In this document: one piece after another, positions 1 through 54,139 of the stretch | Position numbering within the stretch: the stretch's first letter is position 1 | How the letters are laid out: each line of letters opens with the position of its first letter | Assembly: GCA_009785335.1 (NCBI GenBank) | Contig: WQWM01000013.1 | Span: 1-54,139 of the forward strand | From: Oscillospiraceae bacterium | GTDB lineage: Bacteria; Bacillota; Clostridia; Oscillospirales; Acutalibacteraceae | DNA length: 54,139 bases | Reading direction: 5' to 3' | Translations under genes and position numbers: made by a program | The notes under the pieces: generated by a model | What the model was told of the DNA's origin: nothing | What the model saw: the letters and a program-made list of their open reading frames with translations, nothing else | The model's database searches: none

Positions 1-90
1 ACCTTGACAATTGAATAATTTGCGCGTTCGTTTGGCGTAATCGCCACCCCTACTGCCCGATATTCTCTCTATGTTGCTGCACACCGCAAC

Positions 91-224
91 CTGTAGGGGC
101 GGCGATTACGCCGCCCGGGCTATAACCAATCTACAACCCCACCTGTAGGGGCGGCAACCTGCCGTCCGCTCCTCTTTATACCGTGTGGAAAATCCCCGGG
201 CGGATACTATCCGCCCCTACACGC
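91..224. repeat. MITE-like GTAGGGGCGG repeat cluster
   Basis: Three copies of a short palindromic unit (CTGTAGGGGCGG, a few bases, then CCGCCC) lie at 91-119, 142-169 and 196-224, the last inverted. The 142-224 pair forms an element of about 83 bp like those at 1011-1097 and 43551-43636. A degenerate half copy lies at 34-56. The stretch 1-241 holds no gene. Confidence 0.8.
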
Positions 225-241
225 GAGAGCGAGCTGCGGGC

Positions 242-976
242 TCAATCCTCCAACAGCCGCCGCAGCATGCCCGGCGTATCATTCAAAAAACGCTTTGTGA
301 TGCTGTAGTGCGCCGTTTCGGTATAAGGCGTGAGCACGATGCCCTCTTCGCTGATTTCGTAGATGTCTGCACCGGGGTAGGCCAGCAAAATGGGCGAATG
401 CGTGGCGATAATCAGCTGCGAACCAGCTTTGACCAAGCGGTCGATTTCCACCAGCAAGGTCATTTGTCGCGTGGGTGAAAGCGCGGCCTCGGGTTCGTCA
501 AAAAAGTAAAGTCCGCAGCGCAAGCGGTTTTGTATCAGTGCCATGAAGCTTTCGCCGTGCGATTGCGCGTGCAGCGATGTGCCGCCATAGCTGTTGATGA
601 GCGGTGGTGCGAACGCAGGCATTTCGTCAAGATAATCGATATGCGAGGCTACGTTATAGTAGCTTTCGGCGCGCAGAAAGTAGCCGTCGCGCTCGCGTGC
701 ACTGCGTGCCAATTGAATGTGATGATGCAAACCTGATTCTGTGCGCTTGGTCGCAAAGTTAAAGTTGCGCGAGCCGCCTTCGGCATTCAGTCCCGCGGCC
801 ACAGCAAGTGCTTCCATCAGCGTTGATTTTCCGCTGCCGTTTTCGCCAACGAAGAATGTGACAGGGCTGTTGAAGCGAAACATATCGATGCTTTTCAAAG
901 AGCGTACTACTGGTAGGGCGTTAAAATAGTCTTTGCTGTGCGTTTCGGTCATGCGAAAACCGCTGAGAAATGGCAT
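242..976 (-). CDS. AAA/ABC-type ATPase (SMC/RecF-like predicted ATPase)
   Basis: A soluble 244-aa P-loop ATPase. Seen in the protein: Walker A GENGSGKST at 44-52, an ABC signature-like SHGES at 139-143, Walker B LYFFDEPE at 156-163 and a switch histidine in ATHSP near 193. This is the compact ABC-ATPase architecture of the COG3910-type predicted ATPases, which lack a transmembrane partner and are often linked to DNA or toxin-type functions. The start at 976 is supported by AGGAGGG 7 bases upstream. It stands alone between two MITE-like repeat clusters, so context gives no partner and the substrate is unknown. The family assignment is firm; the biological role is not. Confidence 0.8.
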   Translation of the reverse strand: MPFLSGFRMTETHSKDYFNALPVVRSLKSIDMFRFNSPVTFFVGENGSGKSTLMEALAVAAGLNAEGGSRNFNFATKRTESGLHHHIQLARSARERDGYFLRAESYYNVASHIDYLDEMPAFAPPLINSYGGTSLHAQSHGESFMALIQNRLRCGLYFFDEPEAALSPTRQMTLLVEIDRLVKAGSQLIIATHSPILLAYPGADIYEISEEGIVLTPYTETAHYSITKRFLNDTPGMLRRLLED

Positions 977-1010
977 GGTAGTACCCTCCTGTCTGATTAG
1001 CCCACAACCT

Positions 1011-1097
1011 CGCGTGTAGGGGCGGCAATCTGCCGCCCGGGAGCTTTATATGGCGAGCGAAAGAGGAACGGGCGGATACTATCCGCCCCTACACGAG
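1011..1097. repeat. MITE-like element with CGTGTAGGGGCGG inverted ends
   Basis: Perfect 13-bp inverted ends (CGTGTAGGGGCGG at 1013-1025 and its complement at 1083-1095) enclose about 57 bp. Each end is also part of a smaller palindrome. It has the same layout as 43551-43636. It fills most of the gap between the ATPase and fucosidase genes. Confidence 0.8.
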
Positions 1098-1144
1098 CTA
1101 AAATTTTGCTGCCGTGATATCGCCGCACAATTACGCATTAAGCA

Positions 1145-2434
1145 TTATGAATTAAGAATTAACTCCACCACCGTGCCCATGGGTTCAGGCAAATCAGCCG
1201 TGCCGAGGTCAACAAATGCGCCCTGTTGATACTTACTGTACCACGGCTCAAACAGCTGCAACTCGCTGCCATCCATCAGCAAGCGAGCTTTTTTCACTTT
1301 GCCCTGCAGGTCATCAAAGCGGAACGCCGCCGTGCCGCGCTCATAAATATGCGCATAGAGTTTGTTGCCACGCTGGGTGTAGCGTCCCCATTCGGGTTTG
1401 GGCATGTCTGCCGCGCCGCAGCCATAGATACTATCGCTGTTGTTGTGCATCCATTCGCCCACTTGTTGCAGCACCGCAACGCTCTCCTTGGGAATTTCAC
1501 CCTTCGCATTCGGCCCCACGTTGATGAGCAGATTGCCGCCTTTGCTCACGCACTCAACAAGCATGTGAATGACGTTTTGCGCGGTCTTATAGTTCTTATC
1601 CTTGGCCACATAGCCCCAATGATCGTTGAGCGTCATGCAACATTCCCAAGGCATGGGGCGACCCGCTGAATCAGTCACGCCTTGGCTGGGAATGATTTGC
1701 TCGGGCGAGTAAAAATCACCAGCATAAATAGGCGGTTCGGCCTCCAAGCCAGCACCGTCCACGTCCGTGGCGCCGAGACGGTTGTCGATGACGCAGGTGG
1801 GTTGCAGTTCGCGCAGCATTTCAATGAGCTTGGTGGCCTGCCATTTCTCGCCGGCCATGTCATCATAGGAATAATCGAACCACATCACGTCAATTTTGCC
1901 ATAGTTGGTACAAAGCTCGCGCACCTGATTGTGCATGTAGGTGATGTAATTGTCGAAGTTTTCGGGTCTTCCTTTGTAGGCCTCGTTGTCGCGCATGGGG
2001 TGAATGCGATCGCCATAGGCTGGGTAGTCGGGATGATGCCAGTCGATGAGCGAATAATATAGCCCAACCTTAATGCCCACCGCGCGAAATGCGTTCACGT
2101 ACTCACGCACCAAATCGCGCCCAGCAGGTGTGTTCGTTGCTTTGTAGTCAGTGTACTGCGAGTCAAACAGGCAAAATCCATCGTGGTGTTTGGTGGTCAG
2201 CACGGCGTATTTCATGCCTGCCTGCTTGGCCAGCAAAGCCCATTGCCTTGGGTTATAATGCACGGGGTTAAACTCGTCGAAATATTGTTGATAGTCTTCA
2301 TTGCTGATGCGCTCGGTGTTGCGCACCCACTCGCCCCGCGCGGGAATGGCATATAGTCCCCAGTGAATGAACATGCCGAAGCGGTCTTCTTGGAATGCCT
2401 TGGTGCGCTGTGCGCGTTGTTCGTAGAATGTCAT
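1145..2434 (-). CDS. alpha-L-fucosidase, glycoside hydrolase family 29
   Basis: A 429-aa enzyme predicted to release alpha-linked L-fucose from glycans by a retaining mechanism. It has the GH29 barrel features: FGMFIHWGLYAIP near residue 20, the KHHDGFCLF block, GLYYSLIDWHHP, and VMWFDYSYDD, where the Asp after WF is the expected nucleophile. No signal peptide is seen, so it probably acts in the cytoplasm on imported oligosaccharides. The start at 2434 (MTFYEQ) has AAAGAGGGG just upstream; a longer reading frame begins inside the palindromic repeat and is rejected. It follows hisB on the same strand but is separated by two palindromic repeats. Its last codons lie in an AT-rich tail (AATTAAGAATTAAC) that recurs near 34320. 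Confidence 0.9.
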   Translation of the reverse strand: MTFYEQRAQRTKAFQEDRFGMFIHWGLYAIPARGEWVRNTERISNEDYQQYFDEFNPVHYNPRQWALLAKQAGMKYAVLTTKHHDGFCLFDSQYTDYKATNTPAGRDLVREYVNAFRAVGIKVGLYYSLIDWHHPDYPAYGDRIHPMRDNEAYKGRPENFDNYITYMHNQVRELCTNYGKIDVMWFDYSYDDMAGEKWQATKLIEMLRELQPTCVIDNRLGATDVDGAGLEAEPPIYAGDFYSPEQIIPSQGVTDSAGRPMPWECCMTLNDHWGYVAKDKNYKTAQNVIHMLVECVSKGGNLLINVGPNAKGEIPKESVAVLQQVGEWMHNNSDSIYGCGAADMPKPEWGRYTQRGNKLYAHIYERGTAAFRFDDLQGKVKKARLLMDGSELQLFEPWYSKYQQGAFVDLGTADLPEPMGTVVELILNS

Positions 2435-2452
2435 GTGATTCCCCTCTTTCTT

Positions 2453-2500
2453 GTTCTTTTTTTGCAAAAAAAGAACCAAAAAAACCTAGCCGCTTCGCGG
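2453..2500 (-). repeat. palindromic leader element, copy 1
   Basis: A perfect 24-bp palindrome (GTTC-T7-GC-A7-GAAC, 2453-2476) lies directly upstream of the fucosidase ribosome site. On the minus strand it is preceded by CCGCGAAGCGG-CTAGG-T7. The palindrome faces the start codon. Confidence 0.85.
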
Positions 2501-2540
2501 TTGATTTTTATGAGCTTGCCCATATAGCAGCTCAGTTTTT

Positions 2541-2594
2541 TTTTACAACTTTTTTTCCAAAAAAAGTTGTAAAAGCTTCACGCGCCGCAGCGCG
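2541..2594 (+). repeat. palindromic element, copy 2 (variant stem)
   Basis: A 34-bp inverted repeat (TTTTACAAC-T7-CC-A7-GTTGTAAAA, 2541-2574) lies next to the hisB stop codon. Every stem position pairs, but the sequence outside T7/A7 differs from the other copies. With 2453-2500 it makes an outward-facing pair of about 120 bp. Confidence 0.75.
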
Positions 2595-3155
2595 CTAAAT
2601 TGTTCCCTTCGTGCTCAGCACGCCTGCCTTGGGCTGCAAAGCCTTGCGCAGCGCATGTGCTGCTGCTTTAAATATCGCCTCGGCTTCGTGGTGGGCATTG
2701 GCGCCATAACGTAAGTTTAAATGCAACGTAACTCCGGCATTATGCGCGAGCGCGCGAAAGAATTCCTCGCACAGGCATAGTTCAAACTCACCAGTGACAC
2801 TCTGTGAAAACGCAGCGTTAAACACCAACAGCGCGCGGCCGCTCACATCAACGGTTGCAGCGGCAAGGGCTTCATCCATGGGGATTTCCGCTGCACCAAA
2901 GCGAGCAATGCCGGTTTTGTCGCCCAGCGTTTCGGCCAAAGCCTGCCCCAGCACAATGCCGCAGTCCTCCACCGTGTGGTGAGCATCCACCTCAAGGTCG
3001 CCCACGCAGGTCAGTGTCAGCCCCCAACCCGCATGCACCGCAAGCGCCGTGAGCATGTGGTCAAAAAAACCCACACCCGTGGTGATATTCACTTCACCGC
3101 CTTGCAAGCTTAACTCGGCTGTGATGTCTGTCTCTTTGGTTTTGCGTGTAATCAT
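2595..3155 (-). CDS. hisB: imidazoleglycerol-phosphate dehydratase
   Basis: Converts imidazole-glycerol-3-phosphate to imidazole-acetol-phosphate, the sixth step of histidine synthesis. It is a 186-aa monofunctional HisB without the phosphatase domain. The metal-binding histidine clusters are visible: FFDHMLTALAVHAG, DAHHTVEDCGI and GANAHHEAEAIFKA. The GFFDHML and HHTVED blocks are diagnostic. The start at 3155 (MITRKT) follows AAAGGA; a longer frame translates through the palindromic leader element and is rejected. It lies downstream of hisC and a methyltransferase gene. The operon is interrupted by repeats, and hisH, hisA, hisF, hisI and hisE are not in the window. Confidence 0.97.
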   Translation of the reverse strand: MITRKTKETDITAELSLQGGEVNITTGVGFFDHMLTALAVHAGWGLTLTCVGDLEVDAHHTVEDCGIVLGQALAETLGDKTGIARFGAAEIPMDEALAAATVDVSGRALLVFNAAFSQSVTGEFELCLCEEFFRALAHNAGVTLHLNLRYGANAHHEAEAIFKAAAHALRKALQPKAGVLSTKGTI

Positions 3156-3171
3156 AGTAGCGTCCTTTCTT

Positions 3172-3224
3172 GTTCTTTTTTTGCAAAAAAAGAACCAAAA
3201 AAACCTATGCCGCTTCGCGCGGGG
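3172..3224 (-). repeat. palindromic leader element, copy 3
   Basis: The same perfect 24-bp palindrome as copy 1 (3172-3195), followed on the plus strand by an A7 run and the CGCTTCGCGCG arm. It lies directly upstream of the hisB ribosome site. Confidence 0.85.
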
Positions 3225-3255
3225 GAATTTTAATAATAAGTTGAAGAAGCAAGCC

Positions 3256-3316
3256 CCTGGCTCCCTCTGGTAGAGGGAGCTCCGCCGCAGCGGTGAGGGA
3301 GGGGTGCGGAGCACAA
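3256..3316. repeat. CTCCCTC/GAGGGAG palindromic repeat
   Basis: GGCTCCCTCTGGTAGAGGGAGC forms a hairpin, followed by CCGCCGCAGCGG and GAGGGAGGGG. It belongs to the C-run/G-run dispersed repeats also seen near 6930, 27750 and 33620-33790 and inside three genes. It lies between hisB and the methyltransferase gene. Confidence 0.65.
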
Positions 3317-3321
3317 AAAGC

Positions 3322-4173
3322 CTAGGTGGCTTTTACGGCCCGCGTATACATGGCCACAGGCATGTATTCTCCAAGCAAGCCGCCCCATGTTGGTCGTTCT
3401 TCACGTAAATCAGTCAAGATAAACCCTGCTTTTAGTTGCCCGCCGAGTTGTTCTTCTAACGAATGGCTGAACGTTAAATTTTCGTCGTCGTCTGGCTCAA
3501 CATAGCTTTCGAACAACGCGCGGTCGCGCAACGGGTTCCACGGCAATTTGTATTTAGCAATCAACTGCGCATCGGCCTGCTCCTCGTCGTAATCCGCGAA
3601 CATATACACGCAGGGATTATACATTTGCGCCAACAACAAGCCGCCAGAGCGCAACACGCGGTAGCACTCGCGCCAAACGTGTTCAACATCTTCGATAAAG
3701 TGGTTCGAAATCGGGTGAAAAATTACGTCAAAGCTGTTATCTTCAAACGGAAAAGGCTTTGTCATGTCGGCCTTGACTAGATTGATGTCATACCCCTCAC
3801 GTTCTGCGACCAATTGCTCGCAATGCAACTGCGCATCGGAGTAATCCATCACCGTGCAGGTTGCGCCAAACGCTTGCAGTATCGGCATTTGTTGACCACC
3901 GCCTGCGGCAAGCCCCAGCAACTTCACGCCATCCAGCCGATTGTTATTCAAAAATGGCGCAAACCACTCCTTCGGCACAAGGGTGGGTGTAATGCCTTCA
4001 GGTTCATCCACAAAGGTAACGCTCCAATCGCCGTTTTGCGCTTTAACGTAATCCTCGTGCGAGGTCACGGCACCCCAATATTGTTCATCCGCAACCCACT
4101 TGTTAATGAGCGTCATATTAAAATCCGTGTAGTTTCCATCATTGAGGTCATCAAAATTCGGACGAGTATTCAT
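3322..4173 (-). CDS. class I SAM-dependent methyltransferase
   Basis: A soluble 283-aa methyltransferase of the UbiE/type-11 group. The SAM-binding motif I reads LLGLAAGGGQQ near 97-107, an acidic residue of motif II follows in VMDYSDAQ, and the post-motif region has NSFDVIFHPISNHFIEDVEHVWRE. It ends PVAMYTRAVKAT, a tail typical of this group. The start at 4173 has GAGGAG 11 bases upstream. It sits between hisC and hisB, so it is probably co-transcribed with histidine genes, but nothing links it to that pathway and the substrate is unknown. A second copy of its last codons lies upstream at about 4289-4338. Confidence 0.85.
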   Translation of the reverse strand: MNTRPNFDDLNDGNYTDFNMTLINKWVADEQYWGAVTSHEDYVKAQNGDWSVTFVDEPEGITPTLVPKEWFAPFLNNNRLDGVKLLGLAAGGGQQMPILQAFGATCTVMDYSDAQLHCEQLVAEREGYDINLVKADMTKPFPFEDNSFDVIFHPISNHFIEDVEHVWRECYRVLRSGGLLLAQMYNPCVYMFADYDEEQADAQLIAKYKLPWNPLRDRALFESYVEPDDDENLTFSHSLEEQLGGQLKAGFILTDLREERPTWGGLLGEYMPVAMYTRAVKAT

Positions 4174-4191
4174 TTCGGACGCTCCTCTCTC

Positions 4192-4242
4192 GCTACTTTT
4201 TTGAAAAAAAGTAGCACAAAAAACTTTAGTCGCGCTGCGCGC
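4192..4242 (-). repeat. palindromic leader element, copy 4
   Basis: The palindrome GCTAC-T6-GA-A6-GTAGC (4192-4215), then CACAAAAAACTTTAGTCGCGC, lies directly upstream of the methyltransferase gene. The outer stem is GCTAC/GTAGC instead of GTTC/GAAC, a compensated change. Confidence 0.85.
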
Positions 4243-4272
4243 GGGGGGATTATTTATGGGACGTTAATAGAA

Positions 4273-4340
4273 CACAGCGAAGCGACTAAGCTCCACCACA
4301 GGCGGTTTTCACTGCTCGCGTATACATGGCCACAGGCAAA
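4273..4340 (-). pseudogene. relic of a methyltransferase gene 3' end
   Basis: On the minus strand the bases at about 4289-4338 read PVAMYTRAVKTA, matching the last residues PVAMYTRAVKAT of the methyltransferase at 3322-4173. The two copies share about 20 identical bases across CGCGTATACATGGCCACAGG. No upstream coding sequence is left. It lies between copies 4 and 5 of the palindromic element and next to a CAGCGAAGCGAC module. Confidence 0.55.
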
Positions 4341-4370
4341 AGGCTTGCTTTTTCAACTCACATAAAAATC

Positions 4371-4421
4371 CCCGCGAAGCGGCTAGGTTTTTTTGGTTAC
4401 TTTTTTTGCAAAAAAAGTAAC
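4371..4421 (+). repeat. palindromic element, copy 5, overlapping the hisC stop
   Basis: The plus strand reads CCGCGAAGCGG (4372-4382), CTAGG, T7, then a perfect 26-bp palindrome (GTTAC-T7-GC-A7-GTAAC, 4396-4421). The palindrome encodes the last residues and stop codon of hisC. With copy 4 it forms an outward-facing pair of about 230 bp. Confidence 0.85.
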
Positions 4422-5434
4422 GCCCCCAACACCGCAGCATTTTCCTCGGGTGACCCCGCTGTGATGCGCAAATGCTCGCCAAGGCAGCGCACCACAATGC
4501 CGCGCTGTTTCAGCGGCTCGAAGTATTGCGCTGCATCGCGCACAAACACAAAATTTGCTGCGCTGCCAATCACCTGCAAGCCGAGCTCGCGCAAGCTTGT
4601 TGCAAGTTCATCGCAGGATTTGCGAATTTGTGTAATGTCGTGGGTCAATCGCTGGGGTTGGCACAGAATAGCCGTGCCAATGGCCTGCGTGAGCGCACCG
4701 ACATTGTAGGGCGACTTCAACGCACGCAACGCACGGGTGAGTTCGGCATTGGCTGCCGCAAAGCCCAATCGCAACCCGGCCATGCCTGCGGCCTTGCTCA
4801 GTGTGCGCAAAATAATGAGATTGCTGTACTGCTCAATTTCATCCAGCAGCGACTGATCTGCAAAGTCCATGTAGGCTTCGTCGTGCACCAGCAGTGTGCC
4901 AGTCTCATTTGCGGCATGTATCAAGCGGCGCACGTCGTCCATGCCCAGCAAAATTGAAGTAGGATTACACGGATTGCTGAACATAAACAGCGCGGGTTTG
5001 TGCTCACGCAGTGCGTTGATGGTAGCGTCAACGTCAATCGTGTAGTCGTCGCGCTTGGGCAGCTGCACGATGTTTGCGCCTGTCACCTGCGCATAAAAGC
5101 GGTACATCGAAAAGTCCGCCTGATAGCACAGCAGAGTTTTATCGGCTCCCAAAAATGCGCTGCACAGCACGAACAAGGCTTCGTCTGCGCCGTTGAAGGC
5201 CGTGAGCAGCCCAGGTTTTGTGCCGTAAAACGCTGCTGCGGCTTGACACAATTTCGTTGCCGCATGGTCTGGGTAACGGCGCAAATCGGTGGTGGTTAGC
5301 GCAGCAAGAATCGCCGCTTGCTCGGCATCGCCCATGGGAATGAACGACTCGTTGGCATCCAATCGCACGGCAAAATCGCCCATGATGGGATCGTAGGGCA
5401 CGAGATTTTTGATGGTGTTGCTTAATTGAAACAT
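4397..5434 (-). CDS. hisC: histidinol-phosphate aminotransferase
   Basis: A PLP-dependent fold-type I aminotransferase of 345 aa that converts imidazole-acetol-phosphate to histidinol-phosphate. Family landmarks: RLDANESF near the N-terminus, FSNPCNPTS, HDEAYMDFA, and LRTLSKAAGMAGLRLG with the Schiff-base lysine in SKA. The start at 5434 (MFQLSN) follows AGGTGG; the longer frame reads back through a MITE-like repeat and is rejected. Its C-terminus (LLFLQKK, stop) is written by the palindromic element at 4396-4421, so the native tail may have been replaced. It is directly downstream of hisD with only a repeat between them. Confidence 0.95.
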   Translation of the reverse strand: MFQLSNTIKNLVPYDPIMGDFAVRLDANESFIPMGDAEQAAILAALTTTDLRRYPDHAATKLCQAAAAFYGTKPGLLTAFNGADEALFVLCSAFLGADKTLLCYQADFSMYRFYAQVTGANIVQLPKRDDYTIDVDATINALREHKPALFMFSNPCNPTSILLGMDDVRRLIHAANETGTLLVHDEAYMDFADQSLLDEIEQYSNLIILRTLSKAAGMAGLRLGFAAANAELTRALRALKSPYNVGALTQAIGTAILCQPQRLTHDITQIRKSCDELATSLRELGLQVIGSAANFVFVRDAAQYFEPLKQRGIVVRCLGEHLRITAGSPEENAAVLGALLFLQKK

Positions 5435-5447
5435 AAATTTTATCCAC

Positions 5448-5543
5448 CTGTAGGGGCGGATGCAAATCCGCCCGGAGTTGAAAGAACACACTGCTACTTG
5501 ATTGTTGATTATGCTTCGGGCGGATTTGCATCCGCCCCTACAG
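5448..5543. repeat. MITE-like element between hisD and hisC
   Basis: A 96-bp element with inverted ends CTGTAGGGGCGGAT. Both halves are themselves palindromes (GGGCGGAT, TTGC or GCAA, ATCCGCCC). It exactly fills the gap from the hisD stop codon (5544) to the hisC ribosome site. Confidence 0.85.
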
Positions 5544-6827
5544 TCACATAAACCGTATAGTTGCAGCATTGCCATGCGCCCGCAATTGCTCAGCTTCGGC
5601 GATCACTGCAATGTCATCTTTCGCGGCATGCAAGGCTTCACGGGTATAATACACAAACTGCGTTTTCTTCACAAAATCGTCCACGCTAAGCGGCGAAAAA
5701 AAGCGCGGCGTGCCGCCAGTGGGCAGCACATGGTTTGTGCCGGCGTAATAATCGCCCACGCTTTCGGGCGTGTAATGCCCCAAGAAAATCGAGCCTGCGT
5801 TATGCACATCGCCCAGCAACGCCAGTGGATTTTCCACGCAAAGCTCTAAATGCTCGGGTGCGTACTGGTTGGCGTAATCAAGTGCTTGCTGTAAATTTTC
5901 GCACACGAGCATTGCGCCGTTGTTCACTAGGGCTTGCAGTGCAATGTCTTTTCTGGGCAGGATAGCCACCTGCTTTTTAAGCTCAGCCAGTGTTTCTTCG
6001 GCAATGTTTTGCGAAGTTGACAATAACACCGCACCCGCTAAAATATCATGTTCAGCTTGTGATAATAAATCGGCGGCTAGCCATGCGGGGTTTGCCGTTT
6101 CGTCCGCCACAATGAGGATCTCGCTTGGCCCGGCAATCATGTCGATGTCCACTACGCCATACAACAGCTTTTTTGCCGTTGCGCCGTAAATATTCGCAGG
6201 TCCCACGATTTTGTCTACTGTTGGCACGCTTTGTGTGCCATGGGCCATGGCGGTCATAGCGGGCGCGCCACCCAGCAAAAACACGCGGTCCACCCCGGCA
6301 ATATGCGCGGCGGTCAATATCGCATCGCAGGCTTTGCCCTGCCATGGCGGCGTGCACAGAATGACCTCCTTCACGCCTGCAATGCGCGCGGGAATCACGT
6401 TCATCAGCACGCTAGACGGCAATGGTGCGGTGCCGGCGGGCACATAAACGCCAACACGATGCAATCCACGCACGGTTTGGCCAAGCATGCTGCCGTTGGC
6501 TTGCGTGGTGAACCAGCTTTGCTGCTTTTGACGTTCGTGGAAGGCTTTGATATTCTCAGCAGCTGCGTGCAATGCAGCCCGCAGCTTGGGTTCGCAAGTG
6601 TCATAAGCTGCCTGGATTTCCTCACGCGGCACTTCGAGCTTCGTTAGCTCGCACTTATCAAACTTGCGAGCATAGTCACGCAACGCAACATCGCCGCGTG
6701 CACGCACATCGGCAATGATATCCTGCACCACGGCAGTCACTTGCGCATCCACTTCGCTAGCGCGGGCTTTGAGCTTATCGAACACGGCCAATTCGCGCTG
6801 GCCATCGCAGTTGGTGATGGGTAGCAT
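5544..6827 (-). CDS. hisD: histidinol dehydrogenase
   Basis: The 427-aa zinc enzyme that oxidises histidinol to histidine with two NAD. Recognised by the GLHRVGVYVPAGTAPLPSSVLM block, the KIVGPANIYGATAKKLLYG block, DMIAGPSEILIVADE and the metal-site region SQAEHDILAGAVLL, with the C-terminal NHVLPTGGTPRFFSPLSVDDF signature. Length is normal. The start at 6827 is preceded by AAAGGAT. It follows hisG on the same strand and precedes hisC. Confidence 0.97.
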   Translation of the reverse strand: MLPITNCDGQRELAVFDKLKARASEVDAQVTAVVQDIIADVRARGDVALRDYARKFDKCELTKLEVPREEIQAAYDTCEPKLRAALHAAAENIKAFHERQKQQSWFTTQANGSMLGQTVRGLHRVGVYVPAGTAPLPSSVLMNVIPARIAGVKEVILCTPPWQGKACDAILTAAHIAGVDRVFLLGGAPAMTAMAHGTQSVPTVDKIVGPANIYGATAKKLLYGVVDIDMIAGPSEILIVADETANPAWLAADLLSQAEHDILAGAVLLSTSQNIAEETLAELKKQVAILPRKDIALQALVNNGAMLVCENLQQALDYANQYAPEHLELCVENPLALLGDVHNAGSIFLGHYTPESVGDYYAGTNHVLPTGGTPRFFSPLSVDDFVKKTQFVYYTREALHAAKDDIAVIAEAEQLRAHGNAATIRFM

Positions 6828-6843
6828 GGCTGATCCTTTCTTT

Positions 6844-6898
6844 GCTACTTTTTTGAAAAAAAGTAGCGCAAAAAACTTTAGCCGCCTTCGGCGTGGGG
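6844..6898 (-). repeat. palindromic leader element, copy 6
   Basis: GCTAC-T6-GA-A6-GTAGC (6844-6867), then GCAAAAAACTTTAGCCGCCTTCGGCG, lies directly upstream of the hisD ribosome site. The GC arm reads CCGCCTTCGGCG here rather than CCGCTTCGCGG. Confidence 0.85.
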
Positions 6899-6925
6899 AT
6901 TTTTTATAAGTTGAAAGAGCAAGCT

Positions 6926-6972
6926 TCGGCTCCTTCCTTGGGAAGGAGCTGGCACGCGTCGCGCGTGACTTT
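6926..6972. repeat. CTCCTTCC/GGAAGGAG hairpin repeat
   Basis: GGCTCCTTCCTTGGGAAGGAGC followed by CACGCGTCGCGCGTG, two adjacent hairpins in the hisG-hisD gap. It belongs to the same dispersed class as 3256-3316. Confidence 0.6.
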
Positions 6973-7041
6973 TGGACGCCTTAGCGTTCACAAAGTAGAG
7001 GAAGGCTCGCGGAGCGATATGTAGAGGATGGAATCCTCCCC

Positions 7042-7662
7042 CTACAACGCTCTCTCAATCTCGCTCAATAATTGCGCAATTTCATCTTTACGCAACTTCA
7101 TCGCTGCACGGTTCACAATCACCCGTGCACTAATCGGCATGATATCTTCAATGACCGCAAGACCGTTTTCCTTCAGCGTTGCACCGGTTTCCACGATGTC
7201 TACAATGCCGTGCGCAAGGCCAAGCAGCGGGGCTAACTCCACTGAGCCGTCAATCTGAATGACCTTGACGTCCATGCCTTTTTGCGCAAAGTGCTCTTTG
7301 GCCACGCGCGGATATTTCGTGGCGATGATGCGCTGGTGATGGCCTGCATAAAAATCCACGCCTGTGGGTGCTGCCAAGGCAAAGCGGCAAACCCCAAAGC
7401 CTAAATCTAGGATTTCGTAAAAGCGTCCGCTGCCCTCGGCAATGGTATCTTTGCCCACCACGCCGATGTCGCACACGCCGTGGGTGACGTAGGTCAATAC
7501 GTCGGCAGCTTTGGCCAGCACGACTTCATAATCACCCATCGGCAGAATGAGCTTGCGGCCTTTGTTGTGCAAGGTTTCGCAATCTAGGCCAATGGATTCA
7601 AACAGCGCAATGGCACGTTTTTCCAGGCGGCCTTTGGTTAGTGCAATACGGATTGGACGCAT
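7042..7662 (-). CDS. hisG: ATP phosphoribosyltransferase, short form
   Basis: The first committed enzyme of histidine synthesis, condensing ATP with PRPP. At 206 aa it is the short HisG lacking the C-terminal allosteric domain; short forms act with the HisZ regulatory subunit, which is not in this window. Landmarks: RIALTKGRL at the N-terminus, DVLTYVTHGVCDIGVVGKDTI, and the C-terminal DIVETGATLKENGLAV loop that binds PRPP. The start at 7662 has AGGAG 7 bases upstream. A promoter and a small dyad lie just before it, so the histidine operon probably begins here. Confidence 0.96.
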   Translation of the reverse strand: MRPIRIALTKGRLEKRAIALFESIGLDCETLHNKGRKLILPMGDYEVVLAKAADVLTYVTHGVCDIGVVGKDTIAEGSGRFYEILDLGFGVCRFALAAPTGVDFYAGHHQRIIATKYPRVAKEHFAQKGMDVKVIQIDGSVELAPLLGLAHGIVDIVETGATLKENGLAVIEDIMPISARVIVNRAAMKLRKDEIAQLLSEIERAL

Positions 7663-7674
7663 AAGTAACTCCTA

Positions 7675-7688
7675 GATATTGTTATATC
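7675..7688. promoter_or_regulatory. dyad between hisG promoter and ribosome site
   Basis: GATAT-TGTT-ATATC, a short inverted repeat lying at the expected transcription start, between the -10 box and the AGGAG of hisG. A candidate repressor site; no regulator can be assigned from sequence alone. Confidence 0.3.
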
Positions 7689-7693
7689 CTAAA

Positions 7694-7722
7694 AGTATAC
7701 CACATTTTGCGTCTACATGCAA
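7694..7722 (-). promoter_or_regulatory. sigma-A promoter of the his operon
   Basis: Minus strand: TTGCAT (7722-7717), 17-bp spacer, TATACT (7699-7694), with TGTGG directly before the -10 (extended -10). About 35 bases upstream of hisG. Confidence 0.65.
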
Positions 7723-7775
7723 GCCCTATTGCTCTTTTTTCGCGCGTGATTTATGCACATTGTGTGCAGGCATGC

Positions 7776-7825
7776 AAAAAAACCGCCGTCAACCGCCGAA
7801 CCGTGGCTCGGGCAATTGATGGCGG
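7776..7825 (-). terminator. intrinsic terminator of the rluA-foldase-ligase operon
   Basis: On the minus strand an imperfect hairpin with arms CCGCC-A-TCAA-TT-GCCCGA and GTTCGGC-GG-TTGA-C-GGCGG is followed at once by seven T. It lies 24 bases after the stop codon at 7849. Confidence 0.7.
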
Positions 7826-7848
7826 GGTTGTAAATATTCAACTAAATG

Positions 7849-9306
7849 TTAAGAAGGCTCAGCGAAGCGACTTGCTCCCCGCAGGGGTTCAAAAAAAGAA
7901 CAGCGAGTCGACTTCTCGCTGACCACCATGAAGATGATCACAAGCAGCAGGTAGGGAATGGGCACAAACACGCCTGGATTCACCAGCGACATCAACTCAA
8001 CGGAGATCCAACTGAGCAGCAGCGTAACATGAAAGGGACTGCGGCGTTGCAGGAATATCTTTGCGCGATTGAAGTATAGCCAACCATAGGCCAGAATGCC
8101 CATGGCACCGAACGAGCCGATAATCTGGATGATGCTGTTGTGATACCAGCACAGTGCACCAGGGGCAGACACGTGAACATCACGGTTGCCCATGTAGCCC
8201 AAGCCAGTGCCAAATATCGGCCTGCGCAGGAAATCTTCCACACCGCGCCGATACAGAGCCACACGGATTTCGTCGTCGCTGTAGCGTATGGTGTCCAGCA
8301 GGCGATCAATCACCGGGGTGAAGAACGGCAGCAGCCAGCGTAGGCTGACCACAAAGGCCACGAGCAAAACACCCAGCGCACCGAGGTAAATTTTACGCCG
8401 CCGTTTGTCGAACACAAGCAGGTAGATCATGCACAGCAGCAGCGTGACTGCGCCGAACACAAGCCCCCCGCGCGAGCCGCTGAGCAGCATGGCCGCGAAC
8501 ATTGCTGCAGCTGCCGCAAGCCATGCGGGTTGCCGCAAGGCTTTGTAAAACGCGAACGGCAATGCCATCATTAAAAACGTACTGACGTTATTGCGCCACT
8601 GAAACGCGAGCAGCCGAAACGAACGCCCCGGCACCGCGAGGAGCCAAGCGGCGTAGTGGTGAAACACCATGAATGCACCCAGCAGGCCAATGGCCAGCAT
8701 GACGTTAGTGAGATAGCGCGGCAGTTCATCGCTGTCGCTTTCTTCCATGGCACAACGCAGCCAGAGGTATGCAATCAACATGCCAAAGCCCAGCGCCAGC
8801 ATGATAGCAAAGCTGGTGAGTGCAAAATACTCTTCGGCAGAAATGTAGCCTACGCCGCCCAGCACAATCACGATTGATACCGCAAGCATGGGCCAAAAGG
8901 CTCGGCCACCCCCCACCGTCTGCGACGGTTTCCCCCCTCTAAAGAAGGGGGGGAATATCAGCTTGCGCGGTGGGTAGATGACCAAATGCAACAACATGGC
9001 TAGTATGGGCAACGCGAGCACCCAAAATAGTGGACGAAAGCGTTCGTAGGCCGTGGTGTGTTGGCTTTGAATGAGCAACAATGTGGTGAGAAAAAACGGT
9101 GCGGCAGTGGCGAGAAGCTTGTTGCTGAGCACTGCAATGGCACTGAAAATGGGGATAAACACAGCCACACCAATTATATCCGCACGGGTGATGACAAGCA
9201 AAGCCGCTAGACCGGCTTGCGCGGCAACACCCCAACCAGACATGACAAACCACCGCAGCCATGCAAGCCACGGTGGTTGTTGAGTTTTAGTCAGTGTGTT
9301 AAACAT
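7849..9306 (-). CDS. O-antigen ligase/polymerase-like membrane protein
   Basis: A 485-aa polytopic membrane protein with about 11-12 hydrophobic segments. The SGSRGG motif near residue 275 in a membrane segment and the loop containing RRGVEDFLRRPIFGTGLGY followed by HNSIIQIIGSFG are characteristic of the Wzy_C (O-antigen ligase/polymerase) family, which transfers or joins lipid-linked glycans outside the membrane; in Gram-positives such proteins act in capsule or teichoic-acid-type polymers. Two parts look repeat-derived: the cytoplasmic-looking loop FRGGKPSQTVGGGR (near 8914-8955) is written by a C-run/G-run palindromic repeat in frame, and the last residues (CSFFEPLRGASRFAEPS) also run through repeat sequence. 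It starts 3 bases after the foldase stop codon. Confidence 0.75.
   Translation of the reverse strand: MFNTLTKTQQPPWLAWLRWFVMSGWGVAAQAGLAALLVITRADIIGVAVFIPIFSAIAVLSNKLLATAAPFFLTTLLLIQSQHTTAYERFRPLFWVLALPILAMLLHLVIYPPRKLIFPPFFRGGKPSQTVGGGRAFWPMLAVSIVIVLGGVGYISAEEYFALTSFAIMLALGFGMLIAYLWLRCAMEESDSDELPRYLTNVMLAIGLLGAFMVFHHYAAWLLAVPGRSFRLLAFQWRNNVSTFLMMALPFAFYKALRQPAWLAAAAAMFAAMLLSGSRGGLVFGAVTLLLCMIYLLVFDKRRRKIYLGALGVLLVAFVVSLRWLLPFFTPVIDRLLDTIRYSDDEIRVALYRRGVEDFLRRPIFGTGLGYMGNRDVHVSAPGALCWYHNSIIQIIGSFGAMGILAYGWLYFNRAKIFLQRRSPFHVTLLLSWISVELMSLVNPGVFVPIPYLLLVIIFMVVSEKSTRCSFFEPLRGASRFAEPS
8908..8956. repeat. in-frame palindromic repeat inside the ligase-like gene
   Basis: Gene-sense CCCCCCTTCTTTAGAGGGGG plus ACCGTC-GCA-GACGGT and a G-run: two hairpins with no frame break, encoding about 16 residues between two membrane segments. 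It has the same architecture as the insertion in priA. Confidence 0.65.
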
Positions 9307-9309
9307 GGG

Positions 9310-11181
9310 TTAGAATGACGGGGTGTTGCCAGCAGCTTGCTCGGCTTCAAATTCAAAGCGTTGCCATGCCACGTGGAGTTCCATCATGGGGTCAGAGGCG
9401 AAGCGCACAAACCACATGCCAATGCGGCGTTCGCGCACGGGATGTTGGTCTAACAAATTGTCGATATGATCGTCAAGGGCCTCAACGGTGAGGATTTGGC
9501 GGCCTTCGATCAACCAGTTGGGCACATCTTCTTGCACATTGGACAAAAAGACGACGAGTACTTCACCAATGGTGCCCGTTTGGTTGAGAATGGGAAGGAT
9601 GGCGGCGTCCCCCACTTGACGAGCGTGTTCAAACAGCCATTGCTCGGTTTCGGCATGTGTGAAGCTATCTGAGCCAGGCAGCGCGCCAGTGAGCAACGCT
9701 GGGTTGCCCAATGCAAGAAAGGCAGCGGCGTCTCCACCGGTTGCTTCAAATTGGGCCAGCATCGTTTCAGCTTGTGCAAGTGTGTCGGTCACAGCTTGCG
9801 CGTGTGCTTGCACGGCAGCAGCGGTTTGATCCCAGTTTTCATCATCTTCGGGCGGCACCAACTCGGCTGGAACAACAGGCATCCGCAGGGTGTAGAAATC
9901 CACGGCGTTGATGGCATGCGCGGTGCGCACCAGCATCACGGCATGCACGGTAGTGGCGTCTTCAAACACGGTGGTGTCGCCATTGACGCGAGCGGTGTCA
10001 TACAGCCAATCGGCCAAGCGCTCGGGTTCGTCTTGGTTAGGACGCTCCACGCTGAAGTTTTGATCAAAATGTTGGCGGCGGTGACGCAGGAAGTTTGTGC
10101 TTGTAGCGGCATCCAGCGCAACTGCATCGTCATCTTCAGCTTCGGCATCCAAAATGGCTTGCGCAGCAGTGATGAAGCTATCTTCGTCGGTTACGCCTGC
10201 CAAAAAGCTTGCAGCTTGTTGGCGGGCGGTTTCGGCCGCTTCTGGGGTTTGTTCTGCAATCACAAACGGTAGAATCCGCACGTCCACAAAATCAAACAGT
10301 GTGCTGTCTTCATCAACAAAGGCGCGCACGTCCGCATCATTAAAGCTGTCGGTTAAGGCGTTTTCTTGATACTCCTGGAAGTTTTGCACCAGCAGTTCAC
10401 GCACAAGTGCACGCTCCAGCACGCGTTCGGTGTAGCCGGGTAAATTGGTCACGCGCAGCCAGGCGTTCAGCGAGGACGCACGTCCATGTGCTGCTTCGCG
10501 CTCGTTGTGCATGCGTGTTTCAACCTGCGCAACTTGTTCATCAGTCAGCGTTAGCCCCAGGCGACGTGCTTCATTGTACATCACAATTTGGGCGTGGAAG
10601 TTGCGGTTGGTGTTTGCGATGATTTGATCTTCCCAGTACATGGGGTTGCCGTCGTCGTCAAGCACGGGTTCACGCACGGTGGTGAACATCGGTGTGCCGT
10701 CGGCATTGTGCATGGGATTACCGTCACTGTCTAACGTGGGCACTTGTGTTTCGGGATGCAGCATGGGTTGACCAACGGGCGAAGACCAAGGATCAAGGCC
10801 GAAGTGGTCGCCTACGCTGAGCCCCATGGCGGCAAATTGCTGTTCCAACGTATATAGCTGCCGCGCATGTGCATGGGTATTCCAAAATTCGCGCTGCATG
10901 AGCACGGTATATTCAGGTTGACGAATGGTGGTGCCAGCCACGGTGATCACGGGCATCCAGCGTGCAGGCACGCCATAGGTGAGCACGAAGACTCCGCCGA
11001 TTCCCAACACCAGTGCGGTGACCACAACCACTGCGATGGCGCTGAATACAATGCGGGTTACGTCAAGCTTAGGTTTTTTTCTGCTGCGCGCTTTGGCATC
11101 TTTTTTTTGCCACTGGGCGCGCTCTTTCTCAAATTTCGCCTTATCTTTTTGGCGTTGTTTTTCGAATTTGTTTTCTGCCAT
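9310..11181 (-). CDS. membrane-anchored SurA/PrsA-like foldase
   Basis: A 623-aa protein with a highly charged cytoplasmic tail (residues 1-43, Lys/Glu/Gln rich), one membrane segment at about 44-68 and a large acidic extracytoplasmic part. The region after the membrane segment (AGTTIRQPEYTVLM, then EARRLGLTLTDEQVAQVETRM) resembles the SurA/PrsA N-terminal chaperone fold, so it probably assists folding of exported proteins; a complete parvulin active-site domain is not evident. Residues about 130-170 hold three DxDGNPM-like units (DSDGNPM, NADGTPM, DDDGNPM), an acidic repeat not explained by the family. The promoter is at 11222-11250; the ligase-like gene follows after 3 bases. Medium confidence in function. 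Confidence 0.6.
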   Translation of the reverse strand: MAENKFEKQRQKDKAKFEKERAQWQKKDAKARSRKKPKLDVTRIVFSAIAVVVVTALVLGIGGVFVLTYGVPARWMPVITVAGTTIRQPEYTVLMQREFWNTHAHARQLYTLEQQFAAMGLSVGDHFGLDPWSSPVGQPMLHPETQVPTLDSDGNPMHNADGTPMFTTVREPVLDDDGNPMYWEDQIIANTNRNFHAQIVMYNEARRLGLTLTDEQVAQVETRMHNEREAAHGRASSLNAWLRVTNLPGYTERVLERALVRELLVQNFQEYQENALTDSFNDADVRAFVDEDSTLFDFVDVRILPFVIAEQTPEAAETARQQAASFLAGVTDEDSFITAAQAILDAEAEDDDAVALDAATSTNFLRHRRQHFDQNFSVERPNQDEPERLADWLYDTARVNGDTTVFEDATTVHAVMLVRTAHAINAVDFYTLRMPVVPAELVPPEDDENWDQTAAAVQAHAQAVTDTLAQAETMLAQFEATGGDAAAFLALGNPALLTGALPGSDSFTHAETEQWLFEHARQVGDAAILPILNQTGTIGEVLVVFLSNVQEDVPNWLIEGRQILTVEALDDHIDNLLDQHPVRERRIGMWFVRFASDPMMELHVAWQRFEFEAEQAAGNTPSF

Positions 11182-11221
11182 GTGCTTGTCCCTTTCTCTT
11201 AGAGCAAAACGTTCAACTATT

Positions 11222-11250
11222 ATTATACACTATCTTGGCAATTTTGGCAA
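11222..11250 (-). promoter_or_regulatory. sigma-A promoter of the foldase-ligase operon
   Basis: Minus strand: TTGCCA (11250-11245), 17-bp spacer, TATAAT (11227-11222), preceded by AGTG. It lies in the gap after the rluA-family gene. Confidence 0.7.
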
Positions 11251-11264
11251 GCAAAACTTGCAAA

Positions 11265-12254
11265 TTATCCCCAAGGATTTTCACACACTAACGTAGTATC
11301 AGGAAATAAGCGGTACAAAAACGCAGGTTCGTCGGCAAAAATGTCCAATTCATGCAGATAATCCAGTTCAGTTTTTTCGCCGCTGAAGTGAAAAGTCAGC
11401 CGCCATGCGCACAAACACTGTGATTTAACTGGCGCAGATTGATACAACGCCCGCGGTGCATATTTGCCATCGCCCACCAATGCATGGCCCAGATGGGCGA
11501 ATTGTGCACGTATCTGGTGCGTGCGGCCAGTGAGTAATTCGGCTTGCACGAGCGTGAAATCGTTCGAGTGCGCCAAACTGCGATAGCGCGTGATGCATTC
11601 TTTGGTGCCCGCGCGTGGAGTATCATAGACGCACACCAGTGACTTAGTAGCATCTTTAACCATGTAACTGGTGACAGTTTGCCATTGCGGTGCGTGCAAT
11701 TTTCCATGCACAGCGCACAGGTAGAACTTGCGCAGCTGGCGGGTTTTCATCTTCTCGTTGAGCACGCGCAGCGCAACTGCTGTTTTCGCAGCAATGACAA
11801 TGCCCTGGGTGTTGCGGTCAATGCGGTTGACCAGTGCGGGAGCAAAGCTGTGTTCGTTTTTGGGTGAGTACTCCCCTTTTTCGTGCAGATAACGTTGCAC
11901 GCGGGCAAGCAGATTGTCGATATACTCGCCGTCGCCAGCGTGAGAAAGCAGCCCGGCAGGTTTTTGCGCCAGCAGAATGTGCTGGTCTTCGTAAAGCACG
12001 TGCAGTTGCGCCGGTGCGCACAGGAAATCATATTCCCATGCGGGCGGGGTAAAAAATTCATCCGGCAGATAGCAATCCACCACGTCGCCGGTGATTAGCC
12101 GATAGCTGCCCTCAGCACGCTTGCGGTTGACCTTGATGTTCTTTTGGCGCAGGGCTTTATATAGTGCGGCGGGCGGCAGGTTGGGCGCAGCCTTTTGCAG
12201 GAATTTATCCAGACGCTGGGCAGCATCGTTTGGGGTGATGGTGAAGGATTTCAT
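11265..12254 (-). CDS. RluA-family 23S rRNA pseudouridine synthase
   Basis: A 329-aa protein isomerising uridines in RNA, most likely 23S rRNA (RluC/RluD group). An N-terminal S4 RNA-binding domain (about 1-65: RLDKFLQ ... ALRQKNIKVN) precedes the catalytic domain. The catalytic aspartate lies in VNRIDRNTQGIVIAAK, where the usual HRLD is NRID. The C-terminal signature RTHQIRAQFAHLGHALVGDGKY is intact. Within the RluA family the exact target position cannot be read from sequence. It is divergent from the F5/8C-domain gene with 65 bp between them. Confidence 0.92.
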   Translation of the reverse strand: MKSFTITPNDAAQRLDKFLQKAAPNLPPAALYKALRQKNIKVNRKRAEGSYRLITGDVVDCYLPDEFFTPPAWEYDFLCAPAQLHVLYEDQHILLAQKPAGLLSHAGDGEYIDNLLARVQRYLHEKGEYSPKNEHSFAPALVNRIDRNTQGIVIAAKTAVALRVLNEKMKTRQLRKFYLCAVHGKLHAPQWQTVTSYMVKDATKSLVCVYDTPRAGTKECITRYRSLAHSNDFTLVQAELLTGRTHQIRAQFAHLGHALVGDGKYAPRALYQSAPVKSQCLCAWRLTFHFSGEKTELDYLHELDIFADEPAFLYRLFPDTTLVCENPWG

Positions 12255-12283
12255 TTGGGGCTCCTTGTTGCGCTATCCTTGCA

Positions 12284-12312
12284 TATAATGGAAAAGAAAA
12301 TCGTTGGGAGGA
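12284..12312 (+). promoter_or_regulatory. candidate -10 box and ribosome site of the F5/8C gene
   Basis: TATAAT at 12284-12289 has no good -35 at 17 bp; GGGAGGAT follows at 12305-12312, 7 bases before the ATG. It is the only promoter-like sequence in the 65-bp divergent gap. Confidence 0.4.
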
Positions 12313-12319
12313 TTCGTTC

Positions 12320-13141
12320 ATGAATCAAAACGCACAATACCCTAACTTCTCGCTTTTGAGAGGTTGTTGTGCCGCAGGCACATGTGTGCAGCCAGATGTT
12401 TGCCCCACTGGTCCTGTTTTGGAACATGCTGGTGATAGCGTGGATGTGGGGGCGACAACATGGGCCTATTGGACAGAAGAAGTGCATATTGCCCGCAATG
12501 GTGACACTTGGCTGCGTTTGAATGGCCAGCAGGCAGACGTGCAGGAATATCCCCTGCTTGATGGACTTGGTGCAGCGAGCTATGTTGCGGCAAGATTAAC
12601 GCCCAACATGACTTCAAACACTGCACCATCGCCGTTTGTGGCCTCGGCCAGCAGCACATATGCCTCGGGTTATCAGCCTTGGCGGGCGTTTGATGGAATT
12701 TCTGGTGGGTCGGGCAACGATGGCTGGGCAAGCAGCGGGCCGCTCAGCGGCTCAGTGGTGAATCAATGGATCATGATTAACTTGGGGCAACCCCTGCCCC
12801 TGTATTGGTATCGCTTGCGTTCGCGCGGGAACCAAACAACGGTGGTGCAGTTCCCCACAGAATGGACGCTGCTCGGGTCAAATAACGGCACAAACTTCAA
12901 CCCCATTGAGCAGCGAACGTTCTCGCTCAGCGGTTCGGGATCGTATCGTCCGTTTGATTTTTTTCTGTCGCAACCAGCGATGTATCAGTTTTATCGCTTT
13001 CAAATCAGCCGCGTAAACGGCGGCGGGCACGTGAACATCGGCGAAATTGAGCTTTATCGTGATGTTTTTCGCCTGCAAAATGTGCCACCCAACGCTCAGG
13101 GCATGCATATGTATGTGAAGGCGGCTTATGCCAAGGCTTGA
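12320..13141 (+). CDS. F5/8 type C (discoidin-like) domain protein
   Basis: A 273-aa protein of unknown role. Residues about 105-250 form a recognisable F5/8C/galactose-binding-like domain: ASSTYASGYQPWRAFDG, WIMINLGQPLPLYWYRLRSRG, PTEWTLLGSNNGTNF and FYRFQISRVNGGGHVNIGEIELY. The first 40 residues carry four cysteines in CCAAGTCVQPDVC and no signal peptide; residues about 45-75 look like a short beta segment (TWLRLNG). The C-terminus YVKAAYAKA is small-residue rich. Discoidin domains without a signal are common in phage tail or baseplate fibres, but no phage gene is nearby. It is the only plus-strand gene in the first 35 kb, and its stop codon abuts that of the tatD-like gene with no spacing. 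Confidence 0.75.
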   Translation: MNQNAQYPNFSLLRGCCAAGTCVQPDVCPTGPVLEHAGDSVDVGATTWAYWTEEVHIARNGDTWLRLNGQQADVQEYPLLDGLGAASYVAARLTPNMTSNTAPSPFVASASSTYASGYQPWRAFDGISGGSGNDGWASSGPLSGSVVNQWIMINLGQPLPLYWYRLRSRGNQTTVVQFPTEWTLLGSNNGTNFNPIEQRTFSLSGSGSYRPFDFFLSQPAMYQFYRFQISRVNGGGHVNIGEIELYRDVFRLQNVPPNAQGMHMYVKAAYAKA

Positions 13142-13897
13142 TTATGATAAAAATAATGTGTGCGCGTTGTCAGCACAAGCGTCCAGCAAGTCTTGCGCAT
13201 CCATCCCTCGCACGGCAGCGATTTTCTCGGCAATCACGGCGATGTGTGTGCTGTCGCAGCGCTTGCCCCGATGGGGCACAGGCGCCATGTAGGGTGCATC
13301 GGTCTCCAGCAGCAGACGGTCAAGCGGCACAGCGGCAGCGACTTCAATCGGCTTGCGGGCGTTGTTGAAGGTGACCGCTCCACCCAGGCCGATGTGCAAC
13401 CCCAGCGGCAAGATCTCACGCATGAACTCCACGCTGCCAGTGAAGCAGTGCATCACACCGCGCAGCGGCGCGAATTCGCGCAAGATGGCTAACGTGTCTG
13501 CAAAGGCATCGCGGCAGTGGATAACAACGGGTTTGTCCATCACATGGGCAAGCTCAAGCTGTGCGGTGAAAATAGCCTGCTGCACATCACGCGGAGAAAA
13601 ATCGTAGTGGTAGTCAAGGCCCATCTCCCCTGCTGCCATGCATTTTGGGTGTTGCAATAGTTCGCACAAGCCATCCATGCCGTGTGTGGCCTCGTGCGGG
13701 TGCACGCCCGCAGCGGCGAACATGTAATCATATTGTTCAGCCAGAGCAATGGCGGCGCGGCTATCGGGGACATCCGTGCCACAGCACAACACCCCAACCA
13801 CGCCTTGCTGCGGCAGTGCAGCTAGCACGGCGGCGCGGTCGTCATCAAAGCGTGGGGAGGTATAATGCGCGTGGGAGTCGAAGAGGTTGATTATCAT
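13142..13897 (-). CDS. TatD-family metal-dependent hydrolase/DNase
   Basis: A 251-aa TIM-barrel hydrolase with a two-metal centre. Metal ligands seen: DSHAH at the N-terminus, AAGEMGLDYHY with the conserved Glu, VIHCRDAF, HCFTGS and LLLETDAPYM. Length and motif order match TatD/YcfH deoxyribonucleases, which trim 3' DNA or RNA ends and are usually encoded next to metG in Firmicutes, as here. The start at 13897 has GGAG about 10 bases upstream, contributed by the neighbouring MITE-like repeat. It lies 107 bp downstream of metG on the same strand. Confidence 0.93.
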   Translation of the reverse strand: MIINLFDSHAHYTSPRFDDDRAAVLAALPQQGVVGVLCCGTDVPDSRAAIALAEQYDYMFAAAGVHPHEATHGMDGLCELLQHPKCMAAGEMGLDYHYDFSPRDVQQAIFTAQLELAHVMDKPVVIHCRDAFADTLAILREFAPLRGVMHCFTGSVEFMREILPLGLHIGLGGAVTFNNARKPIEVAAAVPLDRLLLETDAPYMAPVPHRGKRCDSTHIAVIAEKIAAVRGMDAQDLLDACADNAHTLFLS

Positions 13898-13908
13898 GTA
13901 GCTATGCT

Positions 13909-14000
13909 CCGGGCGGCGTAATCGCCGCCCCTACATGTTGCGGCTTATTGTAATGTTGTGGAAAATATCGACCTGTAGGGGCGGCGATTACGCCGCCCGT
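13909..14000. repeat. paired MITE-like units between tatD and metG
   Basis: Two palindromic 27-bp units (CGGGCGGCG, TAAT, CGCCGCCC, CTACA) lie at 13909-13935 and 13973-13999 in inverted orientation. Here the CTACA ends face inward, the reverse of the arrangement at 1011, 5448 and 43551. Confidence 0.8.
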
Positions 14001-14004
14001 GCAC

Positions 14005-15540
14005 TTAGTCATCCAACACATTCCCATCCACCCGTGCAAACAACGGTTTGGGTGAATCCGTCACTTTGGTGCCTGCGGCAACGCCAAACACAGCGTCATC
14101 CAATGTGCAGCCAAGTTGATCGCATATGCTGGCGGCGGCCTGCGGCATGGCGGGGGCAAACAGCTCTGCCAGCACGCGAATGCAGCCCAGCAGATGCGCC
14201 ATCACCGTGCCCAAATAGGCTTGCTGCTCGGGGTCTTTTGCAAGTGCCCAGGGCGTGGTTTCGTCAATGTATTTGTTGCTGCGCTTGGCCAGTGCCATGG
14301 CAGCTTCCATCGCGTCAGCAATGCGGAATTCCTCAAGGGCTTTGTTGTAGTCTGCCACAGTTTGCTTCGCAAAGCTTTGCAGTTCGTGTTCAAGCGCAGT
14401 CAATTCGCCCATAGCGGGCACCACGCCATCGAAGTATTTATTCGTCATGGCAAGGGTGCGGTTGACGAGATTACCCAGCACGTTGGCCAGGTCACCGTTG
14501 TAGCGTTCAATCACAGCTTCACGGGTGATGGAACCATCAGTGGCCTGTGGCATTTCGGCAAGCAGATAGTAACGCACGGCATCGCTGCCCAGCAATTTGG
14601 CCAGCTCATCGGCGTAAATCATGTTGCCGCGAGACTTACTCATTTTGTCTGCGCCAAACAGCAGCCATGGGTGCGCAAACACCTGCTTGGGCAATGGCTG
14701 CCCCAATGCATGCAGCATAATCGGCCAGGTAATCACATGAAAACGGCAGATGTCTTTACCAATCACATGCACATCAGCAGGCCAAAACTTGCGGTACTCA
14801 TCGCTGTTTTCGGTGGCATCAAAACCAAGCGCGGTGGCGTAGTTGCTCAGCGCGTCAAGCCAAACATACATCACATGTTCAGGGTCGTTTGGCACAGGAA
14901 TGCCCCACTTGATGGTGCTGCGCGACACGCAAAAGTCTTGCAGGCCGGGCTTGATGAAGCTGTTGAGCATTTCGTTCATGCGGCTTTTGGGCACGATGAA
15001 ATCCGGGTGATCGGCATAATGCTGCTCCAGCCAAGCTTGATATTTGCTTTGGCGCAGGAAGTAGGCTTCTTCTTTGGCGGGCTGCACTGCGCGGTTGCAG
15101 TCCGGGCACATGTTCGCGGCTAGCTGCGATTCCGTCCAGAACGACTCGCAGGGTGTGCAGTATAGGCCCTCATATTCATCTTTGTAGATATCGCCTTGCG
15201 CCAGAAGCTGGGTAAACATGTTCTGCACAGCAGCTTTGTGGTAGTCATCCGTGGTGCGAATAAACTGGTCATAGCTGATTTGCAGCGCGGCAAAGCTATC
15301 TTTGATGATGTTAACAATGCCAGTGGTGAACTCCAAGGGCGAAAGGCCCTGTTCGGCCGCGAGGTTTTCAACCTTTTGGCCGTGTTCGTCGGTGCCCACC
15401 AGGAATTTCACGTCAAAGCCGCGCATTCGCCGCCAGCGTGCAAGCAGGTCGGCCGCCACGGTGTCACAGAAATTGCCGATATGCGGCTTGCCTGTGGCAT
15501 AGAGAATGGCGGTGGTGATGTAGTACGGTTGCTTTAACAT
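14005..15540 (-). CDS. metG: methionyl-tRNA synthetase
   Basis: Charges tRNA-Met. The 511-aa protein has the class I signatures ATGKPHIGN (HIGH-type) near residue 20 and DKMSKSRGN near 305, and a zinc knuckle YCTPCESFW ... CPDCNR near 128-147. It stops after the anticodon-binding helices and lacks the C-terminal tRNA-binding domain of the longer form, so that domain would have to be encoded elsewhere or be absent. The start at 15540 has GAGGAGG 6 bases upstream. No T-box leader is visible in the 88-bp gap. Confidence 0.97.
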   Translation of the reverse strand: MLKQPYYITTAILYATGKPHIGNFCDTVAADLLARWRRMRGFDVKFLVGTDEHGQKVENLAAEQGLSPLEFTTGIVNIIKDSFAALQISYDQFIRTTDDYHKAAVQNMFTQLLAQGDIYKDEYEGLYCTPCESFWTESQLAANMCPDCNRAVQPAKEEAYFLRQSKYQAWLEQHYADHPDFIVPKSRMNEMLNSFIKPGLQDFCVSRSTIKWGIPVPNDPEHVMYVWLDALSNYATALGFDATENSDEYRKFWPADVHVIGKDICRFHVITWPIMLHALGQPLPKQVFAHPWLLFGADKMSKSRGNMIYADELAKLLGSDAVRYYLLAEMPQATDGSITREAVIERYNGDLANVLGNLVNRTLAMTNKYFDGVVPAMGELTALEHELQSFAKQTVADYNKALEEFRIADAMEAAMALAKRSNKYIDETTPWALAKDPEQQAYLGTVMAHLLGCIRVLAELFAPAMPQAAASICDQLGCTLDDAVFGVAAGTKVTDSPKPLFARVDGNVLDD

Positions 15541-15560
15541 GATGTCCTCCTCATAATAAA

Positions 15561-15590
15561 AATGTGCTATACCTTACAGTATAACACATT
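15561..15590. promoter_or_regulatory. dyad overlapping the metG -10 box
   Basis: AATGTGCTATACC and GGTATAACACATT-like arms (second arm reads AGTATAACACATT) form a near-perfect inverted repeat around TTAC. It overlaps the metG -10 and also places a second -10-like sequence on the other strand. Confidence 0.4.
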
Positions 15591-15606
15591 TAGGCAGATT
15601 AGTCAA
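15578..15606 (-). promoter_or_regulatory. sigma-A promoter of metG
   Basis: Minus strand: TTGACT (15606-15601), 17-bp spacer, TATACT (15583-15578), with TGTGT directly before the -10. Confidence 0.7.
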
Positions 15607-15628
15607 ATAGAACTTGTACGATTACGCG

Positions 15629-16903
15629 TTAGAGCACGTAATCGGTGATGCAGTCGTACCAATGCACATAAGTTTCGCCGTTGACGGTGATTTGCTGGTT
15701 TTGCGGGAACATTTCGCTCCACAGCTCACCGCCAGGATGATTCTGGTTATAGCGCTTGATGTTCCAATCGTTGCGATTGAACCTGCGCCACAACACGGTT
15801 TTGCCGTTTTGGTCAATGTATTGCTCGCTGAACACACCGTTGTTATAAAGCTCGCTGTCTACCACGCAGATGGTATCGTAGGTTTTGTCGCCCAACTGCA
15901 CGGTAAAGCGCCCCACAACATCCATCACCTGTTTTTCATTGCGGCAGGTGTATTCACTGCCTTGTTTGGTCACGGTGCCGCGTGCGTGCAGATTAGTTTC
16001 GTTGCCGCAGTTGTTTTCGCCAAAGCCCCAGTTGGGGATAAAATCATCGACATCCAGGAAGGTGAAGAATTTCTTCACGCCATTTTCGCTGTGACTTTCG
16101 GCCAAAATGCGGCAGTGGGTGTCGGTGAGTTGTGCAACAAAACTGCGCGGCACGTCATGGTCAGTTGCGCTAATCTCCACGCCTTCAATGCCGTGCACCA
16201 TCGCCTTGCCGGTCACCTGCATGGTGCATTGGTCAGTGCGTTTGCGTGCGGGGAAATCATACATCGCCCAGGAGATTGTTTCGCCAAGCTTAGGCACAAT
16301 AAACCAGCCCATCATTTCTTCCCATTTCACCGCAAACGGTGGCTTGTCACAGGGCGTGATGGTATACGCCGGCATGGTGTTGGGTAAAGTTTTCATCGTG
16401 TTTTCTCCTTTGGTTGGCTGGGGCGGGAATGGATAAGCCTGCTTGAAGTTTTGCTTTGCGATGTGCAGCCTGCTTTTCACGGTGCCAAGCGGAATATGCA
16501 ACAATTGAGCGATTTCGGCCTGCGGCTTTTGCTTGAAATAGAACAAAAACAAGATTTGCTTGTCTTTGTCCGCCAGATTATCCAGCGTATCCCGCACCAT
16601 CTCCGTGTCTGAAATACCATAGCGGCTCATCGAAACTACCGTGTCTACGGTGTCGTCAAAGGCAATTTCGTGCCGCTTTGCCATTGCGCGATAAAAATCG
16701 TTGCACTTGTTTGCCGCAATTTTCAGCAGCCAGGGCTTAAAGCTTTCGGGATTTTTCACGCTGTGCATGTTGCGACAGGCCGCAATGGCCACCTCTTGCA
16801 GCACGTCGTCCGCATCGGCAGTTGAGGGCAGCTTGTAGGTCACGAACCGCTTCAGTGCAGGCTCGCAGGCTAAATACAGCTGCTCAAAAGCAGTGTTATC
16901 CAT
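15629..16903 (-). CDS. ECF sigma factor fused to a C-terminal domain of unknown function
   Basis: A 424-aa protein. Residues about 1-165 are an ECF-type sigma-70 factor: region 2 with DADDVLQEVAIAACRN and PWLLKIAANKCNDFYR, region 4 with LADKDKQILFLFYFKQKPQAEIA and the helix-turn-helix IPLGTVKSRLHIAKQ. Residues about 170-424 are a soluble domain rich in Trp, Asp and Asn (EEMMGWFIVPKLGE, FLDVDDFIPNWGFGENNCGNE, RRFNRNDWNIKRYNQ) that I do not recognise. The junction keeps an AAAGGAG and an in-frame ATG at 16396, so the second domain could also be made alone as 255 aa. The start at 16903 has GGGTGG upstream; a GTG 9 bases earlier is possible. No anti-sigma gene adjoins it. Confidence 0.75.
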   Translation of the reverse strand: MDNTAFEQLYLACEPALKRFVTYKLPSTADADDVLQEVAIAACRNMHSVKNPESFKPWLLKIAANKCNDFYRAMAKRHEIAFDDTVDTVVSMSRYGISDTEMVRDTLDNLADKDKQILFLFYFKQKPQAEIAQLLHIPLGTVKSRLHIAKQNFKQAYPFPPQPTKGENTMKTLPNTMPAYTITPCDKPPFAVKWEEMMGWFIVPKLGETISWAMYDFPARKRTDQCTMQVTGKAMVHGIEGVEISATDHDVPRSFVAQLTDTHCRILAESHSENGVKKFFTFLDVDDFIPNWGFGENNCGNETNLHARGTVTKQGSEYTCRNEKQVMDVVGRFTVQLGDKTYDTICVVDSELYNNGVFSEQYIDQNGKTVLWRRFNRNDWNIKRYNQNHPGGELWSEMFPQNQQITVNGETYVHWYDCITDYVL

Positions 16904-16973
16904 ATTCACCACCCGCCATGTTTGAATTTGAAATCGATTTCACCCATATAGACGCGCAAACACAGCAAAAGGT

Positions 16974-17663
16974 TCATTTTCGACAAATAATATATAGCCG
17001 CTCCTGCTCCTCGTCTGGGGCGGGCAGCGTTTTTTCAACGGAAAAGCCCGCTTTGTTCAGCCATGCCGTTAGCTCTTTAATGCTGTATACACGCTCGCAA
17101 AATTTCTCAGTCACGTCGCCAAAATCCAAAGTGATTTCGGTCATGCATTGTTCGGGCAGCCAGCGGTTGTGCCACACGAGTGTCGCTTCGCTGTGCTCAT
17201 AGCAAAACGTGTTGTTGCCCAGCACGTGCTCATGTTTATATAGTGTATTTACGTCAAGGATAAATGGCGCGCCGGGTTCTAAGAACAGCGCAAGACGCTT
17301 GAAGAACTTACGCACATGTGCAGGGTTGGTGATATGGTTGAGGCTATCCGTGAGGCAAATGGCAGCCTGCGCGGTGCCGTAAAGATCAAGCTGCTCAAGC
17401 CGTTGGCACAACAGCAATTGTTGCGGGTTGCGTTCGCGGGCAACGCTGAGCATGTCGGCGCTGGCGTCTACGCCAATGACATCGTAGCCCTGTGCAAACA
17501 ACGCATGAGAGTAAATACCCGTGCCGCAAGCTAAATCCAGCACGGTGTCTCCAGCGTTGGCATAACAAGACAACAGCGCACAGATAAACTCCGTGCGCTT
17601 TTTGTACTGCATGTTCTGTTGCGTGAAGGCGTCGTAAAAACGCGCCAAGGTGCGATAGCTCAT
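16974..17663 (-). CDS. class I SAM-dependent methyltransferase
   Basis: A 229-aa soluble methyltransferase. Motif I is TVLDLACGTGIYSHAL near 39-54 and motif II VIGVDASADML near 62-72; a hydrophobic strand LEPGAPFILDVNTLYK carries motif III. This layout is that of the UbiE/BioC-like class of unknown substrate. It overlaps the 3' end of yerC by 4 bases (ATGA), so the two are translated together. It lies about 70 bases upstream of the sigma fusion gene and may be in one transcript with it. C-terminus ends in a short basic tail (YIICRK). Confidence 0.85.
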   Translation of the reverse strand: MSYRTLARFYDAFTQQNMQYKKRTEFICALLSCYANAGDTVLDLACGTGIYSHALFAQGYDVIGVDASADMLSVARERNPQQLLLCQRLEQLDLYGTAQAAICLTDSLNHITNPAHVRKFFKRLALFLEPGAPFILDVNTLYKHEHVLGNNTFCYEHSEATLVWHNRWLPEQCMTEITLDFGDVTEKFCERVYSIKELTAWLNKAGFSVEKTLPAPDEEQERLYIICRK

Positions 17664-18004
17664 TCGCCTTGAATATCCTCGTCGTCAAACTCGGTTTCGC
17701 TCATTTCAACGTCCCAGCGGCGGGGAAGGCGCGGGAAGATGGTGCGGAAACTGTCGTTGCCATACACCAAGCTGCGGTTAACGCGGCTGATGGTTGCGGT
17801 GGATGCGGAAGTTTCTTTCACAATGTCGCTATACACGCGTTTGTCGCTGAGCATTTTTGCCACGATGATGCGTTGCGAAATGGCCTTGAGTTCTTGTGCG
17901 GTGCAAAGATCCTCAAAAAAATCGCGGCACTCGTCCATGTTTTTTAGTGAAAGCACTGCCCGGAATAAATAATCGTTGCTGAGTTTTTGAATGCTGTTAT
18001 TCAA
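17660..18004 (-). CDS. yerC: YerC/YecD-family TrpR-like DNA-binding protein
   Basis: A 114-aa helical protein of the TrpR superfamily. The diagnostic part is LFRAVLSLKNMDECRDFFEDLCTAQEL followed by SQRIIVAKML and a helix-turn-helix VYSDIVKETSASTATISRVNRSL. YerC homologues in Firmicutes are proposed regulators of amino-acid genes, including histidine genes; the his operon lies 10 kb away in this window, but no shared operator has been shown. The start at 18004 has GGAGGAGAA upstream and a strong promoter about 90 bases before it. The last 4 bases overlap the methyltransferase gene. Confidence 0.88.
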   Translation of the reverse strand: MNNSIQKLSNDYLFRAVLSLKNMDECRDFFEDLCTAQELKAISQRIIVAKMLSDKRVYSDIVKETSASTATISRVNRSLVYGNDSFRTIFPRLPRRWDVEMSETEFDDEDIQGE

Positions 18005-18096
18005 ATGCGTTCTCCTCCTGTTTCACTTCTTTTTTAACGTCCTAAGCTCTAAACTCGGTGCAACCTCCCCTGATTGCGCCGTAAGCTTATAACAGC

Positions 18097-18125
18097 ATTA
18101 TAGTGCATGAAAGCGCGAAAGTCAA
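18097..18125 (-). promoter_or_regulatory. sigma-A promoter of yerC
   Basis: Minus strand: TTGACT (18125-18120), 17-bp spacer, TATAAT (18102-18097). The leader carries TATAA-CAGCA-TTATA, a small dyad overlapping the -10. Confidence 0.75.
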
Positions 18126-18493
18126 TAGGAAATGCTTGCTAGAACAGGAAAGAATTTGATGGTTGGGGTGTCAATGTCAACTTTTTCCGTGGCAACGCTG
18201 TAGCGTGGTATATTTCGGAATTTTGTCGCTTTAGTCTTCTGTACGATGAAGTTTAATGTGGTGCAGTCTACGTGCTTGGTTAAAATAAATGGCGCTTTTA
18301 GACTTTTGTATGGATAGATGCGGCGCTGCAAAGCAACGCCCTACAGGAGATGAGGCCAAAGGCCCTTGTTTCCCGCAATCTTGAAAGTGAAATCCCACGG
18401 CCTCGGGCCGGATTTCCTGTAGGGCGAGGCTCTGCCCCGCCGTGGACAACATTTTCGCGTCAATACAACCATATAAAACAGCCTCCTAATAAA
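18126..18493. other. gap between relB and yerC without a supported gene
   Basis: No credible coding sequence is seen: short minus-strand frames of 69 and 73 codons lack ribosome sites and cross a repeat. The only clear structure is the inverted repeat at 18321-18444. Confidence 0.6.
18321..18444. repeat. MITE-like inverted repeat with CGCCCTACAGGA ends
   Basis: Inverted arms CGCCCTACAGGA (18338-18349) and TCCTGTAGGGCG enclose about 65 bp, flanked by GGCGCTGCAAAGCAACGCC and GAGGCTCTGCCCCGCCG. It is a relative of the GTAGGGGCGG family but with a GTAGGGCG core, and it contains CGGCCTCGGGCCG. Confidence 0.65.
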
Positions 18494-18697
18494 TCACTGT
18501 CGCAAGCTTTCTTCTAATGCTTCTATCGTGTCGGCGTTGGGCGTGCGTGACACTTCAAACGGAATGCCCTGATTGCGCACAGCTTGCCGCAAAAACATAG
18601 TTAAAGCAGTTGACATGTTCAATCCAAGATCGTGGAACAGTTCTTCAGCTTGTTTTTTCAGTTCGGGGTCCATGCGCAGGCTAATATTCGTGGTCAT
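18494..18697 (-). CDS. RelB/DinJ-family antitoxin, orphan
   Basis: A 67-aa ribbon-helix-helix protein. The start TTNISLRMDPELKKQAEELFHDLG and the block LNMSTALTMFLRQAVRNQGIPFEV are typical of RelB/DinJ antitoxins, which neutralise a YafQ/RelE-type RNase and repress their own promoter. The start at 18697 has AAAGGAG 10 bases upstream; a TTG one codon earlier is possible. A strong promoter precedes it. The partner toxin would be expected directly downstream (below 18494), but that stretch has no supportable gene, so the antitoxin stands alone. Confidence 0.85.
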   Translation of the reverse strand: MTTNISLRMDPELKKQAEELFHDLGLNMSTALTMFLRQAVRNQGIPFEVSRTPNADTIEALEESLRQ

Positions 18698-18729
18698 CAA
18701 GCATATCTCCTTTCGGTTTTAGTATATGC

Positions 18730-18758
18730 ATTGTAACACAAAAGCCATGCGTTGTCAA
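18730..18758 (-). promoter_or_regulatory. sigma-A promoter of relB-like gene
   Basis: Minus strand: TTGACA (18758-18753), 17-bp spacer, TACAAT (18735-18730), preceded by TGTGT. Confidence 0.7.
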
Positions 18759-18761
18759 TAC

Positions 18762-19220
18762 TTACTTCTTCACCTTCAGCATCGCTTCCAGTTCTTCCAT
18801 GAAGGAGTGCAGGTCTTTGAACTCGCGATACACACTGGCAAAGCGGATGTAGCTGACTTCGTCTAGGCTTTTCAAATGTTCCATGGCAAGCTGGCCAATG
18901 CGCTCGGTGGGGATTTCGCGCTCCATGGAGTTTTGCAGCGCAAGCTCAATGGCATCGACTGCATGGTCAATGTCATCAAGTGAAACGGCGCGTTTGTCGC
19001 AGGCGCGACGCAGTGAGTTAAACAGCTTTTGGCGGTCGAAGCTCTCACGCGCGCCGCCTTTTTTCACCACAGTCAGCGGCACGGTCTCCACGATTTCGTA
19101 GGTCGTGAAGCGCTTGCGGCAGTCAGTGCATTCGCGGCGGCGGCGGATGCGTTCGTTGTCATCGGTGGGGCGTGAGTCAATCACCTTGCTTTCGTCGCAA
19201 GAGCAATAAGGGCATTTCAT
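18762..19220 (-). CDS. nrdR: transcriptional repressor NrdR
   Basis: The ATP/dATP-sensing repressor of ribonucleotide reductase genes. The 152-aa protein has the N-terminal zinc ribbon CPYC ... CTDC (residues 3-34) with the RRRRECTDCRKRFTTYE block, then an ATP-cone domain (about 49-139) with VVKKGGARESFDRQKL. Length and layout are those of the family. The start at 19220 is preceded by CCGGAGGT. A 12-bp palindrome lies upstream at 19254-19265. It follows the MBL gene by 58 bp on the same strand and could be the last gene of the rsgA transcript. Confidence 0.97.
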   Translation of the reverse strand: MKCPYCSCDESKVIDSRPTDDNERIRRRRECTDCRKRFTTYEIVETVPLTVVKKGGARESFDRQKLFNSLRRACDKRAVSLDDIDHAVDAIELALQNSMEREIPTERIGQLAMEHLKSLDEVSYIRFASVYREFKDLHSFMEELEAMLKVKK

Positions 19221-19253
19221 TGGGGACCTCCGGTTGGTTTTTGATAAAATTTA

Positions 19254-19265
19254 TTCAACGTTGAA
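19254..19265. promoter_or_regulatory. 12-bp palindrome TTCAACGTTGAA upstream of nrdR
   Basis: A perfect palindrome in the MBL-nrdR gap, about 35 bases before the nrdR start. It does not match the NrdR box. A candidate operator only. Confidence 0.3.
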
Positions 19266-19278
19266 CTATAATTCGAAG

Positions 19279-20061
19279 TCAATTATCGCGTACATTTGCA
19301 AAAACAAAATCAAGATTGTTGCTATACCCATGATGGGCGGTGAAAATATATTGGGCTTGAATCGTTGCAATGCTTGATATACTTTGTCTTGCTTGATTAC
19401 TGTTCATATCAGACAAATGAATCATCCGAGCAGCTCTGCCATTTCTGTTGAAAGCCATCGCATCACCGGTAAATAAGTATCTTTCATCAACCAGAAAAGA
19501 CATTGAACCTGGCGTGTGCCCTGGTGTTAAGAAGCCTTGTATCAAAACACCATCTACTTCAATCTGTTCATGATCAGTTAATGTTGTAAATTTATAAGGG
19601 AAAACAGGATTATTGATATTGGATCTCATGAGCCAAGAAAGAAGCAAAAATCGGCCACGTGCACGATTTGTGGTTCCATCAATCATTTGCACTTCATGTT
19701 CAGATAAATATAATGTTGCGTTCGGAAACAGTGAAATTGCGGCAGTATGGTCACTATCACTATGCGTTAAAAAAATGGCAACGATCTCTTGCGGCGAAAT
19801 CCCCAATGCATAAAGCTCTTGCTCTGCTTGGGTGATATCCTCTCCTGTATCAATCGCAATATAACCATGATTGCCTCTGATGAGAAAGAAATTGACCGTG
19901 CCGGTTTGAATCGCGTATACATTTTGCGTAATCGCCCTAGTTGCGAGTGGGTTAATTTGTATCGTGTCTAACAGCGTTCTTCCGAACAAGGCAGCAACCA
20001 ATATAATAAAGAAAAGGAATACGGATAGAGCAATATTCACCCAGCTTGGTAATGTTCGCAT
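19279..20061 (-). CDS. membrane-anchored metallo-beta-lactamase-fold hydrolase
   Basis: A 260-aa protein with one N-terminal membrane segment (about 8-30, VNIALSVFLFFIILVAALF) and an MBL domain outside the membrane. The metal motif reads THSDSDHT, that is HxDxDH, with Asp where the second His of HxHxDH normally is. Other ligands fit: a later His in GHTPGSMSF, the Asp in FTGDAM and the terminal His in FTAHHGYS. The group includes hydrolases, lactonases and RNases; the substrate here is unknown. It is noticeably richer in A+T than its neighbours. Its ribosome site (GATAGGAGAGAG) lies in a copy of the rsgA 3' end. Confidence 0.8.
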   Translation of the reverse strand: MRTLPSWVNIALSVFLFFIILVAALFGRTLLDTIQINPLATRAITQNVYAIQTGTVNFFLIRGNHGYIAIDTGEDITQAEQELYALGISPQEIVAIFLTHSDSDHTAAISLFPNATLYLSEHEVQMIDGTTNRARGRFLLLSWLMRSNINNPVFPYKFTTLTDHEQIEVDGVLIQGFLTPGHTPGSMSFLVDERYLFTGDAMAFNRNGRAARMIHLSDMNSNQARQSISSIATIQAQYIFTAHHGYSNNLDFVFANVRDN

Positions 20062-20065
20062 TCAT

Positions 20066-20110
20066 CTCTCTCCTATCCCAGTCGTGTTTATCTTTCAGCT
20101 CGTCATAGCT
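20066..20110 (-). repeat. relic copy of the rsgA 3' end
   Basis: About 35 bp here match the end of rsgA at 20731-20768, with an 18-bp identical core GTTTATCTTTCAGCTCGT. On the minus strand it reads YDELKDKHDWDR against RsgA YNELKDKRDWEK. The two copies are direct repeats flanking the lipoprotein gene. Confidence 0.65.
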
Positions 20111-20724
20111 AATATCTGCGTAGTTTGGTCTTCCGTGTTTCGCACATGTCCGAAGTTAGGGGGCAGCTGCGCAACAAGCCCATATTTTTCTCTGGCGTAT
20201 TCAGCAAGCACATCACGTTGCGCGATCTGTTCTGCAACCATGTCGTCATCGTCAAACAGCATGAATAAATATTCGTCGGTGAAGTATTCCAGTTGTGTTG
20301 AAATTTCTAAGCTTCCAAATTCCAGCGTATAAATCACTTCCACGATGTGAGTGTGTGCATCAAAGCGTTCCATCAATCGGTTATATCTCCCTGCAACAAA
20401 CAGCCAGCGCTCAGATACATCAATCTGAAATAAATCACCATTTTGCATATAAAATAGCATGCCAGAAGGCCCGTAAGTATATTCACCAGTATCGTAGTCA
20501 AGCAATGCTCTAGTTGTGGGTCTTGTCGTTAGAACACCTATTGCTCCATCATCATCTAAAGTCGCTAGATATGCATGCACAACGCCATCATAACCGTCCA
20601 TATATTCTCTTAACGCTGTGGCAAAAGGGTGTTCTGCATCATGTTCAGCGGGCGTTTGTCGCGGCGCGGCACAGGCTGCTAGCAGCACAGCAAGGCAACA
20701 AATGATAGCAAGGACTTTCTTCAT
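20095..20724 (-). CDS. predicted lipoprotein of unknown function
   Basis: A 209-aa exported lipoprotein. The first 20 residues are a type II signal (MKKVLAIICCLAVLL) ending in the lipobox LAAC, so the mature protein would be lipidated at about Cys18 and face outside. The rest is acidic, with no recognised domain; it contains alternating strands such as WLFVAGRYNRLMERF and many Asp (LFDDDDMVAEQ). It begins one base after the rsgA stop codon and borrows its ribosome site (GGGAG) from the last codons of rsgA. Its 3' end runs into a second copy of the rsgA tail. Confidence 0.75.
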   Translation of the reverse strand: MKKVLAIICCLAVLLAACAAPRQTPAEHDAEHPFATALREYMDGYDGVVHAYLATLDDDGAIGVLTTRPTTRALLDYDTGEYTYGPSGMLFYMQNGDLFQIDVSERWLFVAGRYNRLMERFDAHTHIVEVIYTLEFGSLEISTQLEYFTDEYLFMLFDDDDMVAEQIAQRDVLAEYAREKYGLVAQLPPNFGHVRNTEDQTTQILAMTS

Positions 20725-20725
20725 G

Positions 20726-21586
20726 CTATTTCTCCCAATCTCGTTTATCTTTCAGCTCGTTATATAGCGCCACATAGCTTTCGTGGCGGCTTTGCGCAAT
20801 TTCCCCTGCCGCAACGGCAGCCAGCACAGCACAGCCGCTATCTTTCACGTGTGCGCAGTCGTGAAACCTGCACTGGTCGGCATAATCGGCGAACTCCACA
20901 AAGCCTTGCGCCACGTTATCTTTGTCTAGCTCCAGGGCCTCAAAAAAAGCAAAGCCCGGGGTGTCGGCTACCCAACCACCCGCTGCAGGAAATAGCTGCA
21001 CATGGCGTGTGGTGTGGCGACCGCGCCCGAGCTTTTGGCTCACCTCACCGGTGGCAAGCTGCAATTGCGGTGCAATGCGATTGAGCAATGTGGACTTGCC
21101 CACGCCGGTGTTGCCGCAAAATGCGCTAGTTTTGCCTGCGAGCAGTGCAGCGATATCGCGCACATCGGTGTCAGGGTCAACTGAAAATGTGGGGTAGCCG
21201 CAGTTGGCGTAAATTTGCACAAAGGGCTGTGTGTCATCCAAATCACCTTTGGTGAAGACGATAACGGGCGCGATGCTCGCGATTTCCGCTGTGGCAATCA
21301 GGGTATCTAACAGCGGCAGATTGGGGCGTGGTTGGCGCATGCTGCAAAGCAAAAACAGCTGATCAAGATTAGCCACAGGCGGGCGGCGCAGCTCATTTTG
21401 GCGCGGCGCAATGGCGGTGATGTAGCCTTCAATCTCGCCGCCGCTGTGCAGTTCAATGTCGCAAAAATCGCCAACAAGCGGAGTGATGCCTTGCTTGCGG
21501 AACAAACCGCGTGCGCGGCACACCACCATGCCCTGTTCGGTGTTCACGGTGTAGTTATTGCCTTGAATACTGTGGATTCTATGCAT
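20726..21586 (-). CDS. rsgA: ribosome small-subunit GTPase RsgA
   Basis: A circularly permuted GTPase that acts in late 30S maturation. The 286-aa protein has an OB-fold N-terminal domain (1-65), then G4 (FTKGD, about 111-115, TKGD rather than NKxD), G1 GNTGVGKS (158-165), G3 DTPG (208-211) and a C-terminal zinc site with the spacing C-x4-C-x-H-x5-C at 239-252. The start at 21586 (MHRIHS) overlaps the prkC stop by 8 bases, with GAGGT inside prkC; an in-frame ATG 27 bases earlier is less likely. prkC-rsgA is the standard Firmicutes pair. Confidence 0.97.
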   Translation of the reverse strand: MHRIHSIQGNNYTVNTEQGMVVCRARGLFRKQGITPLVGDFCDIELHSGGEIEGYITAIAPRQNELRRPPVANLDQLFLLCSMRQPRPNLPLLDTLIATAEIASIAPVIVFTKGDLDDTQPFVQIYANCGYPTFSVDPDTDVRDIAALLAGKTSAFCGNTGVGKSTLLNRIAPQLQLATGEVSQKLGRGRHTTRHVQLFPAAGGWVADTPGFAFFEALELDKDNVAQGFVEFADYADQCRFHDCAHVKDSGCAVLAAVAAGEIAQSRHESYVALYNELKDKRDWEK

Positions 21587-23756
21587 AGACCTCCAGCACA
21601 ATTTCATCTTCAAGATTCAGCCACTGCCAAGCGCGCGGTATTTGCGTGGCCACCGTGCCTGCAGTGCCATCGCCAAGCGGAACATCGACAATCACGATGT
21701 TATTAAAACCAAAATATTGCAGGCGCTGCACGGCAGTGTTGGTGGTGTCGCCCACCACATTGGGAATTTGATGCAGTGGGTCTGGTGTTGCACCATGTTC
21801 GTTGGAACTGACAATGACAGGCGGATTGACGCGGAAATTGATGGTGGCGGAATACAAAATGTCACCGTCCAGATAGGCACGCAGTTGCGCGCTTTCGCCG
21901 CGGCCACGAATTTCAAAGGTGCGCGGGCCATTGAGCGGCACATTTTGGTTGAGCACTTGCTCGCCGTCCATATAGATGGTCAACCTGCCCTGCGTGAGCA
22001 CCCAGCCGCGGCTTGGCACCGGAATGGACACGTTGATGCTGGGGATGACACCAGAGCTGACCACAACGTTCACACGTGTGCCAGATGCAACGATTTCGCC
22101 GGCATCAATGCTCTGCGCGATGACGCGGCCTTGTTGTTCTTCGTCAGGTTGAACTGTTACGGTGCCCAACTGCAGGTTCACGCTTTCCAGCAAGTCTTGT
22201 GCTTCTTCAACGGTCCAGCGCAGTAGTTCTGGCACTTCGCTATCCAGATCAGGGTCACGCGGGATGGCAACATAAAGGATAATCACTTGCCCAAGGTCAA
22301 CGCTGGTGCCGTGGCGTGGGTCTGTGCGCACAACATGGCCTTCTTCCACACGGGTGGTCACATAGCGTTGCGTGCGCGGCAATAATCCCAGCTCGCGCAG
22401 TTCGGCTTCTGCTTCCGCTAGGCTTGTGTTACGCACGTCGGGTACGCGGCGGGCAACGTCCCCTGCCACAAACAGCGTCACAGACACACGCATGCGCGTT
22501 TCGCCGTCAACTTCCACGTTCTCAGGGGCTACACGTGCGCCGGCTTGCGGCTCTTGGCGCACAATGGTGCCTGGTTCTTGGCCGCTGTCTGGGTCACTGA
22601 CGATGGTGAATTCATAGGTGCGCCGCCAAGTTGCGTTTTGCTGCACGGTCATTTCGTTCATGCCCACAAAGTCTTGCACGCGCACGCGGTCATCTTGGCC
22701 AAGGAAGAAAATCACAACAGCCACAATCGCAAGCAAGCCTACGATACCGCCAACAATACCCAGCATAATTTGCAGGTTGCGGTTTTTGGGCGCGGGCGCA
22801 GGTTGAAATTCATCGGTGTGCGGTGCAGGTGCGGCAGGGCGCAGCGGTGTGAGCGCACGGGTTTCGCCCGGCGAAATGTAGCGCGTGGCGGTTTGTGCCA
22901 CAGGGGCGTAGTCAAACACCACGGCGGGGTTGCGCTTGAATTCTTCAAGATCCAGCAGCATTTCAGCCGCACTTTGGTAGCGGTCGGCGGGGTTTTTCTG
23001 CATGGCACGCAGGGTGATCTGCTCCAGCCCTGCGGGGAATTGGTCGTTGATTTCACGCGGCAAACGCGGCTGTGTTTGCAGCTGCATGATGGCGATGCTC
23101 ACGGTGCTGTCGCTTTGGAAGGGCAGCTGCCCGGTGAGCATTTCATACAGGGCTACGCCCAGTGAGTAGATGTCGCTTTTGCTGTCGGTGAGGTCACCGC
23201 GAGCTTGCTCAGGCGAAATATAGTGCACAGAGCCAATGGCGTTTTCGCTGATGGTGCGGGTTTCGCTGCGGGCCAAACGTGCAATGCCGAAGTCCGTCAC
23301 TTTGATGTTGCCGCTGTGCAGCAGCATGATGTTTTGCGGCTTGATGTCGCGGTGCACCACGCCCCGGTCATGCGCATGCTGCAATGCGCGCAAAATCTGC
23401 GTGAGAAAATGCACGGCTTCTTTCCACGGCAGCACGCGGCGCTGCTCAATATATTCTTTGAGCGAAATGCCTTCCACATACTCCATGACGATATATTGCA
23501 GTCGCTCGCCATAGCTCACGTCATACACCTTCACGATGTTTGGGTGGCTCAGCATGGCGATGGCGCGGCTTTCGTTTTTAAAGCGACGCCGGAACTCCTC
23601 GTTGGCCAAGCATTCATCCTTAAGGATTTTCACGGCCACGGGGCGGTCGTCAATGTTATCATAGGCGCGGTAAACAATGGCCATGCCGCCAATGCCCAGC
23701 ACCTCTTGAATTTCATAGCGGCCGTCTAAGACTTTGCCGACGTAGTTATAGTCCAT
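21579..23756 (-). CDS. prkC: PASTA-domain serine/threonine protein kinase
   Basis: A membrane sensor kinase for muropeptides and lipid II, controlling cell-wall growth. The 725-aa protein has a Hanks-type kinase domain (about 14-275: LGIGGMAIVYRA loop, AVKILKD lysine at 43, HRDIKPQN 135-142, DFG 155-157, SPEQARG), a proline-rich juxtamembrane stretch, a membrane segment at about 330-353, and extracellular PASTA-like units at about 355-430, 433-500, 503-570 and a last one at 662-725 (IPNVVGDTTNTAVQRLQYFGF). A non-PASTA beta stretch separates the last two. It is paired with the PP2C gene prpC upstream and rsgA downstream. A palindromic leader element lies before its start. Confidence 0.96.
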   Translation of the reverse strand: MDYNYVGKVLDGRYEIQEVLGIGGMAIVYRAYDNIDDRPVAVKILKDECLANEEFRRRFKNESRAIAMLSHPNIVKVYDVSYGERLQYIVMEYVEGISLKEYIEQRRVLPWKEAVHFLTQILRALQHAHDRGVVHRDIKPQNIMLLHSGNIKVTDFGIARLARSETRTISENAIGSVHYISPEQARGDLTDSKSDIYSLGVALYEMLTGQLPFQSDSTVSIAIMQLQTQPRLPREINDQFPAGLEQITLRAMQKNPADRYQSAAEMLLDLEEFKRNPAVVFDYAPVAQTATRYISPGETRALTPLRPAAPAPHTDEFQPAPAPKNRNLQIMLGIVGGIVGLLAIVAVVIFFLGQDDRVRVQDFVGMNEMTVQQNATWRRTYEFTIVSDPDSGQEPGTIVRQEPQAGARVAPENVEVDGETRMRVSVTLFVAGDVARRVPDVRNTSLAEAEAELRELGLLPRTQRYVTTRVEEGHVVRTDPRHGTSVDLGQVIILYVAIPRDPDLDSEVPELLRWTVEEAQDLLESVNLQLGTVTVQPDEEQQGRVIAQSIDAGEIVASGTRVNVVVSSGVIPSINVSIPVPSRGWVLTQGRLTIYMDGEQVLNQNVPLNGPRTFEIRGRGESAQLRAYLDGDILYSATINFRVNPPVIVSSNEHGATPDPLHQIPNVVGDTTNTAVQRLQYFGFNNIVIVDVPLGDGTAGTVATQIPRAWQWLNLEDEIVLEVYA

Positions 23757-23775
23757 GTTGAATAGTCCTTTCTTA

Positions 23776-23828
23776 CCACTTTTTTGAAAAAAAGTGGCGC
23801 AAAAAACTTTTGACCGCTTCGCGGGGAA
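23776..23828 (-). repeat. palindromic leader element, copy 7
   Basis: CCAC-T6-GA-A6-GTGG (23776-23797), then CGCAAAAAACTTTTGACCGCTTCGCGG, fills the prpC-prkC gap upstream of the prkC ribosome site. Confidence 0.85.
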
Positions 23829-23829
23829 T

Positions 23830-24567
23830 TTATATCTTCACCGCAACCACGGTTATATTATCTCCCCCGCCGTTGTGGTTAGCCAAGGCAACGAGATCTT
23901 CGGCCAGTTCGTCAAACAAGCTTTGTTCCAGCAGCAATGGCAGTGCGCGAGCAAGCTCAACGGTGTTGGTGAGACCATCGGTGCACGCCAGCACGATGTC
24001 GCCGTGTTGCAATGGGTGTTCGCAGTAGTCGATATCCACTTGTTCTTCCACACCCAGCACGCGGGTGATGAGATTGCGGCGTGGATGGTTGCGGGCTTCG
24101 GTTTCGGTGATTTGCCCGCTGTCCACTAGGGCCTGCACCACGCTGTGGTCGCGGGTGAGTTGATGCAGGGTGCCCTGTTGATAAAGATATGCGCGGCTGT
24201 CGCCCACATGCGCGATGTATACAGTAGTTGGGGTAAGCAGTGCGGCCACCATGGTGGTGCCCATGCCAAACAATTCATCGTCTTGCTGCGAAAGACCAAA
24301 AACGAGGTCGTTGGCATTGCTGAGCGCGGCCACCAGCATGTGCTTGATGGACCGGCTGTCGCTTTGCGCGCGATAAGCGGTTGCCACGGCATCTACGACG
24401 TAATCTGCTGCAGCTTTGCTGGCAACATCGCCGCCTGCCGCGCCGCCCATGCCATCGCACACCACAACAAAGGCAGCGTGTTCACCCAGCTGGTGCACAG
24501 CGCAGTAGTCTTCATTCACATAGCGTACTTGTCCGGTGTGTGTGTTTGCGGAAATTCTCATCGGCAT
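23830..24567 (-). CDS. prpC: PP2C-type protein phosphatase
   Basis: A 245-aa metal-dependent Ser/Thr phosphatase that reverses PrkC phosphorylation. The PPM motifs are all visible: VVCDGMGGAAGG near residue 34, AHVGDSRAYL near 115, ACTDGLTN near 193 and GGGDNITVVAV near the C-terminus, whose Asp residues bind the two metals. There is no membrane segment. The start at 24567 overlaps the rlmN end by 10 bases; a second ATG 6 bases in (MRISAN) fits the usual family start equally well. It is the cognate partner of the downstream kinase. Confidence 0.96.
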   Translation of the reverse strand: MPMRISANTHTGQVRYVNEDYCAVHQLGEHAAFVVVCDGMGGAAGGDVASKAAADYVVDAVATAYRAQSDSRSIKHMLVAALSNANDLVFGLSQQDDELFGMGTTMVAALLTPTTVYIAHVGDSRAYLYQQGTLHQLTRDHSVVQALVDSGQITETEARNHPRRNLITRVLGVEEQVDIDYCEHPLQHGDIVLACTDGLTNTVELARALPLLLEQSLFDELAEDLVALANHNGGGDNITVVAVKI

Positions 24568-25613
24568 TCCGTCCTGTTTCTAAGCTGCCCGCAAGCAGCA
24601 TCAATGTCCTTACCTAAACTGCGGCGCACGGTGGCGTTTATCCTGTGTTGCTGCAACGCCTGTTGAAAGCGGCGCACGTGTTCGGGGCTGCTTGGCTCGT
24701 AACCGCGCCCAACCTCGTTTGCAGGAATAAGATTGACATGAACAAGCATGCCTTGCAGCAACGCAGCCAGCTCACGCGCATGCGCAGGGGTATCATTCAC
24801 GCCGCGCAGCAGGGCATATTCTATGCTGATGCGGCGGCCGGTTTGCTCGGTGTAGTGTTTGCAGGCTGCCAGCAGCTGCGCAATGGGATACTTGCGGTTA
24901 ATTGGCATGATGGTGTCACGCAGGTTATCATTTGATGCGTGCAGCGACACAGAAAGCGTCACGCCTAGTTTTTCATTGGCCAATTGCTCAATCTGCGGAA
25001 CTAAGCCGCAGGTGCTGAGCGAAATGCGCCGCTGGCTGATATTCTGCCCCTTGGGGTGGGTAATCAAGCGCAGAAAACGCAGGGTGTTGTGATAGTTGTC
25101 GAGGGGTTCGCCCATGCCCATGAGCACGATGTGGGTGATTTTAGATCCTTCCTTACAGTCGCCCCCGCCTGGGGTGGGCTTGGAGGAGATGTCGCGAAGC
25201 GACAGAGGGGGCAACTCACGTTGCGCGGCATAAACCTGCGCGGCAATCTCACCTGCGGTAAGATTGCGTGTGAATCCCTGGCCGCCGGTGGCGCAAAATT
25301 TGCAACCCATGCGACAGCCAGCCTGGGTGCTCACACAAATGCTAATGCCATGTTCGTAGCGCATGACCACACTTTCGATGTGTGTGCCATCGTGCAGCGC
25401 AAACAAAAACTTGGTTGTGCCATCCCTTGACATTTGTTTGTGGGCAACCGTGCAGTTTGCGATGTTGAATTTCTCAGCCAAACTTTCGCGCAAGTCACGC
25501 GGCAGGTTGGTCATTTCGTCATAGCTTTGCACGCCTTTTTGGTGCAGCCATGCAAACACTTGCTCGGCGCGGTAGGCGGGCGTGAGATGCTCGCGCAGCT
25601 CATGGGGCAGCAT
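24558..25613 (-). CDS. rlmN: 23S rRNA A2503 / tRNA A37 methyltransferase RlmN
   Basis: A radical SAM enzyme that methylates C2 of A2503 in 23S rRNA. The 351-aa protein has the cluster motif CRMGCKFC with the preceding VSTQAG, VLMGMGEPLDNYHN, RRISLSTCG and the C-terminal EYALLRGVNDT block; the catalytic C-terminal cysteine in DIDAACGQLR is present. Unusually, about 15 extra residues (PPLSLRDISSKPTPGGG and neighbours) sit between QVYAAQREL and ITHIVLMG; they are encoded by a palindromic repeat. The start at 25613 (MLPHEL) overlaps rsmB by 14 bases; a TTG 18 bases earlier is possible. Confidence 0.95.
   Translation of the reverse strand: MLPHELREHLTPAYRAEQVFAWLHQKGVQSYDEMTNLPRDLRESLAEKFNIANCTVAHKQMSRDGTTKFLFALHDGTHIESVVMRYEHGISICVSTQAGCRMGCKFCATGGQGFTRNLTAGEIAAQVYAAQRELPPLSLRDISSKPTPGGGDCKEGSKITHIVLMGMGEPLDNYHNTLRFLRLITHPKGQNISQRRISLSTCGLVPQIEQLANEKLGVTLSVSLHASNDNLRDTIMPINRKYPIAQLLAACKHYTEQTGRRISIEYALLRGVNDTPAHARELAALLQGMLVHVNLIPANEVGRGYEPSSPEHVRRFQQALQQHRINATVRRSLGKDIDAACGQLRNRTECR
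25143..25213. repeat. in-frame palindromic repeat inside rlmN
   Basis: Gene-sense GCCCCCTCTGTCGCTTCGCG, then CTCCTCC and CACCCCAGGCGGGGGCGAC: hairpin-forming blocks like those between genes elsewhere, including GTCGCTTCGCGAC. It keeps the reading frame open. Confidence 0.65.
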
Positions 25614-26808
25614 GTCGGATAAAGCGAGCAATGTAAAATCCGTCCGTTCTGTCTTTATGAGGCATGTAAGTTCTCATGCTTTCGCAAGTGAATTCAGCGT
25701 GCTCGGCCAAAAATCGCGCACACACTTGTTCATTTTCTGCGGGATTGAGCGTGCAGGTGGCATAGACCAACACACCACGCGGGGCCACGCAACGCGCACC
25801 CGCACATAGTATAGTATACTGTATGTTCGGCAGTTTGTCAAGCTCTTGTGCTGTTTTTTCGCGAATATCGGGCTTTTTGCGCAGTGTACCCAGCCCGCTG
25901 CATGGCACATCGCACAGCACACGGTCGGCAATGCCGAGTTCATGCGCCTGCTTGGCATCGTGCGCACGTGCTTCAATGCAGGTGAGACCCAGCCTTGTGG
26001 CACCCTGTTCAATGAGCTGAACGCGGTTTGCGTGTAAGTCCGTGGCCACTACCCTGCCCTTGTTTTGCATCATTTGTGCCATGGTGAAGCTTTTGCCGCC
26101 GGGTGCTGCACACAAGTCAAACACGATGTCGCCGGGTTGCGGGTCAACGGCGGCGCAAGCCAGCTGCGCGGCCATGTCTTGCACGTGAAAATGTCCTTCG
26201 GCAAAGCCGGGCAGCTTTGTCACATCGCAGGAAGGCACGGTGATGCTCGCGGGTGAATCGGGCACGCGCAGTGGGTTCATGCGCAGCGTTATCTCGTTAT
26301 CGCGGGCAAAACTATGTTCTAGCAGCGCCAGGTAGTCATCTGGGTAGCTTTGCTGCCACAGCTCAACGAGCCATTCAGGTACACTGTAGCGTATGGATAA
26401 ATCATCCTCAGGCAATTGCAGCCCTCTGTTTTGCGCCTTGCGCAGCACGGCATTCACTAGCCCTGCTGTGTGCGGCGCACCCAGTGTTTTCACGAGCGTC
26501 ACGCTTTCGTCGATGGCGGCGTGAGCAGGGATGCGCATGAAAAAAAGCTGATAAAGCCCCAAACGCAGTGCTGCCCTTGTTTGGGCAGGCAGTGCGTCCA
26601 GCGGTTTTGTCAGCAGGTCATGCAGTTGATGGTCGAGCGTACGGCGGCGTTCGATGGTGCCATAAACCAATGCAGTGCACAGCTTGGCATCCGCAGAGCT
26701 AAGCTGTGCTTTTTTCAACGCGGCATCCAATGCCAAATTAGCATAGGAGCGATGTTTTTCGCATTGTTGCAATAATGTTGCAGCAATATATCTTGACGAA
26801 TTTTTCAT
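25600..26808 (-). CDS. rsmB: 16S rRNA m5C967 methyltransferase RsmB
   Basis: A 402-aa enzyme making 5-methylcytosine at 16S position 967. An N-terminal NusB-like RNA-binding domain (about 1-135) precedes a Rossmann methyltransferase domain with VFDLCAAPGGKSFTMAQ, CDVPCSGLGTLRKKPDI (catalytic Cys) and VYATCTLNPAENE. It is slightly shorter than most relatives (about 430-450 aa). The start at 26808 has GGGGGATTACA upstream, where the G-run comes from the GC arm of a palindromic element. fmt-rsmB-rlmN is the normal Firmicutes order, but two extra genes lie between fmt and rsmB here. Confidence 0.96.
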   Translation of the reverse strand: MKNSSRYIAATLLQQCEKHRSYANLALDAALKKAQLSSADAKLCTALVYGTIERRRTLDHQLHDLLTKPLDALPAQTRAALRLGLYQLFFMRIPAHAAIDESVTLVKTLGAPHTAGLVNAVLRKAQNRGLQLPEDDLSIRYSVPEWLVELWQQSYPDDYLALLEHSFARDNEITLRMNPLRVPDSPASITVPSCDVTKLPGFAEGHFHVQDMAAQLACAAVDPQPGDIVFDLCAAPGGKSFTMAQMMQNKGRVVATDLHANRVQLIEQGATRLGLTCIEARAHDAKQAHELGIADRVLCDVPCSGLGTLRKKPDIREKTAQELDKLPNIQYTILCAGARCVAPRGVLVYATCTLNPAENEQVCARFLAEHAEFTCESMRTYMPHKDRTDGFYIARFIRHAAP

Positions 26809-26817
26809 TGTAATCCC

Positions 26818-26867
26818 CCGCGCGAAGCGGCTAGGTTTTTTTGGTTCTTTTTTTGCAAAAAAAGAAC
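26818..26867 (+). repeat. palindromic element, copy 8
   Basis: Plus strand: CGCGAAGCGG, CTAGG, T7, GG, then the perfect 24-bp palindrome GTTC-T7-GC-A7-GAAC (26844-26867). The palindrome faces the stop codon of the zinc-peptidase gene. Confidence 0.85.
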
Positions 26868-26881
26868 AATCGCGTCTTCCC

Positions 26882-27610
26882 CTATCGTCTTCCCCGCCCG
26901 CGGGCTAGTGCCATAAAGCGCAGCAGGTTCAGCAGCGAGGTAACCAATGCAGCCACATAGGTGAGTGCGGCGGCGGTAAGCACTTTTTTCGCGCCGGCGT
27001 ACTCAGTGCCATGCAGCAAGTCATCGCCTTGAATGAATTGTAGCGCACGACGGCTTGCGTTGAACTCGATGGGCAGCGTAACCAGATAAAACAGCGATAC
27101 CAGCGCGAACAGTCCCAGCCCCAGGGTGATAATCCAGTCACCGAATTGGCTGGTATAATCCGTCCACAGGCCAATGATGACCAAAAATGGCGCAGCCCCG
27201 CTGCCAATGCGCACCAAAGGGAACATCACGTTGCGCAGTTTCAGCGGAACGTAAATGTTGGCGTGCTGGGCGGCATGGCCTGCTTCATGTGCGGCAATGC
27301 ACACCGAGGCTACGCTGGCGTTGTTGTAAACCGACGGGCTGAGCCGAATGGTTTTTGTGCGCGGGTCGTAGTGATCGCTGAGCTTGCCGTCGTTGCTCAT
27401 TTCAATGCGTACGTCGTGGATATTATAGCGATTTAGCATGCGCTGTGCAGTTTGATAGCCGGTTATGCCACGGCTGTTGGGAATTTGCGATTGCTTGCGA
27501 TAGGTGCTTTTGACCATGCCCTGAGCAATCAGCGAGAAAATCAGTGCGGGCAGCATGACGAGCATGAAACCCCAATTGAGCATTCCGCCCCACATCATCA
27601 TCCAGTACAT
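26882..27610 (-). CDS. YugP-type membrane zinc metallopeptidase
   Basis: A 242-aa membrane protein of the neutral zinc metallopeptidase group (PF04298, YugP). It has N-terminal and C-terminal membrane segments and the metal motif CIAAHEAGHAAQHA near residue 122, with the third ligand expected in the ASRRA segment (IEFNASRRALQ). A conserved HYDPRTKTIRLS block precedes it. The substrate is unknown. The start at 27610 (MYWMMM) follows GAGGAGA; the longer frame starts inside the palindromic leader element and is rejected. In many Firmicutes this gene sits next to rsmB, as here. Confidence 0.92.
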   Translation of the reverse strand: MYWMMMWGGMLNWGFMLVMLPALIFSLIAQGMVKSTYRKQSQIPNSRGITGYQTAQRMLNRYNIHDVRIEMSNDGKLSDHYDPRTKTIRLSPSVYNNASVASVCIAAHEAGHAAQHANIYVPLKLRNVMFPLVRIGSGAAPFLVIIGLWTDYTSQFGDWIITLGLGLFALVSLFYLVTLPIEFNASRRALQFIQGDDLLHGTEYAGAKKVLTAAALTYVAALVTSLLNLLRFMALARGRGRR

Positions 27611-27630
27611 ATTTTTCTCCTCTCTCTCTT

Positions 27631-27680
27631 GTTCTTTTTTGAAAAAAAGAACCAAAAAACTTTAGTTGCTTCGCTGTGTC
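27631..27680 (-). repeat. palindromic leader element, copy 9
   Basis: GTTC-T6-GA-A6-GAAC (27631-27652), then CAAAAAACTTTAGTTGCTTCGC, directly upstream of the zinc-peptidase ribosome site. Confidence 0.85.
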
Positions 27681-27746
27681 CTATGATAGGCACTGCGTGT
27701 AAACTCGCACTTCGCGATGGATTTTATAGGCATGTGTAGATGTTGC

Positions 27747-27840
27747 CAAGGCCTCCCCCTTGGGGGAGGAAAGCGCGTCGCAGACGTGCAGGTGGGGGTT
27801 GCATAAAAGAACCAAAAAACGTTAGTCGCTTCGCGAGGGC
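27747..27840. repeat. C-run/G-run repeat and palindromic-element remnant
   Basis: GCCTCCCCCTTGGGGGAGG (hairpin) with CGCGTCGCAGACGTGC follows the dispersed C-run/G-run class. At 27803-27838 the sequence AAAGAACCAAAAAACG-TTAGTCGCTTCGCG is a half copy of the palindromic element without its hairpin. Confidence 0.6.
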
Positions 27841-27883
27841 TTGTTATAGTCAATTAACTTGAAAAACGCTATATGCTAGTCCT

Positions 27884-28366
27884 TTATACGAATATTTCAG
27901 ATGTGCCGCGACCGATATCCCAATGGCGGCTATGAATAAAATCGTGCTTCACGTGTTGCAAATTAAATTCTTCGGCAATCATAGGCAGCACATGAGGATA
28001 ATCCTCTGCCCAGCTGCCCACCAGCACTTCAAAGTAGGGTTCATCGCCCTGTACCGCAACTTCAAACACACGTCCGCGCGGCACTTGAGTGTAATCCTCT
28101 TCATCCCAAATGGCATCGCTGCTGCCGATGGACTTTGCGGCTTTTCGCACCCCCGGCCAAGCGGTATGATGCAGCACCTGCATGGTTTTGCGCCCACGCG
28201 CATTGAAGGGCAGCTCAGCGGCGAACACGTTGTGCACGCCCACCAGCACGTCCCGTGCGGGGTTATACCAAAACATGCCGACTTTCGGGTCATGTTGGCT
28301 GTGCACGGTGTCGCGCATGGATTGCATCAGTCGTTCATTTTCGCCAGTGTCAATGGTTAATAGCAT
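27884..28366 (-). CDS. conserved-looking protein of unknown function
   Basis: A 160-aa soluble protein with no signal peptide or membrane segment; I do not recognise its family. Notable stretches: KVGMFWYNPARDVLVGVHNVF, a basic loop FNARGRKTMQVLHHTAWPG, then YTQVPRGRVFEV, YFEVLVGSWAEDYP and a C-terminal HDFIHSRHWDIGRGTSE. The several conserved-looking His, Trp and Asp could form an active or binding site, but that is a guess. The start at 28366 is well supported (GGAGGT, 8 bases upstream) and lies 4 bases after the fmt stop, so it is translated from the same message. Confidence 0.7.
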   Translation of the reverse strand: MLLTIDTGENERLMQSMRDTVHSQHDPKVGMFWYNPARDVLVGVHNVFAAELPFNARGRKTMQVLHHTAWPGVRKAAKSIGSSDAIWDEEDYTQVPRGRVFEVAVQGDEPYFEVLVGSWAEDYPHVLPMIAEEFNLQHVKHDFIHSRHWDIGRGTSEIFV

Positions 28367-28370
28367 CGCG

Positions 28371-29243
28371 CTACCTCCTGCCCCGCAAAAAGTCTTCGCC
28401 TGTCATGGCTTTTTTACCGGGTTGCTGCACTTGCAGCAGCTCAATATATTTCCCGTCACCGCACAGGATATGCAGCGGTGAATCGCCGGTTTCACAAGTT
28501 CGCGTACGGTGCACCTTTAGCTGTGTTTCTTCAAACAACATGGTCGCACTTGGCCATGGGTTTAGCCCGCGCACTTGATTATGCACTTGCTGTGCAGGTT
28601 GCGAAAAATCAAGCGGTGACATCTCGCGGCTGAGCATGGGCGCATGGGTTGCCTGCGTGTGATCTTGTGGCGTACGGGTGAGTGTGCCCTGTTGCAACGC
28701 TGCAAGCGTCCGCATTAGCGTGCCCGCACCAAGTGTGCTTAATCCGTCGTGCAGTTCGCTTGCGGTGATGTCATCAGCAATGGCGCATTTGTCCATCTCT
28801 AGTATATCACCCGTGTCAATGCCTGCGTCCATTTGCTGGGTGGTGATGCCAGTCTCACGCTCACCGTTGAGCACTGCCCATTGAATGGGCCCTGCCCCGC
28901 GATATTTCGGCAACAGCGATGCATGCACGTTGATGCAGCCATGCGGAGGAATATCCAACACAGCTTGCGGCAAAATTTTGCCGTAGGCCACCACAACGAT
29001 CAGCTCGGGTGCGAGTTCGCGCAGCAAATTGATGGCCTCTTCATTGCGCAACGTGGCGGGCTGATGAACGGGGATGTTGTGCTCCTGTGCGCACACTTTC
29101 ACCGGCGGTGGAGTAAGTTGCATCTTGCGGCCCTGGGGTTTATCTGGCTGGCAAAACACAGCGGGAACGGTGTGCCCGGCGGCGATTAACGCTTGCAGGC
29201 ATGGCACGGCGAACTGCGGCGTGCCCATGAAGATGATGCGCAT
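28371..29243 (-). CDS. fmt: methionyl-tRNA formyltransferase
   Basis: Formylates initiator Met-tRNA with 10-formyl-tetrahydrofolate. The 290-aa protein has the N-terminal MRIIFMGTPQFA, the catalytic region INVHASLLPKYRGAGPIQWAVLNG with Asn and His, TGITTQQMDAGIDTGD with the catalytic Asp, and a somewhat short C-terminal OB domain (family usually about 310). The start at 29243 has AAAGAGGTG upstream; the longer frame crosses AT-rich hairpins and is rejected. def-fmt are neighbours as usual, but 362 bp of non-coding DNA separates them here. Confidence 0.96.
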   Translation of the reverse strand: MRIIFMGTPQFAVPCLQALIAAGHTVPAVFCQPDKPQGRKMQLTPPPVKVCAQEHNIPVHQPATLRNEEAINLLRELAPELIVVVAYGKILPQAVLDIPPHGCINVHASLLPKYRGAGPIQWAVLNGERETGITTQQMDAGIDTGDILEMDKCAIADDITASELHDGLSTLGAGTLMRTLAALQQGTLTRTPQDHTQATHAPMLSREMSPLDFSQPAQQVHNQVRGLNPWPSATMLFEETQLKVHRTRTCETGDSPLHILCGDGKYIELLQVQQPGKKAMTGEDFLRGRR

Positions 29244-29605
29244 AGTTGTCACCTCTTTCCATCCAAACGTTCGGCGTGTTTTTTTCGGTATTTTCGCAAA
29301 AAACAGAATTTTCAAGCGACTTTTCGCAAAAAGTGCATTTCTGCGCAAAAAAGTGCGCAGAAAAGGGTGTTTTGTTGGATTATATGGAGGGGTAAAGTTG
29401 CAAGCAGGCCACTTTGCGCGCCGCGTATACACCCATCGGGAACGTTTCGCGGCACCCAAAAGCTACACTGCACGCAACCACGGCAAGAGCTCTGCCGAAC
29501 CCTAACATGCACCTTGAAAACTGAATAAATTCGCGTCAACCCTATCGCGGCCTGATGCAACCTTGCGGGAAATCTCCACCTGTAGGGGCGGCAGTCTTGC
29601 CCGAC
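29244..29605. other. 362-bp non-coding gap between def and fmt
   Basis: Contains hairpins CTTTT-CGC-AAAAAG and TTTCTGCGCA-AAAAAG-TGCGCAGAAA (29338-29363). The minus strand at about 29412-29436 reads GVYTRRAKW, like a methyltransferase tail. ACCTTGAAAACTGAATAAA is at 29509-29527 and a single MITE-like unit at 29579-29604. No open gene is seen. Confidence 0.6.
29579..29604. repeat. single MITE-like unit at the def 3' end
   Basis: CCTGTAGGGGCGGCAGTCTT and GCCCG, a degenerate single copy of the GTAGGGGCGG unit, two bases from the def stop codon. Confidence 0.7.
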
Positions 29606-30043
29606 TTACCTCATCCTATCCTTAAATACAATGCCATCCATGTGGTCAACTTCGTGCAAAAAGGCCCGTGCCTTGAGGTCGCTGGCCTTGAAGATGAACC
29701 ATTTGCCGTGGCGGTTTTGCGCCTTGATTTTCACCACCATGGGGCGGATAGTATGCGCCTTTTCGCCAGGGAATGACAGGCAACCCTCTTCTTGCCGCTG
29801 ACGACCGCTGTGGCCAATCACCTCGGGGTTGACCATTTCGATGAGGCCATCGCCGGTGTCAATCACTGCCACGCGGCGCAGCACACCCACCTGCACAGCA
29901 GCCAGACCACAGCCTTCGGCCACACGCATGGTGTGTGCAAGGTCATCAATGAGCATCGCCAGCCGCTGGTCAAATTTCTCCACGGGGCGGCTTTTTTGGC
30001 GCAAAATGGGATCATTGCCTTTTACGATTTTACGGATTGCCAT
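29606..30043 (-). CDS. def: peptide deformylase
   Basis: Removes the formyl group from nascent proteins. The 145-aa protein has the three signatures: GCGLAAVQVG near residue 44 (Cys in the variable second place), EEGCLSFPG near 86 whose Cys binds the metal, and HEVDHMDG near 130 with both metal His and the catalytic Glu. Short C-terminus ending KDRMR. The start at 30043 has GGAGGAACA upstream. It lies 11 bases after priA on the same strand, as in other Firmicutes. Confidence 0.96.
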   Translation of the reverse strand: MAIRKIVKGNDPILRQKSRPVEKFDQRLAMLIDDLAHTMRVAEGCGLAAVQVGVLRRVAVIDTGDGLIEMVNPEVIGHSGRQRQEEGCLSFPGEKAHTIRPMVVKIKAQNRHGKWFIFKASDLKARAFLHEVDHMDGIVFKDRMR

Positions 30044-30054
30044 TGTTCCTCCAA

Positions 30055-32436
30055 TTATAACGCCTCGGCGTGCATGTCTGCCCAGGCGGTGACTTCGCTA
30101 AATGTTGCATCTTTGCCAAAGGTGATGAGGATTTCACTGACCATGCGGCGAAAGCTTGCGGTGTTGCGGCATTTCAGCAGCAGTCGCCAGCGGTACTTCT
30201 TGTTCACACGGCTCACCCGTGCGGGCATTGGCCCCAGCACGATTAGTTTTTCGCCGGGGTATTTCTTCACCAAATCCAGCAGGAATTTTGCGCCAGTTTT
30301 CACCAATTGCTCGTTTTCGCCGGTTACGCCCAACATGCACAGATCACAGTAGGGCGGGTAGGTCATTAGTTTGCGCATTCGGATTTCGCCTTCAAAAAAC
30401 GCAGGGTAGTCTTGCTTGGCAGCTTGCATAATCACTTCATTAAACGGATTGATGGTTTGAATGTAAGCCACGCCGGGTTGTTCGCCGCGGCCTGCCCTGC
30501 CCGCCACTTGCGTGAGCAAGCTAAAACTGCGCTCCAGTGCGCGGTAGTCGTCGAAATATAGCTGCTGGTCGATATTCACCACGCCAACAAGCGTGACGTT
30601 GGGGAAGTTTAGCCCCTTGGCCACCATTTGTGTGCCCACCAGAATGTCATGCTCATGCGCGGCAAACTGGCTGAGGATTTCTTCACGCGCATGTTTCTGC
30701 GCAGTGGAGTCAGCGTCCATTCTTGCTACTCTCGCGTCAGGTAAAAGCCTAGCTAATTCATCCACCAGCTTTTGTGTGCCTGCGCCGCCAAAGCGCATGG
30801 TGAGCTTGCCGCAGCTGGGGCAGTTATCGGGTGCCGGGCGCGTGTGCCCGCAGTAGTGGCACAGCATGCGTTGCACAGACATATGGTAAGCCAGTGAAAT
30901 GCTGCATTGCGGGCAAGTGACCACCTGCTTGCAGCCTGTGCAGGTTAGATATGTGCTGAAGCCGCGACGGTTCATGAGCAAAATGGCTTGGTGGCCTTGT
31001 GTAACGTGCTCTTGCAGTGCTGCCAGCAATTCGCGGCTGAGCAGGTTTTCTTGGCTCAGCAGGTCAACGGTGCGTACTTCGGGCAGTTGCGCGTTGCCGT
31101 AGCGTGAAGGCAAAACTTCAAGTTGGTATCGCCCAGCCTTTGCATTGGCATAGCTTTCGATTGAAGGGGTTGCGCTGCTGAGCAATAGCAGTGCACCGTG
31201 TTGCTTGGCACGAGCTTTTGCCGCATCACGCGCATGGTAGCGCGGCGATTGCTCTGACTTATACGTATGCTCGTGCTCCTCGTCCAATACGATTAGGCCG
31301 ATATGTTGCAGCGGCGCGAACACCGCACTGCGTGTGCCCAGCACCACCTTTGCTTGGCCATCGCGTGCCTTTTGCCAGGCTTGGGTTCGCTCGCCCACAC
31401 TGCGTGAGCTGTGCAGCAAAACAACATGATCACCATAACGAGAGCGAAAAATGCCCAGCATTTGCGGGGTTAGCGCGATTTCGGGCACCAACACCAGGGC
31501 AGTTTGGCCCTGCGCTAGCACGTCGTCAATGAGCTTGAGATATACACTGGTTTTGCCTGAGCCCGTTACGCCAAACAGCAAAGCGGTGGGTTTGGTGGGG
31601 TTGCGCAGGTTTTCGTAGGCGATTTGTTGAGCGGGTGTGAGACTGATTTTTTGCGGCTCCTCCCCCTGTCGCGTTGCGGCATCCCCCTCAGCAAGGGGGG
31701 AGAGCAAAAGCACATCACGTTTCACTAGGGCAGTTACCACCGCACTGGTTACGCCGCAATAGCCGCACAACTCCTGCAGGCTGGCTGCGCCATTTTCACG
31801 CAGGAAATTTACGACTAGTTGCTGCTTGGGCGTGAGTTGCCCCAACTCGCCTTGCGCGAGGGCATAAACTGATTTTTTGCGCGCTTGACTTTGCTGCACG
31901 GCATCGTTTTGCCGCACGAGGTAGCCTTTTTCGGTTAGCTGCTCGGGCAAGGTTGAATCTGCGGACAACTTGCATTTTTTCAGCAAATCTTCACGTTTGG
32001 TGAAGGGGTTTCTTGCACGGCGCAGTGTTTGCAGCAGCGCAAGTTCGCGTTCGTCCAGCAGTGTGTCGGGCGGGCAGTCATCAGGCGGCAGCGCGCAATA
32101 AAGCACATGCATTTGATGACGCAGCCCGGCGGGCACCATGGCGCAATAGGCTTCAAACAGCGTGCAGAACGTGGTTTCCTTCAGCCAGGGAATCAGTTGC
32201 ACTAAATCTGCGGGCAATGGTTCGCCCGGCAGAACCTGTGCAATGGCTTTGGTTTTGGCAGCAGGCGGATTATTGTGCACTTGCAGCACCACACCAACGC
32301 GCGGTTTGCCTGTGCCAAACGGTACGGTTACCCTTGCGCCGGGTTGCACTTGCATGCTTGCGGGCACAGCATAATCAAACGCCTTATCAAAATGATAAGC
32401 CGTTCCCTGCACCGCAATTGAAGCAAACAGGTGCAT
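30055..32436 (-). CDS. priA: primosomal protein N', replication-restart helicase
   Basis: A 3'-5' helicase that reloads the replisome at stalled forks. The 793-aa protein has an N-terminal DNA-binding domain, Walker A GVTGSGKTS near 288, the Walker B DEEHEHTYK, helicase motifs GTRSAVFAP, LLLSSATPS and QVAGRAGRG, and eight zinc cysteines (CTGC, CPQC, CHYC, CPSC). Between the wing region and the helicase core, residues LSPLAEGDAATRQGEEP are encoded by a C-run/G-run palindromic repeat in frame. The start overlaps the rpoZ stop by one base (TAATG). coaBC, usually between rpoZ and priA in Firmicutes, is absent here. Confidence 0.97.
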   Translation of the reverse strand: MHLFASIAVQGTAYHFDKAFDYAVPASMQVQPGARVTVPFGTGKPRVGVVLQVHNNPPAAKTKAIAQVLPGEPLPADLVQLIPWLKETTFCTLFEAYCAMVPAGLRHQMHVLYCALPPDDCPPDTLLDERELALLQTLRRARNPFTKREDLLKKCKLSADSTLPEQLTEKGYLVRQNDAVQQSQARKKSVYALAQGELGQLTPKQQLVVNFLRENGAASLQELCGYCGVTSAVVTALVKRDVLLLSPLAEGDAATRQGEEPQKISLTPAQQIAYENLRNPTKPTALLFGVTGSGKTSVYLKLIDDVLAQGQTALVLVPEIALTPQMLGIFRSRYGDHVVLLHSSRSVGERTQAWQKARDGQAKVVLGTRSAVFAPLQHIGLIVLDEEHEHTYKSEQSPRYHARDAAKARAKQHGALLLLSSATPSIESYANAKAGRYQLEVLPSRYGNAQLPEVRTVDLLSQENLLSRELLAALQEHVTQGHQAILLMNRRGFSTYLTCTGCKQVVTCPQCSISLAYHMSVQRMLCHYCGHTRPAPDNCPSCGKLTMRFGGAGTQKLVDELARLLPDARVARMDADSTAQKHAREEILSQFAAHEHDILVGTQMVAKGLNFPNVTLVGVVNIDQQLYFDDYRALERSFSLLTQVAGRAGRGEQPGVAYIQTINPFNEVIMQAAKQDYPAFFEGEIRMRKLMTYPPYCDLCMLGVTGENEQLVKTGAKFLLDLVKKYPGEKLIVLGPMPARVSRVNKKYRWRLLLKCRNTASFRRMVSEILITFGKDATFSEVTAWADMHAEAL
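31659..31706. repeat. in-frame palindromic repeat inside priA
   Basis: Gene-sense CTCCCCCCTTGCTGAGGGGG, then ATGCCGCAACGCGACAGG and GGGAG. Same architecture (C-run/G-run hairpin, small GC hairpin, G-run) as in the ligase-like gene and between genes. Reading frame preserved. Confidence 0.65.
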
Positions 32437-32645
32437 TATGCGTTGCGCGCTTCTTCTGTTTCCAGCACGGCATAGCGGTCATCCAAAAAGTCGTTGAGCG
32501 ACAGCGTAACCGGTTTGGTGGGCAAGCTGCGGCGGTCTGCTTCAGCGTCGTTGACCAAGTTGCGGGCATGTTTGGCCACGGCGGTCACCAGCGAATAGCG
32601 GCTGACATTTTTGTTAAGAATGGGGCGTACATCTACGTTAAGCAT
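32436..32645 (-). CDS. rpoZ: RNA polymerase omega subunit
   Basis: A 69-aa subunit that stabilises RNA polymerase assembly. The core YSLVTAVAKHARNLVNDAE matches the helix that clamps the beta-prime tail, and the segment KPVTLSLNDFLDDRYAV follows the same order as clostridial omegas. It lies between gmk and priA, its usual place. The start at 32645 lies after AAAGTGTGG, a weak ribosome site. The stop overlaps the priA ATG. Confidence 0.9.
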   Translation of the reverse strand: MLNVDVRPILNKNVSRYSLVTAVAKHARNLVNDAEADRRSLPTKPVTLSLNDFLDDRYAVLETEEARNA

Positions 32646-32705
32646 TTTTAGTCCACACTTTCTATTGTGAAAAAAATTAGTTAGCGGCCTGATATTGAGT
32701 GATTG

Positions 32706-33305
32706 TTAGAGGTTCATTACCTCATCTAGTATAGTTTTATCACGTAGCATTTCTGCTCGAATAATCGCTTGGAAGTCTGCGGCGGCATCCGTTAGGACAC
32801 AATTGCGAATGATATAGTCAAAGCCGGGCGCATGGGTGAGTTCTTGCTTGGCAATGGCAATGCGCCGTTCGATGTCTTCAAGGGTGTTGGTGCGGCGGTC
32901 AATAAGTCGCTGGCGCAGCACGGTTAGACTTGGCGGCACCAAAAACACCCGCACGCAGTCAGGATATTGCGCGGCGATGTTGGCAGCACCTTCTACCTCG
33001 ATTTCCAGCACCACGGTTTTGCCAGCTGCCAGCTGTGCATCCACGGCATCTTTTGGCGTGCCGTAATACTCACCATTGTATATGGTATGCTCTAAAATAG
33101 CATTGCTTGCCAGCTTTTGCTCAAATTGCTCGCGGGTAGTGAAATAATAGTGCATGCCATCCACTTCGCCCTCACGCGGTTGCCTTGTGGTGAGCGAAAT
33201 AGAAAGCGCAATGTCACCGCCGTTGGCAATCACTTGTTGCAGCAGGCTGTCTTTTCCGCTGCCCGATGGTCCGCTGAGCACAATCAATACGCCTTTATTC
33301 GTCAT
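32706..33305 (-). CDS. gmk: guanylate kinase
   Basis: Phosphorylates GMP to GDP. The 199-aa protein has the P-loop SGPSGSGKDS near 10-19, the GMP-binding SLTTRQPREGEVDGMHYYF and YNGEYYGTPKDAV, and the lid EDIERRIAIAKQEL with a catalytic arginine. Length is normal. It overlaps remA by 11 bases and precedes rpoZ with a 60-bp gap, matching the standard remA-gmk-rpoZ order. The start at 33305 has AGGAGGTAACGG within remA. Confidence 0.97.
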   Translation of the reverse strand: MTNKGVLIVLSGPSGSGKDSLLQQVIANGGDIALSISLTTRQPREGEVDGMHYYFTTREQFEQKLASNAILEHTIYNGEYYGTPKDAVDAQLAAGKTVVLEIEVEGAANIAAQYPDCVRVFLVPPSLTVLRQRLIDRRTNTLEDIERRIAIAKQELTHAPGFDYIIRNCVLTDAAADFQAIIRAEMLRDKTILDEVMNL

Positions 33306-33549
33306 TTTCCGTTACCTCCTGTCCCAGTCGCGCGGCCAATACTTCGGGCTGCAAGTAGCTGAGCACTACGTGGCCGCTATCGAGCACCAGCACGCATTTG
33401 GTTTTGCGGCCATGCGTGGCATCAATGAGCATCGCGCCCGCCTTGGCCTCTTGGGTTATGCGGCGCACGGGCTGGCTTTCGGGCGAGAACGCCCCCAGCA
33501 CACGCGCGGTGTTCAGTAGGTTGCCGAAGCCGATGTTTAGCAGTTGCAT
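33295..33549 (-). CDS. remA: RemA-family (DUF370) regulator
   Basis: An 84-aa DNA-binding protein of the RemA/YlzA family; in Bacillus RemA activates biofilm-matrix and osmoprotection genes. The core is typical: LNIGFGNLL at the N-terminus, the conserved SPESQPVRRITQEAK helix and MLIDATHGRKTKCVLVLDSGHVVLS. It lies in its usual place just before gmk, but 246 bp of repeats and an inserted kinase gene separate it from yicC. The start at 33549 has AGGAGATTTTC upstream. Confidence 0.94.
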   Translation of the reverse strand: MQLLNIGFGNLLNTARVLGAFSPESQPVRRITQEAKAGAMLIDATHGRKTKCVLVLDSGHVVLSYLQPEVLAARLGQEVTENDE

Positions 33550-33611
33550 GAAAATCTCCTAGCCTTGAAGTTGTTGCCGCAGCGAATCTGCGCAAGTTTG
33601 CAAGTCGCTCC

Positions 33612-33792
33612 GCGAACCATCCTCAGCCCGACCCGAGGTCGGCCAGCTCCTTCCCGAGGAAGGAGCGGAGGATTAAGGATATCACGACAGCGAAATCATA
33701 AGCAACAAGCCCACGCTCCCTCCTCGGGAGGGAGCTCCCCGCGCAGCGCGGGGTGAGGGTGGCTCGCGAAGCGACTGCTCGCCGCAGGCGTT
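33612..33792. repeat. block of C-run/G-run hairpin repeats upstream of remA
   Basis: Two repeats in tandem: GCTCCTTCCCGAGGAAGGAGC (33646-33666, with GACCCGAGGTC before it) and CTCCCTCCTCGGGAGGGAG (33716-33734), then CCCCGCGCAGCGCGGGG and GGCTCGCGAAGCGAC. The latter module recurs at 7860, 25190 and 52450. No gene is seen between 33550 and 33795. Confidence 0.7.
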
Positions 33793-33795
33793 CCT

Positions 33796-34302
33796 CTATA
33801 GTCCCGCCAGAAATCGTTTCATGGCCCTGCGTGTGGTGAAGCGATGAACGGGTTTTCCGCTTGCTTCAATCATTTCAACAATGCGCGGTCGGCTTTGGTT
33901 GGGATAGTCCAGCAAAATCCATTTCAAGAATTGCTTGTCTATTTTGTCCACACAGCTTTTCGGCAGTTCGGGGCGCGGTTTGCGCTGTATTTTCATGCGT
34001 CGTTTAATCGCATGAAAAGCACAAAAAAATCGGTTATAATCCAAAAACACAATGGTATCACAGCGTTCAAGTCGCAGCGGCAATGTGCCTGCGCTGACCC
34101 CCTCAAATATCCACGCATCAGTAGCAACGGCAGCAGCGATTTTTGCACGGAACTCTTCTTTTGGGCAGCTTACCCAACTTTCGTTTTCCACAAAGCGCAA
34201 AGTATCAAGGTGAACGGCAGGGATACCTAAAATTGCACTTAAACGCCTCGCTAGGGTAGATTTGCCACTGCCCGAATTGCCGATGACTACGATTCGTTGC
34301 AT
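33796..34302 (-). CDS. P-loop nucleotide kinase-like protein (FlaR/adenylate-kinase-like)
   Basis: A 168-aa predicted kinase of the topology-modulation/FlaR group related to adenylate kinase. Seen: P-loop VIGNSGSGKSTLARRL at residues 4-19, an HLDTLRF acceptor-type loop, the WIFEGVSAGTLPLRLERCDTIVFLDY strand and an RRMKIQRKPRPE lid-like basic stretch. The substrate is unknown. The start at 34302 (MQRIVV) has GGGGAGA 7 bases before it, better than the in-frame ATG at 34317. It splits the normally adjacent yicC and remA genes, so it is probably an insertion into this conserved cluster. Confidence 0.78.
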   Translation of the reverse strand: MQRIVVIGNSGSGKSTLARRLSAILGIPAVHLDTLRFVENESWVSCPKEEFRAKIAAAVATDAWIFEGVSAGTLPLRLERCDTIVFLDYNRFFCAFHAIKRRMKIQRKPRPELPKSCVDKIDKQFLKWILLDYPNQSRPRIVEMIEASGKPVHRFTTRRAMKRFLAGL

Positions 34303-34314
34303 CGCCGTTCTCCC

Positions 34315-34350
34315 CATTAAGCATTAAGAATTAAGCATTCAGCATTATTC
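34315..34350. repeat. AATTAAG/CATTAAG short repeat tract
   Basis: CATTAAGCATTAAGAATTAA and GCATTCAGCATT. It is similar to the tract at 1136-1163 at the fucosidase 3' end (CATTAAGCATTATGAATTAA). Both overlap the 3' end of a minus-strand gene. Confidence 0.5.
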
Positions 34351-35223
34351 AATGTTCTGCACTTGCTCGCGAATTTTCTCCACACAGCTTTTCATGTCCA
34401 CCACACGGCGAGTGATGTCCACATCACCGATTTTCGAGCCGATGGTGTTGCATTCGCGGTTGATTTCCTGCACCAAAAAATCCAACTTGCGGCCAACGGC
34501 AGCATCGCCGCTGAGCATATCACGCAGTTGATCCATGTGGCTGCGCAAGCGCACGGTTTCTTCATCTACGGCTGTTTTTTCCGCGAAGATAGCCGCTTCG
34601 GTCAGCAGGCGTTGTTCCTCTATCGTTGTGGTTTCCAGTAACGCTTGCATTTTGGTGCGCAGTTTTTCCATGTATTGTGCGGTGAGTTCAGGTGCGCGTT
34701 GTTCAATGAACGCCACATGCCCCAGTATTTCCTCTGCGCGCGCTAAAATATCATCGCGCAGGCGTTCGCCTTCCACCTCGCGCATGGCAATGAACTTCTC
34801 CAGTGACTCCCCTGCCGCTTGCTCAACGGCTATCCAGATCTCCTCTTCATCCACCGTTTTTTTCTGCACGGTGAATAAATCCGGCACACGCAGCAGCGAC
34901 GTTGCTGTGATGTCATCGTTGATGTTGTGCGCTTGGGCAAGTGCGGCAATGGCAGCTTTGTAGCCCAGTAGCAATGCCTCGTTCAGCGCGACTTCCACAT
35001 GGCTTTCGCCCAAAAACTCCACGCCAACATAGCACTCCACTTTGCCGCGGGTGATTTGCGTGTTGGCCAATTTTTTCAGCCGGTCTTCCAAAAAGCCGCA
35101 GCTGCGCGGCACACGAGCCGAAAATTCAAAGTAGCGGCTGTTTACGCTTTTGATTTCGCAGGTGACGCGAAACGCTTCGTTGGCAAACTCTGTGCGGCCA
35201 AAGCCGGTCATGCTACGTACCAT
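34345..35223 (-). CDS. yicC: YicC/YloC-family endoribonuclease
   Basis: A 292-aa protein of the YicC family, shown in other bacteria to be an endoribonuclease acting on small RNAs. Typical features: MVRSMTGFGR at the N-terminus, EIKSVNSRYFEFSARVP, RVPDLFTV, then a long helical region and the C-terminal GRKLDFLVQEINRECNTIGSK that defines the family. Start at 35223 with GGGGAGGAC upstream. It is the first gene of the long operon, reading from a near-perfect promoter at 35259-35287. Confidence 0.95.
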   Translation of the reverse strand: MVRSMTGFGRTEFANEAFRVTCEIKSVNSRYFEFSARVPRSCGFLEDRLKKLANTQITRGKVECYVGVEFLGESHVEVALNEALLLGYKAAIAALAQAHNINDDITATSLLRVPDLFTVQKKTVDEEEIWIAVEQAAGESLEKFIAMREVEGERLRDDILARAEEILGHVAFIEQRAPELTAQYMEKLRTKMQALLETTTIEEQRLLTEAAIFAEKTAVDEETVRLRSHMDQLRDMLSGDAAVGRKLDFLVQEINRECNTIGSKIGDVDITRRVVDMKSCVEKIREQVQNIE

Positions 35224-35258
35224 GGCAAAGTCCTCCCCCTCTAAACATATCTCCCTTC

Positions 35259-35287
35259 ATTATAACACAAAAAAAGGGGCTTGTCAA
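35259..35287 (-). promoter_or_regulatory. consensus sigma-A promoter of the yicC operon
   Basis: Minus strand: TTGACA (35287-35282), 17-bp spacer, TATAAT (35264-35259) with TGTGT before it. Both hexamers are consensus. Its -35 overlaps the -35 of the divergent GH4 promoter. Confidence 0.85.
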
Positions 35288-35309
35288 TGTCCCTGACCTA
35301 TGTTATACT
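35281..35309 (+). promoter_or_regulatory. sigma-A promoter of the GH4 operon
   Basis: Plus strand: TTGTCA (35281-35286), 17-bp spacer, TATACT (35304-35309). The -35 is the complement of the yicC -35, so the two polymerases should compete. Confidence 0.65.
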
Positions 35310-35359
35310 ATAAAATAACCTTGCGAAGCGCGAGTCCACACCTAGCGACTGTAATAGGA

Positions 35360-35413
35360 CACAGCGAAGCGACCTTAAAAGTTTTTTGTGCTACTTTTTT
35401 TCAAAAAAGTAGC
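35360..35413 (+). repeat. palindromic leader element, copy 10
   Basis: ACACAGCGAAGCGACCTT, AAAAG, T6, GTGCTAC-T7-C-A6-GTAGC (palindrome 35390-35413), directly upstream of the GH4 ribosome site (GAAAGGA). Confidence 0.85.
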
Positions 35414-35429
35414 AAGAAAGGAAATCGAC

Positions 35430-36767
35430 ATGAAAATTTGTTTTGTTGGTGCAGGCAGCACCGTGTTTGCGCGCAATGTGCTGGGCGATTGCATGATGAC
35501 TGAATCGCTGCGTGAAGCTGAAATGGCATTGTATGACATTGATGGTGGCCGCTTGGAGGATTCGTATACCATCCTCAGCGCAATGAACAACACCGTGAAT
35601 GAAGGCCGTGCACGGCTGACGAAATTCCTGGGCGTGGAGAACCGCAAAGATGCGCTGCGCGATGCGGACTTCGTCATCACGGCTATTCAAGTGGGGCTTT
35701 ATGACCCTTGCACCATCATCGACTTTGAGGTGCCTAAGAAATATGGCTTGCGCCAAACCATTGCCGACACCCTAGGCATCGGCGGCATTTTTCGCGCACT
35801 GCGCAGCATTCCTGTGTTTGCTGATGTTGCGCGTGACATGGAGGAAGTTGCGCCGCGTGCCCGCATGCTCAACTATGTGAACCCCATGGCCATGATTACC
35901 GGCTATATGCAGCGCTACACGAACGTGCCAACGGTTGGGCTGTGCCACAGCGTGCAATCATGCTCCAAGGTGTTGCTGAGCATGCTGGGCATGGGCGACA
36001 AAGTGGAGGGTCATCGCGACCTGATTGCGGGCATCAATCACATGGGTTGGCTGCTGAAAATTGAAGACAAAGACGGCAACGACCTCTACCCTGCTATCCG
36101 CGAAAAATCGAAAGAGAGCATGGAAAGTGGCCTGATTTACGACATGGTGCGCTATGAGTACATTCAAAAGCTCGGTTACTACTGCACCGAAAGCAGCGAG
36201 CACAACGCCGAGTATAACCCATTCTTTATCAAGAGCAAATATCCCGAATTGATTGAACGCTACGGCATTCCCTTGGATGAATATCCGCGCCGCTGCGTGA
36301 GCCAAATTGCCAAGTGGAACGCCGAAAAAGAAGAAGTCCTAGCGAACGCCCAGCGCGGCCACCACCGCAGCGATGAATACGGCGCGGCAATCATGAATGC
36401 CGTGGTGACCAACGTGCCCACGAAAATCGGCGGCAACGTGCTCAACACTGGCGGGCTGATTGAAAATCTGCCGCATGATGCTTGCGTGGAAGTTCCCTGC
36501 ATGGTGGATGGCAACTTCGTTAACCCCTGCCGTGTGGGTCGCTTGCCTGTGCAGTTGGCTGCCATGAACCTGACGAATATCAACGTGCAGATGTGCACCA
36601 TTGAAGCTGCCGTGACACTGAAGAAAGAGCACATCTACCACGCTGCCATGATGGACCCGCACACCGCCAGCGAGCTGAGCATTGATGATATCATCGCCAT
36701 GTGTGACGAGCTGATTGAAGCGCATGGCTGCATTGACAACGGCGGCTACTTGCCGAAATATAAATAG
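35430..36767 (+). CDS. glycoside hydrolase family 4 (alpha-galactosidase-like)
   Basis: A 445-aa NAD- and Mn-dependent GH4 enzyme, which cleaves by oxidation at C3 and elimination. Seen: an N-terminal Rossmann MKICFVGAGSTVFARN, the region LRDADFVITAIQVG, NYVNPMAMITGYM, the metal-binding GLCHSVQSC and GINHMGWLLKIED. The NPMAM and CHSVQ pattern fits alpha-galactosidase/alpha-glucuronidase members better than 6-phospho-beta-glucosidases. It is cytoplasmic. The start at 35430 follows AAAGGAAATCGAC; a longer frame in the leader element is rejected. An alpha/beta hydrolase follows after 17 bp. Confidence 0.9.
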   Translation: MKICFVGAGSTVFARNVLGDCMMTESLREAEMALYDIDGGRLEDSYTILSAMNNTVNEGRARLTKFLGVENRKDALRDADFVITAIQVGLYDPCTIIDFEVPKKYGLRQTIADTLGIGGIFRALRSIPVFADVARDMEEVAPRARMLNYVNPMAMITGYMQRYTNVPTVGLCHSVQSCSKVLLSMLGMGDKVEGHRDLIAGINHMGWLLKIEDKDGNDLYPAIREKSKESMESGLIYDMVRYEYIQKLGYYCTESSEHNAEYNPFFIKSKYPELIERYGIPLDEYPRRCVSQIAKWNAEKEEVLANAQRGHHRSDEYGAAIMNAVVTNVPTKIGGNVLNTGGLIENLPHDACVEVPCMVDGNFVNPCRVGRLPVQLAAMNLTNINVQMCTIEAAVTLKKEHIYHAAMMDPHTASELSIDDIIAMCDELIEAHGCIDNGGYLPKYK

Positions 36768-36784
36768 AAGAGGAATTAGCTCTG

Positions 36785-37726
36785 ATGACAGAAAAAATAA
36801 TGGAAGAATATGTTTCTATCAACGGGATTGAGCAGTACTTCCTGCATCTGCCCAGCGAAAGCAAAGATTTGGTTATCATGCTGCACGGCGGGCCCGGAAT
36901 CCCTAACTCCCTGCTGGCCTATGTTCATCAGCCGCATTTGGATTTCTGCAATGTGGTGTATTATGACCAGCGCGGGGCGGGCAAAACGCAACAAAAAAAC
37001 AAAACAAAGCCCGAAAATCTTTCGATGGATGCGATGGTGGAAGACCTGAAAGAAACCATCAAATATATCAAAGCAAAATATAAGACGGAAAGAGTTTTTC
37101 TGGCCGGGCATTCGTGCGGCTCAACGTTGGGCACGCAGTTTATCATCAAGCATCCCAAAGATGTAGCGGGTTACATTGGATATGGTCAGGAAGTTGCCTT
37201 TGTGCCGCAGCATAAAACCTGGTTTGAACACTTGAAAGCAGCAGTGAAGGAGTCGGACAACAAAAAGCACGCCAAAAAAATAGCCGCTGTGCCGGAGGAC
37301 TTTCCTAGCTTGCCCAAAGATGAGTTTGTTAAGCACACCATTATGCTAACGGCATTGGAATCAAAATACGGCTTTCAAGCTGTTGATTTTGTGCAGCTGT
37401 ATCGAAAAAGTCCCTTAGCAAAACCGAAAGATATGATTCAGCTGGTGCAGATGAACAACGGCAGCCCAATCAGCAAAAAGCTGTTGGGCGATGTGTATCA
37501 CGGCATTGACATCAGTCATATTAAAGAATATCAAGTGCCGGTTTACTACATTTTAGGCAGACATGACCAATGGACACCGAGTGCACTGGCTGCGGAATAT
37601 TTCGAAACTATTCAGGCGCCACGGAAGGGTCTGTACTGGATAGAAGACGCGGGACACTTCATGGATACCGACAACCCAGCAGCGTTCTTTGGCGCAGTGA
37701 AGGAAATTATCGCGCAAACAAGTTAG
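36785..37726 (+). CDS. alpha/beta-fold hydrolase, proline iminopeptidase-like
   Basis: A 313-aa hydrolase of the alpha/beta fold. The oxyanion motif HGGPG near 36-40, the nucleophile elbow GHSCGS near 111-116, an Asp in GRHDQWTPS and a His in DAGHFMD supply the catalytic triad. HGGPG with this layout is typical of S33 proline iminopeptidase-type enzymes and related lactonases or esterases; the substrate is not fixed. No signal peptide. The start at 36785 has GAGGA upstream; a second ATG at 36800 is possible. It is in the GH4 transcript. Confidence 0.85.
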   Translation: MTEKIMEEYVSINGIEQYFLHLPSESKDLVIMLHGGPGIPNSLLAYVHQPHLDFCNVVYYDQRGAGKTQQKNKTKPENLSMDAMVEDLKETIKYIKAKYKTERVFLAGHSCGSTLGTQFIIKHPKDVAGYIGYGQEVAFVPQHKTWFEHLKAAVKESDNKKHAKKIAAVPEDFPSLPKDEFVKHTIMLTALESKYGFQAVDFVQLYRKSPLAKPKDMIQLVQMNNGSPISKKLLGDVYHGIDISHIKEYQVPVYYILGRHDQWTPSALAAEYFETIQAPRKGLYWIEDAGHFMDTDNPAAFFGAVKEIIAQTS

Positions 37727-37788
37727 GGCTTGCCAAACGGCGACTAATAGCAATCTCTGCGAATTGAATATAAAAAGGAGAAAATATT

Positions 37789-37920
37789 ATGCCAACAGCA
37801 TCAGAACTGCTGCGCGAAGAAGCCCAAGAAAACCAAACCCGCAAAATTCTTGAAATCATGCAAGAATGCAAAACGCTTGAAGAAGCGATTGAGAAAACAA
37901 AAGAGTTGCTGAAGAAATAG
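37789..37920 (+). CDS. 43-aa helical small protein
   Basis: A short coding sequence with an excellent ribosome site (AAAAAGGAG, 8 bases upstream). The 43 residues begin MPTASELLREEAQ and end KELLKK. They are mostly Glu, Lys, Leu and Ile in a pattern fit for an amphipathic helix or short coiled coil. No signal, membrane segment or family was recognised. It is the last gene of the GH4 operon and is followed at once by a terminator. Whether it is translated is inferred only from the ribosome site and open frame. Confidence 0.55.
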   Translation: MPTASELLREEAQENQTRKILEIMQECKTLEEAIEKTKELLKK

Positions 37921-37963
37921 CAAAAAAATTAGCCGACTGCGCATGTTGCAGTCGGCTTTGTAC
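37921..37963. terminator. bidirectional intrinsic terminator
   Basis: Stem AGCCGACTGC (37931-37940) / GCAGTCGGCT (37948-37957) with a 7-base loop. On the minus strand it is followed by AATTTTTTTG, a strong terminator for the GPH/GH31 operon; on the plus strand by TTGTACTTT. It separates two convergent operons. Confidence 0.85.
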
Positions 37964-37967
37964 TTTA

Positions 37968-39551
37968 TTATTGGTTGTCGTTGCTTCTGTTTTCGGCACT
38001 GCGTAGTTGTTCTGTGCGGATATTTTCGATCACGCTTGCGTCTCGCGTTACCACTTGCGCGCCAGTGTCTGTGTCAACAACAACCTGCCGTTTGCGCTCG
38101 GCTAGGTCTGCGGTGATTTCGGCCATGCGTTTTGGCGTGAGCTTGAAGCAGAACGTGAACACCAGGAATGATATCAGCAACGCAATGGGAGAAAACCCGA
38201 ACATCCACAGCTTGAAGCCATTGGCTTGGAACGCACTCACTTGCGCGGGCACACCGAATGCACCGCCGAAACGCAGCGTCCACTGCGTGGTGATGCCCAC
38301 GGCGTTGCTCAGCAGCCCTGCCAGCTTGCTCAGCGTGGTGAGCGTGCTGAACAAAATGCCTTCGTTGCGTTGCCCGGTTTTCCATTCGCCATAGTCCACG
38401 GTGTCGGCCAAGGTTACGTTTTGCATCACACCCATCACGCCGTAGCCAATGTGACCGAGAATCAAGCTGATTAAAAACGGAACGAACACGCCCGGCATGA
38501 ACTGGCTAAACAAGAACATGCCTGCGCAACCCAGCACTGGCAGCAAAAAGGCAAGGCGATAAAACCGCGTGCGGCCAATGCGCTTTGTTGCCATGGGAAA
38601 CAAGAACATGCCGATGCCGCTGGCCAAGCCCATGGCAAGGTTGAATATGCCAAATTCAGCGTCGCTATATTGCGACACATGGCGGAAGAAGAAAATGGCT
38701 GCGCTGTTGGTCATGTTTTGGCCAAGATTGAACAATATCATGACCACAACAATAGCAAGAGTCTGCTTGTTGCCAACCAAGATTTTCGCTGCTTCCACAA
38801 AGGCTTTGATGGGATTCACACGCTGGCGAACCTCGCCCTGCACACGCACGGCAGGGTTTGGTTCGCGCACGGTGAATGCGCCATATAGTGACGTGATGAG
38901 ATACACGACACTGGCCACAATCGCAAAATAACGAAAGCCCAAAAACATGTGGTCGCCGTGGGCGTTGTTAAATTCGCCGCCACCCAGCACACTAACGAGG
39001 CTCATGTTGAATGCCGTGGCGATGCCAAACACGCCGCTGAACACCCGTGGAATGGTAGATACGATGTCTCGCTGTTCACCGTGTGGTGCAAGCGCGGGTA
39101 TCATCGTCCAGTACGACACGTCCACTAGGGTGTAGGTCAAGTCCCACATTAGCCACATGATGGCGACGTAAGCCACGGTGGTGGCGGCAGCGGGGTTTGC
39201 GGCCATTGCGCTGGGCACGCCAAACAGCAGCACAGTCGCAAGGGCGTTGAGCACAGTGCCCAGCCCCCACCATGGGCGAAACTTGCCCCAGCGGCTGCGC
39301 GTGTTGTCGATAATCGCCCCCATAATCAGGTCGCTAAGCCCATCGAAGGCTTGGCCGAAAATCATCAACGGTGCCACGTGCCCATGGTGCATGCCCATGA
39401 TGGTGGTGGTGAAGTATTGCAGCCTGCCAGTGAAGCCGTTGGCTACCGAACGCCCAGCGACGCCAATGCCGTAGTTGATGTTGTTTTTCGTCGCCCAGCG
39501 GGCCTTTTCGGGCTCGTCTTGAATGACGTGAGGGTCTTGCAGTTCAGTCAT
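37968..39551 (-). CDS. GPH-family sugar:cation symporter
   Basis: A 527-aa, 12-segment transporter of the glycoside-pentoside-hexuronide:cation symporter family (MFS superfamily). Diagnostic block: QAFDGLSDLIMGAIIDNTRSRWGKFRPW near residue 70-97, with the conserved Asp of helix II and its loop. Later VMQNVTLADTVDYGEWKTGQRNEG matches the helix X-XI loop of MelB-like proteins. The acidic/basic tail ends RSNDNQ. It lies 25 bases after the GH31 gene on the same strand and probably imports glucosides released by it. A terminator follows. Confidence 0.93.
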   Translation of the reverse strand: MTELQDPHVIQDEPEKARWATKNNINYGIGVAGRSVANGFTGRLQYFTTTIMGMHHGHVAPLMIFGQAFDGLSDLIMGAIIDNTRSRWGKFRPWWGLGTVLNALATVLLFGVPSAMAANPAAATTVAYVAIMWLMWDLTYTLVDVSYWTMIPALAPHGEQRDIVSTIPRVFSGVFGIATAFNMSLVSVLGGGEFNNAHGDHMFLGFRYFAIVASVVYLITSLYGAFTVREPNPAVRVQGEVRQRVNPIKAFVEAAKILVGNKQTLAIVVVMILFNLGQNMTNSAAIFFFRHVSQYSDAEFGIFNLAMGLASGIGMFLFPMATKRIGRTRFYRLAFLLPVLGCAGMFLFSQFMPGVFVPFLISLILGHIGYGVMGVMQNVTLADTVDYGEWKTGQRNEGILFSTLTTLSKLAGLLSNAVGITTQWTLRFGGAFGVPAQVSAFQANGFKLWMFGFSPIALLISFLVFTFCFKLTPKRMAEITADLAERKRQVVVDTDTGAQVVTRDASVIENIRTEQLRSAENRSNDNQ

Positions 39552-39576
39552 GGCTTACCTCCTAAAATTTGTGCTG

Positions 39577-41703
39577 CTAGCGACAGCCGCATGAGACAAA
39601 ACATATGCTAATATCAATGCCATGGACAGCCTGATGAGCCTGTGCAATCCACAGATTACCGGTGTCGTCTACATAATATCCTGTGCCTGCTTCACGCAGC
39701 GCATCAAGCGATGTTGCGTGCACCAGATTTCCATCAAGGCCTGCGACATTAATCGGGTTAATGTCAAACACGCGGAAAATAATATCACGCTCGGTGGGGT
39801 CCATGGTGATGCGCAAGTGGTTGCGCGTCATGGTGTAGTTGATCATCGAGCCCTGGCGACCTTCTTCAAACAGACCAAAGCGGTTGCTGCCTTGCCGTGG
39901 GTAGATATAAATGGTGGTGTAATCGCAGAACACTAGCGGTGCACCCACGGGTACATCAAGCAGGTTGATGCGTGGGATAATCGCGCCTTCGCGGATGAAC
40001 ACGGGTGTGACATCATAGCTGAAGTGCAGCGTGTGCATGCTGCCGCCGTGGAACACCTGTGTTTCGTCAAACAGATAAACCCAGTTGCTGCCACGCGGGA
40101 AGATGATGCGGCGGTAATGACCGCTGTAGTCGCCCTGTTGCACGATGGGGGCCACAAAGATTTCGTCACCCAGCATGTATTGATAATAGCCGAAGGTGGG
40201 GCGCACGGTGGGCTGGCGGCGTTCGTAACTAAACATGACCTGGCTGGCGATGTAGGGTTGCAAATTCGTGTGCATGATAGCGAAATCGCGGTAAATGCCC
40301 ACGAGGTCAATGCCATGTTCCGCCAGCTGTGGATAGAAACCATCAAAGCGGAAGGGGCGGTGCTCGGTGTATATACGCAACTCTGTGTTGCCATCAGGGG
40401 TGAGAAATTCACGCGGGACCTCGCGCAATGTGCTTTCCATCTCCATCAGCGTGCTGAAGGCACCCAACTGTGCCCAGCGAATAAACACATCCCAAGGGTT
40501 GTCGTATGGTCCGCCGCGAAAACCGCCGATGTCGCTGCCCACGTTCACGTAGTTATACATGGACGATGCAAAAATATTGTTGAGTGCTGCGCGCATGCCG
40601 CGCCAGTCGTTGTCTTGGTCGCCTGCCCAGGCCAGGAAGTTGCCCTGACGCGGGGCAAAGCGAAATGGCACACCCGCACGGAAGGGATAGTCGTCAATCG
40701 CGCGCACTTTGGCCACTGCACCAAAGTTTTCCCAGGAATAATCAATCCAATGGCGGTAGGCCGCGTATTTATATGAACGCCAGCCAATCAGCCGCCCTTG
40801 GTGGTTAATTGCCGGCAGCAGCGTGGCCACGTATGGGTCGGTGCCGTCCACTTTCCAGCCGCTCAGCCCCAAATTCAGCACATTGTCCAGCTGATCTTCC
40901 CACCAGTCCACAGCAGCGGGGTTGGTGTAGTCCAGCAGTGAGCCATAGGTACGGAAGGTGTAGTTGCTGTGGCTGCCCCACCAGCTCACCAGCTGGCCAT
41001 CGTTCATAAAAAAGCTGGTGCAGGGTATTTCCATGGGGAAGTCGTGCTCGGCGGCCCATTCAAGGCGGTCTTGATAGATGCCCGTGATGCCGTCATCGAC
41101 TTCGGTGTCAATGCGCACGGGACCCCAATGGTTGGGCGAGTTGGTGTTGACCATGCCGGTGCCCCAAGCCAGTACCTCAATGCCCATGTTGTTGAAGTAT
41201 TCGATGAAACCCGGGCCCTCGTTTGGCACGCCGCGATGGTTGGCGTACCATTCTTCAAAAAAACAGCAATAGCGCACCGGGCAGGGAATGTAAGACCCCA
41301 CAGAATCCACAGGATTGCCGTAGCCGTCGCGCTGCATGGTTCGCTCACCGTTCATGCCGGTTTCGTTGCGTTGCTGCGCGCGCAAGGCGCGGTCTTCTTC
41401 GCGCGGCAGATGACGTTGCGTCCAAGTGTGCGTGCTGGCTTCCCATGGGCGGTCGATGATGATGGCAGCCACGGGGATGCCTGCGGCCTGCATGTCGGCC
41501 ACCCAGTCTTTGATGGTTTCGCAGTAGCCGACGTTTTCCCAAATCCAGTGCGAGTGCACCCACACGGGGTAGGACAGCGGCTCTAGGCTTGGTGGCAGCC
41601 GATTGAGGGCTGCGTCCCAGCCCATGCCGCCGAACAAGCTGGTGAAGAACACAATCGCCGCCGTGATAATGCGCGACAGCGGAAACAACACGGTTGGTAG
41701 CAT
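39577..41703 (-). CDS. secreted or membrane-anchored GH31 glycosidase
   Basis: A 708-aa family 31 alpha-glucosidase/alpha-xylosidase-type enzyme. An N-terminal hydrophobic stretch (residues 2-28, with IITAAIVFFTSLFGG) looks like a signal peptide or anchor. The barrel starts almost at once (VWVHSHWIWENVGYCETI near 47), so the usual N-terminal beta-sandwich of GH31 is missing. The nucleophile is the Asp in GLSGWKVDGTDP and the likely acid/base Asp is in FLAWAGDQDNDWRG; GSDIGGFRGG follows. A C-terminal beta domain includes FEEGRQG. The start at 41703 has GGAGG 6 bases upstream; the upstream in-frame ATGs are too close or unsupported. It is co-transcribed with the GPH symporter. Confidence 0.9.
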   Translation of the reverse strand: MLPTVLFPLSRIITAAIVFFTSLFGGMGWDAALNRLPPSLEPLSYPVWVHSHWIWENVGYCETIKDWVADMQAAGIPVAAIIIDRPWEASTHTWTQRHLPREEDRALRAQQRNETGMNGERTMQRDGYGNPVDSVGSYIPCPVRYCCFFEEWYANHRGVPNEGPGFIEYFNNMGIEVLAWGTGMVNTNSPNHWGPVRIDTEVDDGITGIYQDRLEWAAEHDFPMEIPCTSFFMNDGQLVSWWGSHSNYTFRTYGSLLDYTNPAAVDWWEDQLDNVLNLGLSGWKVDGTDPYVATLLPAINHQGRLIGWRSYKYAAYRHWIDYSWENFGAVAKVRAIDDYPFRAGVPFRFAPRQGNFLAWAGDQDNDWRGMRAALNNIFASSMYNYVNVGSDIGGFRGGPYDNPWDVFIRWAQLGAFSTLMEMESTLREVPREFLTPDGNTELRIYTEHRPFRFDGFYPQLAEHGIDLVGIYRDFAIMHTNLQPYIASQVMFSYERRQPTVRPTFGYYQYMLGDEIFVAPIVQQGDYSGHYRRIIFPRGSNWVYLFDETQVFHGGSMHTLHFSYDVTPVFIREGAIIPRINLLDVPVGAPLVFCDYTTIYIYPRQGSNRFGLFEEGRQGSMINYTMTRNHLRITMDPTERDIIFRVFDINPINVAGLDGNLVHATSLDALREAGTGYYVDDTGNLWIAQAHQAVHGIDISICFVSCGCR

Positions 41704-41741
41704 ACTCATCCTCCAAATCATTCGCAGAAATGTGTACAAAC

Positions 41742-41771
41742 ATTATACAACATGTTGCAGGCCTTTGTCAA
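41742..41771 (-). promoter_or_regulatory. consensus sigma-A promoter of the GH31-GPH operon
   Basis: Minus strand: TTGACA (41771-41766), 18-bp spacer, TATAAT (41747-41742). Around the -10 lies TGTGTACAAACATT (plus strand), a sequence repeated in the citrate synthase promoter. Confidence 0.8.
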
Positions 41772-41818
41772 GATTAAAATCTTGCATATGTGAACGGCGC
41801 GTAAAATTTCGCAACCCC

Positions 41819-41847
41819 TTTACAATTGTGCACAAACATGATATAAT
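41819..41847 (+). promoter_or_regulatory. sigma-A promoter of the citrate synthase gene
   Basis: Plus strand: TTTACA (41819-41824), 17-bp spacer, TATAAT (41842-41847). The spacer holds TTGTGCACAA and TGTGCACAAACATGAT, matching the box at 41731-41746. Confidence 0.8.
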
Positions 41848-41933
41848 AGACGATGAACATATTTAGATTTTAGATGCTAGATGATTAGGAAACAGCGAAG
41901 CGACTAGTATTATCAAGGGAGGAGGCTTTTTAT

Positions 41934-43277
41934 ATGGATGCCTCGAATTTGCAACATCTCAGCGCGTTAGTGCTGCAACATAACCGCATTGATGCGCAAC
42001 ATTACCTAGACAACAATGTCTTCACCGGCTTGCGCAACAAGCAGGGCGAAGGTGTGCTGACTGGTTTGACCAAAGTATCCACCATCATTTCTGCCAAAAA
42101 AGTAGATGGTCAGCGCGTGCCATGTGAGGGCGAGCTGCGCTATCGCGGCATTGACGTGCGCGACTTGTGTGCGGGCTTTTTGCAGGCCGGTCGCTTGGGC
42201 TTTGAGGAAACTGCTTACCTGCTGCTGTTTGGCGAGTTGCCCACAGCCGCCCAGCTCAGTGACTTTCATGCGTTGCTGGGCGAGCAATGTCAGTTGCCCA
42301 TCAATTTCGTGCGTGATGTCATCATGAAAGCACCACGGCGCGACATGATGAACATGTTATCACGCTCTGTGCTGACCTTGGGTGCGTACGACGATGAAGC
42401 GGATGATACTTCCATCCCCAATGTGTTGGCGCAAAGCCTGCGTTTAATTAGCGTGTTCCCGCTGCTTGCGGTGTATGGCTACCATTGCTACAACCACATG
42501 CACAACGAATCAAGCTTATATATTCACCGGCCCGACCCGACTCTTTCCACCGCCGAAAATATTTTGCGCATGCTACGGCCAAACATGGCATATAGTCCCA
42601 TTGAAGCGCAAATATTAGACTTAGCCCTTGTGTTGCACATGGAACATGGCGGCGGCAACAATTCATCATTTACCACCCATGTGGTTTCTTCGTCAGGCAC
42701 GGATACCTACAGCACTATCGCTGCGGCATTGGGCAGCCTCAAAGGGCCAAAACATGGCGGCGCGAACATCAAAGTGGTGCAGATGATGGAAGACCTGAAA
42801 GCCAACGTGGCAGACACAACCAGCGAAGCACAAGTGCGGGATTACCTGAGCAAGCTGCTGAACAAAGAAGCACTTGACGGCAAAGGCTTGGTCTATGGCA
42901 TGGGCCATGCGGTATATTCGCTCAGCGACCCGCGTGCGGACTTGTTTAAGCAATTCACTCGCCAGCTGGCTGCTGAAAAAGATGAGCAGGTGGAGTTCAA
43001 TCTATATGAAATGGTGGAGCGCATTGCGCCTGAACTCATTGCTGAAAAGCGAAAAATCTACAAAGGCGTGTCGCCCAACGTAGATTTTTACTCCGGTTTT
43101 GTGTATCGTGTGCTGGGCATTCCGGCGGAATTATACACTCCCCTGTTTGCCGTGGCGCGCATTGTGGGTTGGAGCGCACACCGCATGGAGGAGCTCATCA
43201 ACCAAAACAAAATCATCCGCCCAGCTTATCAAAGCGTGATGGACGCGCAGGATTATATGCCGGTGGAGGAACGCTGA
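41934..43277 (+). CDS. citrate synthase (citrate/2-methylcitrate synthase family)
   Basis: Condenses acetyl-CoA and oxaloacetate, or propionyl-CoA in the methylcitrate variant. The 447-aa protein has RYRGIDVRDLC near the N-terminus, the catalytic histidine regions LHMEHGGGNNSSFTT and GPKHGGANIKVVQ, GMGHAVY, and NVDFYSGFVYRVLGIP with the catalytic Asp. EHGGG-N replaces the DHG.NAS of most citrate synthases; this is a variant, not a loss of the histidine. The start at 41934 follows GGGAGGAGG. The leader between promoter and gene carries ACAGCGAAGCGAC, part of the repeat modules. The NADP isocitrate dehydrogenase gene lies 9 kb further on the other strand; together they could supply 2-oxoglutarate for glutamate. 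Confidence 0.92.
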   Translation: MDASNLQHLSALVLQHNRIDAQHYLDNNVFTGLRNKQGEGVLTGLTKVSTIISAKKVDGQRVPCEGELRYRGIDVRDLCAGFLQAGRLGFEETAYLLLFGELPTAAQLSDFHALLGEQCQLPINFVRDVIMKAPRRDMMNMLSRSVLTLGAYDDEADDTSIPNVLAQSLRLISVFPLLAVYGYHCYNHMHNESSLYIHRPDPTLSTAENILRMLRPNMAYSPIEAQILDLALVLHMEHGGGNNSSFTTHVVSSSGTDTYSTIAAALGSLKGPKHGGANIKVVQMMEDLKANVADTTSEAQVRDYLSKLLNKEALDGKGLVYGMGHAVYSLSDPRADLFKQFTRQLAAEKDEQVEFNLYEMVERIAPELIAEKRKIYKGVSPNVDFYSGFVYRVLGIPAELYTPLFAVARIVGWSAHRMEELINQNKIIRPAYQSVMDAQDYMPVEER

Positions 43278-43528
43278 TGCTGCTTTCGATGATACTCATC
43301 AGCGTGGTGGCGTTGCTGCTTTCGTGGGAATACAAAGGCGAGCGGTATCGCACATTATTATGGATTGCGCGCGGGATTTCTATTGCGGTAGCCATTGCGG
43401 CGGCTGTGGGCATGATGGTTGGTTATCCACCAGGTGATGAAGATGTTGATGGTGTGATGATTGCCCTTGGCGTTGTGGCCATTGGCGTGAACCTGCCGCT
43501 TGCGACAATCGGACTAAAGAAGAAATAA
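43277..43528 (+). CDS. small membrane protein
   Basis: An 83-aa protein with three hydrophobic stretches (about 1-17, 27-47 and 60-78) separated by a charged loop YKGERYRT and an acidic loop PPGDEDVDG. No family is recognised. Its ATG overlaps the citrate synthase stop (TGATG), with GGAGGAACG upstream, so it is translationally coupled to that gene. The role is unknown. Confidence 0.65.
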   Translation: MLLSMILISVVALLLSWEYKGERYRTLLWIARGISIAVAIAAAVGMMVGYPPGDEDVDGVMIALGVVAIGVNLPLATIGLKKK

Positions 43529-43550
43529 TACGCTTGAAATTATCGCGCCC

Positions 43551-43636
43551 CGCGTGTAGGGGCGGCAACCTGCCGCCCGTGAAATTTTTAACTGTGTGGG
43601 TGAGGAGCAGGCGGTTAATAGCCGCCCCTACACGCG
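43551..43636. repeat. MITE-like element with 15-bp perfect inverted ends
   Basis: CGCGTGTAGGGGCGG (43551-43565) and its complement (43622-43636) enclose 56 bp. The left inner part is again palindromic (GCGGCAACCTGCCGC). It is the cleanest copy of the family seen at 1011, 5448 and 142-224. Confidence 0.85.
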
Positions 43637-43665
43637 ATTTTGTGTGAATGGAGAGACGAGGCTTT

Positions 43666-44499
43666 ATGACTTGGACACAAGCGCTTATCCTCGGCCTGGT
43701 GCAAGGTCTCACGGAGTTCTTGCCGGTTTCGTCTAGCGGGCATTTGGTGATTTTTAACCACTTGTTCGGCGAATACGGCGGCGGCGACCTGACCTTCACG
43801 GTGTTTTTGCATTTTGCCACGCTGGTGAGCGTGTTCATCATGTTTTGGCGCGACATTTGGCTGCTCATTCGCGAGTTTTTCGCGGTGATTGCAGACATCT
43901 TTCGCGGCAAATTCCACTTCAACACGCCCGAACGCCGCTTTTTGCTCATGGTGATTATCGGCACGATTCCCGCTGCGGTGGTTGGCATGGCGATCAGCTT
44001 GCTTAATCTTACGCATGTGCTGGAAAATATCTTTGTGGTGGCAGCGTTTTTGTTGGTGACCGCCGCGCTGATGTTCAGCGTGGATAAACTCTTCGCCAAG
44101 CGTGCACAGTTTGACCAAGCCAATGCGCCCTACAAAAGCGCATGGATTGTGGGTATTATGCAAGGCATTGCGATTTTTCCTGGGCTTTCGCGCAGCGGCA
44201 GCACGATTTTCGGTGGTGCCCTCGCTGGTCTGCAAAAAGACTTCGCGGTGCGTTATGCGTTCATTTTATCTATCCCTGCGATATTAGGTGCCGGTTTGCT
44301 TGAGGGCCTTTCGGCGGTGCAACATGGCATAGAGTTCCACGCGCTGAACTGGGTCGTAGGCTTTGTGGCGGCGGCGGTTAGCGGCGTGCTGGCCATTTCG
44401 GTCATTAAACTGCTCATTCGCAAGCGCAAGTTTTATCTGTTTGGGTTTTACTGCGTGGCGGCGGCTATTGCGGCCTTCGTCATTGGCATATCAATGTAA
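43666..44499 (+). CDS. uppP: undecaprenyl-diphosphate phosphatase
   Basis: Recycles undecaprenyl pyrophosphate to the phosphate used for wall and surface polymers; also called BacA. The 277-aa membrane protein has the two catalytic motifs EFLPVSSSGH near 18-27 and FPGLSRSGSTI near 167-177, and about eight membrane segments. Start at 43666 (MTWTQA) after GACGAGG; a frame 18 bases longer starts less well. The next gene follows after 18 bp with AAGGAG, so they are likely one transcript. Confidence 0.96.
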   Translation: MTWTQALILGLVQGLTEFLPVSSSGHLVIFNHLFGEYGGGDLTFTVFLHFATLVSVFIMFWRDIWLLIREFFAVIADIFRGKFHFNTPERRFLLMVIIGTIPAAVVGMAISLLNLTHVLENIFVVAAFLLVTAALMFSVDKLFAKRAQFDQANAPYKSAWIVGIMQGIAIFPGLSRSGSTIFGGALAGLQKDFAVRYAFILSIPAILGAGLLEGLSAVQHGIEFHALNWVVGFVAAAVSGVLAISVIKLLIRKRKFYLFGFYCVAAAIAAFVIGISM

Positions 44500-44517
44500 T
44501 AAATAAGGAGAGCACAC

Positions 44518-45003
44518 ATGAGAAGACTGATTGCGGGTGCACTTGCGGCGATTTTCGGCTTTTTTGGTTTTGCCCTTATCGATGCTACGATTGAAAATCG
44601 CGTGGAAATTTTGGAGGCACAAGTGGCAAGTTTGGAGGCGCGGTTGGACGAGCACTTGACCACTGTTCCATATACTACGACTACGCAGCCCACCACCACA
44701 ACCGCTGCACGCAGCATCAGCATTCTTGGTGGGAACAGGACGATCAACACAGGCACGCAAGTTGGTTTTATGGCAATTCGCACACCAGATACAGCCCAAG
44801 TGCGCTGGAGAATCGTGGCAGGTGCAGAGTTTGTTGAACTGGTTGGTGCAAATGCGAACGGTGTTCTTGAGAACAGCGTAACCGCAAATGTGATCGCTGG
44901 TCCCAATCTTGGTGCTGCAAGGCTTGAAGCCAGCATCCCTGGCGCAACCGCGTATGCAGCGCGCATCGTTGCTACTGTGGATATCATCATCAACACCCCG
45001 TAA
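44518..45003 (+). CDS. membrane-anchored protein with coiled coil and Ig-like domain
   Basis: A 161-aa protein of unknown role. An N-terminal hydrophobic segment (about 3-22) is followed by a short coiled coil (ENRVEILEAQVASLEARLDEHL), a threonine-rich linker (TTTTQPTTTTAA) and an all-beta C-terminal part (ISILGGNRTINTGTQVGF ... LEASIPGATAYAARIVATVDI) resembling bacterial Ig-like BIG2-type domains. This is the layout of a surface-exposed, membrane-tethered protein. Its start has AAGGAGAGCACAC, nearly the same as the ribosome site of the following gene. Confidence 0.65.
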   Translation: MRRLIAGALAAIFGFFGFALIDATIENRVEILEAQVASLEARLDEHLTTVPYTTTTQPTTTTAARSISILGGNRTINTGTQVGFMAIRTPDTAQVRWRIVAGAEFVELVGANANGVLENSVTANVIAGPNLGAARLEASIPGATAYAARIVATVDIIINTP

Positions 45004-45026
45004 AATCATATTAAAAAGGAGCACAC

Positions 45027-45560
45027 ATGAACATCAAAGGAACAAAGACCGAGCAAAACCTGCGCGATGCTTTCGCAGGCGAATCACAAGCCCGCAACAT
45101 GTACACCTATTTTGCCAGCAAAGCCAAAAAAGACGGATTTGTGGAAATTTCGCAAATCTTTGAGGATACCGCTAACAACGAAAAAGAGCACGCGAAAATC
45201 TGGTTCAAGCTGCTGCAAGAAGGCGGCGAAATCGGCACCACATTGGACAACCTTCTCTCCGCCGTCGCAGGTGAACACCACGAAAACGTGGAAATGTATC
45301 CCGGCTTTGCAAAAATTGCTCGCGAAGAAGGCTTTGAGCAAATCGCCGTGCTGTTTGACCAAGTTGGTGCCATTGAAAAACACCACGAAATGCGCTATCG
45401 CAAACTGGCCGACCAAGTGAAAAACGACACCGTCTTCACCAGCGACAACGCCAACACCGCTTGGGAATGCGGCAACTGCGGCCACGTGCATGTGGGCGCA
45501 GAGGCAGTGAACATCTGCCCCGTCTGTCGCCACCCCAAGGCCTATTTCTTCGCACAATAA
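45027..45560 (+). CDS. rubrerythrin
   Basis: A peroxide-reducing non-haem iron protein of anaerobes. The 177-aa protein has a di-iron four-helix domain (about 1-140) with the Glu and ExxH ligands in FAGESQARNMYTYFASKA, NEKEHAKIWFKLL, GEHHENVEMYPGFA and GAIEKHHEMRY, and a C-terminal rubredoxin-like FeS4 site WECGNCGHVH ... CPVCRHPKAYF. It needs electrons from rubredoxin or NADH systems. Start at 45027 after AAAAAGGAG. It precedes the ferredoxin/AOR genes. Confidence 0.96.
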   Translation: MNIKGTKTEQNLRDAFAGESQARNMYTYFASKAKKDGFVEISQIFEDTANNEKEHAKIWFKLLQEGGEIGTTLDNLLSAVAGEHHENVEMYPGFAKIAREEGFEQIAVLFDQVGAIEKHHEMRYRKLADQVKNDTVFTSDNANTAWECGNCGHVHVGAEAVNICPVCRHPKAYFFAQ

Positions 45561-45567
45561 ATTTTCT

Positions 45568-45614
45568 GTTCTTTTTTGAAAAAACCACCTGCGGTGGGGC
45601 TCCTCGCTTCGCGG
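45568..45614. repeat. broken palindromic element and CCACC-GCA-GGTGG module
   Basis: GTTC-T6-G-A6 is the left half of the palindromic element; its right arm is replaced by CCACCTGCGGTGG and GGGCTCCTCGCTTCGCGG. The latter is the module also found inverted at 52413-52461 and in the 44-bp repeats at 54017 and 54096. Confidence 0.6.
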
Positions 45615-45643
45615 TGTTCTATTACGGACTATTCAAAATCCAT

Positions 45644-45691
45644 CGCGAAGCAACTAAAGTTTTTTGCGCTACTTTTTTTCAAAAAAGTAGC
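45644..45691 (+). repeat. palindromic leader element, copy 11
   Basis: GCGAAGCAACTAAAG, T6, GCGCTAC-T7-C-A6-GTAGC (palindrome 45668-45691), directly upstream of the ferredoxin ribosome site (AAAGGAG). Confidence 0.85.
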
Positions 45692-45709
45692 AATAAAGGA
45701 GAAAATTCT

Positions 45710-46120
45710 ATGGCAAAGGTATTAAGAACTGAGGGCATGGGGCGTTGCATTGGCTGCTTCAGCTGCATGCTGATGTGTGCTGGTGTGAATCGCAAGAATC
45801 ATTCGACTAGCCGCAGCGCAATTGCCGTGCAAACCCGTGGCGGGATGAGCGGCAAATTCGTGGCGGTGGTGTGCCAGGCGTGCAGCGAACCCAAATGCGC
45901 GCAGGCTTGCCCAACGGATGCACTGGTGCTGCGCAAGGGCGGCGGTGTGACTGTGGATGAAAGCAAGTGCATTGCTTGCCACACCTGTGTGAGCGCATGC
46001 GCTGCGCAAGCCATTGGCTGGGACGACGATGTTAACGCGCCGATTATCTGCCGGCACTGCGGCGCATGCACACGTTTTTGCCCGCACAATTGCTTGGCGA
46101 TGGAAGATGTGGAGGACTAG
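45710..46120 (+). CDS. four-cluster [4Fe-4S] ferredoxin-like electron-transfer protein
   Basis: A 136-aa polyferredoxin of the HycB/AOR-associated type. Sixteen cysteines are arranged for up to four [4Fe-4S] clusters: CIGCFSCMLMC, CQACSEPKCAQAC, CIACHTCVSAC and CRHCGACTRFC. No membrane segment. The next gene encodes an aldehyde:ferredoxin oxidoreductase starting 6 bases on, so it almost certainly takes that enzyme's electrons. The start at 45710 follows AAAGGAG; the longer frame reads through the leader element and is rejected. Confidence 0.93.
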   Translation: MAKVLRTEGMGRCIGCFSCMLMCAGVNRKNHSTSRSAIAVQTRGGMSGKFVAVVCQACSEPKCAQACPTDALVLRKGGGVTVDESKCIACHTCVSACAAQAIGWDDDVNAPIICRHCGACTRFCPHNCLAMEDVED

Positions 46121-46125
46121 CAACT

Positions 46126-47889
46126 ATGCTTTATGAGAAATTCATTCGTGTATTATATATTGACATGACCGCGCAGACCTCGCGCGTGGAAGAACGTGAA
46201 GACCTGATGCCCTATTTGGGCGGTGTTGGGGTTGGCGCAAAGCTGCTTGAAGAAAACATGCGGCCCGACCTCCCTCCCCTTGCGCCTGAGCAACCCATTG
46301 TGTTGGCGATGGGCGCACTGAGCACGATTTTTCCGGTGATTACGAAAACGGCTGCAATGTTTATTTCGCCGCTGACGGGCGAGCTGGGTGAGAGCTATGC
46401 CGGCGGACGGCTGGCTTTTGCCATGCAGCAAGCCGGGTATGATGCACTTGTTATTACTGGTCGCGCTGACCAACCCTATTATTTGTCTATTGATGAAACC
46501 GGCGTAAAATTCCGCGATGCTCGCCCGTTGTGGAACACAAATCGTGACGATGCAGGGCGCTACATTCGTGATAACGAACCCGGTGCACGCGGCAAGCGGT
46601 CGATTATCCGCATTGGACAAGCGGGCGAAAATGAAGTGGCCTACGCTTGTGTGACAGTGGATCGCTATCGCCACTTTGGACGATTGGGGCTGGGGGCCGT
46701 GTTTGGCAGCAAGCTGTTGAAGGCTGTGCATATTTCTGGCGAACGCAGCTTGCCCGTGCATGATTTCAAGCAATATTTCGGCGTGTTTCGCCAACTTTAT
46801 GCCAAGGCCGATCAACCCGGCGGTGTGATGAGCAAATATCACGACCAAGGCACGCCCATCAACATTGAGGCGCTCAACGCCATTGGCGGGCTGCCCACCC
46901 GCAACCTGCAAACCACTCGCGTGGATGACGCCGAGACAATCAGTGGTGAAGCCTTTGCGGAAAACGACCTCGTGCGTAAGCAAGCCTGTGTGGGTTGTCC
47001 CGTGGGTTGCATTCACATTGCGCAGTATCGCCGCGCCTTTAACCCCGGTTTTGATTACGAAACCCACGGCGTGAGCTATGACTATGAGTTGTTGTTTGCG
47101 TTGGGCACGTTTGTTGAGCTGAAAGAGCGGCAGGATATTCTTGCGCTCATTCACGAAGTGGAGGTGTGCGGGCACGATGCCATGAGTGCAGGTGTGGCAC
47201 TGGGTTGGGCCTGCGAAATGCTTGACCGTGGCTTAATTAACGTGGAAGAACACACCCTCATTCCGGTGAAATTTGGCGATGTGGATAGCCTTCGGCAGGC
47301 ATTGCGCTACATTGCTTCGGCAGAAAACGACTTCTACCGTGCATTGGGCAAAGGCGTAAAACATGCGGCTGAGGTATACGGCGGCGAAGACTTCGCCATG
47401 CAGCTTGGCGGCAACGAAATGCCTGGCTACCACACTGGCTATGGCAGTGTGGTGGGCGTGGTGGTGTCGGCGCGGCATTCGCACCTGTGCAACGCGGGCT
47501 ATTCCATCGACCAAGCCCTGCAACCCGGCGAGCACATTGACCCCGCTGCGGTGGCGAAAAAACTCATGACCGAAGAACTCGAACGTTGCATGCTCAACAG
47601 CTTGGTGATTTGCCTGTTTGCGCGCAAAATCTACGACCGCGACACCGTGCGCAAATGCTTTGCTGCCGTTGGACGCGAGATGACGGATGATGAGCTTGAC
47701 GAAGCTGCGCGGCGTATTTATGCCACCAAGATGCGCATTAAGCGTGCTCTGGGTTATGATAATTCTCAGGTGAAAATCCCCAAGCGGTTCTTCGAAACCC
47801 CTACATCATATGGGCAGCTCAACGAAAACACGGCCAAAGAAATCATCGACGAGTTCAACAAGCTCGTCAATGAGGTTTCCCCTGTGTAA
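46126..47889 (+). CDS. tungsten-dependent aldehyde:ferredoxin oxidoreductase family enzyme
   Basis: A 587-aa AOR-family oxidoreductase with a tungsto-bis-pterin cofactor. Landmarks: YLGGVGVGAKLL near the N-terminus, KTAAMFISPLTGELGESYAGGRLAFAM, RIGQAGENEVAYACVTVDRYRHFGRLGLGAVFGSK, the cluster motif CVGCPVGC near 304-311 and a fourth Cys in NSLVICLFA. It oxidises aldehydes to acids and reduces ferredoxin, or catalyses the reverse. The subfamily (AOR, FOR, GOR or benzoyl-CoA-type) is not fixed. Start at 46126 after GGAGG. It is placed between a dedicated ferredoxin and a MoaD-like protein. Confidence 0.93.
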   Translation: MLYEKFIRVLYIDMTAQTSRVEEREDLMPYLGGVGVGAKLLEENMRPDLPPLAPEQPIVLAMGALSTIFPVITKTAAMFISPLTGELGESYAGGRLAFAMQQAGYDALVITGRADQPYYLSIDETGVKFRDARPLWNTNRDDAGRYIRDNEPGARGKRSIIRIGQAGENEVAYACVTVDRYRHFGRLGLGAVFGSKLLKAVHISGERSLPVHDFKQYFGVFRQLYAKADQPGGVMSKYHDQGTPINIEALNAIGGLPTRNLQTTRVDDAETISGEAFAENDLVRKQACVGCPVGCIHIAQYRRAFNPGFDYETHGVSYDYELLFALGTFVELKERQDILALIHEVEVCGHDAMSAGVALGWACEMLDRGLINVEEHTLIPVKFGDVDSLRQALRYIASAENDFYRALGKGVKHAAEVYGGEDFAMQLGGNEMPGYHTGYGSVVGVVVSARHSHLCNAGYSIDQALQPGEHIDPAAVAKKLMTEELERCMLNSLVICLFARKIYDRDTVRKCFAAVGREMTDDELDEAARRIYATKMRIKRALGYDNSQVKIPKRFFETPTSYGQLNENTAKEIIDEFNKLVNEVSPV

Positions 47890-47922
47890 TGGAAAGTTTT
47901 CCGTTGAGAAAGGTTTTTTTGC

Positions 47923-48150
47923 ATGAACATCACCGTAACCGCAGGCAGCTGGGCGCGCGCATGGTTGCCTGGCGACAAAGTGCAACTCACGCTCCCCCAC
48001 CCCGCCGTTGTGCAAGACGTACTGGCTGCGCTAAATTTTCCCGCCGACGAAGTCGGGCTCTTCGCCATCAACGGCATTGCCGTGCCCCAAGATACACCGC
48101 TGAACGACGGCGACACCGTGCGGCTTTTTCCTGTTGCCATGGGCGGGTGA
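47923..48150 (+). CDS. MoaD/ThiS-family sulfur-carrier protein
   Basis: A 75-aa ubiquitin-fold protein ending in GG, the thiocarboxylate-forming tail of MoaD/ThiS proteins. The strand AGLFAINGIAVPQDTPL-like part (GLFAINGIAVPQDTPLNDGDTVRLFPV) is typical. In AOR operons it is thought to give sulfur for the pterin dithiolene. It lies 34 bases after the AOR gene, with GAGAAAGG upstream. It ends a transcript that meets an outward-facing palindromic element. Confidence 0.88.
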   Translation: MNITVTAGSWARAWLPGDKVQLTLPHPAVVQDVLAALNFPADEVGLFAINGIAVPQDTPLNDGDTVRLFPVAMGG

Positions 48151-48168
48151 TGCGCTCGCCGCGCGGGC

Positions 48169-48207
48169 ATTACTTTTTTTGCAAAAAAAGTAATCAAAAA
48201 AACCTAG
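48169..48207 (-). repeat. palindromic element, copy 12
   Basis: A 26-bp palindrome ATTAC-T7-GC-A7-GTAAT (48169-48194), then CAAAAAAACCTAGC. It faces the MoaD stop codon. With copy 13 it forms an outward-facing pair of about 156 bp whose middle contains AACCCAACT/AGTTGGGTT. Confidence 0.85.
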
Positions 48208-48278
48208 CATTAAATCATTATGAAACCCAACTCACTGCGTGGCAGGAAGTTGGGTTCTGTTATTTCTATCATCGTCCA

Positions 48279-48324
48279 CCGCGAAGCGGCAAAAGTTTTT
48301 TGGTTCTTTTTTTCAAAAAAGAAC
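48279..48324 (+). repeat. palindromic element, copy 13
   Basis: CCGCGAAGCGG (48279-48289), CAAAAG, T7, GG, GTTC-T7-C-A6-GAAC (palindrome 48303-48324), 13 bases from the transporter stop codon. Confidence 0.85.
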
Positions 48325-48337
48325 ACTCTCGCAAAAA

Positions 48338-49588
48338 TCACGCGTCTTTTTTCGCATCGACTTTGCGTCGCCATTTCAGCAATTGCATGAGCACTACGCC
48401 GGTGAGGGCACAGGCAGAGGCGATGATGAATGCGGGGAACATGTAGCGGATATCGCCATTATGTTGAACGACTAGGTTGTTGAAATGACCGCTGATTTGC
48501 CCAGCGGCAATGGCACCAGCGCCGAAGCCCAGCAGAACAAAGCCGTAGTTGCTGGCCATGTGTTTGGGGCCAAAGAGGTCTGCGGTGAGCACCGGGAATG
48601 TGCCTAGCACGCCGCCGTAGCAAAGGCCGATGAACGCCACCAGCACAAACACGCCACCGCCTGAAATTACGCCAACCAGCAGCGAAAGCACAGCCGAACC
48701 GCCAAGCATGAGCATAATGGTGTTCTTACGGCCGAGTTTGTCGCTCAGCCAGCTCCAGCCCAGGCGACCAATGGCGTTGAACATGCTCACCACCAGCACA
48801 CCAAAGCTTGCGATGTCTGGATTAAAGCCATGTGCCTGCAAAATGGGGCTAACAAAGCCGATCATCATCAGCCCGCCCATGCATGCCACTGCAAAGGTGG
48901 TGACACATAGATAAAACTTAATGCTTTTCAGCATTTGCATGGGGGTATAATTCTTGATGGGCCTGGCGTTAGATTTCGCAGCAGCTTGCTCCAGCCGCCA
49001 ACCTTCGGGCGGGTTTTTGCAAAACAGGCTGCCCACCGTGCACACCACAAAAAATACAATAGCGAGGACGCGGAAGGTGCTCTGCTCGCCATAGCCAACG
49101 CCGCCAAATTGCACAAGCAACCACTGCGCCGCAGGCGAGAACATCACCCCGCCCAGACCTAGCGATGAAACAATAATACCGGTGATCATGCCTTTGCGGT
49201 GCGGATACCATTTTTGTGCACAGGCAATGGTGGTGGAATAAGTGAAACCCATGCCCAAGCCACCCATGATGCCGTAGGTAATCCAAAGCAGCCAGCCCCA
49301 TTGTGCCGGCACAAACGACGCCCCCAAAAAGCCCAAGCTAAGCACCAGTCCGCCGATGAACACAATGCGGCGTGTGCCATAACGAATGCCCAGTTTGCCG
49401 CCCAGCGCGCCGCCAACGGTCAGCGTAGCCAGTAGAAGCGAAAACGTTAGCTGTGCAGAGGCGTGGTTACCGTTAAACAGCGAATTGGCAATGCCGTTTT
49501 GAAACAAGCTCCATATGTATGCGATACCCAGTGTCATCTGTATACACACAGACGCCAACACGGCGTATACCCCAGGTTTCCGAGACAT
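48338..49588 (-). CDS. OFA-family major facilitator transporter
   Basis: A 416-aa 12-segment MFS protein of the oxalate/formate antiporter family. Diagnostic sequences: ASVCIQMTLGIAYIWSLFQNGI in helix I and the loop IRYGTRRIVFIGG; GGLGMGFTYSTTIACAQKWYPHRKGMITGIIVSSLGLGG is the family's helix IV-V region. The substrate (oxalate, formate, lactate, pyruvate or other monocarboxylate) cannot be told from this. The cytoplasmic end is basic (KWRRKVDAKKDA), with the stop just beside a palindromic element. Start at 49588 after GGAGG. Confidence 0.88.
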   Translation of the reverse strand: MSRKPGVYAVLASVCIQMTLGIAYIWSLFQNGIANSLFNGNHASAQLTFSLLLATLTVGGALGGKLGIRYGTRRIVFIGGLVLSLGFLGASFVPAQWGWLLWITYGIMGGLGMGFTYSTTIACAQKWYPHRKGMITGIIVSSLGLGGVMFSPAAQWLLVQFGGVGYGEQSTFRVLAIVFFVVCTVGSLFCKNPPEGWRLEQAAAKSNARPIKNYTPMQMLKSIKFYLCVTTFAVACMGGLMMIGFVSPILQAHGFNPDIASFGVLVVSMFNAIGRLGWSWLSDKLGRKNTIMLMLGGSAVLSLLVGVISGGGVFVLVAFIGLCYGGVLGTFPVLTADLFGPKHMASNYGFVLLGFGAGAIAAGQISGHFNNLVVQHNGDIRYMFPAFIIASACALTGVVLMQLLKWRRKVDAKKDA

Positions 49589-49604
49589 AAAAACCTCCTT
49601 TTAT

Positions 49605-49662
49605 GCCACTTTTTTGAAAAAAAGTGGCGCAAAAAAACTTCAGCCGCTTCGCGGGGGACTAC
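49605..49662 (-). repeat. palindromic leader element, copy 14
   Basis: GCCAC-T6-GA-A6-GTGGC (49605-49628), then GCAAAAAAACTTCAGCCGCTTCGCGG, directly upstream of the transporter ribosome site. Confidence 0.85.
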
Positions 49663-49670
49663 GATAGACC

Positions 49671-49723
49671 ACAGCGAAGCGATGTAAAGTTCTTTTGGTT
49701 ACTTTTCTTTCAAGAAAAGTAAC
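49671..49723 (+). repeat. palindromic element, copy 15, with internal compensated change
   Basis: CACAGCGAAGCGATG, TAAAG, TTCTTTTGG, then GTTAC-TTTTCTT-TC-AAGAAAA-GTAAC (49698-49723). Inside the usually invariant T7/A7 stem a T-A pair has become C-G, with both strands changed. It faces the acyl-CoA synthetase stop. Confidence 0.85.
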
Positions 49724-49729
49724 GCAAAA

Positions 49730-51400
49730 CTAGCTCGCCCCATCCTTTTCGCGGATTTCCACGCGACGGATTTTGCCGCTGATGGTTTTGGGCAGCGATT
49801 CAACATATTCGACCACGCGCGGATATTTGTAGGGTGCGGTGGTGGTTTTGACGTGATTTTGCAGTTCGCGGGTGAGTTCTGGGGTGCCTTCATAGCCCTT
49901 ACTGAGCACGATGGTGGCTTTCACGGCAAAGCCGCGTGCTTCGTCGGGCACGCCGGTTACGGCACATTCGGTCACGGCGGGGTGTTCCATGAGCACGCTT
50001 TCCACCTCAAAGGGGCCAATGCGATAGCCGCTGGACTTGATGACATCGTCCGTGCGGCCAACATACCAGAAAAAGCCCAGCTCATCGCAGTAAGCAGTGT
50101 CGCCAGTGTGATATAGCCCTTCGTGCCAGTTTTGGTCGGTTTTTTCGTCGTCGCGGTAGTAGCCCAGGAACATGCCACAGGGTTTGCCGCCGCCTGCTTC
50201 GTCGGTGCGAATGCAGATTTCGCCAATGACGCCGGGGTCGCATTCATTGCCGTTTTCGTCGGCGATGATCATGCGATAGCCGGGCACGGGCAAGCCCATG
50301 CTGCCCAGCCGTGGCTGCATCCAGGGGTAGCCAGTCCAGCAGCAAAGGGTGGTTTCGCTTTGGCCAAAACCCTCAAAGGTTTTGCAGCCTGTGCCGGCTT
50401 TCCATGCGCGATAGACTTCAGGGTTCAGCGCCTCCCCTGCTGTGGTGCAGTGGCGCAGCGCTGATAAATCATAGGCTTTCAGATCCTCTTTGATGAGAAA
50501 GCGATACATCGTTGGCGGTGCGCAAAAGGTGGGGATTTTGTAATCTTGCAGCTTTTGCAGAATGTCGCTGGCGATGAATTTATCAAAATCGTATGTAAAT
50601 ACCGTTGCACCCGCCATCCATTGGCCATACATTTTACCCCACAGGCTTTTCAGCCAGCCAGTGTCGCTGATGGTAAAGTGCAGGTCGCCTTCTTCGCAGC
50701 GATGCCAAAAACAGCCGGTCATGATATGCCCCAGCGGATAATAATAGTCATGCGCCACCATTTTGGGGTAGCCTGTGGTGCCTGACGAAAATGCCATAAG
50801 CATCATGTCGTCGCCGCCGGCGTTGCGGGGAATTTCATCTTCGCTTGCGGCTTCAAATTCCTTGTCGAAGTCTAACCAGCCCTCGCGTGCATTTCCCCAA
50901 ACTGCCAGTTTTTCCACGGTGGGGCACTCGGGCAGGGCTTCTTCCATCGCTTCGCACACGCCATAGCGCGGGGTGGTCAGCAGCATTTTAATGCTGGCGG
51001 CGTTGCAGCGATATTCAAGATCTTTCTTCGTTAGCTGGAACGTGGCGGGCACAGCCACCGCGCCCATGCGGTGCAGACCCATTAGCACCGGCCAATAGCG
51101 CCAGTCGCGTGCCATGGTCAGCAGCACCATGTCGCCTTTGCCGATGCCCTGTGCGATGAAAAAATTTGCTGCCTTTACCGAAAGGCGGCGCATTTCCTCA
51201 AACGTAAAGCGCATTTCTGTGCCGTCGTTGGCCAGCCACAGCATGGCCAAGCGGTCGGGCGTTTCGGCGGCCATTTCGTCCAGGCAGTCAAAGGCATAGT
51301 TAAAATTATCGGGTGCGGTGATCTTGTAATTCTTCTGCAGGTCATCTAGGGTTACGTAATCGTCGCGGTTGCGTCCGGTGAATTTTTCGTAAAATGGCAT
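49730..51400 (-). CDS. acyl-CoA synthetase (AMP-forming)
   Basis: A 556-aa ANL-superfamily enzyme activating a carboxylic acid to its CoA thioester through an acyl-adenylate. Seen: P-loop FSSGTTGYPKMV near 211, DTGWLKSLWGKMYGQWMAGA, EGFGQSETTLCC near 345, YHTGDTAYCDELGFFWYVGRTDDVIKSSGYRIGP (A8 hinge) and the C-terminal lysine in LPKTISGKIRRVEIRE. The overall pattern is closest to medium-chain (ACSM-like) or acetyl-CoA-synthetase-like acyl-CoA ligases; the acid is not determined. It has its own promoter at 51436-51464 and start at 51400 after GGAAAGGG. Confidence 0.92.
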   Translation of the reverse strand: MPFYEKFTGRNRDDYVTLDDLQKNYKITAPDNFNYAFDCLDEMAAETPDRLAMLWLANDGTEMRFTFEEMRRLSVKAANFFIAQGIGKGDMVLLTMARDWRYWPVLMGLHRMGAVAVPATFQLTKKDLEYRCNAASIKMLLTTPRYGVCEAMEEALPECPTVEKLAVWGNAREGWLDFDKEFEAASEDEIPRNAGGDDMMLMAFSSGTTGYPKMVAHDYYYPLGHIMTGCFWHRCEEGDLHFTISDTGWLKSLWGKMYGQWMAGATVFTYDFDKFIASDILQKLQDYKIPTFCAPPTMYRFLIKEDLKAYDLSALRHCTTAGEALNPEVYRAWKAGTGCKTFEGFGQSETTLCCWTGYPWMQPRLGSMGLPVPGYRMIIADENGNECDPGVIGEICIRTDEAGGGKPCGMFLGYYRDDEKTDQNWHEGLYHTGDTAYCDELGFFWYVGRTDDVIKSSGYRIGPFEVESVLMEHPAVTECAVTGVPDEARGFAVKATIVLSKGYEGTPELTRELQNHVKTTTAPYKYPRVVEYVESLPKTISGKIRRVEIREKDGAS

Positions 51401-51435
51401 AGGGTATCCCTTTCCACAGCATAGTTTAATAAGCT

Positions 51436-51464
51436 ATTATACCACACCTGCACGGTTGCGTCAA
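51436..51464 (-). promoter_or_regulatory. sigma-A promoter of the acyl-CoA synthetase gene
   Basis: Minus strand: TTGACG (51464-51459), 17-bp spacer, TATAAT (51441-51436). The part GCAGGTGTGGTATAATA is identical to that in the two 44-bp repeats before the isocitrate dehydrogenase gene. Confidence 0.8.
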
Positions 51465-51508
51465 GAAAAACATGGTCAGCGCATCCGTCTGGTATCATTA
51501 GTACGATT

Positions 51509-52333
51509 TCACCGCAAAAATTCCTCATTTAGCGCAAGCCCAAATTCTTTTGCCACCGAAAGAAAATCTTCCCGCGTGATGGTTTGGCGCTTTTGCTCCC
51601 CTGCCATGCTCATGGTGGCCACTTTGATGGCGGCGGCTTTTTCAATCACATGCAGCAGGCCATAGGTGGTGTCGAAGTTTTCGCCTGTGCAGAAAATGCC
51701 GTGGTGCGCCCACACAGCGGCATCGTAGGTTTCCATCAGTTTGCTGGTGGCAATGCCCACATCGGGTTTTCCGGGCAGCATCCATGGCACAACGCCCACG
51801 CCTGCGGGGAAGATAATGGGGCACTCAGTCATCATCTGCCACAGCTCGTGCGTGAACACCTGTGCATCTAGCGGCAGCACAAAAGTTAGCGCGATGATAT
51901 TCACTGGGTGACCGTGATATACCACACGGAATTTGCCATCTGTGGCCAATTTTTTCACCTGATGGTTGAGCAAATGCGTGGGTAACTCGCAGGTTGGTCC
52001 GCCGCCGTCAACAAAGCCCCAAACAAGGCGATACTGCTTCCCTGTTGCGTCAATTTCGAGGATACCCAGACAGCTTTCGGGCGAAAGTTCCACGTTGCGA
52101 AAGAACTTGCCCGTGCCGGTGAACAGAAAGAACTCCCCTGCCAGCTGCGGCACACTGGCGTGAATGGGCAGCCACGCGCCAGCTTGATTAAGCTGCGGGG
52201 CAATGGCAGCGATTTCTTCAGGCTTAATGCGATAAGACGCGTTGCCGCCGTTGCGTTCGTGCCAGCCTGCGGCATAGCCATCGCTGCACATGCGGATGAA
52301 GCCTTGCATAAAACCTTGATTAAGAACAGACAT
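51509..52333 (-). CDS. rhaD: rhamnulose-1-phosphate aldolase
   Basis: Splits rhamnulose-1-phosphate to dihydroxyacetone phosphate and lactaldehyde (a class II zinc aldolase). The 274-aa protein has the substrate-phosphate region GNASYRI, FFLFTGTGKFFRN, the zinc ligands in YHGHPVNIIAL and WAHHGIF, and GFVDGGGPTCELPTHLLNH. Length matches E. coli RhaD. Start at 52333 after AAGGAGAAT; a longer frame is rejected. RhaA and RhaB are not in the window, so the rest of the pathway must lie elsewhere. An intrinsic terminator sits just before its ribosome site. Confidence 0.95.
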   Translation of the reverse strand: MSVLNQGFMQGFIRMCSDGYAAGWHERNGGNASYRIKPEEIAAIAPQLNQAGAWLPIHASVPQLAGEFFLFTGTGKFFRNVELSPESCLGILEIDATGKQYRLVWGFVDGGGPTCELPTHLLNHQVKKLATDGKFRVVYHGHPVNIIALTFVLPLDAQVFTHELWQMMTECPIIFPAGVGVVPWMLPGKPDVGIATSKLMETYDAAVWAHHGIFCTGENFDTTYGLLHVIEKAAAIKVATMSMAGEQKRQTITREDFLSVAKEFGLALNEEFLR

Positions 52334-52356
52334 AATGATTCTCCTTGTATTTAAAA

Positions 52357-52386
52357 TGAAAAACCCCTTGATATGACCAAGGGGTA
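52357..52386 (-). terminator. intrinsic terminator 25 bases before rhaD
   Basis: Minus strand: ACCCCTTG-GTCATAT-CAAGGGGT (52385-52363) followed by TTTTCATTTT. It would end the isocitrate dehydrogenase transcript and lies within what would be the rhaD leader. Confidence 0.8.
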
Positions 52387-52412
52387 TAGTGATTTCGCAC
52401 AACCTGGCCGAG

Positions 52413-52461
52413 AACACAGCGAAGCGTCGGAGCCCCACCGCAGGTGGCACAGCGAAGCGAC
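52413..52461. repeat. CAGCGAAGCG / CCACCGCAGGTGG repeat module
   Basis: ACACAGCGAAGCG, TCGGAGCC, CCACCGCAGGTGG, CACAGCGAAGCGAC. It is the same module as 45585-45614 (inverted) and is related to the right-end 44-bp repeats. Confidence 0.65.
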
Positions 52462-52462
52462 A

Positions 52463-53911
52463 TCAGTCTTCGCCTTGTGCCATGGTATAGCCTGCTTCGT
52501 CGTTGAAGATTGGCAGTTTTTCCACGTGCATCCATTGGTGCACAGCAGCAACTTGCGTCAGCAGCTGCATCACCATGTCGGGCGATGCGTCGCCGTCAGC
52601 GTCGCGCAGCACAAAGCGGCAGCGCCAGTGGTCAACGCAGTCGGGTGCAGTGTCGCCAGTGGGATAAACTTTCGTGCCGCGGTTGGAAATCATCTTCAGA
52701 CGGAAGGGCGAGTCGGCAACAATGCTATCCAGACTTTGTCCGAGCGATTCGGCATTCTGTGGCCACTCGATGAAGATATCCGCGCCAATCACACGGCGCG
52801 ACTCAGGTGTCACAAACGCAGGCTCGTCCGACACATTGGGCATTTGAATGGCTTGATGATTGCGGGCTTGCCAGATGCTAGGCTTGCGGCCTAGATTATC
52901 AATGATTGCTTGGGTGTATTCGCTTGTTTTGGCGCCTTTGTCGTAGCCAACCACATCGCCGGTTACGGTTTTGCCCTCTTCGATGGTTACCATGACCGCG
53001 TTTTCGATCAGTGTGGCTGCGTCGAACTCGCCAATGTGCCGCAGCATCATCACCGCAGAAAGAATAACCGCTGTGGGATTAATCACATCTTTGCCGGCAT
53101 ATTTGGGTGCAGAGCCATGCACGGCTTCAAAAATAGCAATATCGTTGCCCAGATTTGCTGTTGGCGCAAAGCCTAGGCCGCCCACCAAGCCAGAAGTCAA
53201 GTCACTGATGATGTCGCCGTTCATGTTGGTGGTGACGATAACATCGTACTGCTCGGGTCTTCTCACCAATTGGTGTGCGCAGTTGTCGATGATCACGTGC
53301 CAAGATTCGATGTCGGGATATTCCGGTGCGATTTCCTCAAAGGTTTTTTTCAGCAAACCTTCGGTCATTTTCATAATATTGGCTTTGGTGGCGCAGGCGA
53401 CGGACTTGCGGCCCTCGGCGCGTGCAAACTCAAACGCAGTGCGCACGATTTTTTCGCAGCCCTTGCGCGAAATCAACTTCAGGCATTGTGCCACGCCAGG
53501 GGTTTGCATGTGCTCAATGCCAGCGTAGAGATCTTCCACGTTTTCACGCACCACAACCAGGTCAATTCCGCGACCGCTGTAGGGCGTGGTGACACCTGGG
53601 AATTCGCGCACAGGGCGAATGTTCGCGTAGGTTTCAAATAGTTTGCGCAGGGTAACATTCGCGCTTTTCTGGCCATAGCCAATGGGCGTGCCCAGCGGCC
53701 CTTTTAGCACCACACGGTTTTTTTTAATGGATTCAATGGTATCGGCAGGCACACCAGAAGGAATGCCCTGCTTGAACACACGCTCGCCTGCGTGGCGTTC
53801 TTCCCATTCAATGTTCACGCCGGCAGCATTGATGATTTTCATCGCCGCACCAACACATTCGGGACCAATACCATCGCCCGGAATCACCGTGACTATTCTC
53901 TTGTTTTTCAT
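52463..53911 (-). CDS. icd: isocitrate dehydrogenase, probably NADP-dependent, with C-terminal extension
   Basis: Oxidises isocitrate to 2-oxoglutarate. The 482-aa protein has the beta-decarboxylating dehydrogenase fold: TVIPGDGIGPE near the N-terminus, LKGPLGTPIGYGQKSANVTLRK, VVRENVEDLYAG, NMNGDIISDLTSGLVGGLG, and AVHGSAPKYAGKDVINPTA, whose PKY is the NADP-selecting pattern known from E. coli. About 140 residues beyond the core (from about 345) form an extra domain like that of the long Thermus thermophilus-type enzymes. Start at 53911 after CAGGAGGTA. Two repeat-borne promoter-like sequences lie 110-190 bases upstream. Confidence 0.93.
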   Translation of the reverse strand: MKNKRIVTVIPGDGIGPECVGAAMKIINAAGVNIEWEERHAGERVFKQGIPSGVPADTIESIKKNRVVLKGPLGTPIGYGQKSANVTLRKLFETYANIRPVREFPGVTTPYSGRGIDLVVVRENVEDLYAGIEHMQTPGVAQCLKLISRKGCEKIVRTAFEFARAEGRKSVACATKANIMKMTEGLLKKTFEEIAPEYPDIESWHVIIDNCAHQLVRRPEQYDVIVTTNMNGDIISDLTSGLVGGLGFAPTANLGNDIAIFEAVHGSAPKYAGKDVINPTAVILSAVMMLRHIGEFDAATLIENAVMVTIEEGKTVTGDVVGYDKGAKTSEYTQAIIDNLGRKPSIWQARNHQAIQMPNVSDEPAFVTPESRRVIGADIFIEWPQNAESLGQSLDSIVADSPFRLKMISNRGTKVYPTGDTAPDCVDHWRCRFVLRDADGDASPDMVMQLLTQVAAVHQWMHVEKLPIFNDEAGYTMAQGED

Positions 53912-54016
53912 GTTTACCTCCTGAGCCGCGAATCGCGGGTTTTAAAAGATGCCCTATACATTCTGGCATAGGGCACACACAACAGCGTTTGCAGACATTC
54001 GCCTTAATCTGATGAA

Positions 54017-54060
54017 TATTATACCACACCTGCGGTGAGCTCTGTCGCTTCGCTGTGCGT
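54017..54060 (-). repeat. 44-bp direct repeat carrying an extended -10 promoter, copy 1
   Basis: Identical to 54096-54139 over 44 bases. On the minus strand it ends GCAGGTGTGGTATAATA, with TATAAT at 54023-54018 and TGTGG before it, reading towards icd. The -35 region (GACAGA) is poor. Confidence 0.75.
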
Positions 54061-54095
54061 TAATTGCGTCACATCAAGCCGCAGTGTTCTGTGTC

Positions 54096-54139
54096 TATTA
54101 TACCACACCTGCGGTGAGCTCTGTCGCTTCGCTGTGCGT
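54096..54139 (-). repeat. 44-bp direct repeat, copy 2, at the window end
   Basis: Exact second copy, 79 bp from the first; the window stops exactly at its end. TATAAT lies at 54102-54097 on the minus strand. Confidence 0.75.

What the first reader, a model, noticed from the sequence alone, without database searches (positions are those of the whole stretch)
2453..49723. Dispersed palindromic leader element with compensated stem changes
Fifteen copies share one design: a T6-7/A6-7 hairpin of 22-26 bp, then a T-run and a CCGCGAAGCGG-like arm. The outer stem differs between copies yet always pairs: GTTC/GAAC, GCTAC/GTAGC, GCCAC/GTGGC, GTTAC/GTAAC, ATTAC/GTAAT. The copy at 49698 has a T-A pair inside the T7/A7 stem replaced by C-G on both sides. 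Such compensated changes mean the structure, in DNA or RNA, is selected or copied as a hairpin. Nine copies sit between the previous gene and the ribosome site of the next, the palindrome always towards the coding sequence. I know of no described family with this pattern.
Basis: seen in the sequence. Interest (0 to 1): 0.8.

Follow-up and report, generated by a model that had tools for sequence, protein, structure and literature searches.

The report
Triple-helix hairpin repeats at gene borders
This bacterium and its relatives carry many short DNA repeats, here beside genes, whose letters change in step as if one strand folds into a three-stranded hairpin; this points to a DNA repeat spread or kept for its folded shape, although neither folding nor movement has been shown in the laboratory.

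Summary
All 15 palindromes are present. In 454 kb of this genome (unnamed; nearest named relatives are Oscillospiraceae) I count 77 family copies; 74 keep a perfect 4-bp outer stem against 21.7 after shuffling. None lies deep in a gene, and in 74 of 77 the palindrome end is within 40 nt of a coding sequence (null 22.5). But 39 face gene starts and 38 gene ends, so this is not a leader element as such.

The T-run beside the palindrome mirrors the palindrome's own T-run (73 of 77). The rule holds across genera with unrelated stems (42 of 48 informative hairpins with T-runs of 6 or more, none antiparallel only), and a matched non-mirror pattern loses 78 matches. In long-stem relatives the linker tends to mirror the outer stem too. 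This fits an intrastrand triplex hairpin on single-stranded DNA, probably alternate-strand. Empty sites in one close relative suggest insertion between stop codon and ribosome site. Best reading: a dispersed, REPIN-like DNA element selected for its fold. No mobiliser was found; nothing was tested in vitro. Nearest known kind: PIT/BoxC triplex motifs (PMC4666352).

The parts
2453..2500 (-). element 1, GTTC stem, T7GCA7; upstream of SD of gene 1145-2434
2541..2574 (+). element 2, long TTTTACAAC stem, no arm; faces 3' end of gene 2595-3155; not counted among the 77
3172..3222 (-). element 3, GTTC stem; upstream of SD of gene 2595-3155
4192..4243 (-). element 4, GCTAC stem, T7CA6; upstream of SD of gene 3322-4173
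4372..4421 (+). element 5, GTTAC stem; overlaps the 3' end of gene 4397-5434, whose called stop codon lies in the palindrome
6844..6895 (-). element 6, GCTAC stem; upstream of SD of gene 5544-6827; not seen at the matching place of relative L049
23776..23826 (-). element 7, CCAC stem; upstream of SD of gene 21579-23756
26818..26867 (+). element 8, GTTC stem; 14 nt from 3' end of gene 26882-27610; the same stem is kept in relative L045
27631..27675 (-). element 9, GTTC stem, T7CA6; upstream of SD of gene 26882-27610, in a 273-bp gap that is 10 bp in relative L045
35362..35414 (+). element 10, (T)GCTAC stem; upstream of SD of gene 35430-36767
45642..45691 (+). element 11, GCTAC stem; upstream of SD of gene 45710-46120
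48169..48208 (-). element 12, ATTAC stem, no arm; between the stop codon of gene 47923-48150 and a unique hairpin that by eye looks like a terminator
48279..48324 (+). element 13, GTTC stem; 13 nt from 3' end of gene 48338-49588; forms a doublet with element 12
49605..49654 (-). element 14, GCCAC stem; upstream of SD of gene 48338-49588; T-run T7 with A6, one of 4 exceptions to the mirror rule in 77
49668..49723 (+). element 15, GTTAC stem with C-G inside; T-run TTCTTTT mirrors TTTTCTT; 6 nt from 3' end of gene 49730-51400; doublet with element 14

Best explanation
A dispersed, probably mobile, non-autonomous DNA repeat whose unit is selected for folding of one DNA strand into a triple-helical hairpin. 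Order on that strand: T-run 1 - G (1-2 nt) - outer stem - T-run 2 - 2-nt loop - A-run - outer stem. T-run 2 and A-run form the inner stem; T-run 1 lies back on the A-run, parallel, as Hoogsteen third strand (T.A-T, C+.G-C); the outer stem clamps the base. In relatives with long outer stems the linker continues as a purine third strand along the clamp (A or T over A, G over G), so the third strand changes partner strand at the junction (alternate-strand triplex). Shown from sequence: the coordinated changes of the strands, the placement, the inverted doublets, and gaps in one relative without the element. Inferred: that the fold forms in cells, on single-stranded DNA at replication; that an unidentified enzyme acts on it to copy and insert it; that placement against CDS borders reflects insertion tolerated only between stop codon and SD (or in the last codons).
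For: Outer-stem covariation. Mirror rule: 73 of 77 copies here, shuffled mean 33.9, maximum 49 of 5000. Across genomes (94 loci in 19 groups scanned, 185 hairpins in 15 groups): 56 of 75 informative hairpins parallel, 0 antiparallel only, shuffled mean 10.2, maximum 19; with T-runs of 6 or more, 42 of 48, in 10 groups. Matched control: moving the allowed C positions of T-run 1 from mirror to non-mirror places removes 78 matches (G190 24 to 0, G422 18 to 5, G275 13 to 1, G408 9 to 3, G379 7 to 1, G207 5 to 0, G223 5 to 0, G353 4 to 0, G415 3 to 2, G419 1 to 0, G024 275 to 274) and adds 1 (G420); genomes with all-T copies, such as G000 (142), G382 (29) and G284 (25), are unchanged. At least two of the 78 do not obey the rule (G024:C1:123877, G379:C71:25906). 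Clamp mirror: 103 linkers mean 4.14 of 6 against 2.86 (maximum 3.18 of 5000), direct-repeat control 2.78 against 2.67; at least 5 of 6 in 40 of 103 against 7.8; 31 linkers with a clamp verified in DNA 4.55 against 3.00, maximum 3.65. Third-strand table: over A, A 162, T 80, G 20, C 4; over G, G 235, A 22, T 19, C 11, the purine-motif code as stated in PMC4666352. Equal integrity at both gene ends (5' 35 of 38; 3' 33 of 34; overlapping CDS 3' ends 5 of 5). Insertion. Doublets 12 of 12 in order - +, span 112-272 bp. Lineage bursts: 173 and 281 matches (both strands summed) in two genera, 0 in a species of the same genus that instead has 33 C-bearing palindromes.
Against: No triplex was measured. 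For the best-studied triplex repeat (TMECO), in vivo footprinting did not support stable formation (PMC4666352). No transposase, target duplication or autonomous copy was found; two RAYT genes here sit directly beside a different repeat (L179, L180), one (L174) does have palindromes of this family about 310 and 610 bp away, and one genome with 33 copies has no RAYT hit. Copies in one genome are related, so counts overstate independence. 19 of 75 informative hairpins do not fit; 11 of these belong to a G/C-rich hairpin family, but 5 of the 56 fitting ones (T-run CCTT) belong to it too. T over A occurs often at one place (the turn TTC), and the register was chosen by best identity, so the table is partly biased. 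Only 40 of 60 long-linker copies have a clamp of 5 bp or more without a bulge, and 4 of 22 rows (G101/G249, G415) do not pair in that register. Linker and clamp length correlate only weakly within long-linker copies (0.37). At some orthologous places elements are shared and unchanged, so turnover is not always fast; all gaps that look clean-empty come from one relative, and loss there is not excluded.
Confidence: 0.6

Rival explanations
1. RNA-level element: in 5' leaders the transcript forms a U.A-U triplex hairpin next to the Shine-Dalgarno site and tunes translation or mRNA decay; 3' copies act as stabilising hairpins.
For: 35 of 39 5' copies lie 13-26 nt from the start codon; pyrimidine-motif triplexes are said to form in RNA (PMC4666352, introduction read).
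Against: 38 of 77 copies face 3' ends, where sense RNA has the purine-type strand, yet the mirror rule is kept equally. The purine third strand over the clamp in relatives cannot form in RNA according to PMC4666352. The three outer-stem mismatches among the 77 are all A.C in the sense RNA of the adjacent gene (only 3 cases). G024 copies are not near gene borders (1 of 48). Youth of the copies could explain equal integrity.
Confidence: 0.17
2. Double-stranded function: mirror and inverted repeats form H-DNA or a cruciform under supercoiling, or bind a nucleoid protein, to mark operon borders.
For: Placement on both sides of coding units; inverted repeats are enriched next to stop codons and about 20-45 bp upstream of starts in E. 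coli (PMC6060812, abstract seen).
Against: The outer stem sequence is free while pairing is kept, which is unlike a protein site. Places without the element in a relative argue against a conserved border function.
Confidence: 0.1
3. No selection: the hairpin is kept by copying within the palindrome (template switching) and gene conversion between copies.
For: At orthologous places the stem type is often switched while the arm stays (L022:17400, L027:8146, L013:11231, L021:1255).
Against: Copying can restore an inverted repeat but not a mirror repeat, so it does not explain T-run 1 or the linker.
Confidence: 0.06
4. Part of a transcription terminator or attenuator: the CCGCGAAGCGG hairpin followed by the T-run.
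For: The arm and T-run look by eye like a short terminator in one direction.
Against: Separate unique hairpins that by eye look like terminators lie between convergent copies (L016 8759/8890, L030 16456/16581; window 48169/48303). A C in the T-run at the mirror place is not explained. Some copies have no arm.
Confidence: 0.05

Closest known systems
Intrastrand triplex motifs: PIT / BoxC / TMECO (PMC4666352; the Hoyne and Maher work known to me only through it)
   Same: Abundant extragenic repeats whose one strand has third strand, pyrimidine and purine blocks in order; class IV order (Hoogsteen, Y, R) fits here; inverted pairs also occur in E. coli; copy number differs sharply between close relatives.
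   Different: T/A-rich, not G/C-rich; an outer stem clamps the fold and covaries; in relatives the third strand seems to change partner strand; covariation across genera tests the fold; copies here abut coding sequences. A word search of the main text for 'covaria', 'Faecalibacterium' and 'Clostrid' found 0 each.
REP / REPIN with RAYT transposases (PMC3116915, abstract and outline seen)
   Same: Short extragenic palindromes, high copy, inverted doublets (112-272 bp here), lineage bursts.
   Different: No clear link to RAYT; two of the RAYT genes here are directly flanked by a different TAGGGGCGAGC repeat; adjacent mirror T-run.
MITEs
   Same: Non-coding, short, doublets resemble terminal inverted repeats, insertion polymorphism.
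   Different: In the doublets I compared the two ends mostly carry different stems; no parent transposon or target duplication found (only PF01797 was searched).
U.A-U triple helices in RNA (ENE, MALAT1; recalled, not searched in depth)
   Same: A U-rich third strand on a U/A stem.
   Different: There the A-rich partner is elsewhere in the RNA; here all three runs are in one hairpin of about 35 nt, and DNA is more likely.

Membership tests
Intrastrand triplex motif, class IV (PMC4666352) | Order Hoogsteen-Y, Y, R on one strand with parallel third strand | tested here: met
   73 of 77 copies; 42 of 48 informative across genomes with T-runs of 6 or more, 56 of 75 in all
   Met by T6/T7 copies with GGTTC or GGTTAC loops; GCGCTAC loops (7 nt) and T5 families fall outside
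Intrastrand triplex motif, class IV (PMC4666352) | Triplex measured (CD, NMR, melting) | not testable with these tools
TMECO / BoxC | Consensus CCCTCNCCC..GGGNGAGGG..GGGNGAGGG | tested here: not met
   The element is T/A-rich
REP / REPIN | Inverted doublets of an extragenic palindrome | tested here: met
   12 of 12 neighbouring pairs in order - +
REP / REPIN | Association with a RAYT transposase | tested here: inconclusive
   4 hits in G000: L179 and L180 flanked by another repeat, L174 with palindromes of this family about 310 and 610 bp away, L177 frame not resolved; 0 hits in G048, which has 33 copies
MITE | Target-site duplication and parent transposon | not tested
   Boundaries seen at few places only; no parent element searched for beyond PF01797
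Known structured RNA (Rfam 15) | Match at gathering score | tested here: not met
   0 matches in the window

The most novel reading that the evidence does not exclude
A natural class of DNA elements, spread over Oscillospiraceae and related families of its order, that evolve under selection for an alternate-strand intramolecular triplex: a clamped hairpin with a third strand in the pyrimidine motif over the inner stem and the purine motif over the clamp. It would be comparative, three-strand covariation evidence that a DNA triplex is biologically relevant in bacteria, and a mobile element read by shape, not by sequence.
Probability: 0.5. Interest if true: 0.88.

Novelty: new variant of a known kind. 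Interest (0 to 1): 0.74.

Why it matters
Whether triplex DNA does anything in bacteria has been open since PIT elements were described; abundance alone could not settle it. Here changes in three strands go together across genera, following the Hoogsteen codes, which makes the question testable: variants predict which oligonucleotides must and must not fold. It also gives a candidate mobile repeat recognised by structure, and it accounts for part of the intergenic DNA of these bacteria.

Tried and rejected
Rejected: chance; a leader-only RNA element; antiparallel pairing of T-run 1 with the A-run (0 antiparallel-only of 75; control pattern). Not supported but not excluded: RAYT as mobiliser. 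Led nowhere: a viral-contig scan for the pattern gave 0; Rfam gave 0; the tRNA scan gave 0. A first cross-genome mirror test (60 informative, 41 parallel only, 2 both, 3 antiparallel only, 14 neither) picked the wrong side for some tandem copies; its 3 antiparallel rows (all G048) appear consistent when read from the other side. One search replaces it. A regular-expression version failed (it counted clamp letters into the stem: 7 members, 0 matches) and is not used. In one search the simple equality test gives 27 of 40 because the parser shifts by one letter where the clamp ends in C; I do not use that number. G/C-rich hairpins were tested for mirrored third strands: mirror R 11, mirror Y 30, direct R 10, direct Y 19 of 67 in this genome, not clean, so I claim nothing. 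Promoters upstream of the arm were looked at by eye only. Rows dropped: L019:17990, L022:1001 and L028:16633 from the palindrome list as non-members; 5 of 82 T/A cores without a T-run, among them window 2541; loci L059 and L060 (other taxa) from the relatives; repeats of the same string in one genome and the composite strings of G024 and G308. Exceptions: 4 of 77 copies break the length rule; of 64 C-bearing copies printed in the capped list (my count by eye) 61 obey, exceptions G024:C1:123877, G275:C31:15222, G379:C71:25906; G000:C1:184999 keeps the T-runs but not the A-run.

Sampling limits: the 20 stretches of G000 were chosen by position before being read (400 kb of 2.245 Mb); stretches of other genomes were chosen around hits, and all loci of the two close relatives were fetched because they hold an element, so presence in relatives is biased upward. 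The linkers come from the printed, capped part (22 of its 51 genomes). Gene calls are from my own simple caller.
Full report
What was claimed and what is there. All fifteen palindromes are there and the quoted stems are right. Taking 20 further stretches of 20 kb from the same genome (G000 is a 2.245 Mb assembly in 58 contigs), a palindrome scan finds 81 T-first and 1 A-first palindromes of this make-up in 454,139 bases. Selecting copies by T-run and T/A core only, without asking for the stem, gives 77; 74 have a perfect 4-bp outer stem, against a mean of 21.7 and a maximum of 37 when the 3' sides are shuffled. On 37 equal-length copies from this genome and two relatives (11 distinct) the named structure pairs in 99.2% of cells and no shuffle of 500 reaches the covariation score; the count of pairs changed on both sides (3) is reached by 18 of 500 and the number of pair types shows nothing. 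As single-stranded DNA the five palindromes tried fold at -6.6 to -8.8 kcal/mol. Density suggests about 380 copies in the genome (77 in 454 kb, inference). Five of the 20 stretches (L012, L014, L019, L023, L024) hold none.

Who carries it. An exact-pattern scan of named GTDB genomes gives 35 stretches, of which 33 are in two MAGs titled Oscillospiraceae, isolates Lab288P1bin84 (G424) and Co191P1bin34 (G425), one in Oscillospiraceae SIG577 and one in an Acetobacteraceae MAG. The first two I take for termite-gut MAGs (my reading of the names). They are syntenic with this genome; the ten longest matches are 73.5-86.9% identical.

Placement. With my own gene calls (85% coding), none of the 77 copies is deep inside a gene; in 74 of 77 the palindrome side is within 40 nt of a coding sequence and in only 4 of 77 the arm side is; random placement and orientation in the same gaps gives 22.5, maximum 34. 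39 copies face a 5' end (35 of these 13-26 nt from the start codon, with the Shine-Dalgarno site directly after the palindrome) and 38 a 3' end (up to 33 nt after the stop, or overlapping the last codons). Two copies in one gap always have the palindromes outermost (12 of 12, spans 112-272 bp). Between convergent genes a unique hairpin that by eye looks like a terminator lies between the two copies. So the word leader fits only half the copies. Elsewhere the palindrome side is within 40 nt of a gene in 12 of 12 (G424/G425), 10 of 16 (G048), 3 of 4 (G207/G379), 4 of 7 (G275/G223/G353), 1 of 1 (G190), 2 of 6 (G422), 0 of 4 (G308) and 1 of 48 (G024), so gene abutment is not general.

The third strand. 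In the copies listed, T-run 1 mostly has the length of the A-run (T6 with A6, T7 with A7), and where the inner stem has a C-G pair the T-run reads TTCTTTT, the mirror of the paired TTTTCTT. Mirror, not reverse complement, is what a parallel Hoogsteen third strand needs. Here 73 of 77 copies obey (shuffled 33.9, maximum 49), equally at 5' (35 of 38), 3' (33 of 34) and overlapping 3' (5 of 5) places. A species of the same genus (G048) has 0 of the all-T pattern and 33 palindromes CTTTTCTT/AAGAAAAG, with a second kind, TCTTTTT mirrored by TTTTTCT. Scanning hairpins in 94 loci of 19 genome groups, oriented by flanking purines only, 56 of 75 informative cases are parallel complements and none is antiparallel only. 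11 of the 19 misfits, but also 5 of the 56 fits, are a G/C-rich hairpin family; with T-runs of 6 or more it is 42 of 48, in 10 groups. Variants that obey include TTCTTTT, TCTTTT, TCTTTTT, CTTTTT, CTTTTTT, TTCTTT and TTCTTTTT. A matched control is the strongest single result: allowing C at positions 2-3 of T-run 1 (mirror) matches 28 of 295 genomes; allowing it at positions 4-5 instead (identity) matches 23 of 295, genomes with all-T copies such as G000, G382, G284, G308 and G235 keep their counts exactly, and 78 matches are lost and 1 gained. In the capped print I see only two C-bearing copies (G275:C31, G420:C8), and neither fits the identity rule.

The clamp. In other genera the outer stem is longer (5-13 bp, mostly 8-11) and so is the stretch between T-run 1 and the stem (3-11 nt, against 1-2 nt here), though within the long-linker copies the two correlate only at 0.37 (40 copies). 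That stretch tends to be the mirror of the purine strand of the stem, for example AAAGGGAG with GAGGGAAAA, and where two copies of one genome differ in the stem the stretch differs with it (GAGA with AAGAAC, GGGA with AAGGGG in G408). In 4 of 22 rows and 20 of 60 copies the stem does not reach 5 bp without a bulge. Pattern AAAGTTTTTG-N10-28-CTTTTT-AAAAAG occurs in 51 of 394 genomes of the order, 27 of 169 genera, 0 in G000. Over 103 distinct linkers from 22 of those genomes the mirror match is 4.14 of 6, shuffled 2.86, maximum 3.18; at least 5 of 6 in 40 of 103 (shuffled 7.8); a direct-repeat control shows little (2.78 against 2.67). Over A the third strand has A 162, T 80, G 20, C 4; over G it has G 235, A 22, T 19, C 11 (register chosen by best identity). 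A or T over A and G over G is the antiparallel purine motif as given in PMC4666352. On 31 linkers with a stem verified in held DNA the mirror match is 4.55 against 3.00, maximum 3.65. A third strand that is parallel over the inner stem and antiparallel over the clamp is geometrically consistent, because the purine strand changes side at the junction and the third strand runs on in one direction (inference; alternate-strand triplexes are recalled from chemistry, and two listings hold the term). According to PMC4666352 purine-motif triplexes cannot form in RNA, which favours DNA. T over A would not fit the opposite strand's pyrimidine motif, so the T-run-first strand is the likely folding strand (inference; part of the T signal may be a fixed turn motif).

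Movement. In 47 comparisons of orthologous gaps (45 distinct gaps) with the two relatives, 8 have the core in both, 6 only here, 2 only in the relative, 31 in neither. Of the 6, two are short in the relative: at 27610-27883 the gap is 273 bp here and 10 bp in L045, and at L020 11245-11423 it is 178 against 14 bp; in both the relative has stop codon and Shine-Dalgarno site almost overlapping. In the other four the relative's gap holds other sequence. At L027 4800-4975 the element replaces the end of a gene and supplies the stop, compared with L054. L045, L036 and L054 all belong to one relative, Lab288P1bin84. Insertion is the simpler reading; loss in that relative is not excluded. At shared places some copies are unchanged and others have a different stem type with a similar arm, which suggests exchange between copies or repeated insertion. 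No mobiliser was found: Y1 transposase (PF01797) has 4 hits here, 3 in G024, 1 in G425, 0 in G048 and G424. Two of the four here (L179, L180) lie directly beside TAGGGGCGAGC repeats, the usual REP arrangement; L174 has such a repeat upstream and palindromes of the present family about 310 and 610 bp away.

Explanation and limits. Best supported: a REPIN-like dispersed DNA repeat selected for a single-stranded triple-helical fold. Shown: sequence covariation, placement, doublets, gaps without the element in a relative. Inferred: folding in cells, copying by an enzyme that reads the fold, tolerance of insertion between stop codon and ribosome site as the reason for placement. RNA function at the 5' copies is the main rival. 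Literature: led to PMC4666352 (outline; abstract, introduction and part of the methods; sections 15, 16, 18 and part 1 of 20; word search). Searches for intrastrand triplex, Faecalibacterium, REP and MITE, stop codon and Shine-Dalgarno palindromes, termite Oscillospiraceae repeats, bacterial mRNA triple helices and alternate-strand triplexes in bacteria showed, in the listings printed, no description of this family; most subscription papers are not in that library.

Noticed in passing
window 71-120, 188-221, 5441-5552, 13909-14002, 29573-29606, 43548-43637; loci L174, L179, L180: A second dispersed palindrome family, TGTAGGGGC..GCCC, with a TAGGGGCGAGC form directly flanking two RAYT-like transposase genes of this genome: a classic REP/RAYT arrangement. 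In L174 a copy lies inside the RAYT reading frame.
   Followed up: partly
window 3240-3300, 6929-6950; L041 4909 and 4980; L049 662 and 732: G/C-rich hairpins (CTCCTTCC/GGAAGGAG, CTCCCTC/GAGGGAG) with a nearby GAGGAAGG or GAGGGAGG run, resembling BoxC/PIT triplex repeats; the mirror test was not clean.
   Followed up: partly
L027 4800-4975; window 4397-4421; L028 8313: Genes whose last codons and stop appear to come from the element, so insertion changes C-termini.
   Followed up: partly
window 45555-45584; L018 1141 upstream; L022 4193-4266: Half palindromes fused at the T- or A-run to a CCACCTGCGGTGG module, as if other repeats insert into the T/A run.
   Followed up: no
intergenic DNA of G000: Gaps are patchworks of repeat modules in recurring order (CTCCCCC..GGGGGAGGCCTTGGCAACACCTACACA, CATAAAAATCC, CCGCGAAGCGG, T-run, palindrome).
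   Followed up: no
window 54017-54060 and 54096-54139: Two identical 44-nt copies at the contig end, perhaps an assembly break in a repeat.
   Followed up: no
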